Positions 1-64,000 of a stretch of DNA of 64,000 bases are shown piece by piece (position 1 is the first letter of the stretch; the number at the start of each line of letters is the position of its first letter). The position numbers were made by a program, and so were the translations under genes. This DNA is from Echinarachnius parma. Taxonomy: Eukaryota; Echinodermata; Echinoidea; Clypeasteroida; Echinarachniidae. Under the pieces are notes generated by a model, which was given only the letters and a program-made list of their open reading frames with translations, made no database searches and was not told where the DNA came from. The DNA lies in NCBI GenBank assembly GCA_037951105.1, contig JBAMJV010010166.1, positions 124,001 to 188,000 of the forward strand, written 5' to 3'.

Positions 1-281
1 CGACCGACTAAAACCCGGTCTCGACCCACTAAACCCTGGTCTTGAGAGAGGTTTACAACTTTGAAGGTACTTGGTCTCGACCTCGAAAATTTGAAAAGTA
101 CTTGGTCTTGGCTTCGAAAATTTTCTACTGACCCCCCCCCCCCCCCCCCCACTGAGAGAGGTTTTCAACTTTGAAGGTACTTGGTCTCGGTGTCGAAAAT
201 TTGGAAGGTACTTGGTCTCGGCTTGGATTTTTTTACAAAATAACCCCCCCCTTAAAAAAATCCTGGGTACGCCACTGGTTT
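1..281. repeat. Degenerate tandem repeat, right end of a mobile repeat
   Basis: Units of about 55-60 bp containing GGTACTTGGTCTCG and TCGAAAATTT repeat several times, interrupted by a poly-C run at about 129-150. The end (AAATCCTGGGTACGCCACTGG) resembles the terminus of the element at 20030-20395 (AAATCCTGGCTACGGGCC). The left end lies outside the window. Confidence 0.6.
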
Positions 282-467
282 AGATAAACCTCCTTTGTGA
301 ACTTCCGCCCTATGAGGTTGCACGACTGTGAGAGGTGCCATTTTCTGCCTTTTGAACACACACCTCGCTGAATAAATGAATCCCCTACTGTCTTTCAATC
401 TTTATATGAAATAGTTAAAGGATAAATGTTGATAAAATGATGAAATGTTTGCATTGAGTTCATACCA

Positions 468-765
468 GGGGGGTGATTCACAAAGCTCCTAAGTTGAACT
501 TAACTCTAAGTTGGACTTAGTATGGAAAGCCATTATAGTTTCATTGAATTTTTTTTTCTGAAAAAGGCATAAAATGTTGTTTCAAATCATTAATATTTTT
601 CTATTATCAAGGAGAGTTCATGTTCTTTCATGTAAAATGTATGAAAAGTCTCAAATACTTGCATGTTTGTTTATGAATATATTTCATTCTGGGCTACAAA
701 TGGCTTTCCATACTTTTTAATTCCAACTTATAGTTAAGTAATAGGATCTTTGTGAAACACCTCCC
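468..765. mobile_element. MITE, about 298 bp
   Basis: Terminal inverted repeats: GGGGGGTGATTCACAAAGCT at the left and, on the other strand, GGGAGGTGTTTCACAAAGAT at the right. No coding sequence. A partial relative, TCTTTGTGAAACATCCCCCC, ends near 37624. Confidence 0.75.
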
Positions 766-1081
766 AGGCTATATATATACAACTTTTGAGTGTATAGATA
801 AGCATATATAATTTACCTCTTAATACTTGCAAAAACTTGCTGTATATATCTGTCTTTCACTTTATCTTTAGTCTAATACATCATTATGTTGTCTTTATGT
901 GTATAGATTGTTCATCTTTCAAAATTATATTTTGAATTATATTTTGTCTATATCATATCTATTTTTATAAAATGCTCTATAAAATGTAATAAAATCTCAC
1001 AAACCTAGTAAAAATAGATCTTGTGTCATTTTCGTTATTGGGAACATGTTGTTGACTAGTATTTGATAAATAGAATCTGAG

Positions 1082-2006
1082 CTTTAAAGGGATCTAGTAA
1101 CTTTGTCTGAAACGACCATACTCAATTGCAGTTCTGGTTGTTTTCTCTAATTTCTAATAGGGTTGTATGAAATCAGCTTTTGGTTATTCAAATTGTCTTT
1201 TTGGCTTTGTTATTTGTTGAGATATGTATGATTTAATTTTTAAAATCCCTGGTGATCATTTCATCTCCATACAAACTTATGGCTATGAGTTTAGTAATAT
1301 GGCCGAGTAATGGTCGAAAATGCAAAGTGATATTTGCTATTAAAGGTGCACATGTAAAGTGTCAGATATTGCCCAAAATGATGTGTGAAAGTTTCATTGA
1401 AATATAACACTGCTTTCCTGGTTAAAAAAGCGAAAATATGCGTCAGCTTTTACAACGGACGTTTATGAGGTTTATGACCGTTAATTAACGCTTTTGAGCT
1501 GAATGATACATGTATATATCGTCATACTAAAGGGGCATTTGAAGAAATCTAACCCTATTTTATTCTTCTCTTTAATACCATAAGCTAAACAACACGGTAG
1601 AAGCGAATCGAGGAAGCTCCAAGTAATTTTTGTGGAGTTAGACACTTTACAGGCATCACTTTAAACTCATTGCCACAACTTTGTTCATAGTTGAAACCCT
1701 CCCAGGGAGACTTTCAAATTCAAACATTTCAATGATAAATCTTTTTATATTAGAGATGATTATCAATCATATTAGGCGCTATATAAATCAAAACATTATT
1801 ATTATTATTATTATAACAAAAGAGAAATTCAATACAAGGTAAGTATGAATCCACTGCTAAAGTCCCAAGTAAAATGTGTAAATTTGGGGCTCTGATATTT
1901 CAAGTAAGTAATGTGTACAAATTTGATGTACATTAAAAAGGATGTTCTACGGCCGAGTAATGAGTAAAATCTGAACATTTCAATATGTTACTAGATCCCT
2001 TTAAAG
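1082..2006. mobile_element. TTAA-flanked MITE (family A) with a nested second MITE
   Basis: Perfect 20-bp inverted ends, CTTTAAAGGGATCTAGTAAC at 1082 and its reverse complement at 1987-2006. The interior shares GGCCGAGTAATG and AATGCAAAGTGATATT with the other family A copies. A TTAA-flanked family B element is inserted at 1340-1664, and an ATT microsatellite lies near 1796-1812. Confidence 0.8.
1340..1664. mobile_element. TTAA-flanked MITE (family B), nested copy
   Basis: TTAA at 1340-1343 and 1661-1664 frames AGGTGCACATGTAAAGTGTC at the left; the right end reads AGTGATGCCTGTAAAGTGTC on the other strand. The second copy at 29308-29677 shares nearly all of it and has an extra segment of about 60 bp. 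Confidence 0.8.
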
Positions 2007-2271
2007 TGTTTTCCTCTGCATTGCTTTCATGCTGGTGCTCATGTTGTGTGTCACATACAACTTTTCCAATACTATAACTGGAGAACTTTGCAATTATTGT
2101 TTTTACTATAGGAACTACAGATCTGTGTTGAAATTACCATGAACTGCACACTTATTGTCGGGTCAATGTTCAAGTATGAAATACATGTTTACTGAAATAC
2201 CAGGAAAATCATGTTCAGTTCATACTCATTAAAACATTTGTGAGGTACAAATAATCATTTCAAATTTGCAG

Positions 2272-3009
2272 AAAATTTGATATCATAAGCAAGTATTAAT
2301 TTATTGAATACAAATCTCCACATAGTGTTTTTCCATATATACATACAATATACATAAACAGTACACTTGGTAATCTCATTTATAATAGAAAATAGTCTTC
2401 ATATTTGTTGTTAAATACACTTGTATTTACACTAGAATTTAATCTTTTGGACGGAAGTACAGGAAAGGCAGTAGAAAAAGATGATTATTTGTAAAGCACT
2501 ATCGTGGATTGCGGAATGTTTTGTATCTTACAGACAAGAGGGGACAGTTTGCAAAATCATATAAAATAATATCCTTTCTATGAACTATTTCAAACTGACA
2601 CGGATGGGGTGGTCCTATTCTTAAAACAAAAAGGCAGACAAAAAGAGGGAGCATATCTTCATTATTACACTGCAAAATCTTACAGCAGCCTCTCTGAATT
2701 CAAAGAGTGTCAATTAAAGATTATTTCTAATGTCTATGAGCAATCAATGTTATTTGAAAATGTGTTTAAAGATTCATTGAAAATTCATGTAAAACAAGGG
2801 GGCAGGTTTTTTTCCGTCCCTGGTTCAAATCCAGTCCCAGCCAATTATTCCTTGCTGCCCATTTATTGGTAAAAAAAATTTGATATCATAAGCAAGTATT
2901 AATTTATTGAATACAAATCTCCACATAGTGTTTTTCCATATATACATACAATATACATAAACAGTACACTTGGTAATCTCATTTATAATAGAAAATAGTC
3001 TTCATATTT
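2272..3009. repeat. 135-bp direct repeat pair flanking about 470 bp
   Basis: 2272-2406 and 2875-3009 appear identical (both start AAAATTTGATATCATAAGCA), offset 603 bp. The sequence between has one 87-codon reading frame with no recognisable domain. I see no LTR-type ends, primer-binding site or target duplication, so a simple tandem duplication downstream of DRC7 is more likely than an LTR element. Confidence 0.75.
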
Positions 3010-3573
3010 TTCATTTGTTTTTTTTGCTTTTGGTCTTCCTGAGGACACTGTCCCTCTACTAGTTCTGATTATATGCACACAATCAAACATTTCCTGTGAA
3101 TTCTTCTTCAAATCTCATCATTTGTCCGGTCCATCCTATCCCATGATCAGTTCAAGACCTTGAATATTCCTCAAAATAAGTTATTCCGAAAGACCTCGGA
3201 TCAATCGTCTTGGTGCTGGACTCCCAGACAGGTTTTTTGATCAATGTTGATGCACAAAAAAAAAAAAGATTTCCTTCTTGTAAAGATGTACCTTTTGGGT
3301 CAAACCCATAATAATCATTTTAACTCTTGAAGATGTATGTAGTCTAGAAGAAATCATTGGGTCAGTCTCCAATTTTTGACTTATTTTGATGCACACATTT
3401 TGTTGTCTTCATCCCAAGAAAATTGTATTTCCATTCCCCTGAACCTGATGAAGACTGCATGGGCTCTCGTAATATCTTGGGCTGGGGTTTATAGAGAAAG
3501 CGTATTATACTGCCAAATCAATCAATCTCAGATTGGTCTATAAAGAGTCCTTGATTTTCTTTGAGAATGTTGT

Positions 3574-6500
3574 TCAGAAGAACTCTGATAGTCTTTGGTC
3601 GGTCTTGAGCTTCTGGTCCAGGTTCATGTACTTGTGAGGTGCCGTCTCTTTGTGCCTGGTGTGAGGGGGAAAAAAGAAGAACAAAAGAGAAAGCCCAACT
3701 ATTAAAACTGTCTTGGAAAAACTTCATATGGAAATCATAATGAATGGCAATATTCTGTGAATAACTTTGTACTCAGTTTTGACATGAGGATTGAAGAAAG
3801 ATGGAAGTGAGAAAATAAGAGCAGGCATGGCATCACATTATGATAATAAACTACTGACAGTGTATTTATTACCCTCAGAGAACTGTGGATACACAGATTG
3901 TGTAGAAGGTGAACTCGCCGAGGAATGTGCCCAAAATGTTGCGTATATGCGTGTGTAAATAAAGACACCTTGTATCACAACAATCAATTTCCATGGCTTG
4001 GTACAAGATGATTGTAAATTAAAATAAAAAAACAATTAATGCTCAAAAAAGCAACAAACATTAGGCCATGAAAAATAAATGGTTGGGATTGGCGTAATCC
4101 GCCCGCCCCAAAAAATACCGGCGCTTAATGCACGCCGACCCTAGAGGTTTTTTCTGAATTTTATTTAAACAAAAAAAAATTAACAAAAAATAAAAAATAA
4201 ATAAAAAATTGCAATAGAATTTGCAATTGCGATGTGTTTTGTGTGTGTTTTTGTGTATTTGTGCGGAAAAAAAAGAAAGAGAAAAAAAAAAGAAAAAAAA
4301 AATCCCTACCGACCTACCCTAATTTTTGGTTGCCCGTTACGCCAATCAAACAATTTTTTTTTTTTGGCCTTACAGCTAGTCTACATCACCATAATTTAAA
4401 TAATCCAAGTTGTAGACAGTGTCATTTGAATGAACAAGGGTAAAACAAATGAAGTGTTTAAAATGCTACTTCTTATTAAAGGGATCTAGTAACTTTGTTG
4501 ACATGTGCAAAAAGTGATGAATGGTTGATACATGTATATTGTGTGACAATTTCAAGTTAAATGGACGTTATATGGCCGAGTAATGAGCAAACATGTAAAG
4601 TGATATTCACTAACTCATTGCACTGACTTTGTACACGGTTTTGACGATCCAGTGGATAATTTAACGTCTGAACACTTCAATCGTAAATATCTTTTGAACG
4701 AAATGGAAATTTGAAAAAACGAAACCTGTCCCATGCTTTTGTTGTTAATACGAATAAAACAATTAGGTATGAGGGAACCGCTAGAATTCCAATTGGATTT
4801 TGAAGATTTGGACAATGTTACATACCAATACAGATGAACTTTCATACAAATAAGTGTTTACCTGTTGAGCCTGAGCTCCAGGATGTGGATGCGGAACATG
4901 GCCTCGCTGCAGTACTCCAGGTACTCCTCCTCATCCTCCTTCTGCATGTTGATCTGGTTCTGCTGGTACCACTGCTGCTTCTTCTGCAACTCAACCGTTT
5001 CCTAAAGATGAACACAGAAATGGGGATAAAAACAAGAAAATTAGTATCCATATATCACCATTTATGAACGAAAATCAATTGACCTACTGACCAGATAGAC
5101 TGACTGACTAGATGGTTGGTTGGTTGGTCGGTTGGTTGATCGATTGATGGACTGACTTATTGACAGACTGACAGTTTGGTTGGTCGGTCGGTCGATCGGA
5201 TCGAGTGATCGATTGATAGATTTAATGATTTATTGAATTATCAATTGATTACCTTCTCAAACCTGGCCTGGATGAGGTTAGCCTTGTCGATGAGTCTCAT
5301 CTTGAGGTCTGACAGACAGTCCTCCTTCAGTTTCAGGGCCTGCTGCCGGTTCAGCTTGTCCGGATCCCCAATCTGGGCCAGGAACGGGGCCAAGTAGTCC
5401 AGCTCCATCTCTTCCCGACGCTTCTTCTCCTCCATCTGGAGTCGCTCCTGGAGGTTGGGATCATAGCAGAAGAAAATAATGTTAACAGGTAGTTGAGAAA
5501 TTCTTGGTTCTTGATTACAGGCCTATTTTAAGACTAATATGAGCAACATCAATGTCCGCACAGAAAGCCTGACCTCAGATTAGGTCTTGTTTCCTAAGAT
5601 GATTCTTGCCATCTGAACAATATCATTGATATCTCAAGTTAAAGGGACTTAGTAACATTGTCTAAATCCTCAAAACCCAATTGGAATTCTAGCTGTTCCC
5701 TCATACCTTGTTGTATTCGTATTAACAATAAAAGCATGGGACAGGTTTTGGTTTTTCAAATTTACCTTTCGTTAAAAAGATATTTACGATTGAAGTGTTC
5801 AGATGTTAAATTATCCACTGGACCACGAAAACCATGTACAAAGTGAGTGCAATGAGTTAGTGAATATGGGAGAAGTAAGATTGCATTTTGGTGTTTAAAA
5901 AAACTTGAATCTATATAACAGGTCAATATCGAATGGGGCACTACTTCAATTGAAAGTGAAACAGGTAATGAGTAACTTGCGAATATAAGAATCACTCTAA
6001 TCAAACATTCATTTGATTCAGTCATCATTTTCAACACTGGAAATGATAGCGTTTGTCGCTGCCTCGCTCCGGCATCCAGGCGCGCCGATTCCATCCGAAA
6101 ACACAATGTATTGGGGGGGCAGAGCATTGTTCACAAACGAATCAGCGCCTATGCCGGCCTCGAGCCGAGACATTAGCCTCCGAGGACGAGGCTGAGACAT
6201 GAGGCTTCAAGGCCGAGGCCAAGGACGCAAATTTCGGCCTCGAGGCATACAACACTGGTAAAAATATACTAACCCTCGTAATTCGGTGCTGTTTGGCTTT
6301 CTCATTGCGCTCTGTGTCGTAGACAGATATATCCAGCTCTGATTTCTCTTCTTCCTCTTGTCTCTCAGAAAGGATTTCCTTTACCTATAAAGGGAAAAAC
6401 AAGAATGTCAAACTTTTCTTTAAAAAAATATAAATTATTGCTTTAAATGAAAACTTAAGTTAAGATGATTGCCACACCTCAAACAGTGCATTGGCATTTC

Positions 6501-9500
6501 TAAACATTTCTAAACAGTTATGGTTTCATGAACTTCAAGGCAGAATTAATTTACAATATGAAATTTAATAGGACCAATTCATTGGCCATAGTTTCTAACT
6601 GATTTTTCTGTTTATGTTTGCAAGGGAAAGGAAAAAAATAAAGCCTGTACTTCTACTCGTCTGACAAATCATTATTTGAAGATTATCCAAAATCTATTTA
6701 TACCACAAATCCAGTATCCACAAACTCAAGCTCATGATGTCCATACCTCATCCTCAGAGTCGCGCACGCTGTGCACCGTCTTGTCCTCCTTGTCCACCAG
6801 TGCCACCAGCAGGTCGTAGATGAACAGGTCCTTGGGCGGCGCATTGTGCGGGTCCACACGGAATGCCGATGTCATGTCTGACGAGAAGGTCAGCACCGCG
6901 CCCTTGTCATTCGCGTTGGCTGGCTTGGCGAAGTCTCGGGTCGACGCGGTGACCTTGTCGTCCTGGTGATGGAACATCAGCTGGATGCGGTCCTCCGAGA
7001 TGAGGAACACGCACTCGGCGATGTCCTCGTTGGCAGGCTTGGTGCGGTTGCGACGGAACTTTTCTACCACTTTCTGGAATGTCACCAATAAGAAAGAAAA
7101 ACACAAATAATCAAGGATTTCTATTTTGAAAGTGGAACATGGAAGAGAATGCTAATGTTGACATGCACTGAGCAATGGTTCTGTTCACAAGATTTGGCGT
7201 GGCATTGGACTTCTCATGCACATTCTAGAAAATCAACAGTATGATGGAAAACAAAATAATATCAATTTCAAAATAGAACAAAAATATCAATGTTTCATAA
7301 TAAGTTCATCCAAACGAAATATTGGCTGCTTCAGCAAAATTATATCTTATTTTGCTAAAGCAACCAATATTTCAATTGGATAAATTTATTAGGAAACCAT
7401 TGATATTTTTGTTCTATATTTTCAAATATTTGTATCTATTTTATGTGTAGGATTCTAAGTATTGTAACTCATTTAAAATTGATATATATATATATATATA
7501 TATATAATAGAGAGAGATGATATACAGTAGAGCTTAATAGATTGGGATAGAAGAAGGAAAGAGGTTGAAAATTAAGTCTCTATTAAAGTTGGAAATAGAA
7601 GTGGACAAAAAGACGGCAGGCATCAGAAATAGGGAAGGTGCAGAATGACTTTCACCCATACAAGGATTGGCCTTGAGTTAGATGAGGTCTGAAATCCAGC
7701 AAGTTCAGGTTTCTTGGGCTGCTTGCTGTTCAAATGAAAAGGAGAGGGAGACAGGGCCAGGGAATGGAAAACAGAAGAGTGTCTGAAGAAAAGAAAAAAG
7801 GAAAATAGATGAAACCAGGCATAATGTGGGAGAGAATCATACCAGGATTGGCCTCGGATTGGAATGGGTCTGGGATCCGGCCGGTTCAAGTTTCTTGGGT
7901 GGCTTGCCAAACACCACGTGCCGGTAGTACAGGAAGTCGTCTCGGTGGTCAAAGTGCTCGGTCATTTGGAGGGCGTTCTCCTCTCGCTTGGTCAGTCCAT
8001 CCACCCGAGCATGATTGTAGAAGATCATGGTGCGCTCACTGTCTGGCCATGGGCTGTAGGTTTGCTCTAAAACAAAAACGTTGATAATACATAATTTGTA
8101 AATGAAATGAGCAAAGAAAAATTGGCTTTGCCGGGAATAGAACCCAAGACCTTTGGATTGCTAGACCAGTGCTCAACCTATCGAGCCACAGAGACTCTTG
8201 TATGGAGGTACTTCCCATGAAATCTTTTTCAATGCTCTTGATATGTTTGAGAATAATAAATATCATAATTAAAATTGGGGGATGACCTGAAGCAGTTAGA
8301 GACAACAAATGCACAAACTGAATGATCTTAAAGTAAATTGAACAGCTAGCACACAAAGAAAATTAGTTTCAATATGAATGACATGAAATTTATAATTTTT
8401 CCAATTGACATATAACAACTCTAGTCTGATATGTCCACTGAGTGAAGTATGAAAGTTTGTTGATATAAAATGAATGCCATATATGGCCAAGTAATGAACC
8501 AAAATGCAAAGTGTTATTAGCTACACAGATGACAAAATCCTCCCCATTTTTGTTCAAATTAGATCATAAATATTTCAATAATGGAGAGCAAATGTGAAAT
8601 CCATAACTATAGTTTCCAATTTCTATCAGTAAGAGGAAAACAGTAAGCCATGAAAGCCTCACCACACGAATTGCAAGTCAGTTTGGTCCGTCCATGCAAA
8701 TTTAATAGATCCCTTAATGCTCTGGCTGATATCCCCCCCCCCCCCCCCCCCCCCTCAAAAAAAAAATTTAACAATTGCACATACCTTTGAGATGCATTGC
8801 CCTGCCCTGGTCATAGTACTCCGTGACGAGGCCGCTGCGGTGGTTGTGGACCCTCAGGTACAGCTTGTCCTGGCGATGCGAGAACCGCTCTTTTACTTGC
8901 ACCAGGTCTTTCACTGGAGAGGTCAAAATTAAAATAATTAACCCGTTCACTACAAGATTATGAACTCCCCATAGCCTTTGTATACATAGCCCACCCGGTT
9001 CCCGTAAGCAATGGGTTATGTCATTAATTAAGTAATAATATGTATGCAGTCTTATAGCAGACTAATTGAATCGTTCGTGATTCAAGAATGATCCTGTAAA
9101 TACCCAGGCTGTGGAAAATGCATGTTTTAAACAGTTTCACTATGGCAATCTACAAGAAAACTTTTTCTTTTGATATTGTTGCGGTTGTAAAATATAAATC
9201 TTTTTATCTTTTTTTACTTTCTACTTAGTAAAATCCAACCCTCACTAGCTGGAACCGTTTGTAGATGAGGGACAATTTGCTTAATAGTGAAGAAATATAT
9301 TCCTGGAATCTCTTTGTCATTATTACGCAGACATATTTTACACACTCATTTTATAATGGTAGATCGATAGTCTTCTGACAAGCTCATCTGGGCAAACTTC
9401 TCTAGCTTGGCTCTCTTGTAGACGAGTGTCTTCTTCCCTAAGAACAATTTAAAGACACTAGCTATCCTAACAAAAATCTCAGGGAAAGTTTGTTAATAGT

Positions 9501-12500
9501 CATATAAAGTAGACAGTTTTTACTCACTCTCTTTATCATGAAAGATGGATAGTCTTGTTACAAGTCCATCTTTCATCAGGTAGTGGGCATACTTCTCTAG
9601 CTTGGCCCTCTTGTAGATGAGGGTCTTCTTTCCCTGCGGACAGCGGGACTGGAACTCCTTGAGGGAAATCTCCAGGGGATTGACCCATGAGGGCGGCATG
9701 TCCATGTGCTTCTCTTCTTCCTTCTCTTCGTCCTAAGATAGGGAAGGAGTGGAAATTAAATCAGTTATACAATTATCATCAATATTTCAAATTATTAAGT
9801 TGAGAAATGAGACCCGATGTGAGATTTGTTTCTTCTCTTGTTTAATCATATAACAACCAACACAAGTAACAGATTTTTGCACTTCAATATATTTCAGTGG
9901 TAGAAATTTCTAAAATTTGTTTGACTTTATTCATTATCAGAGTACATACAACTACAGAGTACACATGTACTCAAAACAAGCTTGCAGACTAGAAGTAAGT
10001 GTAATTAATGATATGTTAACAGTTTTCTTTCCAGATGTAATATGTTTCTCATATTGAGATGAATAACATAGAAAGATGATGATTGGTAACTCACTTCATC
10101 ATCTTCAAAATCTAGTGCATCCTCTTCCATATCTGGAACATCCAGAGTTGGCTTCTCGTTGCTAGGGAACATGAACTCCCATCTCACACAGTCACCTAGG
10201 TCAAACAGAAGGTCCTGAAAGAAATAAACAAACATTGAAATATTGAAAATATTAGAAGTACATGAGAAATAAAACGTTGAACATTGCGCCAATAACAAAA
10301 TAACAACTACTATAAATCAGAGTCATTGTCATTAATTCAAACACTTAGAGAAACTGACAAGAAATATATATAATATTATAAATGAAAAAGAGCAAAGAAA
10401 ATGGGATTTTCTAATCATTAACTTAAAAGATTTTCTAATTCAAAGAAACCGACCAGAAATATATAATGTGATTAAAAATGAGCAAAGAAAATGGGATTCC
10501 AACGGGAATCGAAACCCGAGACCTCCGGATTGCTATCCGGTCTAGCAATCCGAAGGTCTCGGGTTCATCGGTGTTTGTGCATGTTTGACAATTTTCTAGA
10601 TTCGATGTGACCATCAAAATAAATTCTGATGAGATTAAGTCGATAAACTTATGAAATTGGGATGGCTCTATTCTACCAGTAATGAATTTATTGCCTCCTT
10701 ACTTCTATCATTCCCATATAGTTGATGACATATTATAGTTCACTATGGGCAATGGGAATATAAAGACTATATGTACCCTGCATCATACACTGTATTTTTT
10801 TAGAGGTTCAGAGGGTTCAGAGGAACGCATCTTCCTCTCAATCCTCTGTCAAGAAATTATCGTCAGTGAGGGAGCTAGATGAACCAGTCCTAAGGCCAGG
10901 ATACTTTTTCACTCAATATTTTACTATTTTTGTATTACTTTATGTATCACTATAGAAAATGCCACCTCTGTGATTATGAATTTGTACATCGCAACAATTT
11001 AGAGCAGTTTTGCCTGTTGACCCAGTAGTACTTGCTGATCCACAAGAAAGCATCATACTATTGAGAGTCAGGGTTTGCATGATGAAACGTTCTTGGGCAT
11101 CAAGTACATTTTCTGATCCAGATCTTACGTTTTCAAGTTTTTCTTTTTATTGTCATTATCAACTAATAGAAGCTTTTATGAATATATATAGGTACCTTGC
11201 AACCATTGGAGCAGTCTTGCATGTTGACCCAGTAGTTCTGGTTGTTCCAAAGTGACTCTATTCCCAGGAATGCATCGTACTGTGTGGAGTAGCTGTTGCC
11301 AGTCAGGGGCTCGATGAAGAAGTTCTCGGGGACCTCGCGCTTCCCACTCAGGACCAGGACCCAGCAATGGACCCTAAGGCCAAACAAGTCATCTGGCGGC
11401 GCCTTCTCTAGTTCCTAGGATAAGAATTGTGGAAAGTTTTTATGAACTCTCTTGCAGTCTCAGTAAAATGGTGGGAAAGTTTACAACTAGAGCATTATAA
11501 TTGGGGTTCTAAGTGAGGGAGGAGTAGCTATTGCCAGTCAGGGGCTGGTCACTTCTACTGTCAGTCTACTGTCATAGGTGATAGATGAAAATCTTCTTTA
11601 GCAGACCCATTAACACATGATTCAGTATGATGAGTTTTCAAAAACTGATAACTTTTTTCTGGAAACTTTTTTTTCTGAAAATTTTGGTGGTATGGACCTC
11701 AAAACTTTTGTATACAAACAAATATTTACAAGATGGTTCCCTTTAAGGGAGTCAGCATTACTTACTTCTTGTTTCACCACCATCTCTTTCCTCTTCTGCT
11801 CCTCTGCCTTTGCTTGCTCCTCCTCCTTCCTTGCTTCCATCTCCAGGATGAACTTGCTCCTCAGGTCCTTTGGGGGTTTCACTGTGTACTTTCTCATCTC
11901 TTTCTTCTTCTCCTCTGTTGTCACCTGATAAATAGAAGTACAACAATATTAAAGATCTCCAGAATGAACTTGCTTCTTAGGTCCGTTGAGGGTTTGAATG
12001 TGTAATTTCTTATCTCTTTCTACTTTTCCTCCTTCTTCACCTGATAAATAAGAGTATGAAAGTAATCATATGTGACCTTACACCACAAAACGACCGTTAT
12101 GTCGCCATGGTAGTTTGTCTGTAATTAGCTAAAATAGTCAAATAAAAAAAAAAATATGATATTCAAGATTTTGATATTTCCTGAATGAGGGTATCTTAAT
12201 CTAACTTCTGTGAAATTTTCAGCGTCAGAAATCGTGTGTAAATATGATTTTTCTTCAAATAAAAATGATCATATTACAGCACACTGATCTTTAAAGCAGC
12301 TCGTTTTCTCTGTAACTTTAAAATTGTTTCAGCCACATTCCAAATGTTTGGCACTCATTTTGAGAGGGTTTGCTAAGTCCAAATTTGACAAATGATATAC
12401 CATTTTAAAGGTAATGACTTCTACTTTAATGTCATGTGAAAATTAGCACAATCAATTTTCCGACTTATTGGTCGTTTTGTGGTGTAAGGTCACATATGGT

Positions 12501-15474
12501 CATAATAATTTATTGGCTACATCTTTAATGGGATTTACACAATTCTGAGGTCCTTTGGGGTTTGACTGTGTACTTCTCCTCTCTTTCTTCGTCTCTTCCT
12601 ACTTCAACTGTCATCCATCAAGAGAAATGATAAATAAAAGCACACACAATAATAAAGATTGTAAATATTTATTGTCTCCATTTTAGGATGAACCAGCTTC
12701 TGACATCCTTTTGGTTTCCCATATGTAGTTTCCCATCTCTTTAAATGTTAATGGAAGGAAGAAATATTTAGTGACATCAAATGCAACTCATAATTGATTC
12801 CACTTCTTATTTCAAAGATCATTTGTTGTGACAAATTTTGATCTAAACTTCTGTGTGGTATCAATTAAATTGATTGACAATACAATCTTTGGAAAGACAT
12901 GTATTACAATTTTATGACAAAAAGAACTACAAACTTCATCACATTTGATTTAATTCAATTTCATCAGGGGACAGATAAAAGAATTTAAAGCACATAAACT
13001 GAAGAACATTTCTGTTTCCTACAAACCTCATCCTTGGTCTTCATCATGGGGCAAATCTCTCTCGCCTCATCGCACAGCGTTAGCTCCCTTGTTGCATAGC
13101 CACACACTACGTACGCATCGTAACCAGCGCCAAGGAGTAGAGAACAGAGCAGGGTGCTCATCTCAAAGCAGTTTCCCCGCTGTCGCCTGACAACTGTTGT
13201 CGGAGACAACTGTGATTTGGGCTGCCAGAAAAAAAAAGAGATACAAATGTAACCACTACAATTCCAGTCTATACGAACAAGCACACAAGTAAATTGCGAG
13301 TGCTAGAAGTGACATATTTAGTCTGAACATTTTTTTAATTGCTCTCTCAGAATCATTTTCTTTTAAGTCCAAGTACTCCTTCTTGTTTGGTAGATGAGTC
13401 CTTTTTGCCCATGAATCTTCTTGATAGAAATTGATGTTATATGGCTAAACATCCTATTAAAACAAGTTAAAACTACAACACTTGTTTAAGTTAAGTTCCT
13501 ATGATCAACACAATTTTTTTTTTCTGTATTAAAATACAAAGTTTACCAAGATAATAAAAACAAGTTGTGGATCCTTTTGTAATGCCTTTTATTCCCAATA
13601 AATTTGAGACAACAACATCTCACACTGCTTTTGAAGGAGGCAGCTTTTGCTCACTATTAAAAGCTTTTTATTTACCAAGTCTACTGGAGGATCCAGTGGA
13701 TCAAATGTTATGTAGTCTGCAACAAACTCAGCACAGCCATCAAAGTCGTACAGTTCTTGGAAAGGGAGGGTCGTTGGTCTGATCGTCGTACAAACAAACT
13801 TCTCCACGCCACACTCGTTGAGTGGGCAGAGGAGGAGAGGTTTCCGATCTCGGTAGAGATGGACATACTGGCGACGGAAATTTTCGGCATACGCGAGCAC
13901 CAGCTTCTCCTTGCCATCGTTTTCTTTGTATGTTAGAGGATAACTTTCCCTAGGAAGGTCCGAGGGAAATCTGCATGATTGCATGGGATGAGAAAAGAGG
14001 AATAAAAGGAGAATAATAAATTGGAACTATAGAAACATTTGAAACACCACTCAGAGAATATGAACATATATATTCAAATATTAAATTAAATAGTTACTGA
14101 CGTGACATATACAAAAATTAGCAAATATTATTAAGGCAATGTATGTAACACGTAATTAATCAGTGTGCCAGACAAACTACTGTATATATAAAAATCATGA
14201 CAATGGCAATACATCATTATTTTAGTGTTATATTTCAAGTTTTGATCACAAATTTAATAAACGTAACAATAATATACCCCCAAAAGAAAGGGAAACCTTT
14301 AACTTTGTCATGTGCACAGCATTACAAAGTTTTAGGCTTTTCTTCTTCTTCTTCCTTATAATTATATTGTGCAGACTTCATGACTGAACTTGAAGATTAG
14401 TGCACTGCTGTGTATACTATTATTTTGTCCACATATTTTCTGTGACCGTATCATGTATGGTAGGTGTACTACACATCGGCACTGTTTTTAATATCGGCAC
14501 CCCGCGTAATATTTGTTTTTGCGCGTGTTGTAACAAATCGCGCATGAGATGATGCGCGCTACCATTAGAAACTGAACTGGTCGAAATTTTGAGGAGAAAT
14601 AATGCGTAGATCGTCCGCTACGAGTAATACAAGTAAATACGATAAATAATACCAACATCGCACAAGAAATTTTGAGTTGCGTGCATTGTCAATGAGGGTT
14701 GAGGGGGTGCCGGTATTAAAAACACTTCGAACTCGTGAAGCCAAAAAACAACGCGCGCGTTCGAAGGCGATATCTCAAAATATAATTAATATATCGCAAA
14801 TCTGATCATCGCATCGGAATCTGCACTATTTTCTCAATATGTGAGTACAATTTCAAGAAATTTGAATGATTTTTAAGTCTTAAACTGTCGGAAATGTTTT
14901 AGGGTGCCGTTGCGGGGGTCACTCAATCATATGTCGATTATAAATCTATATTAAAATTCAATTAGACTCCGTCAATTAAGACTTAATAATGGAGTTCCAA
15001 AATGACTAAATCAAATCATGACAAATGACCACACACGCACACACACCGACAATCGACAGTCACATAAACATGACCCGAGTATAAACTAATATCTGTGACT
15101 TGTGACCGAGTGCAGTGCCTGTGACACAATATCTTTCTGTGACTGTGGCTCTAATTCTGAACTGCCACACGTACACAACTCGCAAGACTCAAGAATATAT
15201 TTTCCCAATATATAACATGATTATTTTGATGACAATGTGAATTGTGATCAACATCTCCTTGATTATCATACTTTATTCTAAAATCAGTCGAGATTAATAT
15301 TCCTTACGTGTCAATTTTGGGAGGCTCCAAAACAATTTGGTCAAGCTCATCCTTCAAATCCCCAACCGCTTCCAATACATCATCAGGAATTTGTATTGCA
15401 CCATCCTCTGGAAAAGTGTCATCGTTTTCACCGTCATCAACAACAATTGTAGGGCCATCACCCACTCCTTCCAT
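3574..15474 (-). CDS. DRC7: Dynein regulatory complex subunit 7 (DRC7/CCDC135/lobo), 14 exons
   Basis: Subunit of the nexin-dynein regulatory complex, which links doublet microtubules in motile cilia and sperm flagella. Exons in coding order: 15308-15474, 13676-13970, 13027-13221, 11766-11924, 11196-11414, 10095-10214, 9528-9732, 8785-8913, 7843-8066, 6747-7073, 6274-6384, 5253-5447, 4862-5001, 3574-3655. They sum to 2568 nt (855 aa plus stop), close to vertebrate DRC7 (about 870 aa), and every junction keeps frame with GT-AG sites. The start is the ATG at 15474, in an acidic N-terminus (MEGVGDGPTIVVDDGEND). Family signatures are LCPLNECGVEKFVCTT (exon 2), GNCFEMSTLLCSLLLGAGYD (exon 3, about residues 165-190, resembling a transglutaminase-like core) and LDYLAPFLAQIGDPDKL (exon 12). 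The C-terminus is a charged coiled coil ending KTDQRLSEFF. Identity is firm; small boundary errors are possible, the exon 12 acceptor being the least certain. Confidence 0.95.
4476..4825. mobile_element. TTAA MITE family A, right-truncated copy (DRC7 intron 13)
   Basis: Starts TTAAAGGGATCTAGTAACTTT. Shares ATGGCCGAGTAATGAGC, the ATCCAGTGGATAATTTAAC core and GATTTGGACAATGTTAC with its relatives. The right terminus is lost shortly before exon 13. Confidence 0.7.
5100..5250. repeat. Degenerate tetranucleotide tract (TTGG/TCGG/GATC)
   Basis: Runs of TTGGTTGG, GGTCGGTCGG and GATCGATTGAT in DRC7 intron 12, ending just before the exon 12 donor. Confidence 0.7.
5639..5870. mobile_element. TTAA MITE family A, partial copy (DRC7 intron 11)
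   Basis: Begins TTAAAGGGACTTAGTAACAT, the other terminus of family A, in inverse orientation to the copy at 4476. Contains GTTAAATTATCCACTGGACC and stops after AGTGAGTGCAATGAGTTAG. Confidence 0.7.
6030..6262. repeat. GAGGCC-rich repeat in DRC7 intron 11
   Basis: GC-rich segment with repeated CCTCGAG/GAGGCCGAGGCC words, framed by CAACACTGG at about 6028 and 6251. It stands out from the AT-rich intron and is probably a mobile repeat of unknown class. Confidence 0.45.
7272..7421. mobile_element. Palindromic MITE-like element, arms about 70 bp
   Basis: AAATAGAACAAAAATATCAA at the left reappears inverted at the right, and pairing continues with few mismatches to the centre (GCAAAATTATATCTTATTTTGC). 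Lies in DRC7 intron 9. A (TA)n tract follows near 7483-7507. Confidence 0.7.
8101..8225 (-). mobile_element. tRNA-derived SINE, copy 1
   Basis: On the minus strand: an A-box-like TGGCTCGATAGGTTGAGCAC and a B-box region GGGTTCTATTCCCGGCAAAG, followed by the shared tail TTTTCTTTGCTCATTT. Relatives lie at 10380-10575 and 57725-57915. DRC7 intron 8. Confidence 0.65.
8449..8716. mobile_element. Diverged TTAA MITE family A remnant
   Basis: Contains ATGGCCAAGTAATGAACC, AATGCAAAGTG and the terminus AGATCCCTTAA. The left end is not recognisable. A run of about 25 C follows at 8730-8754. Confidence 0.45.
8938..9019. repeat. 80-bp dispersed repeat (TTAACCC...GGGTTA), one of five
   Basis: Reads TTAACCCGTTC, CCCCATAGCCTTTGTA, ATAGCCCAC and ends GTAAGCAATGGGTTA. 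Relatives lie at about 17628-17688, 23726-23803, 47275-47345 and 52632-52708. The inverted ends TTAACCC/GGGTTA suggest a very short MITE. Confidence 0.6.
9360..9438 (-). pseudogene. Decayed partial copy of DRC7 exon 7
   Basis: CTTCTCTAGCTTGGCTCTCT and TGTAGACGAGTGTCTTCTT closely match exon 7 (9595-9632), with an internal deletion. It sits in intron 7, about 90 bp past the exon 7 donor. It lacks the flanks needed for a functional exon. Confidence 0.75.
10380..10575 (-). mobile_element. tRNA-derived SINE, copy 2, rearranged
   Basis: Carries the B-box segment GGTTTCGATTCCCG and the tail TTTTCTTTGCTCATTT, with the tail part duplicated (AGCAAAGAAAATGGGATT occurs twice). The tRNA-like head folds back: CCTCCGGATTGCTA is followed by TAGCAATCCGAAGG, so the normal A box is lost. 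Confidence 0.6.
10991..11045 (-). pseudogene. Decayed partial copy of DRC7 exon 5 (3' part)
   Basis: GAGCAGTTTTGCCTGTTGAC then CCAGTAGTACTTGCTGATCC parallels exon 5 at 11212-11250 (GAGCAGTCTTGCATGTTGAC then CCAGTAGTTCTGGTTGTTCC). It lies about 150 bp past the real donor, without a GT donor in the matching place. Confidence 0.75.
11510..11552 (-). pseudogene. Second fragment related to DRC7 exon 5
   Basis: GGAGTAGCTATTGCCAGTCA followed by GGGGCTGG matches exon 5 at 11288-11314 (GGAGTAGCTGTTGCCAGTCA, GGGGCTCG). It is in intron 4, on the opposite side of exon 5 from the other fragment. Confidence 0.6.
11941..12060 (-). pseudogene. Decayed copy of DRC7 exon 4, copy 1
   Basis: Matches exon 4 and its acceptor: CTCCAGAATGAACTTGCTTC, AGGTCCGTTGAGGGTTT and CACCTGATAAATA. 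On the coding strand it opens VKKEEK and then meets TAG, so it cannot replace exon 4. Confidence 0.75.
12067..12498. mobile_element. MITE with perfect 29-bp TIRs
   Basis: CATATGTGACCTTACACCAC at 12067, continuing to 12095, is exactly inverted at 12470-12498. The 432-bp element is AT-rich and non-coding, in DRC7 intron 3. Confidence 0.85.
12540..12750 (-). pseudogene. Two further decayed copies of DRC7 exon 4
   Basis: 12546-12650 (GAGGTCCTTTGGGGTTTGAC ... ATGATAAATAAAAGCAC) and 12670-12745 (CTCCATTTTAGGATGAACCA ... CCCATCTCTTT) are progressively weaker matches to exon 4. With 11941-12060 this makes three echoes upstream of the real exon, the MITE at 12067-12498 sitting between them. Confidence 0.6.
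14478..14728. mobile_element. MITE with TIRs CACTGTTTTTAATA..CGGCACCCC
   Basis: CACTGTTTTTAATATCGGCA at the left and, inverted, AAGTGTTTTTAATACCGGCA at the right, about 250 bp apart in DRC7 intron 1. Non-coding and comparatively GC-rich. Confidence 0.65.
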
Positions 15475-16016
15475 TTTGCCTTTTAATGTAACGTAAATGT
15501 ATTGCTAGAATGTGTTTTGATGTATTTTCGAAAGACGTTGATCGAGTTCCAAATGAATCATCGCCTACGCCTTCTCACTTCTACTTGTGTACAATATTCG
15601 TGTTCCATAGCAACAAATACAAAAATAGTTTTCTAGTTGTTTTAGCCTTTTATGATTTAAAATTCAAAATCCACTGTAGATAAACTACATGTATATGAAA
15701 ATTATATCAACAAATCAAAATACTTCTTCGTTCCTAAAAATTAAAGAAAGAAATTGAGGCGGATTAATTTACGAGACATGCAAAATGTTATTTGGACATT
15801 ACATTGACGTAGACGTTGATGGCAGCACACTTATTTCATGGACAAAATGGCAGCGCCCATGAAACCAACGTGAATTGTAACGCGACAGTAATAATCTACT
15901 TATTCGTTATCAAACTTGATTATCAAATTACTGCAGCGTTCTTATTTCATTCCAAAGGATCAAAGGGGTGTTGATCAAATATCACGTGTGTTATTTCCTC
16001 AGTTGAAGTAGAAATC
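15475..16016. promoter_or_regulatory. Putative bidirectional promoter between DRC7 and TTC27
   Basis: The two start codons face away from each other across 542 bp. I see no convincing TATA box near either start. The interval holds little recognisable repeat DNA, unlike almost all other non-coding sequence here, which fits a constrained promoter. Transcription start sites cannot be placed from sequence. Confidence 0.6.
15602..15614 (-). promoter_or_regulatory. X-box-like (RFX) site upstream of DRC7
   Basis: GTTCCATAGCAAC (reverse GTTGCTATGGAAC) is an imperfect palindrome containing the strong RFX half-site GTTGCTA. It is one base shorter than the classic 14-bp X-box. It lies about 130 bp upstream of the DRC7 ATG. 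RFX factors control motile-cilium genes, so placement and function agree; binding is inferred. Confidence 0.5.
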
Positions 16017-19000
16017 ATGGCGGAAAGTGATTCCGACTCTCTCTCTTTCGTGGAATGTGTGTATCAAATGGAGACGGGTATTGCGCAATCGGCTGACATC
16101 AATGAGGATCAACAACACGGGCGGAATGCATCAACCATGTGTGATCATAATGCAGATGGAGAGAGTAATATTACCGAACATATTTAATATCTTTGAAAAT
16201 TATATATTGATCTGTCACAATAAGACCAGTATTGACCTATCCTATAAACAATAATATGATTCATAATCATTTCATGCTAATATATACTATACTAGTAATT
16301 ATTGCTATAAAGTATAAATACAGTCAAACCTGTCTTAGCGGCCACCTGTCTATAGCAGCCAACCTGCCTATAGTGGCCACTCAAAGTGATCCATTGCAGA
16401 GAAAAACAGTGTAATTGAACCTATAGAGGTCACCTGTCTACAGTGGCCACATTTCTTGTCTAAGCTTGGGTGGCCACTATAGACAGGTTTGACTGTACAT
16501 TTTTTTCTTTTTTAAAAATAGTAATTTACTGATTAGTCTATTAAATGTGACCGGCTATACTATAGCCTATAGTACTACTTTACTAGAAACCCCCGGAAAT
16601 TGTCGGTAATTCATGTTTTGAAGAAATGGGAATTTTAAGTTCACACAATTGCACAATTATTGAATATTGACCAATGAAACAATTAGAACAAAAGATCAAA
16701 TGAAACTGAAAACTTGTGATGAGGCCTTTATAATGGTATGAAAATCTACATTTTGATTTTTACCGACAAGTGCCTGGTTTTGCTATAGCCGGTCACAAAT
16801 CATAACGTATTTAATAGACCTTTTACTGTTTAGTTTACTAGTTTAAGAATTTAGGAATTGATTAGGGCAGGCACTTGCGATTATTATTGATTTCAATATA
16901 CAATTTTCATAATTTATCATGTTTATTTTGATGACTATTAATCAGATATGAATGAATGATTGTAAATTTAATTTGAATAATTTGTAAAGTAAATCCAAAA
17001 TTGTAAAAATGTGACTAAATTTAATGATAAGAAATTATTTCCTGTAAGTGTAAAGTGTAAACCAAGTCAGTCTAATACTTTTGTCAGTTTTGACATCACA
17101 TCACAGTAGTCAGTAGTCAGTATTTTAAATTGTAAATTTTAGATTCATAAGTTGAATATACACAAGCGACTAGATGTCAAACTCAAAGTTAATTATATTA
17201 TTAATTCATTTTTAACTTTTCTTATAGAAAAAAGCATTTAATTTAGATGAAAATAGAGTCTAGAAATTAACAATCTGACCATTTCTGTAATACGCTAAAA
17301 AAAAACAACTAAGGTACAAACAAAATCACCATGTCTTCATGGTCCTATTTCAAACTCCTTTTTTGCAGATATGTTTAGACTTCAGTCGATGCTGACCGCA
17401 GGGGATTTTGAGGCCCTAATGGTGAGCGACGTTTCCAAACAAATTCTGAGTCAGAAGGCTTCAGATGACAACTGCTCCATCTCTGATAGGATAAGAGGAA
17501 ATCTGGCCTCGCGTATGGAAGGTTGCCACAATCCAGAGGAAGAAATTGAAAGGTAGTTTGAAAACAGGACAATTAACATAGAATTTACATTAAGTTTGAT
17601 GAGTCAATGAGTTGACTTTATTGTTTTCTTAACCCATTCCCAACAAGTTTATGAAATCCCCATAGACTTTGTACACAAGGGGTTAATGTGCTATGACAAA
17701 CCCTGCAGACCTGTACACAGATAAAGCAAAGTCCTGGCAAAAAAAGGCATACATTTTGTACAGGGCATTTTTTATATTTGGCTATAACTTTCTTCTGCGA
17801 ATATTAGAAAGGTGAACAGTATACCAACTTGTTTGTAATCCTACAAAGAATCAATTCAAATATGTTTTGGGGCCATAAGATGTTCATAAATAATGTAAAA
17901 ATGGACACTTCAAACCTTTTACCCGTAGTCAGACATTTCCCATAGAGATAGTGATATGAAGTGATGTATCTATAAAACAGTTCTGGATTAATAATTTGAA
18001 ATTGACTGACATTAAGTAAAACAAAAATAATTATTGTGTTATTAGTACAGACCATGTAACAAATCGTTACCTACCCAAAGAAACATGGTAAGTTTTCCAA
18101 TTATAACATAATTATAAACATCCAATAATTAATGATCTTGTAATGTGTACTATTTTGTTATTCTTGCAACAGACATTTCGCTGTGCTGTGTGTTGGAATC
18201 GCTAGTCTTCAGCTCTTTGTGCAGAATAATTGGACTGGGCCTCCAACATCACAGGAAGTTAAGCAACAATTATCTGAGAGAATTCAAGTGCAAAGTGAGG
18301 TGAGGTATAGTTCTGGTTCGTTAAAAAAAGAATAGTTTCATAATCTTATAATAACAAAAATGGGTGGTTATTGCCTTATTGGTTGCTCTATGAAACATTA
18401 TTTTTCTTTTTTTCTCATGAACAGACGCCATCAATTGTTCTTTCTTCTCCATTTCTGATATTGAAAATTGTGTTGATCATGAGCAATCATTATCTAAATA
18501 ATCATTTTCATTTGAAAATCTGGAAATTATTGCAGTGTAGTGAAAGTTAATTTTGAAAAATCTTTCATTCTTTTTGTCAGACCCTGAGCAATATTGCAAG
18601 GGATGCCCTGTGTCCGGAAGGGAACACAATTTATCAGTTGGTGTCCATGCCTGAACTACTCCTCGTTGCCAGATCTATCCTGGTAGACTGCGACAAATTC
18701 ACATCTCACTGTAAGGTAAGATGCGTGTGTAGTTGAGAGGGAGAAAGGGGGAAAATAAGCAGAGTAAGTACTTGGACAAGAGACATGAGAAAACAATACA
18801 ACAGACGGAAGAGGATGGGAGAAAGGAAAAGAGAATGGGAGTAAGGAAAAGAGAATGGGAGTAAGGAAAAGAGAATGGGAGTAAGGAAAAGAGAATGGGA
18901 GTAAGGAAAAGAGAATGGGAGTAAGGAAAAGAGAATGGGAGTAAGGAAAAGGGAATGGGAGTAAGGAAAAGAGAATGGGGGGTGGATGTTTGTATTTCGA

Positions 19001-22000
19001 TGGGGGTAAAGTTACACATTTTACCTGTAGTAGGCCCGTTGCAGAATGAATTACAATCAATTTGCAAGTCAGATCATGTATTCTAAATGTGCAAATTAAA
19101 TCTGATTGGTTGAAACACGCACATTTTCTGACTCACCATTTATTGTAGCTTACAATCGATTGTTTCTCTTTCTGCAACGGTGCTCAGGGCTGATTGATTT
19201 TCCTATGACATGTATTCTCCATAGGACCCTGCCCGAGTACTTTTGGGCCCAGTCCTGAAGGGGTTCAGGTTGAGCCCTCGACCTCATAATTCTGTAAAGG
19301 ATATATGCCTTTTCTTTATCAAATTTGTTAGTTATGTTCTATAGTGCACATGAATGTCTTGATTTGGCTTTTATCATATATATGACAAATATACTACAAT
19401 ATATTACTACATAGCTGGTCACTCTTTGTATATCAAAGAAATTAAATATTTAAACTGCCAAGATTTCTTTAGAAATATAGCATATTTATATAATGTGCTA
19501 CATTTCTACTTGAACGTTTGATACATGTATATGCATATATAATCAGTTTGTGAGAGCCAACAATACTTCTTCATAACTTATATATGTTTTCTTGAATGCG
19601 CAGACAGCGGGTCTGTGGAAGCTGAGATGTCTATGGGTCCAACAGCAACTGCTTGATGAGAGGTCACCAGAACTCTACAACATCATCATGCCACTCATCA
19701 AAACAAGTGGGTATCAGGGATGGTGATGACAAAAAATGGTGCCTCTATTTATGAAACACTCCTCGGATTTTAAGTGATCCATTTAACTTCATAGGATTTT
19801 TCCAAAAGTGATATTTGAGACTTCAATTATACATATACCATTGTGAGATTCTTCTGAATGGATGTAGTTTAGTTTCATAGAAAGAGAACAATTTCAAACC
19901 TAGTTAATAAAAAGTGAAAATTGATGTAAAATTTTATCATACGGTCTATACTGCCCATTGATTTTGACTACCTAGAAAAGAGTTTAAGGAATGTTTTCTA
20001 TGCAATCATAAATATCCCCATATGCCCGTAGCCAGGGGGTGTTTAGGGTAGTCTCGGACAAAGATCAGTCTTGTTGAGGACCCCCCTCCCTTGCTTACAC
20101 AACTCGACCAGTGGTCTCGGTCCCATTTTTGGGGTGTAAATTATGCATCCCCCTAGAAGTCTTGTTGAGGACCCCCCCCCCCCCCCCCCCCTCCTGCTTA
20201 CACGACTCAACCAGTGGTCTCGGTCCCATTTTTTGGGGTAAATTATGCATCCCCCTAGAAGTCTTGTTGAGGACCCCCCCCCCCCCCCCCCCCCCCCTCT
20301 CCTGCTTACAGGACTCAACCAGTGATCTCGGTCCCGTATTTTGGTAAATTATGCGTCCCCCCCTAGAAAAATCCTGGCTACGGGCCTGCATTAGGGAGAA
20401 TCAAAACTCATTTCATTCTTCTGTTAACCATTCACCAGACAAAAAGGTTATTGTTTCACTTTTAATATTTGTATTAAATTACTCTCGAATGTAATTGTTT
20501 CATTCAGTTGAGGAGGATGAGATGCTGATGAATGCAGAGAAGGGTGTGTCTCTATCCCTGAAGTTCCATCTGGAATGTAGCCACATCTATGCATTCTACT
20601 ACGAATACAAGCTTGCTTCGGAGAGCTTAGCCAGAGCAACAAAGCTTGCTGGCTTGGAGGTTGATTTGACTGGTAAATATTCAGCTTTCTTCTCATGTTT
20701 TACCTCTAGGATTTAATTGTTTAAACGTTATGTTATTGTATAAAAGTGTTCTTAACCTGATACTGATAGTAACAGTTTGATTTGATTTTTTTTTTATTAA
20801 GCCTGTAATGTACTCTTAGACGATGCATTTGAAACTTGACATCCGATTCAAGGTAAGCTAAAATTGTTTTGTTTAAATAATAATAATGTTAATAATCTAT
20901 TTAGTAATACTGTTAGGCAAATAATTGCATATTTTTGTAAAGATAATATATTTCACATGACATTCAAACCGTCTCATTCGAGATACTATATTTTCCACAA
21001 TGACAAAAGGGTTAATGCCGTTTTACCTAAACCCTATAAATATGCGATGTTTTTTTTTTTCATGCACATTTCAGGTGCTCTAGGTAAGAGGACAAGATTC
21101 CAGCAGGATGACAAGGCACAACTGCTTCTGAAGGTCAGGAGAATAGAGGAAGAGGATGGAAACAAGACTAGGCCGTCAGAGACATCACATATTCAAGGTC
21201 TTCCGAAGGTATACCCAGAGATTGCAATTGAATTGCCAAAACATAAGTCAGAGCTCAACACTAGCACTTGCCTTATAAATTGTTGCCTGGGGAAACATTG
21301 GTGTTGAGCAAGTAAAATTTCATAAACGGTCTAGTTTGGCCGCCTGATTGGGCAACTACCTTTTCTGTTCAAATTACAAGAAAAAAGTGTAATTCCTTTA
21401 TGCAAATCTCATCTACAAACAAGAGAAATGTGCCAAGCAGATCGAGCTACCTATACGGTAATACCTAGCACAATTATTTTGTATTTATTTTTTATTTTAC
21501 TTGCTGGAATGGGAAATCAGAAAACAAAGTTGTTGTAGAGGATTCAAAGGAATATACTTTCTGAATAAACATTTAAACGAAGATACTTAATTTTCTGGTA
21601 AAAAAAATAATGAATATTTGTTTGATCCATTGGGAACAGAGACGATACTTCAATTGATATATTCACTGAAACTAGCCTTTATTGGTGTAAGGCAAACATA
21701 TGTTGACTACGTAAAACCAAGCAAAGCTGATTGGAGCTCATCACATGTTAGCACTAGTACACTACTCTGAAATGGCGCATGTATTGTTTGTTTATTATAC
21801 AGGATTTACTGCTAGATGATGAAACGGTGCTGAACTCCATCAAGTTCAAGGAGGAAGCAGTTGGAGACATTCCCAGCCTCTCAGGTCTGGAGCAGGCTCT
21901 CTTACTAGGACTATGGTGAGTAGAAGTCTGTTTGGATGATGATGGTGATGATGATGATGGTGTATGGTCATGATGGTGGGGTTGGCGGTGGCATCCATGA

Positions 22001-22123
22001 TGACGACAATGATGATGGTGATATGATGATGATGACAACGATGATGATGATGATGGTGAATGGTCATGATGGTGGGGTTGGCGGTGGCATCCATGATGAC
22101 GACAATGATGATGGTGATATGAC

Positions 22124-22163
<40 letters not shown>

Positions 22164-25100
22164 GTGAATGGTCATGATGGTGGGGTTGGCGGTGGCATCC
22201 ATGATGACGACAATGATGATGGTGATATGATGATGATGACGATGATGATGATGATGATGATGGTGAATGGTCATGATGGTGGGGTTGGCGGTGGCATCCA
22301 TGATGACGACAATGATGATGACGACGATGACTATCATCTAAAAAATCTGTTTCGTGGACGTTGGGCTTTTCACTCACTCACACACACACATCACGCAACA
22401 CAACACAACACACAGTACATAGCCTGTGCACAATACAGTTGATTTTCGTACGTAATTTGCCTCTCTCCACACTAATATCTCAACATGTTACGATCACTGC
22501 ATTTCTATATCGGAAATGTGTTGATTGTTTCCTTCGATTGTGTTAATCAGGTAATTATCTGATCAAATTGTACTGGAAATCGCTGATTTTCGTTTGATTG
22601 TGGTGCCTGCGAGGCTGCGAGAAGAATGATTATCGTACAGTATATAGCGGTACGATACGGTACCGTACGTACCGCGGTATATGATGTGTACATTTTGTGT
22701 TATGTTGATTGAATCGCGGGTGGGTGTCATACCTTATCTGGTGCAGTGTCATACCAAATTGACACCCCAGTCATGTGACTGTGTTTAGCCAATCACCGAC
22801 GCATATTTTACTAAGTCAGATGATATAATTATTTGTCTCTATTCTTCGACAGTGTGGAACACAAGAGAACTAGACCCAAGGATATACTGGTTGTTGAGGA
22901 GCTTCAGGCCTATGTTGTGGTGAGTCTAGATAAAGCTGAGAAAGCCTTGTGACTCAATTCGAAATTTAAAAAAGAGGATTTTTTTTAAGGTCAGAAGACA
23001 GCTTTGAGTTGCCCCAAAGCAACCAACCTTTTTAAAACTCTGTTGCAATTGTTTGCCAAATTGAGAAAGTATGTAAACGATTTTGATTTTTAGTGGTCTT
23101 AACCATGTTGATACCCATTGTTAACTGATTGATCATGTTCAGATTTGTTAAATGGTGCTGGTAAAATTATTACATATACCTGAATGATTTTCTTTTTATG
23201 TCTCATTAAACAAAGTGGCATTCACAAAGGAGGTTTGTGTAAACCATAGTTTAAACCATGGTCTACATATTATATGGAGTGATGCTCGTAGGCAAGTAAA
23301 ACAATTTATAATTTCTAATGATATGACTGTTAGTGCTTGCTTACCAGCAAATTGTTTACCATCTGAGAAGACAAACATTTATTTGGTGCCTTTAGCAAAA
23401 TGTGTAGCATCAACATTGTTAACAAGTAAGGAGTTCTTTCTCCATCAATTTACAAATGGCACTCCATAGATGTAGACCATGTTTTAAACCATGGTTTACA
23501 CAAACCTCCTTTGTGAATTCCACCTATTAAGTCTGTCCTTCCATCCATATGTCCATACTTCTGTAGTAGTCTAAGTTTATTTCAATGTCTTGAATGTTTT
23601 AGAGTATCCTGAGGCAGCCCCAGTCCTGGTCAGTTCAGACCCTGGCTCTCCGCATTCGATGCCAGCTGGAGAAGGACAAGGGACGGACGGTGGAACGTGC
23701 CATGACGCAGATGCAGGTATTGTATTAACCCATTCTCTTTGATATTCTGAAATCCCCATAGACTTTGGACATAGCCCACTCAGCTCCCGTAAGTAAAGGG
23801 TTAGCCCTCAGGTTTGTTTTCGGAAAGTTTAGTTTAAAGGGGTAGTACAGTTTTGTTAAGGCTGAGCTTTAGTAACCAAAACCTACACAATAACACTGCA
23901 AACTAATAGTTATAACTCCACCATGCTCGAAAGGTATAGAAAATTACAAACGACTAAGGAAAAAGCCTGTTATCATTCAAAAAGAGCCATTAAAACACAA
24001 GAAGGTGCTCTCTAAAAAAAGCATTGGTTTCAACCATTTTCATATAAAATTATGCATGTGATGTTTTGTTGAAATAATGATTAAATAGAGAGATCATCAA
24101 CAACTATTTAAAAACCTCTTTTGAACATTTTTGAAAAAGTGTAAGGATTTTTTTAATTAAAAAATATCAGCAATTATATATGGGCCCCAGATATATTACG
24201 ATTGGATATATTTATTGATATTTCAGTTGTTTCTGAACCGATTCTGATCAAATAAAGTTTATTCTGCCATTAAAATTGTATGGTCTTTCAAATATTACAC
24301 TCAGTTTTTCATTATCTCACAAAAAATTATTTTGTGCAGCGCCCTCTATACCAAAACTGAACTACCCCTTTAAACTGTTTGCTAATTTTGTCTTTTTATG
24401 TGATTTTGACCTTTTTCTTGAAATTGTTTTTATTTTTGACAGAAATGAAACTTAATGTCATTTTGGAGATATGTTACTTTAGAGTAAAACCCTGCTTCAA
24501 TAGAAGGTCTGCTAATCTTGTATTCTAAAAAGAACAATTTTGCATGTAAATGATGATTACTAAGACCACTTATCCTGTTTTTTTTGGTCAAGTAATGACA
24601 AGTTTGACTAAATTCAAGTAATATCAGTTATAAACCATGATTGTTTATAAAGTTGAATTGTAAGTTCTTTCTTTTTAAAATTTCATTTATTTCAGGTTTT
24701 GGTGGACCAGTTTGCAAGCAACTCTTGTCCAGTGAAAGACAGGTTGAAGCTCTTCTATGCTGTCAACCTTCCTCCGAGATGGACATTAGAGGCAAGTTGT
24801 AATCTAGAAGAGTTTTTGTAATTGCTGCTTTTATATATGGGATTCCCACTTGGCTCATCCCAGTAAGGGGTTGCCACTAAGAATACAAATTTCTCCATTT
24901 CCCTCTGTCCAGTGCACCCTTCTCTGTTAAAGGGACTTAGTAACATTGTCCAAATCCTCAAAATAAATTTTTCATTCTAGCGGCTCCCTCATACCTTGTT
25001 GTATTTGTATTAACAATACAATCATGGGACAGGTTTTGGTTTTTCAAATTTCCCTTTCGTTACAAAGATATGTACGATCGAAGTATTCAGATAAGAAAAA

Positions 25101-28100
25101 CTCCGGGCGAGTTTTTCTTCTGTGTACAAAGTGAGTGCAGTGAGTTATTGAATATCACTTTGCATTTTCGCTCATTACTTGGCCATGCAATGTCCATTTG
25201 ACTTGAAATTTTCACACAATACCCTGTGGACATATGAGATAACAGTAATATACATTGCATCAACCATTCATCACTTTTTGCACATGTCAACAAAGTTACT
25301 AGATCCCTTTAATACACCAAACTACTCCTGTATCCTCCCTCACCCTGTTTTCAAACCACCTCTTTGGTCTCCCTCTTTGCCTTCTGCGTGGTTTGTAGCC
25401 GACAAGGACTATCCATCCCCATGAGTGGAGAATAACACAATTACAAGTGAAAAAATTATATATATTTGTTTACTTCTTTAATAGGGAGAGTTAGCAGATC
25501 TACTGATGAGCCTGGGCTGTGTCACTCAAGCATTGGAGATCTTTATCAGACTTCAACTGTGGGAAAAGATGGTTGGATGCTACAGGCTGCTCCAGCATCC
25601 AGAGAAGGTATGCCATCAAATACAGTGTACGAGTACAGTCGAACCTGTCTATAAAGACCGCCCAAGGAAGACAGAAAAGAGGGTCTTTATCAGCAGGTAG
25701 TCTCTATAGACAGGTTCATTTACATGTTAACTTCGTTCAAGGGAGTCAAGCTTAGTGGTCTCTATAAACAGGTTGTCTTTATATACACGTGATTGCTACG
25801 GCAGGCTTGACTGTTTTTATTCATTGAACTAGAAATGATGCATGGATATGTGGATAACTGTCAGAAATATATTAGGGTGCCGATGTGTAGGTCACTCATA
25901 TCAACCATACTACAAGAAAATTTAACTTAACATTAAATTTCAGTTTGTGTGATCCATGGGCGTCGATCCTTACGTAATACCTATTGTTCAGCGGGGGATG
26001 AATGAATAGATCGTCCCCCATGAACAATAGGTATCAAATACAGATCGATGCCCGTGGTGTGATCTGAGAGCAGCTTAAAATGAATGAAAAAGCCTTCATT
26101 TGTTGCATTTAGCATGTAACAAGGCACAAAAAGTAGTACATGAGAATAAAAAAATTTATTTTAATTAATTTTTAAAATGTAAGATTTACATTTCTTGTTT
26201 TCCAGGCAATTCATGTCATCCAAGAGCAGCTAGAAATCAAGGAGAGCGCCCTCATGTGGTGCCTGCTGGGAGATGTGACCAGGGAGAAGAAGTACTACGA
26301 GAAGGCTTGGGAGGTGTCAGGTCAAAGGTCATCGAGAGCCATGAGCTCTCTGGGTCTCCTCTACCTACACGACAAGGAGTTTGACAAGGCCATCGAGTGC
26401 CTTGAGATCTCCGTTGAAAAGAACTTTCTCCAGGTATGTCAGGAAAAAACTAAATGACGTCTCCCCCTCACAAATAAGAACAAACAAATAGGAGACATAT
26501 GGAAGATTTAGTTGAAAAAAAGTGGTTTTCTCTTTTCTCTTTTTTAATGAAAGGACCACTCAGTATGTGCCTTGATATCACACTTTTTATTTTCCCCAGG
26601 TATGTGAAGAAAGAACAAAATGACCCCCAAAACATACAGAAAAACAGACAAACATTAAAAAACATGTGAGAGATTTTGGGTCAAAAGTCCAATTTTTTGT
26701 GTCTCTAGTAGGCCAACAAATATGAAATGCCCCCCCACCCCCCCCAAAAAAAAAAAAAATAATAATAAATAAATAAATTAGAAATACAAAAACAAAAACA
26801 TAACAAAACAGTAAAAGACATGTAGGACAAATTTGGATCACTGGACAACTTCTCTTAATGGGGAGTATGACAAAGCCATCTGGTGCCTTGAGATTTTGCT
26901 TGAAAAGAACTGTATCCAGGTATGCAAAGAAAAGAACAATATGACCCACAAACAAACAAACAGACAGACAAAGACATGTGGGAGATGTCTGGTCAAAAGA
27001 CAACTTTGTCTTTGGTAGTTCCCATAATTGGGTGTATAACATGGCCAGCAAGTGCCTCTGGAATACACCTCTTAAATACTAAGTATTTTCGGTAGGAAAC
27101 TTTTGCTTAGTGTATACCTTCACAGGACCACTACTCTTCCAAACAAGAAACATTTGATGTGATGTACTGCACACTTCCTCTTTGAGTTATCTTTGCTTTT
27201 GAAATCTTTCTCCTACTTTCTATACCTTCTTTTAGTAAACTACAGTCTACACTTCCATGATGCAAGATTATTGACTTTTATCATAAAATGTCAAATAATA
27301 TCATTAATTTTCTTTTTTTTGTCTGTGCAGTATGATGCCTGGTTCAACCTGGGTTATTCAGCATTTGAATCAGAGAAATATGAGATTGCAGCAAAAGCCT
27401 ACAAGCGATGCCTTCAACTAGATTCTGAAGTAAGTAGCAGGGCAATTCCAACTTTTTAAGCAATCATCATCACAATTTGTGTGTATTTATATTTATCCTA
27501 ATTATTAATTTGATCATTATTTGTATTATGATGTATTTCAAATGTTTTTTGTATCCTACATTAAACAACCATTTTTTGTTGCACTGATTGTAAGAAATTT
27601 TGATTACATTGCATGTTTTATTGTTTGTTTTGAAATGTATGAAAATGTGGAAATAAATAATTAGATAAAATGAAATGAATATCATGCAGGTATCTTATAC
27701 TTGGAAAACAACACACCAATCCATCGCTAATCGTCCAACATCTTTAACACTGGTTCCAGCCACTCCTTTTATATATTTAATATATATTTAATAAGACTTC
27801 ATATAATATACATGTATATTCCCTTTAATGCAATTAACAAACCTTTCTACTAAGACCAACTTATTTGACTCATATATATGGTCTTACTAGATATGTTATT
27901 CTTTTTTTTTAATTTTAATTATCTTATATAAAAGTGTGATTTATCTTTCTACAGGATGCCCAATCTTGGAACAACCTAGCAACTGCCAACATAAGGCTGA
28001 ATGACAAGTAAGTGAACCCATACAAAGTAAGACATAAATAGATGTTGAGTACTTCAAGAGCTCAAGATGAAAGCGTAACAGAAATGTTTGTCTCTTTTTC

Positions 28101-31100
28101 ATGTGATTTTTCATGTCCACAATGAGGCGATCAACCGATGCCTTTTTCGTAAGTTGATAACTACCTGTTTATAGCTAAATCTATGATAACAATGTACAAT
28201 TGTGCAAAAGATATGGTGAGGAGGGAATTTTCTCAAATTTTCTCTGATCATCACCCCCATTTTAATATGCTCTTATTTATTTTATTGATTAGACCTAAAG
28301 CTTTCAAGACGTTAAAAGAAGCCATCAAGTGCAACTACAACAACTGGAAGATCTGGGACAACTACCTTGGAGTAAGTATTAGCCTTGAAATTCACACCGG
28401 TTAGCTGGCATAGAGTCATTAAAATAAGCTTACTAATATGATGCTAAAAAATGTATGTTTAATATTAGAAGCTAGATTGAAGTAATGATAATTACTTTGA
28501 AAGTATTAGCCTTGAAAGTAGCTTAGGCTGGCTGGCTTAGGGTCATTACGAATAAACTTCAGGCCAACAAAATGTAACTAATGACGGGAATTTGATGCTG
28601 GCAAAATGTATTGTGAAACTTTTTCGGAAAAATTGAAGTTGTATTTTTCTGTTGTTTTCGTCCATTTTTGGAATGATCCATGTGTAAAGTTTCATGAAAT
28701 ATATTATTTACATTAAATAAAGACACTTTCATACTCATTTGAATAAATTTACATATTTCAATATTTTTCTAAAATCATAACCCAGAAAATAATCAAGATA
28801 TCGAAAGGATAGTTAGCAAGCTTATTCTTCTCACTTTCCTGTACATGTTGATACCAACTTTGTAAAAATTGAACCTTTCATTCCTTTCTAAACCTGATAT
28901 TATAAAATTCCTATTTTTCCATTCATATTGTAGGCCTACATGTCACACACGTGACCACCCCAAAATGTCACACAGTGACCAGACGTTACCACGTAATTAA
29001 ATGCAATAAAAAACAACGGTTTTATATAATTATTATTCATTGCTATGTTTGTACTTACAGATCTATATTTGTCTGGTAATAAGATGAACATCGTAGCTTT
29101 TCATATTTCAAAGGAATTTCCCAAATGAAATTGAGTTATGAAAAAAGCGCTCCGTGCGAAGTCAATAATGACTGTTTTTGCTTGCCCTACTGGGAAACTT
29201 ACTATGTCTAAATTGTCTATTGTCTATAATTTTGAAATCTACACGAACAGTTGTTTGAAAAACGTAGTTATCATACATTATTTGCATCAGCATCTGTATT
29301 TTAACTTTTAAAGGTGCACCTGTAAAGTGTCAGATATTGCCCAAAATTACATTTGAGACTTCAATCCTGTACCAAAATCATTGTATAAAGATATGTCCAA
29401 ATGATGTGTGAAAGTTTCATTGAAAAAGAACACTGCTTTCCTGGTTAAAAAAGCGAAAATATGCATCAGCTTTTACAACGGACGTTTATGAGGTTTGTGA
29501 CCGTTAATTAACGCTTTTGAGCTGAATGATAAATATCGTCATACTAAAGGGGCATTTGAAAAAATCTAACCCTATTTTATTCTTCTCTTACCATAAGCTA
29601 AACAACACGGTAGAAGAGAAACGAGGAAGCTCCAAGTAATTTTCATGGAGTTAGACATTTTACAGGCATCCCTTTAAGTTTTGACACTTTTTTTATATTT
29701 CATGATGTGAATAATTGCAATACTGAGATCAATTTCCAGTCTCCTTCTTAATTGTCATGCTCACTCTTGAATATTTGATGATAAATGATAAGTGATAAAT
29801 GATCATTGGTCTAAGCATTAATCCAAAAATTATGTTTTTAGGTGCAACAGAATTAATATGACCAAGACTTTAGCCGAACGCACTGATAAAAACCATACCA
29901 AGCATTTGAGGAACCAATTCCTGCCAGGTCCCCACTATGCAGAGTTTAGAAAGACAAACGTGGGTAATATGCCTTGTACACAGATACACATGCTGCAGTT
30001 GGGAATAGAATCCTTGACCTTTGCATTACCCCATTCAAGACTCAATTGCAGTATAACATGCATTCTCCATAGAACCCAGTCCAGGAATTTTTGGGACCAG
30101 CCGTGAATGGGTTAATTACAAGACAAAAGCATGAACCAATGTACTACAACACATCCCTTGCTTTTTTGTTCACAGGTTTGCATCGATTTGGGGGAGTTTC
30201 AGGGAGGTGTGCAGGCGTATGACCATCTCTTGGGGCTGAGTCCAAAACATGCCGATGAACTGGTCCTCCAAGTGCTGGTCAGGGCCGTGACAGAAAACCT
30301 AAAGGACAACCAAGGAAACCCAGGTTTGACAACAAGTTTTTTTCTTTATGTGGGACTGTAAGAGTGTGTTTCTACTTATGTACAGTGTGTATTTGTCTAA
30401 GAGTAGGAGAATTAGGTCCAGGCATACCATTATTTCTTTGCGGCCGAGTCCAAAACACACTGACAAACCCTTCCTCCAAGTACTGGTCCCGGCTATGGCA
30501 GAATACATAAAGGACAACAAAGGGAACCCAGCTTTGATGTCGATTTGTCTATATGTGGGACTGTTACAGTGAATTTGTGTGAGAATAGATGATGGTGTGA
30601 TGGTTTACCAACATCTCGTGGGGCCGAGTTCAAAACACACGGATGAAGCAATCCTCCAAGTTCGGATAAGGGCTGTGACATAAAACTTGAAAGATAACAA
30701 ACGAAATCCAGGTTTAATTCTATGTATGTTGGACAATTTGATTGAATTTCGGCTGATGCATATATGTCAGAGATACAACACATTTTTGTTGTTCCCTTTT
30801 AGGGTGCATAATATCTAGAATGTTACATGGTTTAGGCAGTTTTTTTCTGTTTGTATAAATATTGTCATTTAATTGTTCCCATTTGATAGCTGTCTGCAAT
30901 GTGTTTTCATTTAAATTTTCTGCAGTGACAGTTCTGAGACCGAAGATTCTTGATCTGTTCGAGAAGATCACAACCGAAGTGACAAACAATGCCAGTGTGT
31001 GGAGTCTTTATGGCATACTACTCGGAAGCTGTACATCGGAAAACACGATTGAAAACGATAAGGTAATGATCAAAGTTACATTCCTGTAATATGCTTCTTC

Positions 31101-33973
31101 AACGAAGTGGCTGGATGCATTATTTTTGGGGGTTGTCTGAACGTCCGTACATCCATTACGTATGTATGTACATGTACGTCCCGTTGTCGTGATTGGGTTA
31201 TCTCAAGAACCATTGAAGGAATACCATAAAACTTGGTACATGTATGTATCATGAGGAGCCAATGAACTGATTAGATTTGGCTCATGTGGTCATAGGACTC
31301 ATTTTATATGCAAAAGTGGCGTGTGATCAGGTTATGTTGAGATCCAATTGTAATATTAGCCATGTGGTCAATCGTCACCTACTGAAGTCGGAGGGATAAT
31401 TTGTTATTGTGCGCAGTTAAATTGCTCTATTTTTTTAGGCATCGGCCATTTCAGGCAGCATGCAGATTTAAAAGTTACACAATTTGGCCTTGAAAATCTA
31501 TATTATATAAACATGTTACAATGCAGAGATGTTGGTGAAGGTCTATTTTGTGCATGTTTATTTGTAGGCGGGTATCACTGCCTGGTCACCCAGGAACAGA
31601 TGTGAGACCACTTCCATCCAGGACAGAATTGGGCCTTTCGAAACCAGCTCATGATATTAAAGTCAGTAACTGTTAAAATAGCCCCTGAGCCGCCCATGTA
31701 CAGGAATATAATACAGGGTCTCAATACTGTATTTACAATTTATATGTTTGTTTCTTCCAGGCGTTGCAGTGTCTGCAGAGGTCTCACCGTCTGGTCACCC
31801 AGGAACAGAGGTGGCACTCTGAGGTCACCTCAGTCCAGGAGGTCATTCAAGAGACTCGGACATTGGTTGAAGGTTAGTTTAGTTCCAAGAGTTCATTTCA
31901 TTTCTATGCCATAACACGTTGAGGCCTGAGCAAGAACCGTTGTAAGCTTTGCTCTATGGAGAAAGAACAATGAAATGAATGTAAGACCTAGATTCAAACG
32001 TTTCTAAAGGGTTAACAGATACATAGTGATACCTCAACCCTACTGAAAACACTTGTAATATTTGAAAAACACTTGCATTTTTCATAGACCCTAACTGTAC
32101 AGTCATGTATGTAGTATTATCCTAAGCAGGTTGAAGGCGAATGGCAGTTTGTATCTTCGTTTCTTAAAGTAGTCCCGTCATCAAAAGAACACAAAATTGG
32201 AATGTTATACCGACTTTTGTAATCTTCCTGGAGAATCAAAGTATTATAAATGGGTAGTTGACACAACTGGTAGATAGTAGACTGGACTCATTAAAGGACC
32301 TAAAGAATACAACATACTTTGGCACTTATTCTATTGTTGATGACTTGTAAAATAGGTCTGCCGAAAAAAAAATCCATGAAAATAAACACAGTAGTGATTT
32401 AAGACTAATTTTCTGATGCCAAATCTCATTTAGCAGCCAGTTTACGCCCCACCCACATTTAGGGTCCAGAATCGGCAGCGTGATTGACATGTGATTGACA
32501 ATTCATTGGCTTACGTCATGACGCGTCATCTACAGAATTTAGTTCATTAGTCCGTACTTTAGATGACGTCACATTTTGGCGATTTAAAAGGGGCGTTCCC
32601 AGGACAATAAGATATTTACTAATTACCCCAAAATTGATTGATTTCATGAGAAATGACTGCCAAATTCTTTTTCTTCAGGAAAAATTACATATAGAGAGCC
32701 AAATTGTGAAAATTAGGCCATCTAGATGCTATAGGTCCTTTAAGTAAAAAGGGTTCATAACCACCTTTGTAGGCTGAGACATATTTGTTAAATGCTCCAA
32801 TATTGTAATATTTGTACTGATTTCTCTCACAGCTTATGAAAACTGCAGCAAGACCAAGTCTAGTGGTGCACAGGCCATCCAGCTTCTGTCCTCAGCAAAG
32901 CTCATGCTCAAGTCCATCATCTCCAAGATAAAGGTTGGTATACTGGTTATCCTATTCAACTCACACAGTGCAGACTCACACAATTATATTGTGCACCTTC
33001 TCAACTCCCTAGGAAGCATAACATACATTTATTTTCATATTCAGGCAATTTTATTTGTAAGGATTCATACATATCTTTGAGAAGAAAAAAGATCCAGCAT
33101 TATAGATATCAAATTGTCTCATCAATTGGTAAATTATTAATGTGTTTAGAATTGTTTCTGGGTTGATATCATTTTCTTCAAGAGGAAATGTAAAATTGGG
33201 ATTTGGCCAGAGTGTTGTTATGTGACTCCCCAGGATAGAGACTATTGAATCTCTGCTGGTCCTGGGGACCGAGCTTCAAGAGATATTAAATTGGCTCATT
33301 AGTTGGTAAAATATTATTGTGTTATGATTTTTTTCTGGGTTTTCTTCAAGAATGTGTTTAGAATTGTTTTTAGGTTTTCTTCAAGAGGAAAAGTGAAATT
33401 TGGATTTGGCCAGAGTGCTGTTAAGTGGCTCTGGGATGAGTGATTCCCTGGTTAGAGCCGAGTGAAGCTCTGCTGGTCCTGGGGGACCGAGAATCAGCAG
33501 ATATCAAATTGTCTCATTAATTTGGTAAATTATTACGGTGTGAAGAATTTTTTCTTGGTTTCTTCAAGAGGAAAGGTAAAATTGGGATTTGGCCAGAGTG
33601 TTGTTAAGTTATTATTAGACTGTGCAATATTAAGATTTGAATCATTACATCACTATCCTTTATCTCTGTTCATACATTTACAATTTCTTAAATCTTTTGT
33701 TTAATTTAATTTAACACTATATTGCGGTGGCTCCCCATGTTCAGCTGGCAAGAGCCGAGTGAATCTGTGAATCTGTCTGATAGTTAGGCTGTATCAATTA
33801 GTGGTAAATACACTTAACATTTTCTTTCTCTCTCGCTTTTTCGATTTCAGCAAGAGCACTACGACGCTGTGACTCCACCGGCCAGCTGGGCGGAGCTGAG
33901 CGAATCAGTTCAGGAACTTGAGGCAAAACTCCAGCAACTTGTTGACAGGATAGCACAACTAAGAGGAGGGTAG
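16017..33973 (+). CDS. TTC27: Tetratricopeptide repeat protein 27 (TTC27), 21 exons
   Basis: TPR protein conserved from yeast (Emw1) to mammals and thought to act in cytoplasmic protein or complex assembly. Exons: 16017-16164, 17369-17552, 18173-18299, 18581-18715, 19604-19706, 20508-20672, 21075-21208, 21803-21915, 22853-22919, 23603-23716, 24696-24791, 25485-25607, 26206-26433, 27331-27429, 27955-28007, 28293-28371, 30176-30323, 30926-31062, 31761-31872, 32833-32933, 33851-33973. They total 2589 nt (862 aa plus TAG), close to the family's roughly 840 aa, with frame kept at every junction. Signatures are [11 protein letters not shown] (exon 3), [12 protein letters not shown] (exons 6-7) and the TPR block at about residues 525-690 ([50 protein letters not shown]). 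The start lies 542 bp from the DRC7 start, in divergent orientation. Intron 11 has a GC donor. The gene appears intact. Confidence 0.95.
16321..16495. mobile_element. TA-flanked MITE, CAGTCAAACCTGTC family
   Basis: CAGTCAAACCTGTCTTAGCG at the left and inverted CAGTCAAACCTGTCTATAGT at the right, flanked by TA, as for Tc1/mariner-type elements. Interior repeats GTGGCCAC words. TTC27 intron 1. A relative is at 25636-25813. Confidence 0.8.
18811..18980. repeat. 20-bp minisatellite, about 8 copies
   Basis: Unit GAGAATGGGAGTAAGGAAAA repeated almost without change, about 95 bp after the TTC27 exon 4 donor. The homogeneity implies recent expansion. Confidence 0.9.
20030..20395. mobile_element. Tandem-repeat element with GCCCGTAGCCAGG ends
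   Basis: Three units of about 110 bp (GTCTTGTTGAGGACCCCCC..., TGGTCTCGGTCCCATTTTTT..., AATTATGCATCCCCCTAGAA) between GCCCGTAGCCAGGGGGTGTT and inverted GCCCGTAGCCAGGATTTTTC. Poly-C runs of about 23 mark two of the units. TTC27 intron 5. Confidence 0.75.
21932..22340. repeat. GAT-rich minisatellite, about 100-bp unit, 4 copies
   Basis: The core GGTCATGATGGTGGGGTTGG plus CGGTGGCATCCATGATGACG recurs at about 21966, 22064, 22170 and 22268, separated by GATGAT runs of varying length. TTC27 intron 8. Long frames through it encode only His/Met/Ser/Asp runs. Confidence 0.9.
23215..23523. mobile_element. MITE with TIRs of about 54 bp
   Basis: GTGGCATTCACAAAGGAGGT...GGTCTACAT at the left is inverted at the right with about three mismatches. 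TTC27 intron 9. The internal reading frame has no recognisable domain. A fragment (AAACCTCCTTTGTGAA) is at about 286-301. Confidence 0.85.
23834..24373. mobile_element. TTAA-flanked MITE, family C
   Basis: TTAA at 23834-23837 and 24370-24373. Ends TTAAAGGGGTAGTACAGTTT and, inverted, TTAAAGGGGTAGTTCAGTTT. 540 bp, non-coding, TTC27 intron 10. Confidence 0.8.
24792..25484 (+). other. GC-AG intron (TTC27 intron 11)
   Basis: The exon ends TTA GAG and is followed by GCAAGT instead of GT; the acceptor is TTTAATAG. No nearby GT keeps the protein in frame, and the junction reads RWTLE-GELADLL as expected for the family. The rest of the donor (GCAAGT) is the typical GC-donor consensus. The intron hosts a TTAA MITE copy at 24927-25312. 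Confidence 0.75.
24927..25312. mobile_element. TTAA MITE family A, full copy
   Basis: TTAA-flanked. Left end AGGGACTTAGTAACATTGTC, right end inverted AGGGATCTAGTAACTTTGTT. The centre has the hairpin AAGAAAAACTCCGG..GAGTTTTTCTT. Lies in the GC-AG intron. Confidence 0.85.
25636..25813. mobile_element. TA-flanked MITE, CAGTCAAACCTGTC family, copy 2
   Basis: CAGTCGAACCTGTCTATAAA at the left and inverted CAGTCAAGCCTGCC at the right. It begins only 28 bp after the TTC27 exon 12 donor. Confidence 0.65.
25965..26055. mobile_element. Short palindromic repeat
   Basis: GGGCGTCGATCCTTACGTAA..ACCTATTGTTCA at the left pairs with TGAACAATAGGT..ATCGATGCCC at the right. TTC27 intron 12. Confidence 0.55.
26560..26960 (+). 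pseudogene. Two echoes of the 3' part of TTC27 exon 13 and its donor
   Basis: Around 26568-26700 and 26855-27005. The second reads GAGTATGACAAAGCCATCTG then GTGCCTTGAGATT...ATCCAG|GTATGC. It stays open in the exon frame ([19 protein letters not shown]) and keeps a GT donor, but has no evident acceptor in phase. The first keeps mainly the donor side (CCCCAGGTATGTGAAGAAAG). Confidence 0.7.
28372..28575. repeat. Two-copy duplication in TTC27 intron 16
   Basis: GTATTAGCCTTGAAATTC..TAGCTGGCATAGAGTCATTA (from 28375) and GTATTAGCCTTGAAAGTAGC..TGGCTTAGGGTCATTA (from 28502) are diverged copies starting at the exon 16 donor. Confidence 0.6.
29308..29677. mobile_element. TTAA-flanked MITE family B, copy 2
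   Basis: TTAA at 29308-29311 and 29674-29677. Ends AGGTGCACCTGTAAAGTGTC and, inverted, AGGGATGCCTGTAAAATGTC. TTC27 intron 16. Confidence 0.85.
30405..30720 (+). pseudogene. Two decayed copies of TTC27 exon 17
   Basis: 30411-30560 and 30590-30720 each align along most of exon 17. Shared words are AGTCCAAAACACACTGACAA, CTCCAAGTACTGGTC and AAAGGACAACAAAGGGAACC. Copy 1 has frame damage and its donor GT is changed to CT; copy 2 has a TAA after GCTGTGACA. Neither can be a normal alternative exon. Confidence 0.8.
31095..31330 (-). repeat. Diverged copy of the 151-bp satellite-type repeat
   Basis: CAACGAAGTGGCTGGATGCA, ACGTCCCGTTGTCGTGATTG and ATCTCAAGAACCATTGAAGG match, in inverse orientation, the right end of the 51440-52510 array. 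TTC27 intron 18. Confidence 0.65.
31565..31635 (+). pseudogene. Decayed copy of part of TTC27 exon 19
   Basis: CTGGTCACCCAGGAACAGAT then GTGAGACCACTTCCATCCAGGAC matches exon 19 at 31791-31850 (CTGGTCACCCAGGAACAGAG). It lies about 200 bp upstream of the exon and hits TGA straight after the match in the exon frame. Confidence 0.75.
32291..32743. mobile_element. TTAA-flanked MITE, family D
   Basis: TTAA at 32291-32294 and 32740-32743. Ends TTAAAGGACCTAAAGAATAC and, inverted, TTAAAGGACCTATAGCATCT. 453 bp, non-coding, TTC27 intron 19. Confidence 0.8.
33105..33620. repeat. Three-copy tandem duplication in TTC27 intron 20
   Basis: Units of about 175-215 bp contain AAATTGTCTCATCAATTGGT, TTCTTCAAGAGGAAA and GGATTTGGCCAGAGTGTTGT, diverging between copies. 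Confidence 0.75.
33735..33785 (+). pseudogene. Short fragment resembling TTC27 exon 21
   Basis: CAGCTGGCAAGAGCCGAGTGAATC resembles exon 21 at about 33884-33907 (CAGCTGGGCGGAGCTGAGCGAATC). Short, so tentative. It fits the echo pattern elsewhere in this gene. Confidence 0.45.
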
Positions 33974-35068
33974 AAGATAAAAATGGATACATACAGCAGT
34001 AGGACTTTTTGTATGACTCTCCGACTAAGTAGTAGGAGTTGAATTGCTCTATTTTTTGTTCTGTACAAGTATCAAATGTATATCTTTTTTTGTGACAACC
34101 CCCTTCAATTCCCTGAGAAAACATTCCATTACGAATAAGTGTATTCTCACTTGACTTGAGCCTTAACTTCAGGGTCTTGGTGAAAAGTTAGTATAGCTTT
34201 TTAAAGAGGATGGACGTGGATATGATTCAAAGGGAAAGAAAATGTCCCAGTGAACCTACTCAAAAATTGGTATGTGTCATCACTGCAAACAAAAATAGTT
34301 ATGATTCTATCATGCTTAAATGGTAGAATGAAATTGAAATGTCTCATTTAGTAGCCTGTTTTTATTCAAAATAACAGTCGTTAACACGAGGGGCCCTATG
34401 CAGACACTTGGTAGATTCAAACCCTTTTCTTCAAACATGGTTATGACGTGACCCTCGCTAAAATAAACAGAGAGAGTATCAGAATCAATATAAAAACAAC
34501 TTTGGTATACTTTCATGAATGTGTTGGTTTAACAGATATCACATTTCTATCGTTGAAATCTCAAATAAAATCAACACCCGTGACTATTATTTGGACGACT
34601 TTTTAATACTTGAGGCAATTATAGTGGCTTCTGAATTAAGTTTGATCAAGCAAACTTTGTTTTGCTTTCAAATGTGGTCTTGCAATTCTTACAATTAGTT
34701 TTCCTCTACCTCGCCCCAAAAATATATTTTCTGAAGGACCATCTAAACAAAAAAGGTACCCCTTTGAAAAATACATTGACATCAGATATGTGTGACTTTG
34801 GCATAGCACAACAGCAGGGCATTTCATGTTAAACTAAAGACCATGCCACATTCTGTGAAAATACCAGTGTATTGAGTGTAACTACTGCATCAACATCAGC
34901 AAGAGCACTAGCTGCGGCCATAGTAATTACCATCATTGGACGTTTATTATCGGAACAATTTTTATGAAACAGGACCCTAAATTGCATAGGTAGCTCTCAC
35001 CCTTATGGATGCATCTCCTCTTTCATACTTTACTAAACCATAAGAAATGAGAATCTGTTTAACATTTT

Positions 35069-35206
35069 AATAAAATGTATTAAAGACAAAACTAGGTGTA
35101 ATTGTTATGGCAAATGAGAGGAGGTATATGATTGCATGGAATAAAAAATCTAAAAAAGAGGGTATCTAGCATTATTACATTTTTGTCTAATTTATTTTCC
35201 AATAAA
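35069..35206 (+). terminator. Candidate TTC27 polyadenylation signals
   Basis: AATAAA hexamers lie at 35069 and 35201, about 1.1-1.2 kb after the stop; an earlier one is near 34564. DNA from 33974 to here has no other gene or obvious repeat, fitting a 3' UTR. The site actually used cannot be told by eye. Confidence 0.4.
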
Positions 35207-35280
35207 GTGCAAGATTGTATCTTTTTCGAAATCTTGTTTTTATGATATTGCATGTGACAGGAGCCGAATTACAGTGATTT

Positions 35281-35793
35281 TTAGCTCATCCGGCCCGAAG
35301 GGCATGATGAGCTTATGCCATGCCGTGGCGTCCGGCGTCCGTCCGTCCTTCCGTCCGTCCGTCCGTCCTTCCGTCCGTCTGTCCGTCCAGTTTTCAAAAT
35401 GCTTCTTCTTCGTTATTTTTCAACCGATTTTGATTCTGATTGTTTCATAAGATAGGGCTAGGAGGGGGATTTAAAACTTCTACACAGAATCGTGAAATTC
35501 ATTATCTATGGTAATTTATGCAAATTTATTCGAAATCACAAAAAATGCTTCTTCTCCTTCATTTCTCGACCGATATTGATTTGGTTTGCTTTATCTGGTA
35601 GAGCTAACTTTGGTACACTAAACTTCTACACAGAATTTTGAAATTTGTCTCCATTCATTAATTATGGTAATTTTTTATTTTTTTATTTTTTTATTTTTTA
35701 ATTTTTTAATTGTTTTTATTTATTTTTTATTTTTATTTTTTTGTTTTTGTTTTTGTTTTTTTTTTGAATTATTTTTTTATTTATTTTTTTTAA

Positions 35794-35831
<38 letters not shown>

Positions 35832-36000
35832 TGTTTTTTACAAATTTATTTATTTATTTATTATTATTATTTTTTTTAATTATTTTTTTTTCTTTTCCCA
35901 TGTCCCTTCCGGGGCGTCAAATTTATATTTTTTTCACTCGAATTTTTTATTTTTTTTATTTTTATGTCCCTTCCAGGGCATCAAATTTTTATTTTTTGAC
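35281..36000. repeat. AGCTCATCCGG / (CCGT)n repeat with T-rich tail
   Basis: Starts with a hairpin (AGCTCATC...GATGAGCT), then GTCCGTCCGTCC words at 35335-35390, then two diverged units containing ATGCTTCTTCTTC.. and CTTCTACACAGAAT, then about 220 bp of nearly pure T/A, then two GTCCCTTCC(G/A)GGGC(G/A)TCAAAT units. A mobile-repeat remnant just past the TTC27 polyadenylation signals. Confidence 0.6.
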
Positions 36001-37312
36001 CAGTTGAAAAGTGTACCACATGAAATTTGCGATATTTGATGTTGCGAGATGGCGGATGAGCGCTACGTCATTGACGTTCTGGTTAAATTTTTCTTCAGAG
36101 ATTCTAAAGTGGTCATCAAATCTTAGAACCAATAATTTTTTTAAACTGCATTGAAACCCTCCGAGTGCTATGGTCAACTTACTTAAGTCACCATACTTGT
36201 AGAATTGGATCTATTGATTTGTTCCTTGAAGTACACAATAGGTTAGTTTCGAGTGAATCGTATAGGCCCATTGACTTCCTTACTTTCTAATATATCCATT
36301 ATATATTTATGGGAGGGGTTGTACTATTTATTCATACTTTCCTAAGGGACTGGGGTCAAATTGATTCTTTCATTTTAATTTGGTTAATTCTTGCTTCAGA
36401 CATTGATGAAGTTGTACATGTATGGAAATTAGACTTTTGCTCATCTCTACTTCCTTTAGGCAAATGGATGTGGAATTGGGACCCATTTAAAAATCATCTT
36501 CTGTTGAATGGACCATCTCTTTCATTTGAGGAAATAAATAGAACAATTACCACCCCTCCAATAACTCATCTTCAAGTAAAGGCAATTGCCTTTTTTCATG
36601 CACAAGACCCTTCATTCAATAAACAGAAACACTAATTAGATATTATACATAGTACAATTGCATATTTAGTGTTTTTTAAGAATAAAAATGAATGACGTAT
36701 AACCGTATATGTATGATTATGATGTGTATCCTTGATTATTTTATTTCCCCATTGTAGGTCTAGCTCCAATTTATCACATGTGTGAGGTGGTGTTGGAATG
36801 CATTGTACTGGGTGCCCAGAATAGAAAGGAACTGCATATTTCCTGTTAATACATAGGAACAAAAATTGCCTCTTTCGGCTAGACTGCAAGTTAATGTAAA
36901 GAATATAACAATATTTATTCATCCCTGCTACGGCCGGCAATAAAGACAATTTTCCGGCCACAGTTTTGTTAGTATTAGATAAATTAAAAACTCAACATTG
37001 TGTCAGTAAATTCACTCTAAAAGGAAAACAACCAAACGGAAATGGCTCGTCTTGGTATGATTTTTCAATTGTAAAGTCGTTTTGTTCTCTCGATATGGAA
37101 ATTTCGCCGTTCATTTTTTTTCTGGGCCACTTGGGGGTGTTAGTTGGACCTAACTATTATGGGAAGCCATTTGTAGCCTTGGAATAAAACATATATCAAT
37201 TATTTCATGACTCCTTGATAACAACAAATAAACAACTGATTTGATCAAACGTTATACCTTTTCAAACAAACTGTTTCAATAATTTAACAAAGAAACTAGC
37301 GACTTTCCATAA
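36001..37312. other. Intergenic DNA with two unassigned reading frames
   Basis: Plus-strand frames at 36309-36635 (108 codons, rich in Trp/Leu/Ile) and 36966-37187 (73 codons) have no domain I recognise and no clear splice or promoter context. Either could be a fossil of a mobile element or chance. Nothing else is evident here. Confidence 0.3.
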
Positions 37313-37567
37313 TACCATCATTTGCAAAAGTTTAAGACCACCCTTCCAAAATGCAATAACTCAAAGAAAAAACAAAGTTAAACATTTATTTTTCAGACAT
37401 ACTTTTATTTTCAACGCATAACCTTTGTATCACACTTGAACTGCTCTTTGACATTGTGCTACTGACCACTGTAGTAAACATGTTATGTAATCATTCAATG
37501 AGACAAAAGAATGCATTCCAAATTATTGAAATACCCACAGATTCTTAAACTTTTGCAAATGATGGTA
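37313..37567. mobile_element. Tc1/mariner-type MITE with perfect 25-bp TIRs
   Basis: TACCATCATTTGCAAAAGTT at 37313, continuing to 37337, is exactly inverted at 37543-37567. The TTTGCAAAAGTTTAAGACCACC wording resembles Tc1-like termini. 255 bp, non-coding. Confidence 0.85.
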
Positions 37568-37939
37568 GTTTAGGTCCAATTAAAGTTAAGTTCACCTTAG
37601 AATCTTTGTGAAACATCCCCCCGGTATATGAAGGTACACAATGGTTGTATTATGTCGCAGTTACACCTCTCTGTAAAGCATTGCAGTAATTAGGGCTGTG
37701 GAAAGCAATATCTAAAAACCTCAAAAAGCTTAGGAATAGCCATGTCGACACTCCACTACTCTCATTACCATATTAACGAAAGTGTCTCATCAGATGACGG
37801 GACTGATTTTATGTGGCAGAATTGAGAACATGCTGTATGTAATTGCCCCCCAAAACAGCCATGGAATAGCTTTACGTGGCTCTTATGGCAAGGCTTTACT
37901 GGAAAGTGTGACTGGGATATATAAGCCATTGAGTTAACC

Positions 37940-38000
37940 ATAATAAGGCCAGGGGAAGGGGGGGGGGAGGCCATCATGGCCCCCCCCCCCCCCTCCGCGA
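37940..38000. repeat. G-run and C-run pair
   Basis: GGGGAAGGGGGGGGGG and CCCCCCCCCCCCCC about 20 bp apart form a potential hairpin, probably remains of a mobile-repeat end. Confidence 0.4.
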
Positions 38001-38463
38001 TTTTTTGTATTGCTCCGGAACGTGAGGTGACTTTTTTCTTTCGGACCTACCGTTACAAAGTCACATGACCTTTTGTCTATGCATGTCAGCCCAAAAACAA
38101 TTACATATTACAAGAAAATGCACCAAGTCACAATAATCTTTACATTGTAGATTCTTTATTATTCTTACAGAAAATAAAAGGCCAATATAATAAAATATAG
38201 TTCTTACAATTTTAAAAGCAAATGAGACACCTCATTTAGCTGAAGTGTCACGATATAAATGAAAACTCAACATAAAGCGAAAAATTGTTTATAATAACAA
38301 TGTAATCGTTGCTATATATTTCATAAACTGTGCTTCATAGATATTAAACAAGTTCCCAATCAACCTTTATACAAATACATGTACGCATGCAACATGGATC
38401 GCAACGAAGCACAACAAAACATATACACTGTACATGTTCATATAGGTTACATTTATATAGTGC

Positions 38464-38851
38464 TTAAAAGGGACTTAGTAACATTGTCCAAATCCTCAAA
38501 ATAAAGTTTTAATTCTAGCGGTTCCCTCATACCTTGTTGTAGTCGGATTACCAATAAAATCATGGGACAGGTTTCGGTTTTTCAAATTTCCCTTTCGTTA
38601 CAAAGATATGTACGATCGAAGTATTCAGATAAGAAAAACTCCGGTGGAGTTTTTCTTACTGTGTACAAAGTGAGTGCAGTGAGTTAGTGACTATCACTTT
38701 GCATTTTCGCTCATTACTTGGCCATGCAATGTCCATTTGACTTGAAATTTTCACACAATACCCTGTGGACATATGAGATAACAACAATATACATTGCATC
38801 AACCATTCATCACTTTTTGCACATGTCAACAAAGTTACTAGATCCCTTTAA
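38464..38851. mobile_element. TTAA MITE family A, full copy
   Basis: TTAA at both ends; left AAGGGACTTAGTAACATTGT, right inverted AGGGATCTAGTAACTTTGTT. Central hairpin AGAAAAACTCCGGTGGAGTTTTTCT. Nearly colinear with the copy at 24927. Confidence 0.85.
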
Positions 38852-39054
38852 CTAAACAAAAGTTTTTTAGCGCTGTAACTTTCAGCCGTTCTTGTCTGTT
38901 TTTTGAAAAAACAGAGATGTTAAATTTCAATTCCACATGGAGCATACAGGATGATACAGCCAACTAGCTGCCATTACCCCATTAAAGACTGATGGATTTG
39001 GGTATAACATGCATTCTACTTAGATCTTAACCAGAGTATTTTCGGGGCAGTCCT

Positions 39055-39213
39055 GTAGCCCAGTTCATAAAACTGTTGCAATTGTTGTAAGTGTCCAATT
39101 ATTGTAACTACCTTGACAACAGCTGTAATACTCCATGCTGATTGGCTGTTGACCAGTTAGTTACAATAATTAGACACTTACAACAATTACAAGTGTTTTA
39201 TGAAATGGGCTAC
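39055..39213. mobile_element. MITE with TIRs of about 54 bp
   Basis: GTAGCCCAGTTCATAAAACT... at the left is inverted at the right with about five mismatches, leaving a short centre. 159 bp in all. Confidence 0.8.
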
Positions 39214-39216
39214 TGG

Positions 39217-39383
39217 TGGGGGTGTTGCATAAAGAGTTGCGATCAATCCCAAAGTTACGATTGATCCCAAGTGAGAAAATGCGCCTAAATGTGCAAATCT
39301 GATTAGCTCAAGTGCACATAATTCCGACTTGCGATTAATCCAAAATTTGCGATGGATCGCAACTCTTTATGCAATACTCCCCT
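39217..39383. mobile_element. MITE with TTGCATAAAGAGTTGCGATC ends
   Basis: The 24-bp left end is inverted at the right with one mismatch. It abuts the preceding MITE within a few bases and is an unrelated family. Confidence 0.8.
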
Positions 39384-39389
39384 GAATAG

Positions 39390-41400
39390 GGTACAGGTGT
39401 GTGAGACTAGTTCAGTATTTATTGCCTCACCCTACTAGCTACCCATTGCTCCTTGGTGTTCGAGCAGCATATGACACACGCAGTACCCCGGGGTACCGTT
39501 GTACCCCGGTATCCCGCGTTGTGTAGCGCCATATTGTGTCCACTCGAAGTACAACCGTATTGCACTGTGCATGCAGTGCAGCGCGCGATTGTATGCACGC
39601 TATACCCACAGTACAGCCCTAAAAATTAAATAAATGATTAAACAAAATAGCGGATTTGCGTCTGGTACCCCAGGGTACCGTTTATGTCATCATATGTTAA
39701 TAAAATGCCTTGCTGAAGGACACGTGTTCCATGGTTGGGACTTAAAACAACAACTCTCACATTCAAAGAAAAATACAAGAAACCAATACAGCGACACTTA
39801 CACGCCTACATGTATGCAATAATAACGCATATATACAATAGGAAATGTGTCATGATATAAATATAGCTCATTTTATGCCGAACTCACAAAATCAAATGGC
39901 ATCGACAATAATTCCTGTATTCATGAGTCAATGTCATTTTCTAGAGATGTACGTGTACATCTAAACAAACAAGATAAAAAAAGTCCTGCCTACACAATTA
40001 CTACCACAAATAATGCCGTGAATGTTCATGGCTCCAGGCCATTTTCACCTAAAGCACGAGATTGAGTTGGAAATGCCATGATTGTTTGAATTATGTAGAG
40101 TGTATTTATTAATTATTATTTTGTATTTATTTATGTTTTGTTTTGTTTTTTTTGGGGGGGGGGGGGGGGGGGGGCCTAAAACCTACTTGCTTGCCTCTTA
40201 CAATGCCGTGTTGCTCTAGCAAGTGTTGCATTTATTTGATATACTAACTGGAATGCTAACTTATATACATGTACATATGTAACAAATATGAGGAATATAT
40301 ACACTTCTATATATCATTTTTTATGACTCGTACATGCATAGAGCACCTATTGTTTGAACTATGTCCATGAAGGGTAAAAATACAATTATTCATCATATAA
40401 CCACAAAAAGTAATATAATATTTTTACATCTATAATATCATTTGGTATAACGATATATAATATTTTCACATCTATAATATCATTCGCTACGTACGATATA
40501 ACATGGTGGATACTGGGTAGAATTCAGTTGGCTCTCCCAGGAATGATAACAAATTTGTAAAATATGAAAGAAAAACACAGAACATAAACGTTTCAAATGG
40601 TCATCACCCGACATTGTTTTAAACATTACAAAACACAGAATATTTGTACATAATATATTTATTTATATACATTTTGGCTGTGGAAAAAACACAGTAATTT
40701 ACAATTGTATGCAGTAACAGCTTACAAGTTTCCACCGTTTGTTTGTATTTGTTCTGAACAAAATAATAAATGGGCGCTTGGGGTATTTCAGCCCAAAAGC
40801 CCCTGGAAATCTTAAAAGAGCCCTAGTAAATTTGCTTAGAGTTCAATGCAAAATAAATTCCAGAGAGTCTTAACTAAAATGTTTGAAAAGTAGACCCAGA
40901 ATATAAAATTTAACTGATTTAGTCTACATTTATTCATGTGTGGTTTAGGCCCACAAAGTTTTTAAACATGTATGTATTGAATAATAACTTCTAATTTATA
41001 TCTATTTAAAAAAAAAAAAAGTGAAATTAATAAGTCTATAAAATTTTCCTCATTATAACCCATATGTTTCTATATACGGGTAGGCATAGGTACAATATGT
41101 TTCTATGTAAAGTATATGTATTTTATTCCTCTATTGCACAAGAGTTATCAGGCATTAAATACCATCTTTAAAATTTCAAAAAACATTATTGGCAAGTCTT
41201 GGACAAATTAAACCCAAACAAACTTTTTCAAAAAGCATCCCACAATTTTTGAAATGTTTTCATGTCTGCATTTGTACAGGCCTGTATTTGAAATGAATTG
41301 TATTTGAATTACACAATTTGATTAAAATAATAACATTCATATCATAAAGTAGATAGTTTTGCATTAGAGGATGGCGAGAAATTACCAGATAAATAAGCCT
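39390..41400. other. AT-rich intergenic / 3' flank
   Basis: Contains a GGTACCCCGG-rich patch at about 39483-39520, a run of about 20 G at 40155-40173 and paired ATATAATATTTTYACATCTA repeats at 40415-40470. The upper part may be 3' UTR of the death-domain gene; several TTTATT (minus-strand AATAAA) hexamers occur. No coding sequence recognised. Confidence 0.4.
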
Positions 41401-42010
41401 GTCGGGCACTACATTGGACTAGTAAAATGTCAGGAATTTAGAATTAAACTTCCATGTGTGTTTAAACCCGACATATATATACACTTTAATATCCTTCGCA
41501 AATTGCCTGAAAATTTCATAGGTCATTTCAATGTCCAAATATGGTAGCCCTGCTAATTTGTTGAAATAGTCATGTTCTGAACTTCTCCATTCCCCTCGAC
41601 TATGTATCCATTCTTTGGATCTTCCTTTCAACATGCTTGATATTGTGACTTGTTCTGAGGTCAGTCTGGCTAAATTTTTGGAATTTAGAATCAATAATGG
41701 AATTTCTCCAATGACCTGACAACATCCATTCATGATTTCTCCCTTGCGACTTGCTCAAAATTGGCACAAGTCACATCGAGCTTATTCTAAGTCAAGCAAT
41801 TTGTTGGTATAGTTCAGACTTATTTTGACTCCACAATTTTTGTAGAATTTAGTGTCAAAAATTCTATTGCCCTAACAACGTCTGTACATGTGACTGGTAC
41901 GTCCTTGTGACTTGCTTGTAATTATCACAAGAATCATCAGGCTTCCTCTTAATCAACCAGACGAGCAACAAGTCAGGTTAGTTTGACTTCTTAAACTCAA
42001 CAAAATGTTT
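41400..42010 (-). pseudogene. Decayed tandem copies of the death-domain gene's last exon end
   Basis: About 41680-41835 and 41850-41995 repeat the arrangement at 42010-42170: TTAGAATTTAGTGTCAA, TCTCCATTTCCCTGACAACA, GCGACTTGCTTGAAATCACC, CAAGTCACATCAGGCTTGTTCT. The echoes cover the end of the death domain, the stop region and the adjacent 3' UTR, with many substitutions. A weaker copy may begin near 41410. Confidence 0.75.
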
Positions 42011-42022
42011 TAGAATTTAGTG

Positions 42023-45000
42023 TCAATATTGGAATTTCTCCATTTCCCTGACAACATCTAAACGTTGATTCTTTCTTGCGACTTGCTTGAAATCACCGCA
42101 AGTCACATCAGGCTTGTTCTCAATCAAATAGTTGAGCAACTCATTGGTACAGTCTTTTTTTGACTCAAGAAAACGCACCCTGTCGTGCTTCATCCCGTAG
42201 TGATAGGCAAATACCTTCCAGTTATTGCCTGAGGTTGAGTCAGAGTCCAGCTTGAGGATGAGCATTTGGCGACACTTGTACTTCATGTCCTTGATTGGCT
42301 GGTCCGCAGGATTGAGGGAGGCTCCAATTTCCCGTGCTGTCTGACCGAACCCACCAGGGGTTGTATCGGCTCTCTCCCCTTCATTTGCTGGATGAAAACA
42401 CACAAAAGAAAATGGAATACAGTAAAATCTGGCTTAAGAGCGGTCACCCTTCCATAGCAGCTAACCTGCCTTAAGTTGTTACAGTGAAACCTCATTATAA
42501 CAAGCATCTTGGGCCCATTGAATGGACCTCGTTATATCAGATGTCTTGTATCAGGACTTAACAATAATACAATACATAAGACCTGGACCTGTAAAATAAC
42601 CTTGCTATATCAGGTACCTCGTTATAACAGAGCTCATTATAAAGAGGTTTCCCTGTTCCAAAAGTGCAATTTAAATCCCAAAGTGCAATGACATATCCAT
42701 TATGTCACCACCACCACCACCATCTTCTTTATCGTCATCATCATAACCATCACCATCACCACCAACACCACCTACTTCTTCATTATTATTGTTGTCATCA
42801 TCATCATCATCTTAAATTATCATCAACATCATTATTATCATCATCGTCGTCATCACTATCATCATCAATATTTTTCATTATCATCATCAATATTTTTCAT
42901 TTCAATCATCAATGATTAGCATCACACTTAAGTATGACTTACTCTCTTCTCCACACCTCTGGCCGGCTGGGTTGGACATGAACTGGGCTCCAATCTGTCG
43001 ATTTGGAAGATGTTGACCTGGTCCAATGTCTATTGATAGAATTATGACACAATGAATAGCTTTTGATAACAATCTCATCATTATAGAATATTAAAATGCA
43101 TAATAAAATGCATAATTAAATGCAAAATTGCAGGTATCCAGTCAAACAACACCAAAAAGAAGATCATAATCTACCAGCAACGATATACCAAAATATAAAG
43201 ATTAATATATATCCATGTTTTTTATATTCCATATATACTGGGTGTTATATAAAACTTTTTTTATTGTGAATAATAATAATTTAAAAAACCCAAGGCATTA
43301 ATTCAACCCATATTGAGGCAGAAGATAGCTGAAAAGTGTGAATTTTTGTTGGGTGTGGTTGTGTTGCGTACTAATTCGCACTCAATTTCACATAATTAAT
43401 CAATATTTTTAAAAGTAGATTTCAAACTTTGGTCGAAAAAATAACCCTGTACAAAATTGAGAAGCTGTGTTCAAGTCAATAACTACATGGTGTGCACGGT
43501 TATGGTTATTGTCCATTGGTTGCACTTGATCTATTGAAATCCAGTCCATAGCAACTATTCATAAGACAATGCATAACCCCGAGTATCTAGAGCAAGCCTC
43601 TTAAATCCAGGTGGTATATATTGTGATACACACTTCCCTACACAATCACTCACACTCACTTACACACAGTTTCTCAGTTTATACAAAGGTTTTTTTTACC
43701 AAATTTTTCAATCTTTTGAAAATATTGATTATTTGCATGAAAACCATACCCAACAAAAATGTACCCCTTCAGCTTTCTTTTGATTCAATAAATATAATGA
43801 TAATCCATGCAATACTTTTAGTATACTTTTACTTAACTTATTCCAAAATTAAAATTGCCAAGAGTTAGCAGCAAGCATATCCATACACTCCTCATAAAAT
43901 TGAACATGATATCTAGTCAAATCTTTATAGAGAGGTTAGATACGTGGTCATTATAAACAAAAAGACATTCAAATATATATAGCCAGTTTGCAAAAGTTTG
44001 AATGTATCAAATTGTATAACATCTAGTTTATACAGATATGGGCACACACCTACATGTACATGCTCATATACCACAAACACACACCCACACCAAAGAAGGG
44101 TTTTTAATACAAAAAACAATTTCTAGTACCTCTGTAATCTTGTTGTTTGAAGGCATCCTGACTTGGCTGGTAGCTGGGATATGCGCCTCCACCGTCCGCT
44201 GTGCACTGGACAATCGGTGCAGCACCTTCTGCACCTCCTGCAAGGGCAGATGCTAGACCCGAAACGTTGAAATTGTTTGATGATTGCCCTGGAAGGGATA
44301 ACGGTTGTCCTGGAAATGATGGTGGTTGTCCTGGGAGTGATGAGGGCCCAGAAGCAGGGACATTGTTGGACGAGGAGGGGTAGAAGGGCAGGCTTGATGG
44401 GCCACCTGAAACCGCATTGTTGGACATTGAGGAGTAAGGATGTTGACCACGTGGCGGAACTTCAGAGAGGTTGTTGACCAGAGACATGCTAGGAAGAGAC
44501 CCAAAGCCCCTTTGAAGTACCGGGCGATCAGATGTGGATGAGGTGCCCCCAGCATCGCCTCTCCTGGGATACTTGCTGGCATAGGGTCTCTGGACCTCCT
44601 CTAGGGAATGAAGGTTACCATTCATGTTTGAGTGTGGTTGAAAGTAAGCTTCTCTGCGAACAGCCTCATTTGGAAATGAAGAACCACTGTTTTCCATCTC
44701 AGTTGAGGGGAAGTCATTGGGGGCCCATTTATTTGTGGGAAGTTGTGAGGATGGTGCTTCAGAGAACTGGACCTGGCTGCTTCCAGGTGACATTGAATAG
44801 GCCGTCATCGTGGATGGCAAATACTGTGGGCTGTTCTCACTGGTCATATCCGAGACAGGAAACCCTCTAGGATTGAAGGGGGGCTCCACGATCATATCTC
44901 TTGAAGGCAGTACTGGTTCCTGAGAGCCAAAGTTTCCAGAGGGGATAGATGTGAGTGGCATAGAATGCTCTCCATCTGCCAGATACCTGTCCCTGTTGGT

Positions 45001-48000
45001 GGAGGATCCAGCAGAGGACGCCTGAATCTGAGAAGTCGCAACACTTGAGGAAGAATTAGCACCATCCAGACTCGCCCTCTGGACAGGATTGTTGTTTCCG
45101 GAGCTATCCGGGGGACTGTAGCTCCCATTGGTGTGATTCGCGATACCATTTTTCATCATGGCTTCTTGGCGCTCGGTAGCTATGACATGCCTGGAAGGTA
45201 AATTATTGAAAGAATTCCCGCTATTGGCCACATATTTCCAGTTCTGGCCTTCCAGGTTGGAATCGTCAGTGGGCTGGGCCTGCTGCATTATTCCGTTGTT
45301 CCCTTGTCCAAGTCTCCCTGGTCCCGCCACGTTCCCATTGGAGGCATACCCGGCAGAGCTCATACTGAGAGAGCCAGCGGGAAAGACCACCCTCCCGCCT
45401 TGTAGATTCTGGTTGCTTGGGTTGCCGACCAGTCCCAACATTGCCCCCGTTGGGAGATGTGGCTGTGCCGCAAGAGGTGGGGGCTGCTGCACCAACAGTC
45501 TTGGGCGCTGGCACTCTCCAGATGCCAAGGCTTCTGGTTCACTGACCTCAGAGAGCTGACGATCTGCAGAGCTCGGTGGTCGAGCTTCTTGGTTACCCTC
45601 AGGTTGTGAAGGCATATCATCCATGCTGCCTTGGTATTGCCTCTTGGGAGTCCTCCTTGCTTGACCTACACAGGAATGTAAATTGTGAAGGAAAAAATTA
45701 ATCAACGACTTGAGCATATACACATTTTTTATCTTAAAGGGATCTAGTAACTTTGTTGACATGTGCAAAAAGTGATGAATGGTTGATGCAATGTATATTG
45801 TTGTTATCTCATAGGTCCACAGGGTAATATGTGAAAATTTCAAGTCAAATGGACATTGCATGGCCAAGTAATGAGCGAAAATGCAAAGTGATATTCGGGT
45901 GATATTCACTAACTCAGTGCACTCACTTTGTACACGATAAGAAAAAACTCTCCCGGAGTTTTTCTTATCTGAATACTACGATCGTACATATCTTTGTAAC
46001 GAAAGGGAAATTTGAAAAACCGAAACCTGTCCCATGATTTTATTGTTAATACAAATACAACAAGGTATGAGAGAACCGCTAGAATTACAATTTTATATTG
46101 AGGATTTGGACAATGTTACTAAGTCCCTTTAAGAGACATGTTTGAAATTATAAGCCTCAAATTCACATTTGAAAATTCAAAATTGCTTCTAGCATGATTC
46201 ATCAGGCCTTTTAAAATTTTTAATATTCTGAATAATAACAATTTATATTAGTAATAATGATTATAACAATTATATTCATAACAAATTAAATACAGCCTGA
46301 TTGAATTACTCACTCAGTACATCCAAAATTCTTGGGGTGAGATTTTCAACAACAACTCCTCCATCTTCCATGTCTAACTGCAGGAAGGCCATCCCAGTCA
46401 GTTTGGTGTAGTGTCTCTTCACCTCGTATTCGCTGACCCCCAAGCATACATGTACCAGCCTGCAGGAGTCCGACGTTGAAACAAGATCTAGAAGACGCAT
46501 TTAGGACAGAGACACTGTGTATTATTACTAAATACATGTTATTTTTCAATAAATCACATACAACTGAAACACACAGGCAATAGGAGCTGCACCCCCCTCC
46601 CCCCCCCCCCCCAAGAGTTTTGAAAATGGGCATTTTCTGGCAAAAACCACCTAAAATTCTGGCAAAAACATATTATATTCAGGCAGACTCATGTCATATT
46701 CATGCAAACATCTTGCCATCTTTTGGAAAATTTGTATCTTTTTTCAAGCAGCTAAATGATGAGAACTCTTCTTTTTTATGCTTGTCAGCTGAAAAACGTG
46801 AAGGATCATATTCAGGCAAAAGACCTAAGCACCCCCCCCCCCCCCCCCAAGCGAAAAACGTGCCTGTACGCCCATGTCCAAACCTAAACTAAATGGAGGA
46901 AATTTGTTTGAGCAATGTACAATACTGTTTTCAGCTCTGTAAGTCAGTTATAACGTAAGTCAATATCAATTGAGATATTAAACCTGTTTGAGTAATGTAT
47001 GATATAAAGCAAAATATCAAATAATAAGAGTTAATTAGCTATAAACTGAAAAAAACAAATGAAAAACAAATATAAGAAAACTCACCTTCAAATCGTTGAC
47101 TGAGTTGGGATTCTCTCATATGCCTGAAGAACTTTTCGCACCACACAATGACACAGAGGCCACTGAGTCCATCTGATGTCAGAAATTCTCCGATTTCTGC
47201 GAGGACATTCTCAGGAATCTTTAACTCTTTATAAGAGAGAAAAAAAGGACCAAAAAATAACAACAGATTTAGTTACCATTCCCTTTGAGATTCTGAAATT
47301 CCCCAAGATTTCGTACATCAGGTTTCCGTAGGCAAGGGGTTAAAGGTTTAGAGGGATCCAACCCCCCAAAAATAACTTTCTAACAAATCAATTAGAATTG
47401 TTTAAGTAGTTAATTCCACTTACAATAAAACAAATAATAATAGGCATCCAGAAAAATGTTATCAGAATTTGAAAAATGTATCATCTAAACAAATTATGTG
47501 TTCATGGTTCTGCAGAAGAAGACTAGTGTAGTTTCTAGGAACCGGCTCCAAACATACACATGTAAAGAATAGATGCACATGTGAACGTTTGGGGCTTACG
47601 GAATTTAAGGGCATATTAAAGCCAATTGACAGTACTGGGAAACGCCCCACCCACAAAAAATTTAAAAATACGCTTTTTTCACCAACCATGTGAAAGAATA
47701 TATCATAACTTATCTGTTAATGTGAAGATATGGACACAAACTGCATTGAAATTTAATATTTGAGCAATAAAAATAGAATTAAACCTCCTGTTCGCGGCTG
47801 AGTGCAATGAATGCCTATGGTAAATCTTCGGACACGAATATTAGCATATAGCTACACCGGCGTAACAAGCCGAACTGGTGGTCAATTTAGGTCCAATGTC
47901 GGCGGCATGAATAAACATTTCAACTGATATTTCTAAATTTAACATTCTCATCATGCATAGTTCCACCTCTATTTTGATCATATTGTTCCACCCTCATTTG

Positions 48001-49528
48001 TCTCTCCACCTTCCCTCTGATTACCTACCCATTTAGGCTTCCTTTTGTTCACTATCTCTTTTTCACTCCCTGTCCCATTCATTTGTCTATGTTGCTTCCC
48101 TACACATCATCACCTACTGGGTCCTCATCCTTTCCACTCTCTCCTTTGAACTTGCCTATCCTATTCATCCGATCCTGCTACACACTTCACTTCACTTTCT
48201 TTGTTCTAATCCTCTCCTCCCATCCCCTACACTCATAATCCCCTCTATTGTTCCTCCCCTCTCTGTGCCCCAGTGCACTCCCACACCTCATCAACTGTCT
48301 TTTGTTCACATGTCTCTTTCCATTTCTTGATTTATTTCTTTGATCCTCCCTACCTCTATTCTTCTCTAAGCCTTACACTCTCATCACATTTTATTTGACT
48401 GCAGCCACTTAAGGACCCACCCATGCCTGTTTGACCTGATTGGTCAAGCAGTCCTGACACTCACCCACTCACAGTTGCTTTCATTGTTTTGTGTCTCCGC
48501 CTCCTTTCCTCTTTCCAGCCCCCCTTCCATACATGTGTTTATGTTGGTATATATTCTGTGTTTTTTCTGTAGTAACTGTCATTTGTGCCCTGACGAAGAT
48601 TCTGCTAGGATCGAAAGCTAGGCTGTATAAGACTCTCATTTTACCACATTGGCGATTTTGTAGTAGACAAGCAGTTTTCAGCAGTATTTTCCATATTCTA
48701 AATTTAACGATACTAAGGTTCGGATTTTTCCACACAAGCCCTTTGTTATACTATTTCAACAATACTAATCAATTAGTTTGGCCAATAAATTTATCTTCGG
48801 TAATAAAACAAACATTTGGCTCTAAGTTCGGGTGATTAATTGCATTGAACATGAATACTAATATAAAGGCCTCCCGGTGCCCCTGGCTTGAAAAATCTTA
48901 GCTACGCAACTGGATATGAGGAAGATTTTGACCTACCAGCCCCTCTGTTGTAGAGTTTGTATCTGCTGCTCTCTTCAAGCATGAAGCCATTCTCCAGTTC
49001 CTTTCCAATTTCCCTGACAGTCGTCTTAGCACCACCGTGAACTATCCGTACTGTTGTCAAGGCAAAAATTAAACATGAAACATGAAATCAAATTCTTGCT
49101 TAACAGTGTTGTATGGGTACTACATAGCATATTACTAGCAGTGTATGGGTACATAACTAATTATTCCATATTCTAACTTTTTACTGTGATGTTAAAGACA
49201 CCATACTTTGGGTAACAATTATGGCAAAAGAAATCCTTTTTATACATACAAAATGTTTAAAGCGACCCATCAACTTTAACAGATTTTCCAAAATGATATT
49301 TGAGACTTCAATCATATATGCCAATATCTTTGTAAGATTCTTCTAAATGATGCATCCTAGTCATAGTTTCATAAGAAAAGAAAACTGTAATATCTAGTTC
49401 AAAAAATAGAAAATTTATATCAGATAAATCCCCTACTGTCTACCGTAAAACTCCGTGTATAAGGCGCACTTTTTTTCCATCAGAAAAATTTCAAAGTCGG
49501 GGGTGCGCCTTATACACAGGTACAGCAA

Positions 49529-49559
<31 letters not shown>

Positions 49560-52500
49560 CAGGGTGGCCCAAAAAAAACGGAACGGGGCACTTCCCAAAA
49601 TATAGTAACACATGTATTATGTCCATCGGATAGAGTGTCTTTTCAAATGAACAACGATACCAAGAACAGTCAATTTGGTCGTGTAGTTTTTGTTTTAGGG
49701 CGCTGTGAGTGACACCATGTCAGGTTCTCTTTTTTGTCAATTTGTATTGAGCCAGCGCTTGATGAATCGCACAAACCGCCGTTCATATCGTTGAGCATTG
49801 CGCACTATTGTTAGTGTGCACTCAGCCGTGTGCCTAGAGAATGGGCATGGTATTACGGGCAAGGAGTGCGGTTAAACTGGCATTGACTAGGTCAAAATCG
49901 ACATAAATCGGCACCTGACATGGTCTCACTCACAGCGTCCTTAAACAAAATCGACCTGACCAAAATTACTGTTCTTGGTATCATTTTTCATTGGAAAAGA
50001 CACCCTATCCGATGAACATAAACATTGTGGTATTATATTTTGGGAAGTGCCCCGTTCCGTTTTTTTTGGGCCACCCTGTATATATATACAAAATTGCAAG
50101 GAGTAATCATAAATGATTGAGAAGGAAGAATAATAGTAGGCATAGCTTAATAAGCAATGTTCCTCCTTTTAATCCACCAAATGAAAAAAGGCACTGGTCG
50201 AAAAATTGGTCTCCGCCAGGACTCGAACCTGGGTCTCCGGCTTGGAACGCCGATGCCTTAACCACTAGGCCACGGGGACCGTGTGATTAAAGGCAGATCC
50301 AGTTCGGTTCATTGGCAAGCCAATCTCTCGGCCCTTTGTACTCAAGTATTCATGGGGAAGGAGTTACGAACAATGCAAGCCGCCTTTACTTCAGCTGGAT
50401 CACAATAGAGTGATTCAAGTATTAGTTAGAACATATAAGCGAGAAGTGAACTAATACATACCGCCTTTACTTCATCTGGATCACAATAGAGTGATTCAAG
50501 TATTAGTTAGAACATATATATATATATAAGGGAGAAGTGAACTAATACATACAGCTTCGGTTTCTTCCAATATATAAATAATTGCAAGGAGTAATCATAA
50601 ATGATTGAGAAGGAAGAATAATAGTAGGCGTAGCTTAATAAGCAATGTTCCTCCTTTTAATCCACCAAATGAAAAAAGGCACTGGTCGAAAAATTGGTCT
50701 CCGCCAGGACTCGAACCTGGGTCTCCGGCTTGGAACGCCGATGCCTTAACCACTAGGCCACGGGGACCGTGTGATTAAAGGCAGATCCAGTTCGGGTCAT
50801 TGGCAAGCCAATCTCTCGGCCCTTTGTACTCAAGTATTCATGGGGAAGGAGTTTCGAACAATGCAAGCCGCCTTTACTTCAGCTGGATCACAATAGAGTG
50901 ATTCAAGTATTAGTTAGAACATATATATAAGCGAGAATCATTTAATATTCAATTTTCTAAACAGTGGTTATACATTTTTCTCATTAAACAAAGTTATTAA
51001 TGAATTTAGTATTTTGCATATTAAATTAGCTTTGCTACATCATGAATATATGAATATTCATGAGCAACAGTGTTATTGCTCAATAAATGTGCAATTTTTG
51101 TAATAACCACTGTTTTATTTGAGAAAATGTATATGTTGATGAATGCTAAATTAAACATTAAGCCCTTGTTATGCCATAGAAGTGATGTAAGCTTTCCAAC
51201 AGCACTACAGGGTGACTATAAAAAAAAATACAGGGTGTCTAAAAAAAAAACGTAAAAAAACTAGATGGATCTTCGATTGCGCGCAATCGAAAATTATGCC
51301 TCCGCTATCACGCGATTTTAATATGCCCAAATTAACATGCACTGATTTAATTTTTCTTATATTTTGAGACCTGTGACCTTGACCATATGATCCCAATCTT
51401 TGATGGCTCCCTAAAAAACAGTCAGGTACCAAGTTTGATTGAAATCTGACATTTAGTTCTTGAGATTTTGGTATTACAAGCTTTTTTGCATGTATAATGA
51501 GTCCAGTGACGTTGACCTCAACCTCATGACCCCAACATTTTATGGCTACGTTGACTCTTTATGATACAGGTACCGAGTTTGATTGAAATCTGACATTCAG
51601 TTCTTGAAATTTTGCCATTACAAGCCATTTTCGCAGACATATTGAGTCATGTGACCTTGACCTTTGACCTCATGACCCCCAAATCTAATCAGATCAGTGG
51701 CACCCCGATATGTACACTCATACCTAGTATGTAATTGATCCGTCAACCGGTTCTTGAGATATCGCAAGAACGAGGCATTTTTGCACATACATTGATTCCT
51801 GTGACCTTGACCTTTTTCCTCATGAACCCCAAAATCTAATCAGATCATTGCCACCCCAATATCTACACTAATACCAAGTTTGAATTTGATCCGTCAACCA
51901 GTTCTTGAGATATCGCGAGAACGAGGCATTTTTGCATATATATTGAGTCCTGTGACCTTGACCTTTAATCTCATGAACCCCAAAATCTAATCAGATCATT
52001 GCCACCCCAATATCTACACTAATACCAAGTTTGAATTTGATCCGTCAACCAGTTCTTGAGATATCGCGAGAACGAGGCATTTTTGCATATATATCGAGTC
52101 CTGTGACCTTGACCTTTGACCTCATGACCCCTAAAATCTAATGAGATCATTGCCACCCCAATATCTACACTAATACCAAGTTTGAATTTGATCCGTCAAC
52201 CAGTTCTTGAGATATCGCGAGAACGAGGCATTTTTGCATATATATTGAGTGCTGTGACCTTGACCTTTGACCTCATGACCCCTAAAATCTAATCAGATCA
52301 TTGTCACCCCAATATGTACACTCATACCAAGTTTGAAATTGATCCGTCAACTGGTTCTTGAGATATCGCGAGAACGAAAACGGGACGTACGGACGGACGG
52401 ACGGACGGACGGACGGACGGACGGACGGACGGACGGACGGACGGACGGACGGACGGACGGACAACCCGAAAACATAATGCCTCCGGCCACTTCGTTGGGG

Positions 52501-55500
52501 GAGGCATAAAAAAAAAAAGTTGGGGGTGCGCCTTATACACGAGTGCGCCTTATACACAGAGTTTTACGGTATCTATTTGGACTAAAATTTAAAAACGCTC
52601 CAAAGTGCTCCAGTACTGTTTTATAAAGTCAACCGGTTCCTTACTAGGCTTTGCAATTCCCATAGATTTAGTACATGGCCCACAAGGATCCTATAGGCAA
52701 TAGGTTAGAGGTACTTAGTAACATTGTCCAAATCCTCAAAACTTACTTGGAACTCTAGTGTTTCTGTCAAACCTTATCAATATTCATATTAACAATAAAA
52801 GCACAGGACAGGTTTCGGTTTTTCAAATTTCCATTTTGTTCAAAAGATATTTACGATTGAAGTGTTCAGATATGAAATTGTCTACGGGATAATTTTATGC
52901 CGTGTACAAAGTAAGTACAAATATCACTTTGCATTTGTGCTCATATCTCAGCCAAAAAACATCCAATTAACGTGAAATTTTCACACATTACTTTGTGGAC
53001 ATATCAGATCACTCCAATACACATTTTATTAATCACTCATCACTTGTTGCACTTGCCAACAAAGTTACTAGATCCCTTTAAGAAAATGTTCCAGTTTTAC
53101 CTGTGTTTATGGCTTCAACATCTTTTCTGGATGGGTCCACTTCCTTCTGACTGTTTGGAATCTCACCTGAGCATTTCAAATTGAGAGATAGAGACAGTGT
53201 TAGAAAGAAAGAAGATCATAACAATTTCTAAAGGGACACAATGTATGAAAACAATGATACTGTTTCACATAATGTGTTCTTGCATCTGAGTTAACGCTTC
53301 ATAAGGAACACAATTTTCAACGGTGGGTTTAGTTTACGCCCAAGTTTAGTTGCTTCACATAACATAATTTTTAGTAATCCATGGACTGGAATTTTTAAAA
53401 TCTGTTTAAATCTAACCCTCTGATAAGAATTTGAGCCTATATCGGTTTGAATCTACTTTGTAGCATGCAAGCCACACGTTGATTAGCTACAAATATATAC
53501 CTCACAGGCTCACAACAACAATAATTTAGAATGCTTTCTAGCTCATGAATTCTCTACTCATTCAAAGTTAACCATTTCCAGATGTTCACTATTAGCTAAA
53601 TGTTTTTTCAACAATATGTGATATGTTTTAGCTTCAATTAACTTAAGGAATAATTTTTGTTCTTCATACAAATAAAATCATTTCAATATTTAACCTGAGG
53701 TGGAGATGCTATTGCATGATTGGATATTAAGTGCTTGACTCCAAATCATGAGTGCCAATTCAAAATCAATTGATGCCCCAGAATTGTTGTCCTTCCACAA
53801 GACATTTACTCCACAATGCTGCTCTTACCCAAAAGTATAAAAAAAGGGACTTGGTAATAATAAGCCTGTAGCGCCCTGAGCAGCTTGGGCTAGTATGCTC
53901 CCCAGAGAGTTGAGAAAGTGCACAAGATAACTGCGCAGGTTTGATCTCTACCTGATGACCAAGGGTAATAATACTGTGCTTCTTATAAACAGTGCTTCTT
54001 ATAAACCCTGTATTAAGTGCTCTATCATACAAATGCACCCGATTGAATATCATCAAGAACAATTGAGCGATGAGCATCAGGGGCAAAATATGATAGATTT
54101 TTCAAGCTTGCCCTGCATAAAAATGACAATCCTAATTTTTTTTTTGCATTGAACTCAATGCAAGTTTTCTGGGGCCCTTTTGGGCATTTTGGGGTCAAAT
54201 TCACCCGAGCCCCTGTGTATTTTTTTCACTGATGTGCATGCACCCAAAACAATTTAAAAACATTTATTAAGTGGTGGTATTTGACTCACCAAACCACTGT
54301 CTCAGTATCTCATTGATAATCTGTGGCATTCTATTGTTTAGAGAAGATCCATCTTGCTTCAATACCCCTAGTTCGCCCTGAATGAAGTTGTCGACGAACT
54401 CCTGTGAGAAGGCTTCTTGGAAGTGGTCATTCGATGCGCCGACACCATTGAAACAAAGAAGGGCAAACCGACGCTTGTCTCTGGGCTTCGAAAGGTCTTC
54501 CAGGATCTTTTCTATTGTATGCAGAACAGAAAACGTTACATTTTACAAAATACTATTCCATATCTTTTCTTTGTTTTCAGAACAATGAATGAATGTTATA
54601 TTTAAACATCCAAAATGACCCAAATCATTTTTGGGAAGTCTGGGGGAATAGTGGGAACTGAACCGAAAACAGCCAAAAGCCCAACGCTAACAATACTAGC
54701 CTGATAAAAAAAATAATGATAGTAAACCAACATCAACCCTAATGTCCCTGATTTGTCAGTTATTGGTCAATTTGGGGTAGGTTTTCAAGGTAGTGGAGTG
54801 ACACAATACAATGACTACAAATTAACCTATTCTCCTGAAAAAGTAAAATTATTATTTTGAAAAAGACCAGCCAATTTGGTGGCCTGAAGCCAGAAAATGT
54901 TGGCCATAAACAAAGAAAAAGACAATACGGTATTAGTATCATTATATTTTGGTTTCCCAATCAGCCAAGTAAAATTTGACAGCAAAAAGAAAAAAATGCC
55001 GGGGTCCCGCAGCTCAGTTTTGGGCCATAGACAGTGGGCCAGCGCTTCTAGACAGTACAGACCATTTCTTGTGAATTGTAAAATGAGGTTGAGGACTCAC
55101 TCTGGAAGGCTTGAGATCTCTCCTTGTTGTTTTTCATGACCTCGCACAGGCATAGGGAGATGATGATGACAGCCCTTCTGTCTTCATCTGCATTCTCCAA
55201 TTTAAGCACAGCTTGCACAACCTCCTCTGCAACATTGTCACCTGCATTTAGTTGTTGGAAAAAGGAATCATCCATTCATCAACTTACGAGACAAGTCCAC
55301 TAAACTCACTCTGCTGAATCTACTCTCATTAACATGATCAGGTTTGGTTACAAACATACTAAGGCTGTGGCTATGAGGAGTATTCTAAGTACATGTTAAT
55401 ATATACAAAATCAGATAACCTTGAACAGATAAATACTTTAATAACATAAATGAATTACAAGGACCAGTATACATGTACAGTATACTCATGAAACCCTGCT

Positions 55501-58500
55501 ACCTTTAAAAGTTAAACTTTCATGCAAGTAAATGTTGGTGATAGGGCAGGGTATGCTTGCTGCACTATTAAACTATTAAAAAGCTAGTTGATTTAATGAA
55601 TACAGGAAGACTTTGGAATCTGAACAAGTTAGGAACCGAGATACATGCATACATACAAACATAAACGTGTACATGTAATTGTAATATCTCTGGCTGGGCC
55701 ATATCTATGTTGGGGGGAAAATGGGTTCATAAAAACAAATCCTCTCACATGAGGATATATCAAAAGGCCTAGTGCCATGTTCGACTCGCTCAAGTCACAA
55801 TACTAACAGAATCAGATCTACTCATTTGCTCCTAAATGCACACAATATAATATAATATCTGGAATGAATGATACAGGCCTTTTACAAAGCTGAGCTCCCT
55901 TTCTCATTGCAGATGAATGGGTAGGAGGGGATTTTGACATTCATGTAAACTCGTCATAGAACTAAATTTTTGCAATTTAATTTGACACATTATTTAGATG
56001 ATTCATTAGGGGAGAAGTCATTATGTAGCAGTAGAGTGCTACTAGTAAATCGAATCTGTGGAATCAATATCTTGTTGCTGTTTTCAAACTCGCGATGTTA
56101 GAAAACATAATGGCCCGAATTCTCATCAGTGTCTCAACTTGAGCCCGGCCTAAATAGACAAAGACTACCGGTAACACTTTGCACCAGCAGACTTCGTTGC
56201 TATTGTCCCCGGAGATATTCTAATGGTTTCCTTTCATTATCCAGTCAATCCCTTGAGTTCAGATTATAGACATCAGGACAATGGGCCCTTTGAGATTCAG
56301 TCATTAGTATAACAGGTCACCATCAATATAATGCCCAGGAAGATCCAGGACACAATTTGGCTGATAACAGACTATACTGTGACTGAATTTCAAAGGGCCC
56401 ATTGTCCTGATTCCTATAATCAGAACTAAGCCCGAGTCATGTCGGATATATTCGGAACCGGGTCCCGATAAACTGTAACCGGTCGGGAACCGGTATCCGT
56501 CCGGTATTTTGCCGTCGAAACTCGGACCGGTAAAATCACGCAATCGTGCAAGCATCGGCAAAAATGCACTGTTTGGGGCTTTATATTGCTCTTTTTATAT
56601 GCAAATAACATTACAAATATTGACGCTTTTATGGATCTACATATCAATCTTTACGGGAAAATAGTTACAGACTATCCAGAATTAACTCACGTTTCGCAAG
56701 AAGAGTATTTTTTCCGAAGTAAATTGGACCTAGAAATCGATCGTTTGTTCAGCATTACGCCAAGCTGAAACAAGCCGCTAAAATCAAAGGTTGAAGTTAG
56801 CAGCAAGTTTTCTGGTCCCGATATCACGAGAAAATCGCGAGTGCATGCTATATGATATGCTAGCTAGCTAACTTCAGTTCCCGGCGCGGCACGCACGCTA
56901 ACTTCAGTCGGCCAGCTAGCATCGCGATGCACCGCTGCGATCGAAATTTCCCGATAATTTGCAGTTTTTTTCATTGTTTCGGGGCTTATTTTTTGTTCTG
57001 TTCAGCTTTCAAACGCCATAGAATCATGTAAGTAGAATATCAAAACATTTTTAAATGGTATAAATTACCCAAATACGTACTTTGAGCCACTTTTTGAATG
57101 CACTGGCCCATCAGCTTGATCATACACTCCCCGGGAGTGTCGGCCTAACTTTGTCTGAACATCCGTAGGCAATAGCGTTCAAATGACTAGCAATTTTGCG
57201 CTTCCTGTTCAATTTCTGACTGTCAAACGAAGTAACGAACCAAGAATTTCTCGAAAATAACCACTCTTTAAAGTAAATGATATCGATTGCCCCGTTTTTT
57301 ATTTGAATTCCGCTACATTAAGTGATAATCTTAATTTCTTTTTTAACATTTTTATATTATTTATTATTATCGTTTCCGTAAAAACGAAACCGGGTCCCGA
57401 TTGAAACGGTCGGTAACCGGTGTGATCGACCGAACCGACTCGGCCTACTCAAGGGATTGACTGGATAATGAAAGGAAACCATTAGCATATCTCCGGGGAC
57501 CATAGCTACAAGACAATAGGTCTGCTGGTGCAAAGTGTTACCAGTAGTCTTTGTCTTTTTAGGCCAGGCTCAAGTTGAGCCACTGATGAGAATTTGGGCC
57601 AATATAATCAAAAATATATCTATAGGAAACTGACATTGTCTTTTTAGGCCAGGCTCAAGTTGAGCCACTGATGAGAATTTGGGCCAATATAATCAAAAAT
57701 ATATCTATAGGAAACTGACAAATATTTTTAAATGATTGAAAATGAGCAAAGAAAAATAGGCTTCGCCAGGAATCAAATCCGAGACCTCCGGATTGCTAGA
57801 CCGGTGCTCTACCATTGAGCCACAAGATCCTTGAATGGGGACGTTCCCATTAAACCCTTTTCGAGCAATGAAAAGGGTTTCATGGGAACGTCCCCCATTC
57901 AAGGGTTTTGTGTCATAAAAACAATCAGAGTAGACTCTCTCCAAGCCATTCTCCCAAATTAATGCAAGTTACACCTCAAAGTATGATAATGCCCCACAAC
58001 CAAAAAAAATTTTTTCTTTTCACGAGGGCGATTTTGAGGGAGAAAAACGCCCTCGTGAAATTATTCACGAGGGCTATTTAGGGGCTCACGGGGGCTCTTT
58101 TTTTCTTTACATCGTTTTCACTGCTCAAGGGTCTAATAAATGATTATCATGATGTGATCTATTCGATTATGCCATGTTTGGTATGTTTCTGGCGCTTTCC
58201 GATCATGCAAAAAGATGTAAAAAAAAATTTATTATTATTATTTTTTATTATTTTTTTTTCGCCCCCGTGACGTAGCTCACGGGGGCGATTCCAAAGGTAT
58301 CAGGGGCGAATCGCCCTTTGCCCCCATGTATTTTTTTGGTTGATGCCCCGTGAGAAGACATTTAAGCATGATTATTTTGTATTACAATAATCCTAGTATA
58401 ACATTTGGTGCTGTTTTGGATTTACACTAGAACAGATCAATTTACTGTCCCAGTTTTCCTTATATATTCAGTCAGAATGCAACTCAGCCCGATTCCACTG

Positions 58501-59694
58501 TATTTATTCATATCGTATTCATAGATTTCCGAACCGCACGCACCAATGAGCAAAGCAGAGGGGTATTATTTTGAGCTTTATGGAACCGTAACATAGTCTT
58601 TAATGAATGAATGTGGTATCAAATGAGGAAGAATCATATTTTATGTCTATCATAATTAATCAAGTATTAAATCAAATTTTACCAGTGCAATTTGTTGTCA
58701 AATATCACCAAAAAATAATAAGTTCAGATGTGAAAAATAACAGTTTATGCTTCTTGCGTCTCATTGATTTTATAATCATTGTAAAGCATGTTTTATACTC
58801 TTTCAGGATACGTAGGTTTTATTTTGTTGCGTTGGATAATCGGGTCAGGAGCCAAGAAAATACCACTCAGGTACAAATTAAGAACAACTAAAATGCGAAC
58901 GAGCATTCCCATTGGATGGTACGAAGGGGTGTGTTTGAAGCGGGCCAGTGATTGGCCTCATTCAAATAACGCAATACCAGGCTCCCCTCGGAACAACGCG
59001 CTGTGCGGGGAAAGAGAAATTCTCTCTCCCCCTCTCTCTTTTTCGCGGGACGTGGAAAATCTGCGTGATGCTGATTCAACCAATCAACGGGCTGGATTGC
59101 CGCTGAAAGCCAACAATATGATATTTTATTTTGTCCTTTGCTGGTCTTTGTTGGCTCCTGACCCGATTAAGAAATAAACGGCTTCAAAATTGACATATTT
59201 GTAAAGTGTATTAAATTACCTTTCATATGGTATAAATATGAAGGAGACGCAAGTACATTTTGTAAGTTTTCAAGCCGAATGAAAAAGAACTTTCAAAAAC
59301 GAATTTTGTCAAGTTATTACACTTGATTTTCATCTTTTTGTCGTTGTTGAATTAAAAATATAATTATATGGAAGCAAAGAATGACATATTTTCTACAATG
59401 TCATATATCACATTGTACAATTGGTTATTGCAAACTGAAGTTATCGCATTTTTAAAATGATGTATCTCCAGCCGAGTACTATTCGGGTGAGAAAGTTCGA
59501 TCGTTGGAATCTGAATAAAACGAGCGTTTTAGCCTCATTAAAACATGCTTTGCTCTATGACTGTATTCACAAACCTTTTTTAAAGCGGCGTTTTACATTT
59601 ACTTGACTTTCCAATTGCAGTTCATCCTCTATGCAGTCTTTGAGGTTCTGTGTAAAGTCTGCAATTGCAGGATCACCGGCATGGAGAAGGTCAA
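42023..59694 (-). CDS. Unrecognised protein with C-terminal death domain (3' part, 10 exons)
   Basis: I do not recognise the family. Exons in coding order: 59575-59694, 55101-55241, 54290-54511, 53101-53166, 48937-49050, 47086-47226, 46314-46487, 44130-45665, 42943-43029, 42023-42387 (stop at 42023). This gives 987 codons, and the 5' end lies beyond the window. The first exons encode helical, charged segments (for example VAEEVVQAVLKLENADEDRR, ALLCFNGVGASNDHFQEAFS). Exons at 49.0-46.3 kb encode a compact globular-looking stretch (LTSDGLSGLCVIVWCEKFFR, YTKLTGMAFLQLDMEDGGVV). The 1536-nt exon is disordered, rich in Ser/Asn/Pro/Gln, with short SLPGQ-type repeats. The last exon matches the death-domain pattern: LDSDSTSGNNWKVFAYHYGM, then about 40 residues ending in RLDVVREMEKF. 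All nine introns are phase 1. A role in death-fold signalling (apoptosis or innate immunity) is inference. The 59575 donor was chosen because it is the one that keeps frame. Confidence 0.75.
42480..42655. mobile_element. MITE with ACAGTGAAACCTC ends
   Basis: ACAGTGAAACCTCATTATAA at the left and inverted CAGGGAAACCTCTTTATAAT at the right, with internal CTCGTTATA words; resembles pogo/Tigger-type termini. It lies in the last intron of the death-domain gene. A related half-element (TCTGGCTTAAGAGCGGTCAC) precedes it. Confidence 0.65.
42695..42920. repeat. CAT/CAC trinucleotide microsatellite
   Basis: Imperfect (ATC)n/(CAC)n runs in the last intron of the death-domain gene. Confidence 0.85.
45734..46132. 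mobile_element. TTAA MITE family A, full copy
   Basis: TTAA-flanked and in inverse orientation to the copies at 24927 and 38464. Contains the hairpin AAGAAAAAACTCTCCCGGAGTTTTTCTT. It starts 69 bp upstream of the large exon's acceptor, so part of the open frame extending past 45665 is MITE-derived. Confidence 0.85.
47980..48840. mobile_element. Pyrimidine-rich tract and retroelement-like tail
   Basis: About 500 bp of C/T-rich sequence (47980-48480) is followed by CCTGACGAAGATTCTGCTAG-GATCGAAAGC at about 48591-48621. That wording resembles the CTGANGA-stem-GAAA core often seen at the ends of Penelope-like elements. No reverse transcriptase is present. Intron of the death-domain gene. Confidence 0.4.
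49559..50084. mobile_element. Nested MITE with ACAGGGTGGCCC ends
   Basis: ACAGGGTGGCCCAAAAAAAA..CGGAACGGGGCACTTCCC at the left is inverted at the right (about 45 bp, few mismatches), embedded in TA microsatellite sequence. Truncated relatives (ACAGGGTGNC + poly-A) are at about 51207, 51230 and 62283. Confidence 0.8.
50208..50280 (-). tRNA. tRNA-like gene, copy 1 (anticodon TCC by position, Gly-like)
   Basis: Read on the minus strand this is 73 nt: acceptor GGTCCCC...GGAGACC (one C-A mismatch), a D arm with GGCCTAGTGGTTAAGGC, an anticodon stem TCGGC/GCCGG around loop GTTCCAA, and a T arm CAGGTTCGAGTCCTG containing a good B box. TTTTT follows within 3 nt, as for a pol III terminator. The loop geometry gives TCC (Gly), but the body differs from ordinary metazoan tRNA-Gly, so this may be a tRNA-derived repeat or pseudogene. 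It lies inside a 488-bp duplicated block. Confidence 0.6.
50696..50768 (-). tRNA. tRNA-like gene, copy 2 (identical to copy 1)
   Basis: The same 73-nt cloverleaf sequence as at 50208-50280, offset by exactly 488 bp, with the same downstream TTTTT. Flanks are also nearly identical, so the whole block was duplicated in tandem recently. Confidence 0.6.
51440..52380. repeat. 151-bp tandem array with TGACCTTGACCTTTGACC core
   Basis: TTCTTGAGATATCGC recurs at 51751, 51902, 52053, 52204 and 52355, exactly 151 bp apart; older, more diverged units start near 51457 and 51600. Each unit carries GTGACCTTGACCTTTGACCT-like sequence, which holds AGGTCA half-sites on the other strand. Confidence 0.9.
52390..52463. 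repeat. (ACGG)n microsatellite, about 18 copies
   Basis: Uninterrupted GGAC/ACGG repeats cap the 151-bp array, followed by AACCCGAAAACATAATGCCTCC. The array at 35335 uses the same tetramer (CCGT on the other strand). Confidence 0.95.
52704..53081. mobile_element. TTAA MITE family A, near-complete copy
   Basis: Right end AGATCCCTTTAA intact; left end changed (TTAGAGGTACTTAGTAACAT) where it overlaps an 80-bp TTAACCC repeat. Belongs to the subfamily without the central CCGG hairpin. It ends 19 bp from the exon at 53101. Confidence 0.75.
56110..57602. mobile_element. 1.5-kb element with about 150-bp TIRs
   Basis: ATGGCCCGAATTCTCATCAG...TTATCCAGTCAATCCCTTGAG at 56110-56257 is inverted at about 57448-57602 with roughly 90% identity. 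Inside lie a small inverted-repeat element (56261-56423) and a GC-rich AACCGGGTCCCGAT-containing core. A 60-codon frame at 56586-56768 is not recognisable. No transposase domain seen. Confidence 0.75.
56261..56423. mobile_element. Nested 163-bp MITE
   Basis: AGATTATAGACATCAGGACA..ATGGGCCCTTTGAGATTCAGTC is mirrored by GACTGAATTTCAAAGGGCCC..ATTGTCCTGATTCCTATAAT. Arms are about 50 bp. Confidence 0.7.
57551..57720. repeat. Identical 85-bp tandem duplication
   Basis: TTGTCTTTTTAGGCCAGGCT...AGGAAACTGACA occurs at 57551 and 57636 without visible differences. It spans the right end of the 56110-57602 element and its flank. Confidence 0.85.
57725..57915 (-). mobile_element. tRNA-derived SINE, copy 3, with terminal hairpin
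   Basis: Minus strand: A box TGGCTCAATGGTAGAGCACC, B box GATTTGATTCCTGG, then the shared tail. At the head side GAATGGGGACGTTCCCATTA is followed after a short loop by its near-perfect inverse ending at about 57902. Confidence 0.65.
57985..58355. mobile_element. Inverted-repeat element with GGGGGCGA/CGCCCTCGTGA words
   Basis: ATGCCCCACAACCAAAAAAA at the left and inverted GGCATCAACCAAAAAAATAC at the right. The interior holds CACGAGGGCGATTTTGAGGG..CGCCCTCGTG and CGCCCCCGTGA..TCACGGGGGCG hairpins. Confidence 0.6.
58837..59169. mobile_element. 333-bp MITE with perfect 19-bp TIRs
   Basis: TAATCGGGTCAGGAGCCAA at 58837-58855 is exactly inverted at 59151-59169. The 129-codon frame across it is a by-product of its GC-rich centre. 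Confidence 0.8.
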
Positions 59695-59860
59695 CTGAGT
59701 AAAGAAGGGAGAGAGAGAGAGAGAGAGCGGAAGAGAATGTACAGTTGGTAAAAAATGACATTCAAACCAAAATTAATGCAAAATACAAGTTCTACAATAC
59801 CATACACAAAATCATGTCCGGATATTAAATTTCCCTTTTGCCATCTTCATCAATTACCAC

Positions 59861-60068
59861 AGTTTACAAAGTTTATTGACAGGTTGGGTAATAATGTTTT
59901 CATTGGTTGTAAAACCGTGTTATGTAGGAAGTCAATAAATTTGTTTCTTTTAGAAATGTTTGTTAGTTTACAAAGTTTATTGACAGGTTGGGTAATAATG
60001 TTTTCATTGGTTGTAAAACCGTGTTATGTAGGAAGTCAATAAATTTGTTTCTTTTAGAAATGTTTGTT
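59861..60068. repeat. Identical 104-bp tandem duplication
   Basis: AGTTTACAAAGTTTATTGAC...AGAAATGTTTGTT occurs at 59861-59964 and 59965-60068, apparently without a mismatch. Upstream of the first visible exon of the death-domain gene. Confidence 0.9.
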
Positions 60069-60588
60069 CACAGTTTCCCAAAGGCATACATTGTTTCTTG
60101 GTATTGGCATTGATCAAAAGACAGGTAAAGACACGCAAAATTCTGAAGCCCTAAAAATGATACAACTGTTATTTGAACTACCGTAAAACTCCGTGTATAA
60201 GGCGCACCCGTGTATAAGGCGCACCCCCCAACTTTCTAAAAAAAAAAAATTTTTTAAATATTAATTTTTAAAAAAATTTTTTTTTTACAAAACTTCTGCT
60301 CATGAATATTCATGTTTTCATTAGATAGCAATGCTCATTAAATATGCAAAATGCTAAATTCATTAATAACTGTTTTTTAATGAGAAAAATGTATGACCGC
60401 TGGTTAGAAAATTGAATATTAAATGAATGCTGCTACTCATGAACATTGAATAATCAATTAGTTGCAGTGTAACTGCTTACAAAACTTGTATTTTGTTTTA
60501 CTAACCACTATCATTTGTATGTAGGAAAAAGGTATATGTTGATAAATGTTCCCCTCACATCAAGCTCATGTCATGCCTTATAGACCCA

Positions 60589-62258
60589 GGGGGGTATTCT
60601 GAAAGCTCATTTAACTTTTCATTTAAATATGCACTTAAGTCCATGATTTAATTGCACGCTGATTGAGTGGAAAATCGGTATTCTGAAAGCTCAATCAGCG
60701 TTCAATTAACTTCTGCGCGACTATCTTAAGCTCCTCCCACCTCATTAATATTCCATCCAATCAAATAGGCTGTTACAAGATTTTTACGCGCACTAACGCG
60801 CATGTGACCTCCTTCTTGGCATGGCCCTCTGCTCTCATCTCTACCGTTGAAAATCACTCCATATATTTTGTTTTCACTGTGATAATTCTGAAATAATTAA
60901 TTTGTAACTATATCATCTAATAGTCATTGTATCACACCTTTGATTGAAAGAAATATTACTTTGTAAATATTGTGTAATTTGTAGCTATGTTATTTTATTC
61001 AACGAGAAATTTCCTGTAAGTCAATATGTTCAATACCCCTGTCTAGGATGAAAAGGTATGAATAACAAATCATTTCATTTCAATGTTAATTGCAGCAATA
61101 TGAAATCAATCGACATGTCGGTTACTAAAGGACATTTAATAATGAACATTTGCGTATTTCTGTTATTGAAATTAAACTTATTAATTTGGATAAGATACAT
61201 CTTTCAATTTTGTGTTTTCCTCCAAAATGAAACCATGTACCCTAGGCCATGATGATGAAATCATCAGATTTTAACTTTACGCTGTTTTATAAAGGATACA
61301 TTTATATAATATAAAAAGTGAATATTGTTTGCAAGTTTTGATATTTATATCATTCAAATGCCTCCAATATTTGTCTGATTGTATTTGTGAATTAAAAGTC
61401 CATCTAATAGATGCAACGTGTATAACAAAAAGGTTATGATGATTTAGTTATCCCTAGAAGCAAAAAATGTATACAATACTTGACTAATATCATTTTAGCA
61501 TCATTTTCTTTCTTTTATAAAATAAAATACTTATGTTGTTATTATTGCTGTAATCAGATAATATTTGACATAATCACAAAGTATATGTCTATACATTCTT
61601 GAATAAAGTGAAGGAAATGTAATATAAACCGTTATACAATAGAGGCATACATGGAAAGAAGATAATTCTTTCCATTAACCTTTTTTGTTATATGGTACAC
61701 GTTGCATCTATTAGATGGACTTTTAAATCACAAAGAAGATAATGTTACCATTATTCACCATCATTATGCTTGTTCAAAAGTAGTGATGATCTATTACAAA
61801 GTGTAACTATATTATGCGGAAACGTAAATGTATTAATAGACTTTTTAATAATATTATGTGAATCAATGTTGTCTAATGCAATATTCTATCTCTGTGGTAG
61901 CGATTACGATATGCGTCATTATGTGCGAGAAAACCCCAGCCATGCTGGGAAGTGAGTTCGTGGTTCAAATTTACTCCCTCCCGGTGCTAGTTATGACTTA
62001 TGAGAGGTCTATAGCTCTTTTAACTTTTTCATTATCTTCAGACTTAAATGATCGCTAATTAAGCTTTCAGAATACCAATTTGCAATTAAATTGCGCGCAA
62101 TAAGATGCGCGCAGATTACACAACTGCGGGTAATGATTTCCCGCCAAACGCTTGTTACCATGGTAGTTAAATGATTGAGAAGTTAATTTGGCTTTCAGAA
62201 TACGAAAACGCTGATTGAACGCTGATTGAGTGCTAATCTGCTTTCAGAATACCGCCCC
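60589..62258. mobile_element. 1.67-kb nested element with GGGGGGTATTCTGAAAGC ends
   Basis: Left GGGGGGTATTCTGAAAGCTC, right inverted GGGGCGGTATTCTGAAAGCA. Sub-terminal copies of TATTCTGAAAGC and of CTGATTGA(A/G)CGC recur on both sides. Contains the TTAA MITE at 61392-61726. The internal frames resemble no known transposase. Confidence 0.7.
61392..61726. mobile_element. TTAA-flanked MITE, family E
   Basis: TTAA at 61392-61395 and 61723-61726. Ends AAGTCCATCTAATAGATGCA..ACGTGTA in inverse orientation, TIRs about 30-45 bp. Nested two levels deep. Confidence 0.85.
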
Positions 62259-62294
62259 AGTGTAATACACATTGAACATGACTACAGGGTGACC

Positions 62295-62348
<54 letters not shown>

Positions 62349-62459
62349 GTTTTTTTTTTTTGTGTTTTTTTTTGCTGTACCTGTGTATAAGTCGCACCCC
62401 CGACTTTGACATTTTTTCCGACGGAAAAAAGTGCGCCTTATACACGGAGTTTTAGAGTA

Positions 62460-63404
62460 ACCAAAATGGCCCAAGTTATTCTTCAAATTTCGGAAATATG
62501 GAGAAATCTGCAATTTTGGGCAATAAAAAAACTTGTGATCCGTCTCAAAACTTTTGTCGGATACGGCACGCATGCTTGCAGATCGCGAGTCCGCTTGTTT
62601 TGGGCAATAATAAGCGGCCTCCGCACGTTGCGGGCGTGCTTTCTTTGTTTACGATGGAAAACCGAGCAGCAAGGGAAACAAATGGAACTTATATGACGAT
62701 TTTTGTAAGTATAATTTATAATTTTGAATGTGAAATTTTGTACAATAAATCATAAAATCAGCTTCAATCATGGATTTGGTGACTTTAGATAGGCTGTTCT
62801 TTTCTCTCTGTTTGTAGCTCAAATTGTGTCCAATTAGAATTTGCCACTGTGTGCAGTAAATGGGTCCTACCAGGACCATTTACAATACTTTGTAGATGTG
62901 GTTGAGCTCACCCCTACAAGACGAGAGGTTAACTGCATATACTGCAGTAACCCCTTACTCCTTTGCCATGTAAAATACATGTAAGTCAAAGCTGCCTGCA
63001 TTGTCCAAGAAAACACTGGGGAAATTCCCTGTCTTATTATAGCCTCAAACTAGATGTTTTGTTCACACTATTGATCAATGTGTTGCTGACATATAATGGT
63101 CTTATGTTTGGCTTTGTTCCGTTAATCTTCTAAGTAGTTCAAAGCTGGCTATAAAGAATTGCTTAGAGTCACAAATTGACCTACATTTGTTGTTATACTC
63201 TGGAATGCAATACAAAAGCTATTGACTGTCCGACAATATCTATTGAAATGCTATCTATTCACACAGTCACAGACAACACAAATTGTGTAATCCTTCCTGG
63301 CACTGGCTTCCATTGTAATTGTATCATATTATTGTAGTTTCAGGAGGAATTTGGGACGTTGACTGGGCAGAAGCCTAAACATGTAAACAACTGGTATACT
63401 TAGA
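62460..63404. other. No feature recognised
   Basis: Mixed-composition DNA. Scattered ORFs of fewer than 100 codons carry no recognisable domain or splice context. It could hold 5' introns of the death-domain gene. Confidence 0.4.
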
Positions 63405-63517
63405 GGTAGTGCTGTAACCGATCATCGGATCGGCATGCCGATCACGATCCGATCATACATGATCGGACCGTTTTTGCCGATTTCCGATCATGCAGAAAAA
63501 ATCGGAAGATCGGATCG

Positions 63518-63587
<70 letters not shown>

Positions 63588-64000
63588 CGTTTTTTTTTCT
63601 TTGGAAAATGATCCCAAAAAACATATTTTGGGAATATAAATGAATACCAAAGCAACATATATCCATATTAATAAGCCCAAGGTAATCTTGTATGGGTATG
63701 CTTTCATTTAAAACTGATTACCCCTCCTTTTACAAAATTATTCGCGCCGATTTTGAGCTTAGTCCCATGTGTTTCTGAAAGGTTACGCCAAATTAATCAC
63801 ATGGGACTAAGCTCAAAATCGGCGTGAGTAATTTTGTAAAAGAGGTAATCAGTTTGAAATGAAAGCATACCCGTACAAGATTACCTTGGGCTTATTAATA
63901 TGGATATATGTTGCTTTGGTATTCATTTATATTCCCAAATAGTGTTTTTTGGGGATCATTTTCCAAAGGAAAAAAAACGATTTTTTTTTTTTTTTTTTTT
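63405..64000. mobile_element. Start of a GATCGG-rich element containing a large palindrome
   Basis: GCTGTAACCGATCATCGGAT followed by repeated GATCGGATCGGC words resembles hAT-type ends. After about 65 A come two arms of about 190 bp (63581-63771 and 63798-63990), near-perfect inverse copies around a 26-nt centre, then poly-T running off the window. The right end is not seen. Confidence 0.7.

Follow-up and report, generated by a model that had tools for sequence, protein, structure and literature searches.

The window, by which we mean the whole 64,000-nucleotide stretch analysed here, consists of intron-rich DNA that, judged from its gene content, is probably animal. The plus strand carries a series of TPR exons that fit TTC27, to which we take them to belong; they were mapped with a guide sequence. 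On the minus strand lie DRC7 (match to PDB 9fqr at 2.9e-126) and an exon with a Death domain (Pfam E value of 1.2e-4, just at the cut-off), which was read directly. The gene names given in the original prediction (DRC7, TTC27, and a death-domain gene) therefore hold. Mapping by protein guides and splice-site scoring yielded 13 exons of DRC7 and 17 of TTC27, some exons at the 5′ ends being left out. Exon numbers are those of the original prediction, so that m3, m4, m6, and m8 of our mapping are DRC7 exons 4, 5, 7, and 9 and m10, m14, and m16 are TTC27 exons 13, 17, and 19. Minus-strand open frames at 54267-55275 are possibly part of another gene, and a minisatellite with a 20-bp unit (8.6 copies, 97% alike) lies between two TTC27 exons at 18809-18979.

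Partial copies of exon sequence, here called echoes, lie beside exons of all three genes. Since the conserved protein is encoded by the exons, these were counted as the parents. The features are as follows.

7843..8066, minus strand: DRC7 exon 9, parent
7657..7726, minus strand: DRC7 exon 9 echo (77%, offset 181), the sole window copy without stop or frameshift
9528..9732, minus strand: DRC7 exon 7, parent
9314..9486, minus strand: DRC7 exon 7 echo including donor site and intron, 79%
11196..11414, minus strand: DRC7 exon 5, parent
10945..11101, minus strand: DRC7 exon 5 echo, 81%, period ~204, with frameshifts and a stop
11517..11548, minus strand: DRC7 exon 5, short fragment (28/32)
11730..11924, minus strand: DRC7 exon 4, parent
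11955..12068, minus strand: DRC7 exon 4 echo carrying the acceptor site (83% across 86 exon bp, period 115), with a single in-frame stop
12067..12498, no strand assigned: MITE-like element with ~40-bp terminal inverted repeats, inside the exon 4 echo array
12497..12659, minus strand: DRC7 exon 4, second echo, past the MITE-like insert, 75%
12668..12742, minus strand: DRC7 exon 4, third echo, 77%
26206..26433, plus strand: TTC27 exon 13, parent
26045..26146, plus strand: TTC27 exon 13 echo, 5′ part
26567..26624, plus strand: TTC27 exon 13 echo, 3′ end and donor
26813..26945, plus strand: TTC27 exon 13 echo, 3′ half and donor, 72%
30176..30323, plus strand: TTC27 exon 17, parent
30416..30568, plus strand: TTC27 exon 17, first echo, extending to the 3′ exon edge, 77%
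30573..30730, plus strand: TTC27 exon 17, second echo, extending to the 3′ exon edge, 72%
31761..31872, plus strand: TTC27 exon 19, parent
31539..31623, plus strand: TTC27 exon 19 echo, offset ~205-209
33848..33973, plus strand: likely last TTC27 exon, with a weak 55-bp echo from 34154
42024..42388, minus strand: last exon of the death-domain gene, parent
41838..42007, minus strand: echo of the death-domain exon end and following sequence, 72%
41670..41836, minus strand: second echo of the death-domain exon end, 78%
41555..41643, minus strand: third echo of the death-domain exon end, weaker
28357..28559, plus strand: noncoding two-unit array, period 129
33091..33613, plus strand: noncoding array of ~2.7 units, period 197
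35396..35670, plus strand: noncoding two-unit array, period 146

Echoes in the window and their decay

Each of the 31 exons was aligned, in direct and inverted orientation, to its own flanks, the search being limited to 1 kb on either side. Controls for each exon were 200 dinucleotide shuffles against the same flanks and the exon itself against the flanks of 21 to 30 distant exons. A direct-strand copy that beat all 200 shuffles and all distant-exon flanks was found for 8 of the 31 exons, namely, DRC7 exons 4, 5, 7, and 9, TTC27 exons 13, 17, and 19, and the last exon of the death-domain gene. All of these parents had been listed in the original prediction except DRC7 exon 9, which is an additional one (copy at 7657-7726); TTC27 exon 21, named as probable, has only a weak 55-bp copy, with a score of 112 versus 95 for the best of 200 shuffles. 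The first DRC7 exon, tested alongside the likely last TTC27 exon, had no echo. No inverted echo beat all controls for any of the 31 window exons, the lowest inverted count being 4 of 200 shuffles. Shuffles, other-exon flanks, and inverted controls together exclude chance similarity, and the TPR repeats of TTC27 are rejected as its source, since DRC7, kinesin, and DEAD exons behave alike and copies extend into introns. At a score of at least 140, echoes cover 1023 of 4817 exonic bases (285, or 5.9% of 4817, at 80% identity or more). Tandem Repeats Finder (TRF) picked up just one of the eight window exon arrays (DRC7 exon 4), and a 701-bp query found no other haplotype of the window.

When the window was compared with itself (score of at least 140), direct pairs reached 14 per 100 bp of offset at 100 to 200 bp and 0.03 to 0.22 per 100 bp beyond 2 kb, and inverted pairs below 300 bp were absent. 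The same comparison recovered arrays at 28357-28559 and 33091-33613, in keeping with the noncoding duplications that had been noticed in the same introns. Several echoes belong to arrays of three or more units; arrays of about three units lie at TTC27 exon 17 (period ~191), at the death-domain exon (165), and at 33091-33613 (197). For single gapped echoes, such as that of DRC7 exon 9, tandem duplication and nearby insertion look alike. The MITE-like insert splits the DRC7 exon 4 array (115), and its insertion is therefore younger than the array. Elsewhere in the window, identical 135-bp stretches at 2272-2406 and 2875-3009, 469 bp apart, are much younger than the exon echoes.

Window copies are partial, end anywhere in the exon, and are 72 to 85% identical to it in the alignments, and several extend past the exon edge into the intron. 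They had been said often to include a splice site. This is true of about half, with 6 of the 15 that were aligned extending to a splice edge and 2 more ending one base short, the edges carried being the acceptor (exon 4) and the donor edge (exons 7, 13, and 17). None of the 15 spans both exon edges. An in-frame stop or frameshift is present in 14 of the 15, and the intact copy comprises 64 bases. Retrocopies (processed pseudogenes) were rejected as a source, given that the copies of several exons, including 4, 7, 13, and 17, continue into intron sequence.

A copy that drifts freely beside a constrained exon should differ from it about twice as often at codon position 3, where changes of both lineages count, as at position 2, where those of the copy prevail, and this pattern is seen in the window, with differences of 0.248, 0.167, and 0.318 at positions 1, 2, and 3 (456 codons). 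For 18 echoes of kinesin exons, a set with five echo-selected members and two that belong to a single allele pair, the corresponding values were 0.166, 0.163, and 0.259; 14 of these copies are broken, and 4 have neither stop nor frameshift. Intact kinesin copies are those of L039 (95%), L024 (91%), L042 (90%), and L029. Kinesin echoes at 90 to 95% also refute the idea, drawn from the window only, that young exon duplications are absent. The codon-position pattern fits a neutral copy beside a constrained exon and supports the suggestion that selection keeps one copy. Short tandem duplications that include exons were the core of that suggestion, and the echoes agree with it in being direct only, often regularly spaced, and mostly broken.

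Extent and unit length across the assembly

From the 1.2-Gb assembly that contains the window, 19 further stretches (179,905 bases) were chosen by contig number. Local direct arrays were found in 16 of the 19; with the window included, there were 62 clusters in 17 of 20 sources. Among 1306 random 200-bp tiles, at a score of at least 150, 24.0% had a direct copy within 1 kb and 13.2% an inverted one, the latter being put down to putative inverted-repeat elements, while 1.5% matched another locus's flanks. At the same score, the rate for exons was 17 of 52 (versus the tiles, Fisher P = 0.19), and after the addition of 14 exons tested later it was 24 of 66 (P = 0.028), 29 of these 66 being kinesin exons. 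This modest excess, which the constrained parent could explain, leads us to reject an exon-specific mechanism and largely supports the view that exons mainly reveal a general process.

Searching with a kinesin profile yielded 134 matches to exons, among which five pairs, on five contigs, repeat one profile segment on the same strand within 51 to 246 bp; the only other doubled segment is a pair 6.9 kb apart on opposite strands. Since the profile matched five such copies, echoes can be called as extra exons, and this is a warning for annotation. Of 29 kinesin exons picked without regard to echoes, 19 had a direct echo that beat all 100 shuffles, that is, 14 of 21 taken in list order with most partner contigs skipped and 5 of 8 from two exon-dense stretches; inverted echoes were found for none of the 29 (100 shuffles). 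The rate leaves out the echo-selected L022 and L024 to L027 as well as L023 (the partner contig of L022, without echo), counts as echoes two very short matches, L030 (29 bp) and L054 (27 bp), and becomes 18 of 28 when one of L031 and L032, which look like alleles, is taken away. For exons of DEAD helicases, one of which (L051) spans an intron in our set, 4 of 6 had a direct echo, one of them marginal, and none had an inverted one; among 45 DEAD profile matches inspected by eye, no two close together covered the greater part of one profile segment twice. Local direct copies thus also occur in random stretches, for random tiles, and for kinesin and DEAD exons, and the density that had been put forward as remarkable for a single region is no peculiarity of it.

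Self-BLAST was blind below about 100 bp: whichever of three divergences was used, it missed all 25 planted units with a length of at most 80 bp. For this reason, a diagonal scan in which all offsets are equal was adopted, and a hard minimum unit length of 100 bp was dismissed as an artefact of self-BLAST. The scan left 66 arrays after removal of those known to match other loci; multicopy arrays were removable only if visible to BLAST, so that this screening covered the longer units. Unit lengths were 20 to 99 bp in 20 arrays, 100 to 139 bp in 4, 140 to 219 bp in 29, 220 to 299 bp in 7, and longer in 6, with a peak at 180 to 199 bp and an excess at 140 to 219 bp (P = 0.0009 versus a uniform distribution on 20 to 299 bp). 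The peak coincides with nucleosome-plus-linker length and stands beside a short-unit class; with 20 of 66 arrays at 20 to 99 bp, nucleosome length is a peak and not a rule. Best-echo offsets near the peak were 159, 162, 181, 188, 190, 196, 198, 201, 201, and 205 for kinesin exons and 186 and 194 for DEAD exons.

Unit differences between paired contigs

The assembly contains many homologous contig pairs (C10331/C4220, C5986/C5710, C4080/C10004, C12482/C1423, and C2734/C4115), which look like uncollapsed haplotypes of what would be a very heterozygous animal. Of eight pairs, three differ clearly in their units, one is alike (C4080 and C10004), one has no BLAST array in either member, and three are too diverged or unclear. 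C5986 (L042) carries a kinesin exon and three partial copies as head-to-tail direct units with constant spacing, the exon starts being 212, 202, and 201 bp apart. C5710, 98.7% identical to it over 1.9 kb, has 403 extra bases, equal to two units. The extra sequence comprises a 273-bp intron block, with identities of 99.3% to its neighbour and 99.6% to C5986, and a 130-bp exon part, for which identity is 96% to the next echo and 91.5% to the exon. These values make the gain young, yet it is no plain copy of the exon unit.

C12482 and C1423, ~89% alike over 777 bp, differ in their units of ~170 bp, in which lie the 3′ half of a kinesin exon and its donor. A third difference is of another kind. 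At oriented positions 1147-1303, C10331 (L022) has a 157-bp copy of part of a kinesin exon, 89 to 91% like the exon, where C4220 (L023) has ~190 bp of other sequence; the two contigs are 94% alike downstream and 80 to 90% alike upstream. Simple tandem duplication does not explain this copy.

Origin of the arrays

The explanation we favour, with a probability of about 0.75, is continual head-to-tail duplication in place, mostly of nucleosome length and of any sequence, followed by gains of whole units and neutral decay. Segments, most often of 140 to 219 bp, would be duplicated head to tail in place anywhere in the genome, and every array would start in this way. In the first duplication, breaks or nicks staggered by about one nucleosome may be filled in and joined by end joining; the unit length and the end joining of overhang breaks described in PMC5730883 both suggest such an initiating lesion. 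That process, like the one proposed here, gives direct duplication at the break site, but the induced overhangs reported there are 46 nt, whereas units here are mostly 140 to 219 bp. Later units could be gained by unequal exchange or slippage. One exon does look constrained while the other copies drift and gain stops and frameshifts, and exons would stand out because the constrained parent keeps old copies recognisable. Points against this explanation are exon offsets off the peak, namely, 246, 262, 290, 318, 403, 484, 510, 625, and 858 for kinesin exons, 435 and 539 for DEAD exons, and 115. Also against it are the arrays with units of 20 to 99 bp, the inverted local copies of random tiles, the exon part of the extra C5710 sequence, and the C10331 copy, which it does not explain.

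A broader claim, that an ongoing process tuned to nucleosome length makes small satellite-like arrays from arbitrary unique DNA, affecting about one-quarter of tiles and at least one-third of exons, we put forward only tentatively and consider rather doubtful. If true, it would mean that the birth stage of satellite DNA has been caught in the act, with exons as dated landmarks.

Templated break repair that captures nearby DNA by synthesis-dependent strand annealing, as in primates, is the strongest competitor to head-to-tail duplication, though we think it unlikely. Proximal duplications of up to 619 bp that include exons are known there (PMC2671141), and the C10331 copy, which faces other sequence in C4220 and has the matching stretch of the exon ~110 bp away, is what such capture could leave. 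However, inverted echoes were found for 0 of 60 window and kinesin exons and for none of the DEAD exons, whereas PMC2671141 describes a duplicated exon in the opposite orientation, and units here are near-constantly spaced. The primate duplications resemble those here in their local source, in lengths up to hundreds of base pairs, and in the possible inclusion of exons and splice sites; pairs within 50 bp were removed in that study to exclude tandem duplications, and its minimum estimate is ~3 to 18 events per million years per lineage.

It is very improbable that the copies are functional, mutually exclusive exons under selection, a known outcome of tandem exon duplication (PMC9013439), although stops and frameshifts are both lacking in 4 of the 18 echoes of kinesin exons and in 1 of the 15 in the window. 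Breakage of 14 copies in each of these sets, the lack of any window copy with both exon edges, and the similar differences at kinesin positions 1 and 2 (0.166 and 0.163), as for a neutral copy, all speak against it. As in tandem exon duplication, exon sequence here is copied within its own gene, next to the parent and on the same strand; unlike mutually exclusive exons, the copies are mostly partial, cut anywhere, broken, and neutral looking. In PMC9013439, copies with at least 80% identity cover 0.08% of exonic bases in fly, 0.06% in worm, and ~2% in human, to be set beside our 5.9% with the proviso that its aligner differed and its targets were wider.

Equally poor are the prospects of reading the arrays as internal repeats of mobile elements of Helentron or MITE type with captured exon pieces. 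Such elements are known in the Pacific oyster (PMC7492417), and 24 of the 62 arrays have matches elsewhere in the 244-kb sample, including 10 whose units measure 125 to 175 bp. Against this, exon arrays adjoin their own parent, the seven window exon loci listed (that of exon 19 is unlisted) match nothing else in the 244-kb sample, and 33104-33400 and 30100-30800 occur only at home in the 1.2 Gb searched with very common words skipped. An assembly artefact in which haplotypes were joined in tandem can practically be set aside: homologous contig pairs are many, and such an artefact might in theory account for the 403 bp by which C5710 differs, but ~65 to 85% identity with different decay is incompatible with stitched allelic reads.

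Head-to-tail duplication over short distances is a known kind of mutation; its density and unit length here are unusual. No report in the literature searched describes one genome with at least one-third of exons hit at nucleosome-length units. If the proposed process is real, satellite-like arrays could be watched here as they form from unique DNA, and one could ask why monomers are nucleosome length; the process would also supply raw material for alternative exons, as well as decoy splice sites. In the Pacific oyster, according to PMC7492417, dispersed short arrays most often have 2 or 3 units, and monomers of 160 to 180 bp dominate; 14,591 arrays of at least two 100- to 500-bp units were found in 559 Mb (~1 per 38 kb), and 4,689 of them could not be clustered. 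Here, 20 arrays with a period of 100 to 500 bp were found in 244 kb, 15 having at least two units. Arrays in both genomes are short, most often with 2 or 3 units, and spread genome-wide, but the abundant oyster clusters described lie inside Helentron-type elements with shared monomers, whereas the exon-side arrays tested here consist of unique local sequence. Multicopy repeats are also present: the window at 51349-52377 has satellite-like units of ~142 to 151 bp (91% TRF matches) that occur in five other sources, unlike the exon arrays, and the 156-bp arrays at 4830-6565 of L009 and 6840-9266 of L013 each match one other source.
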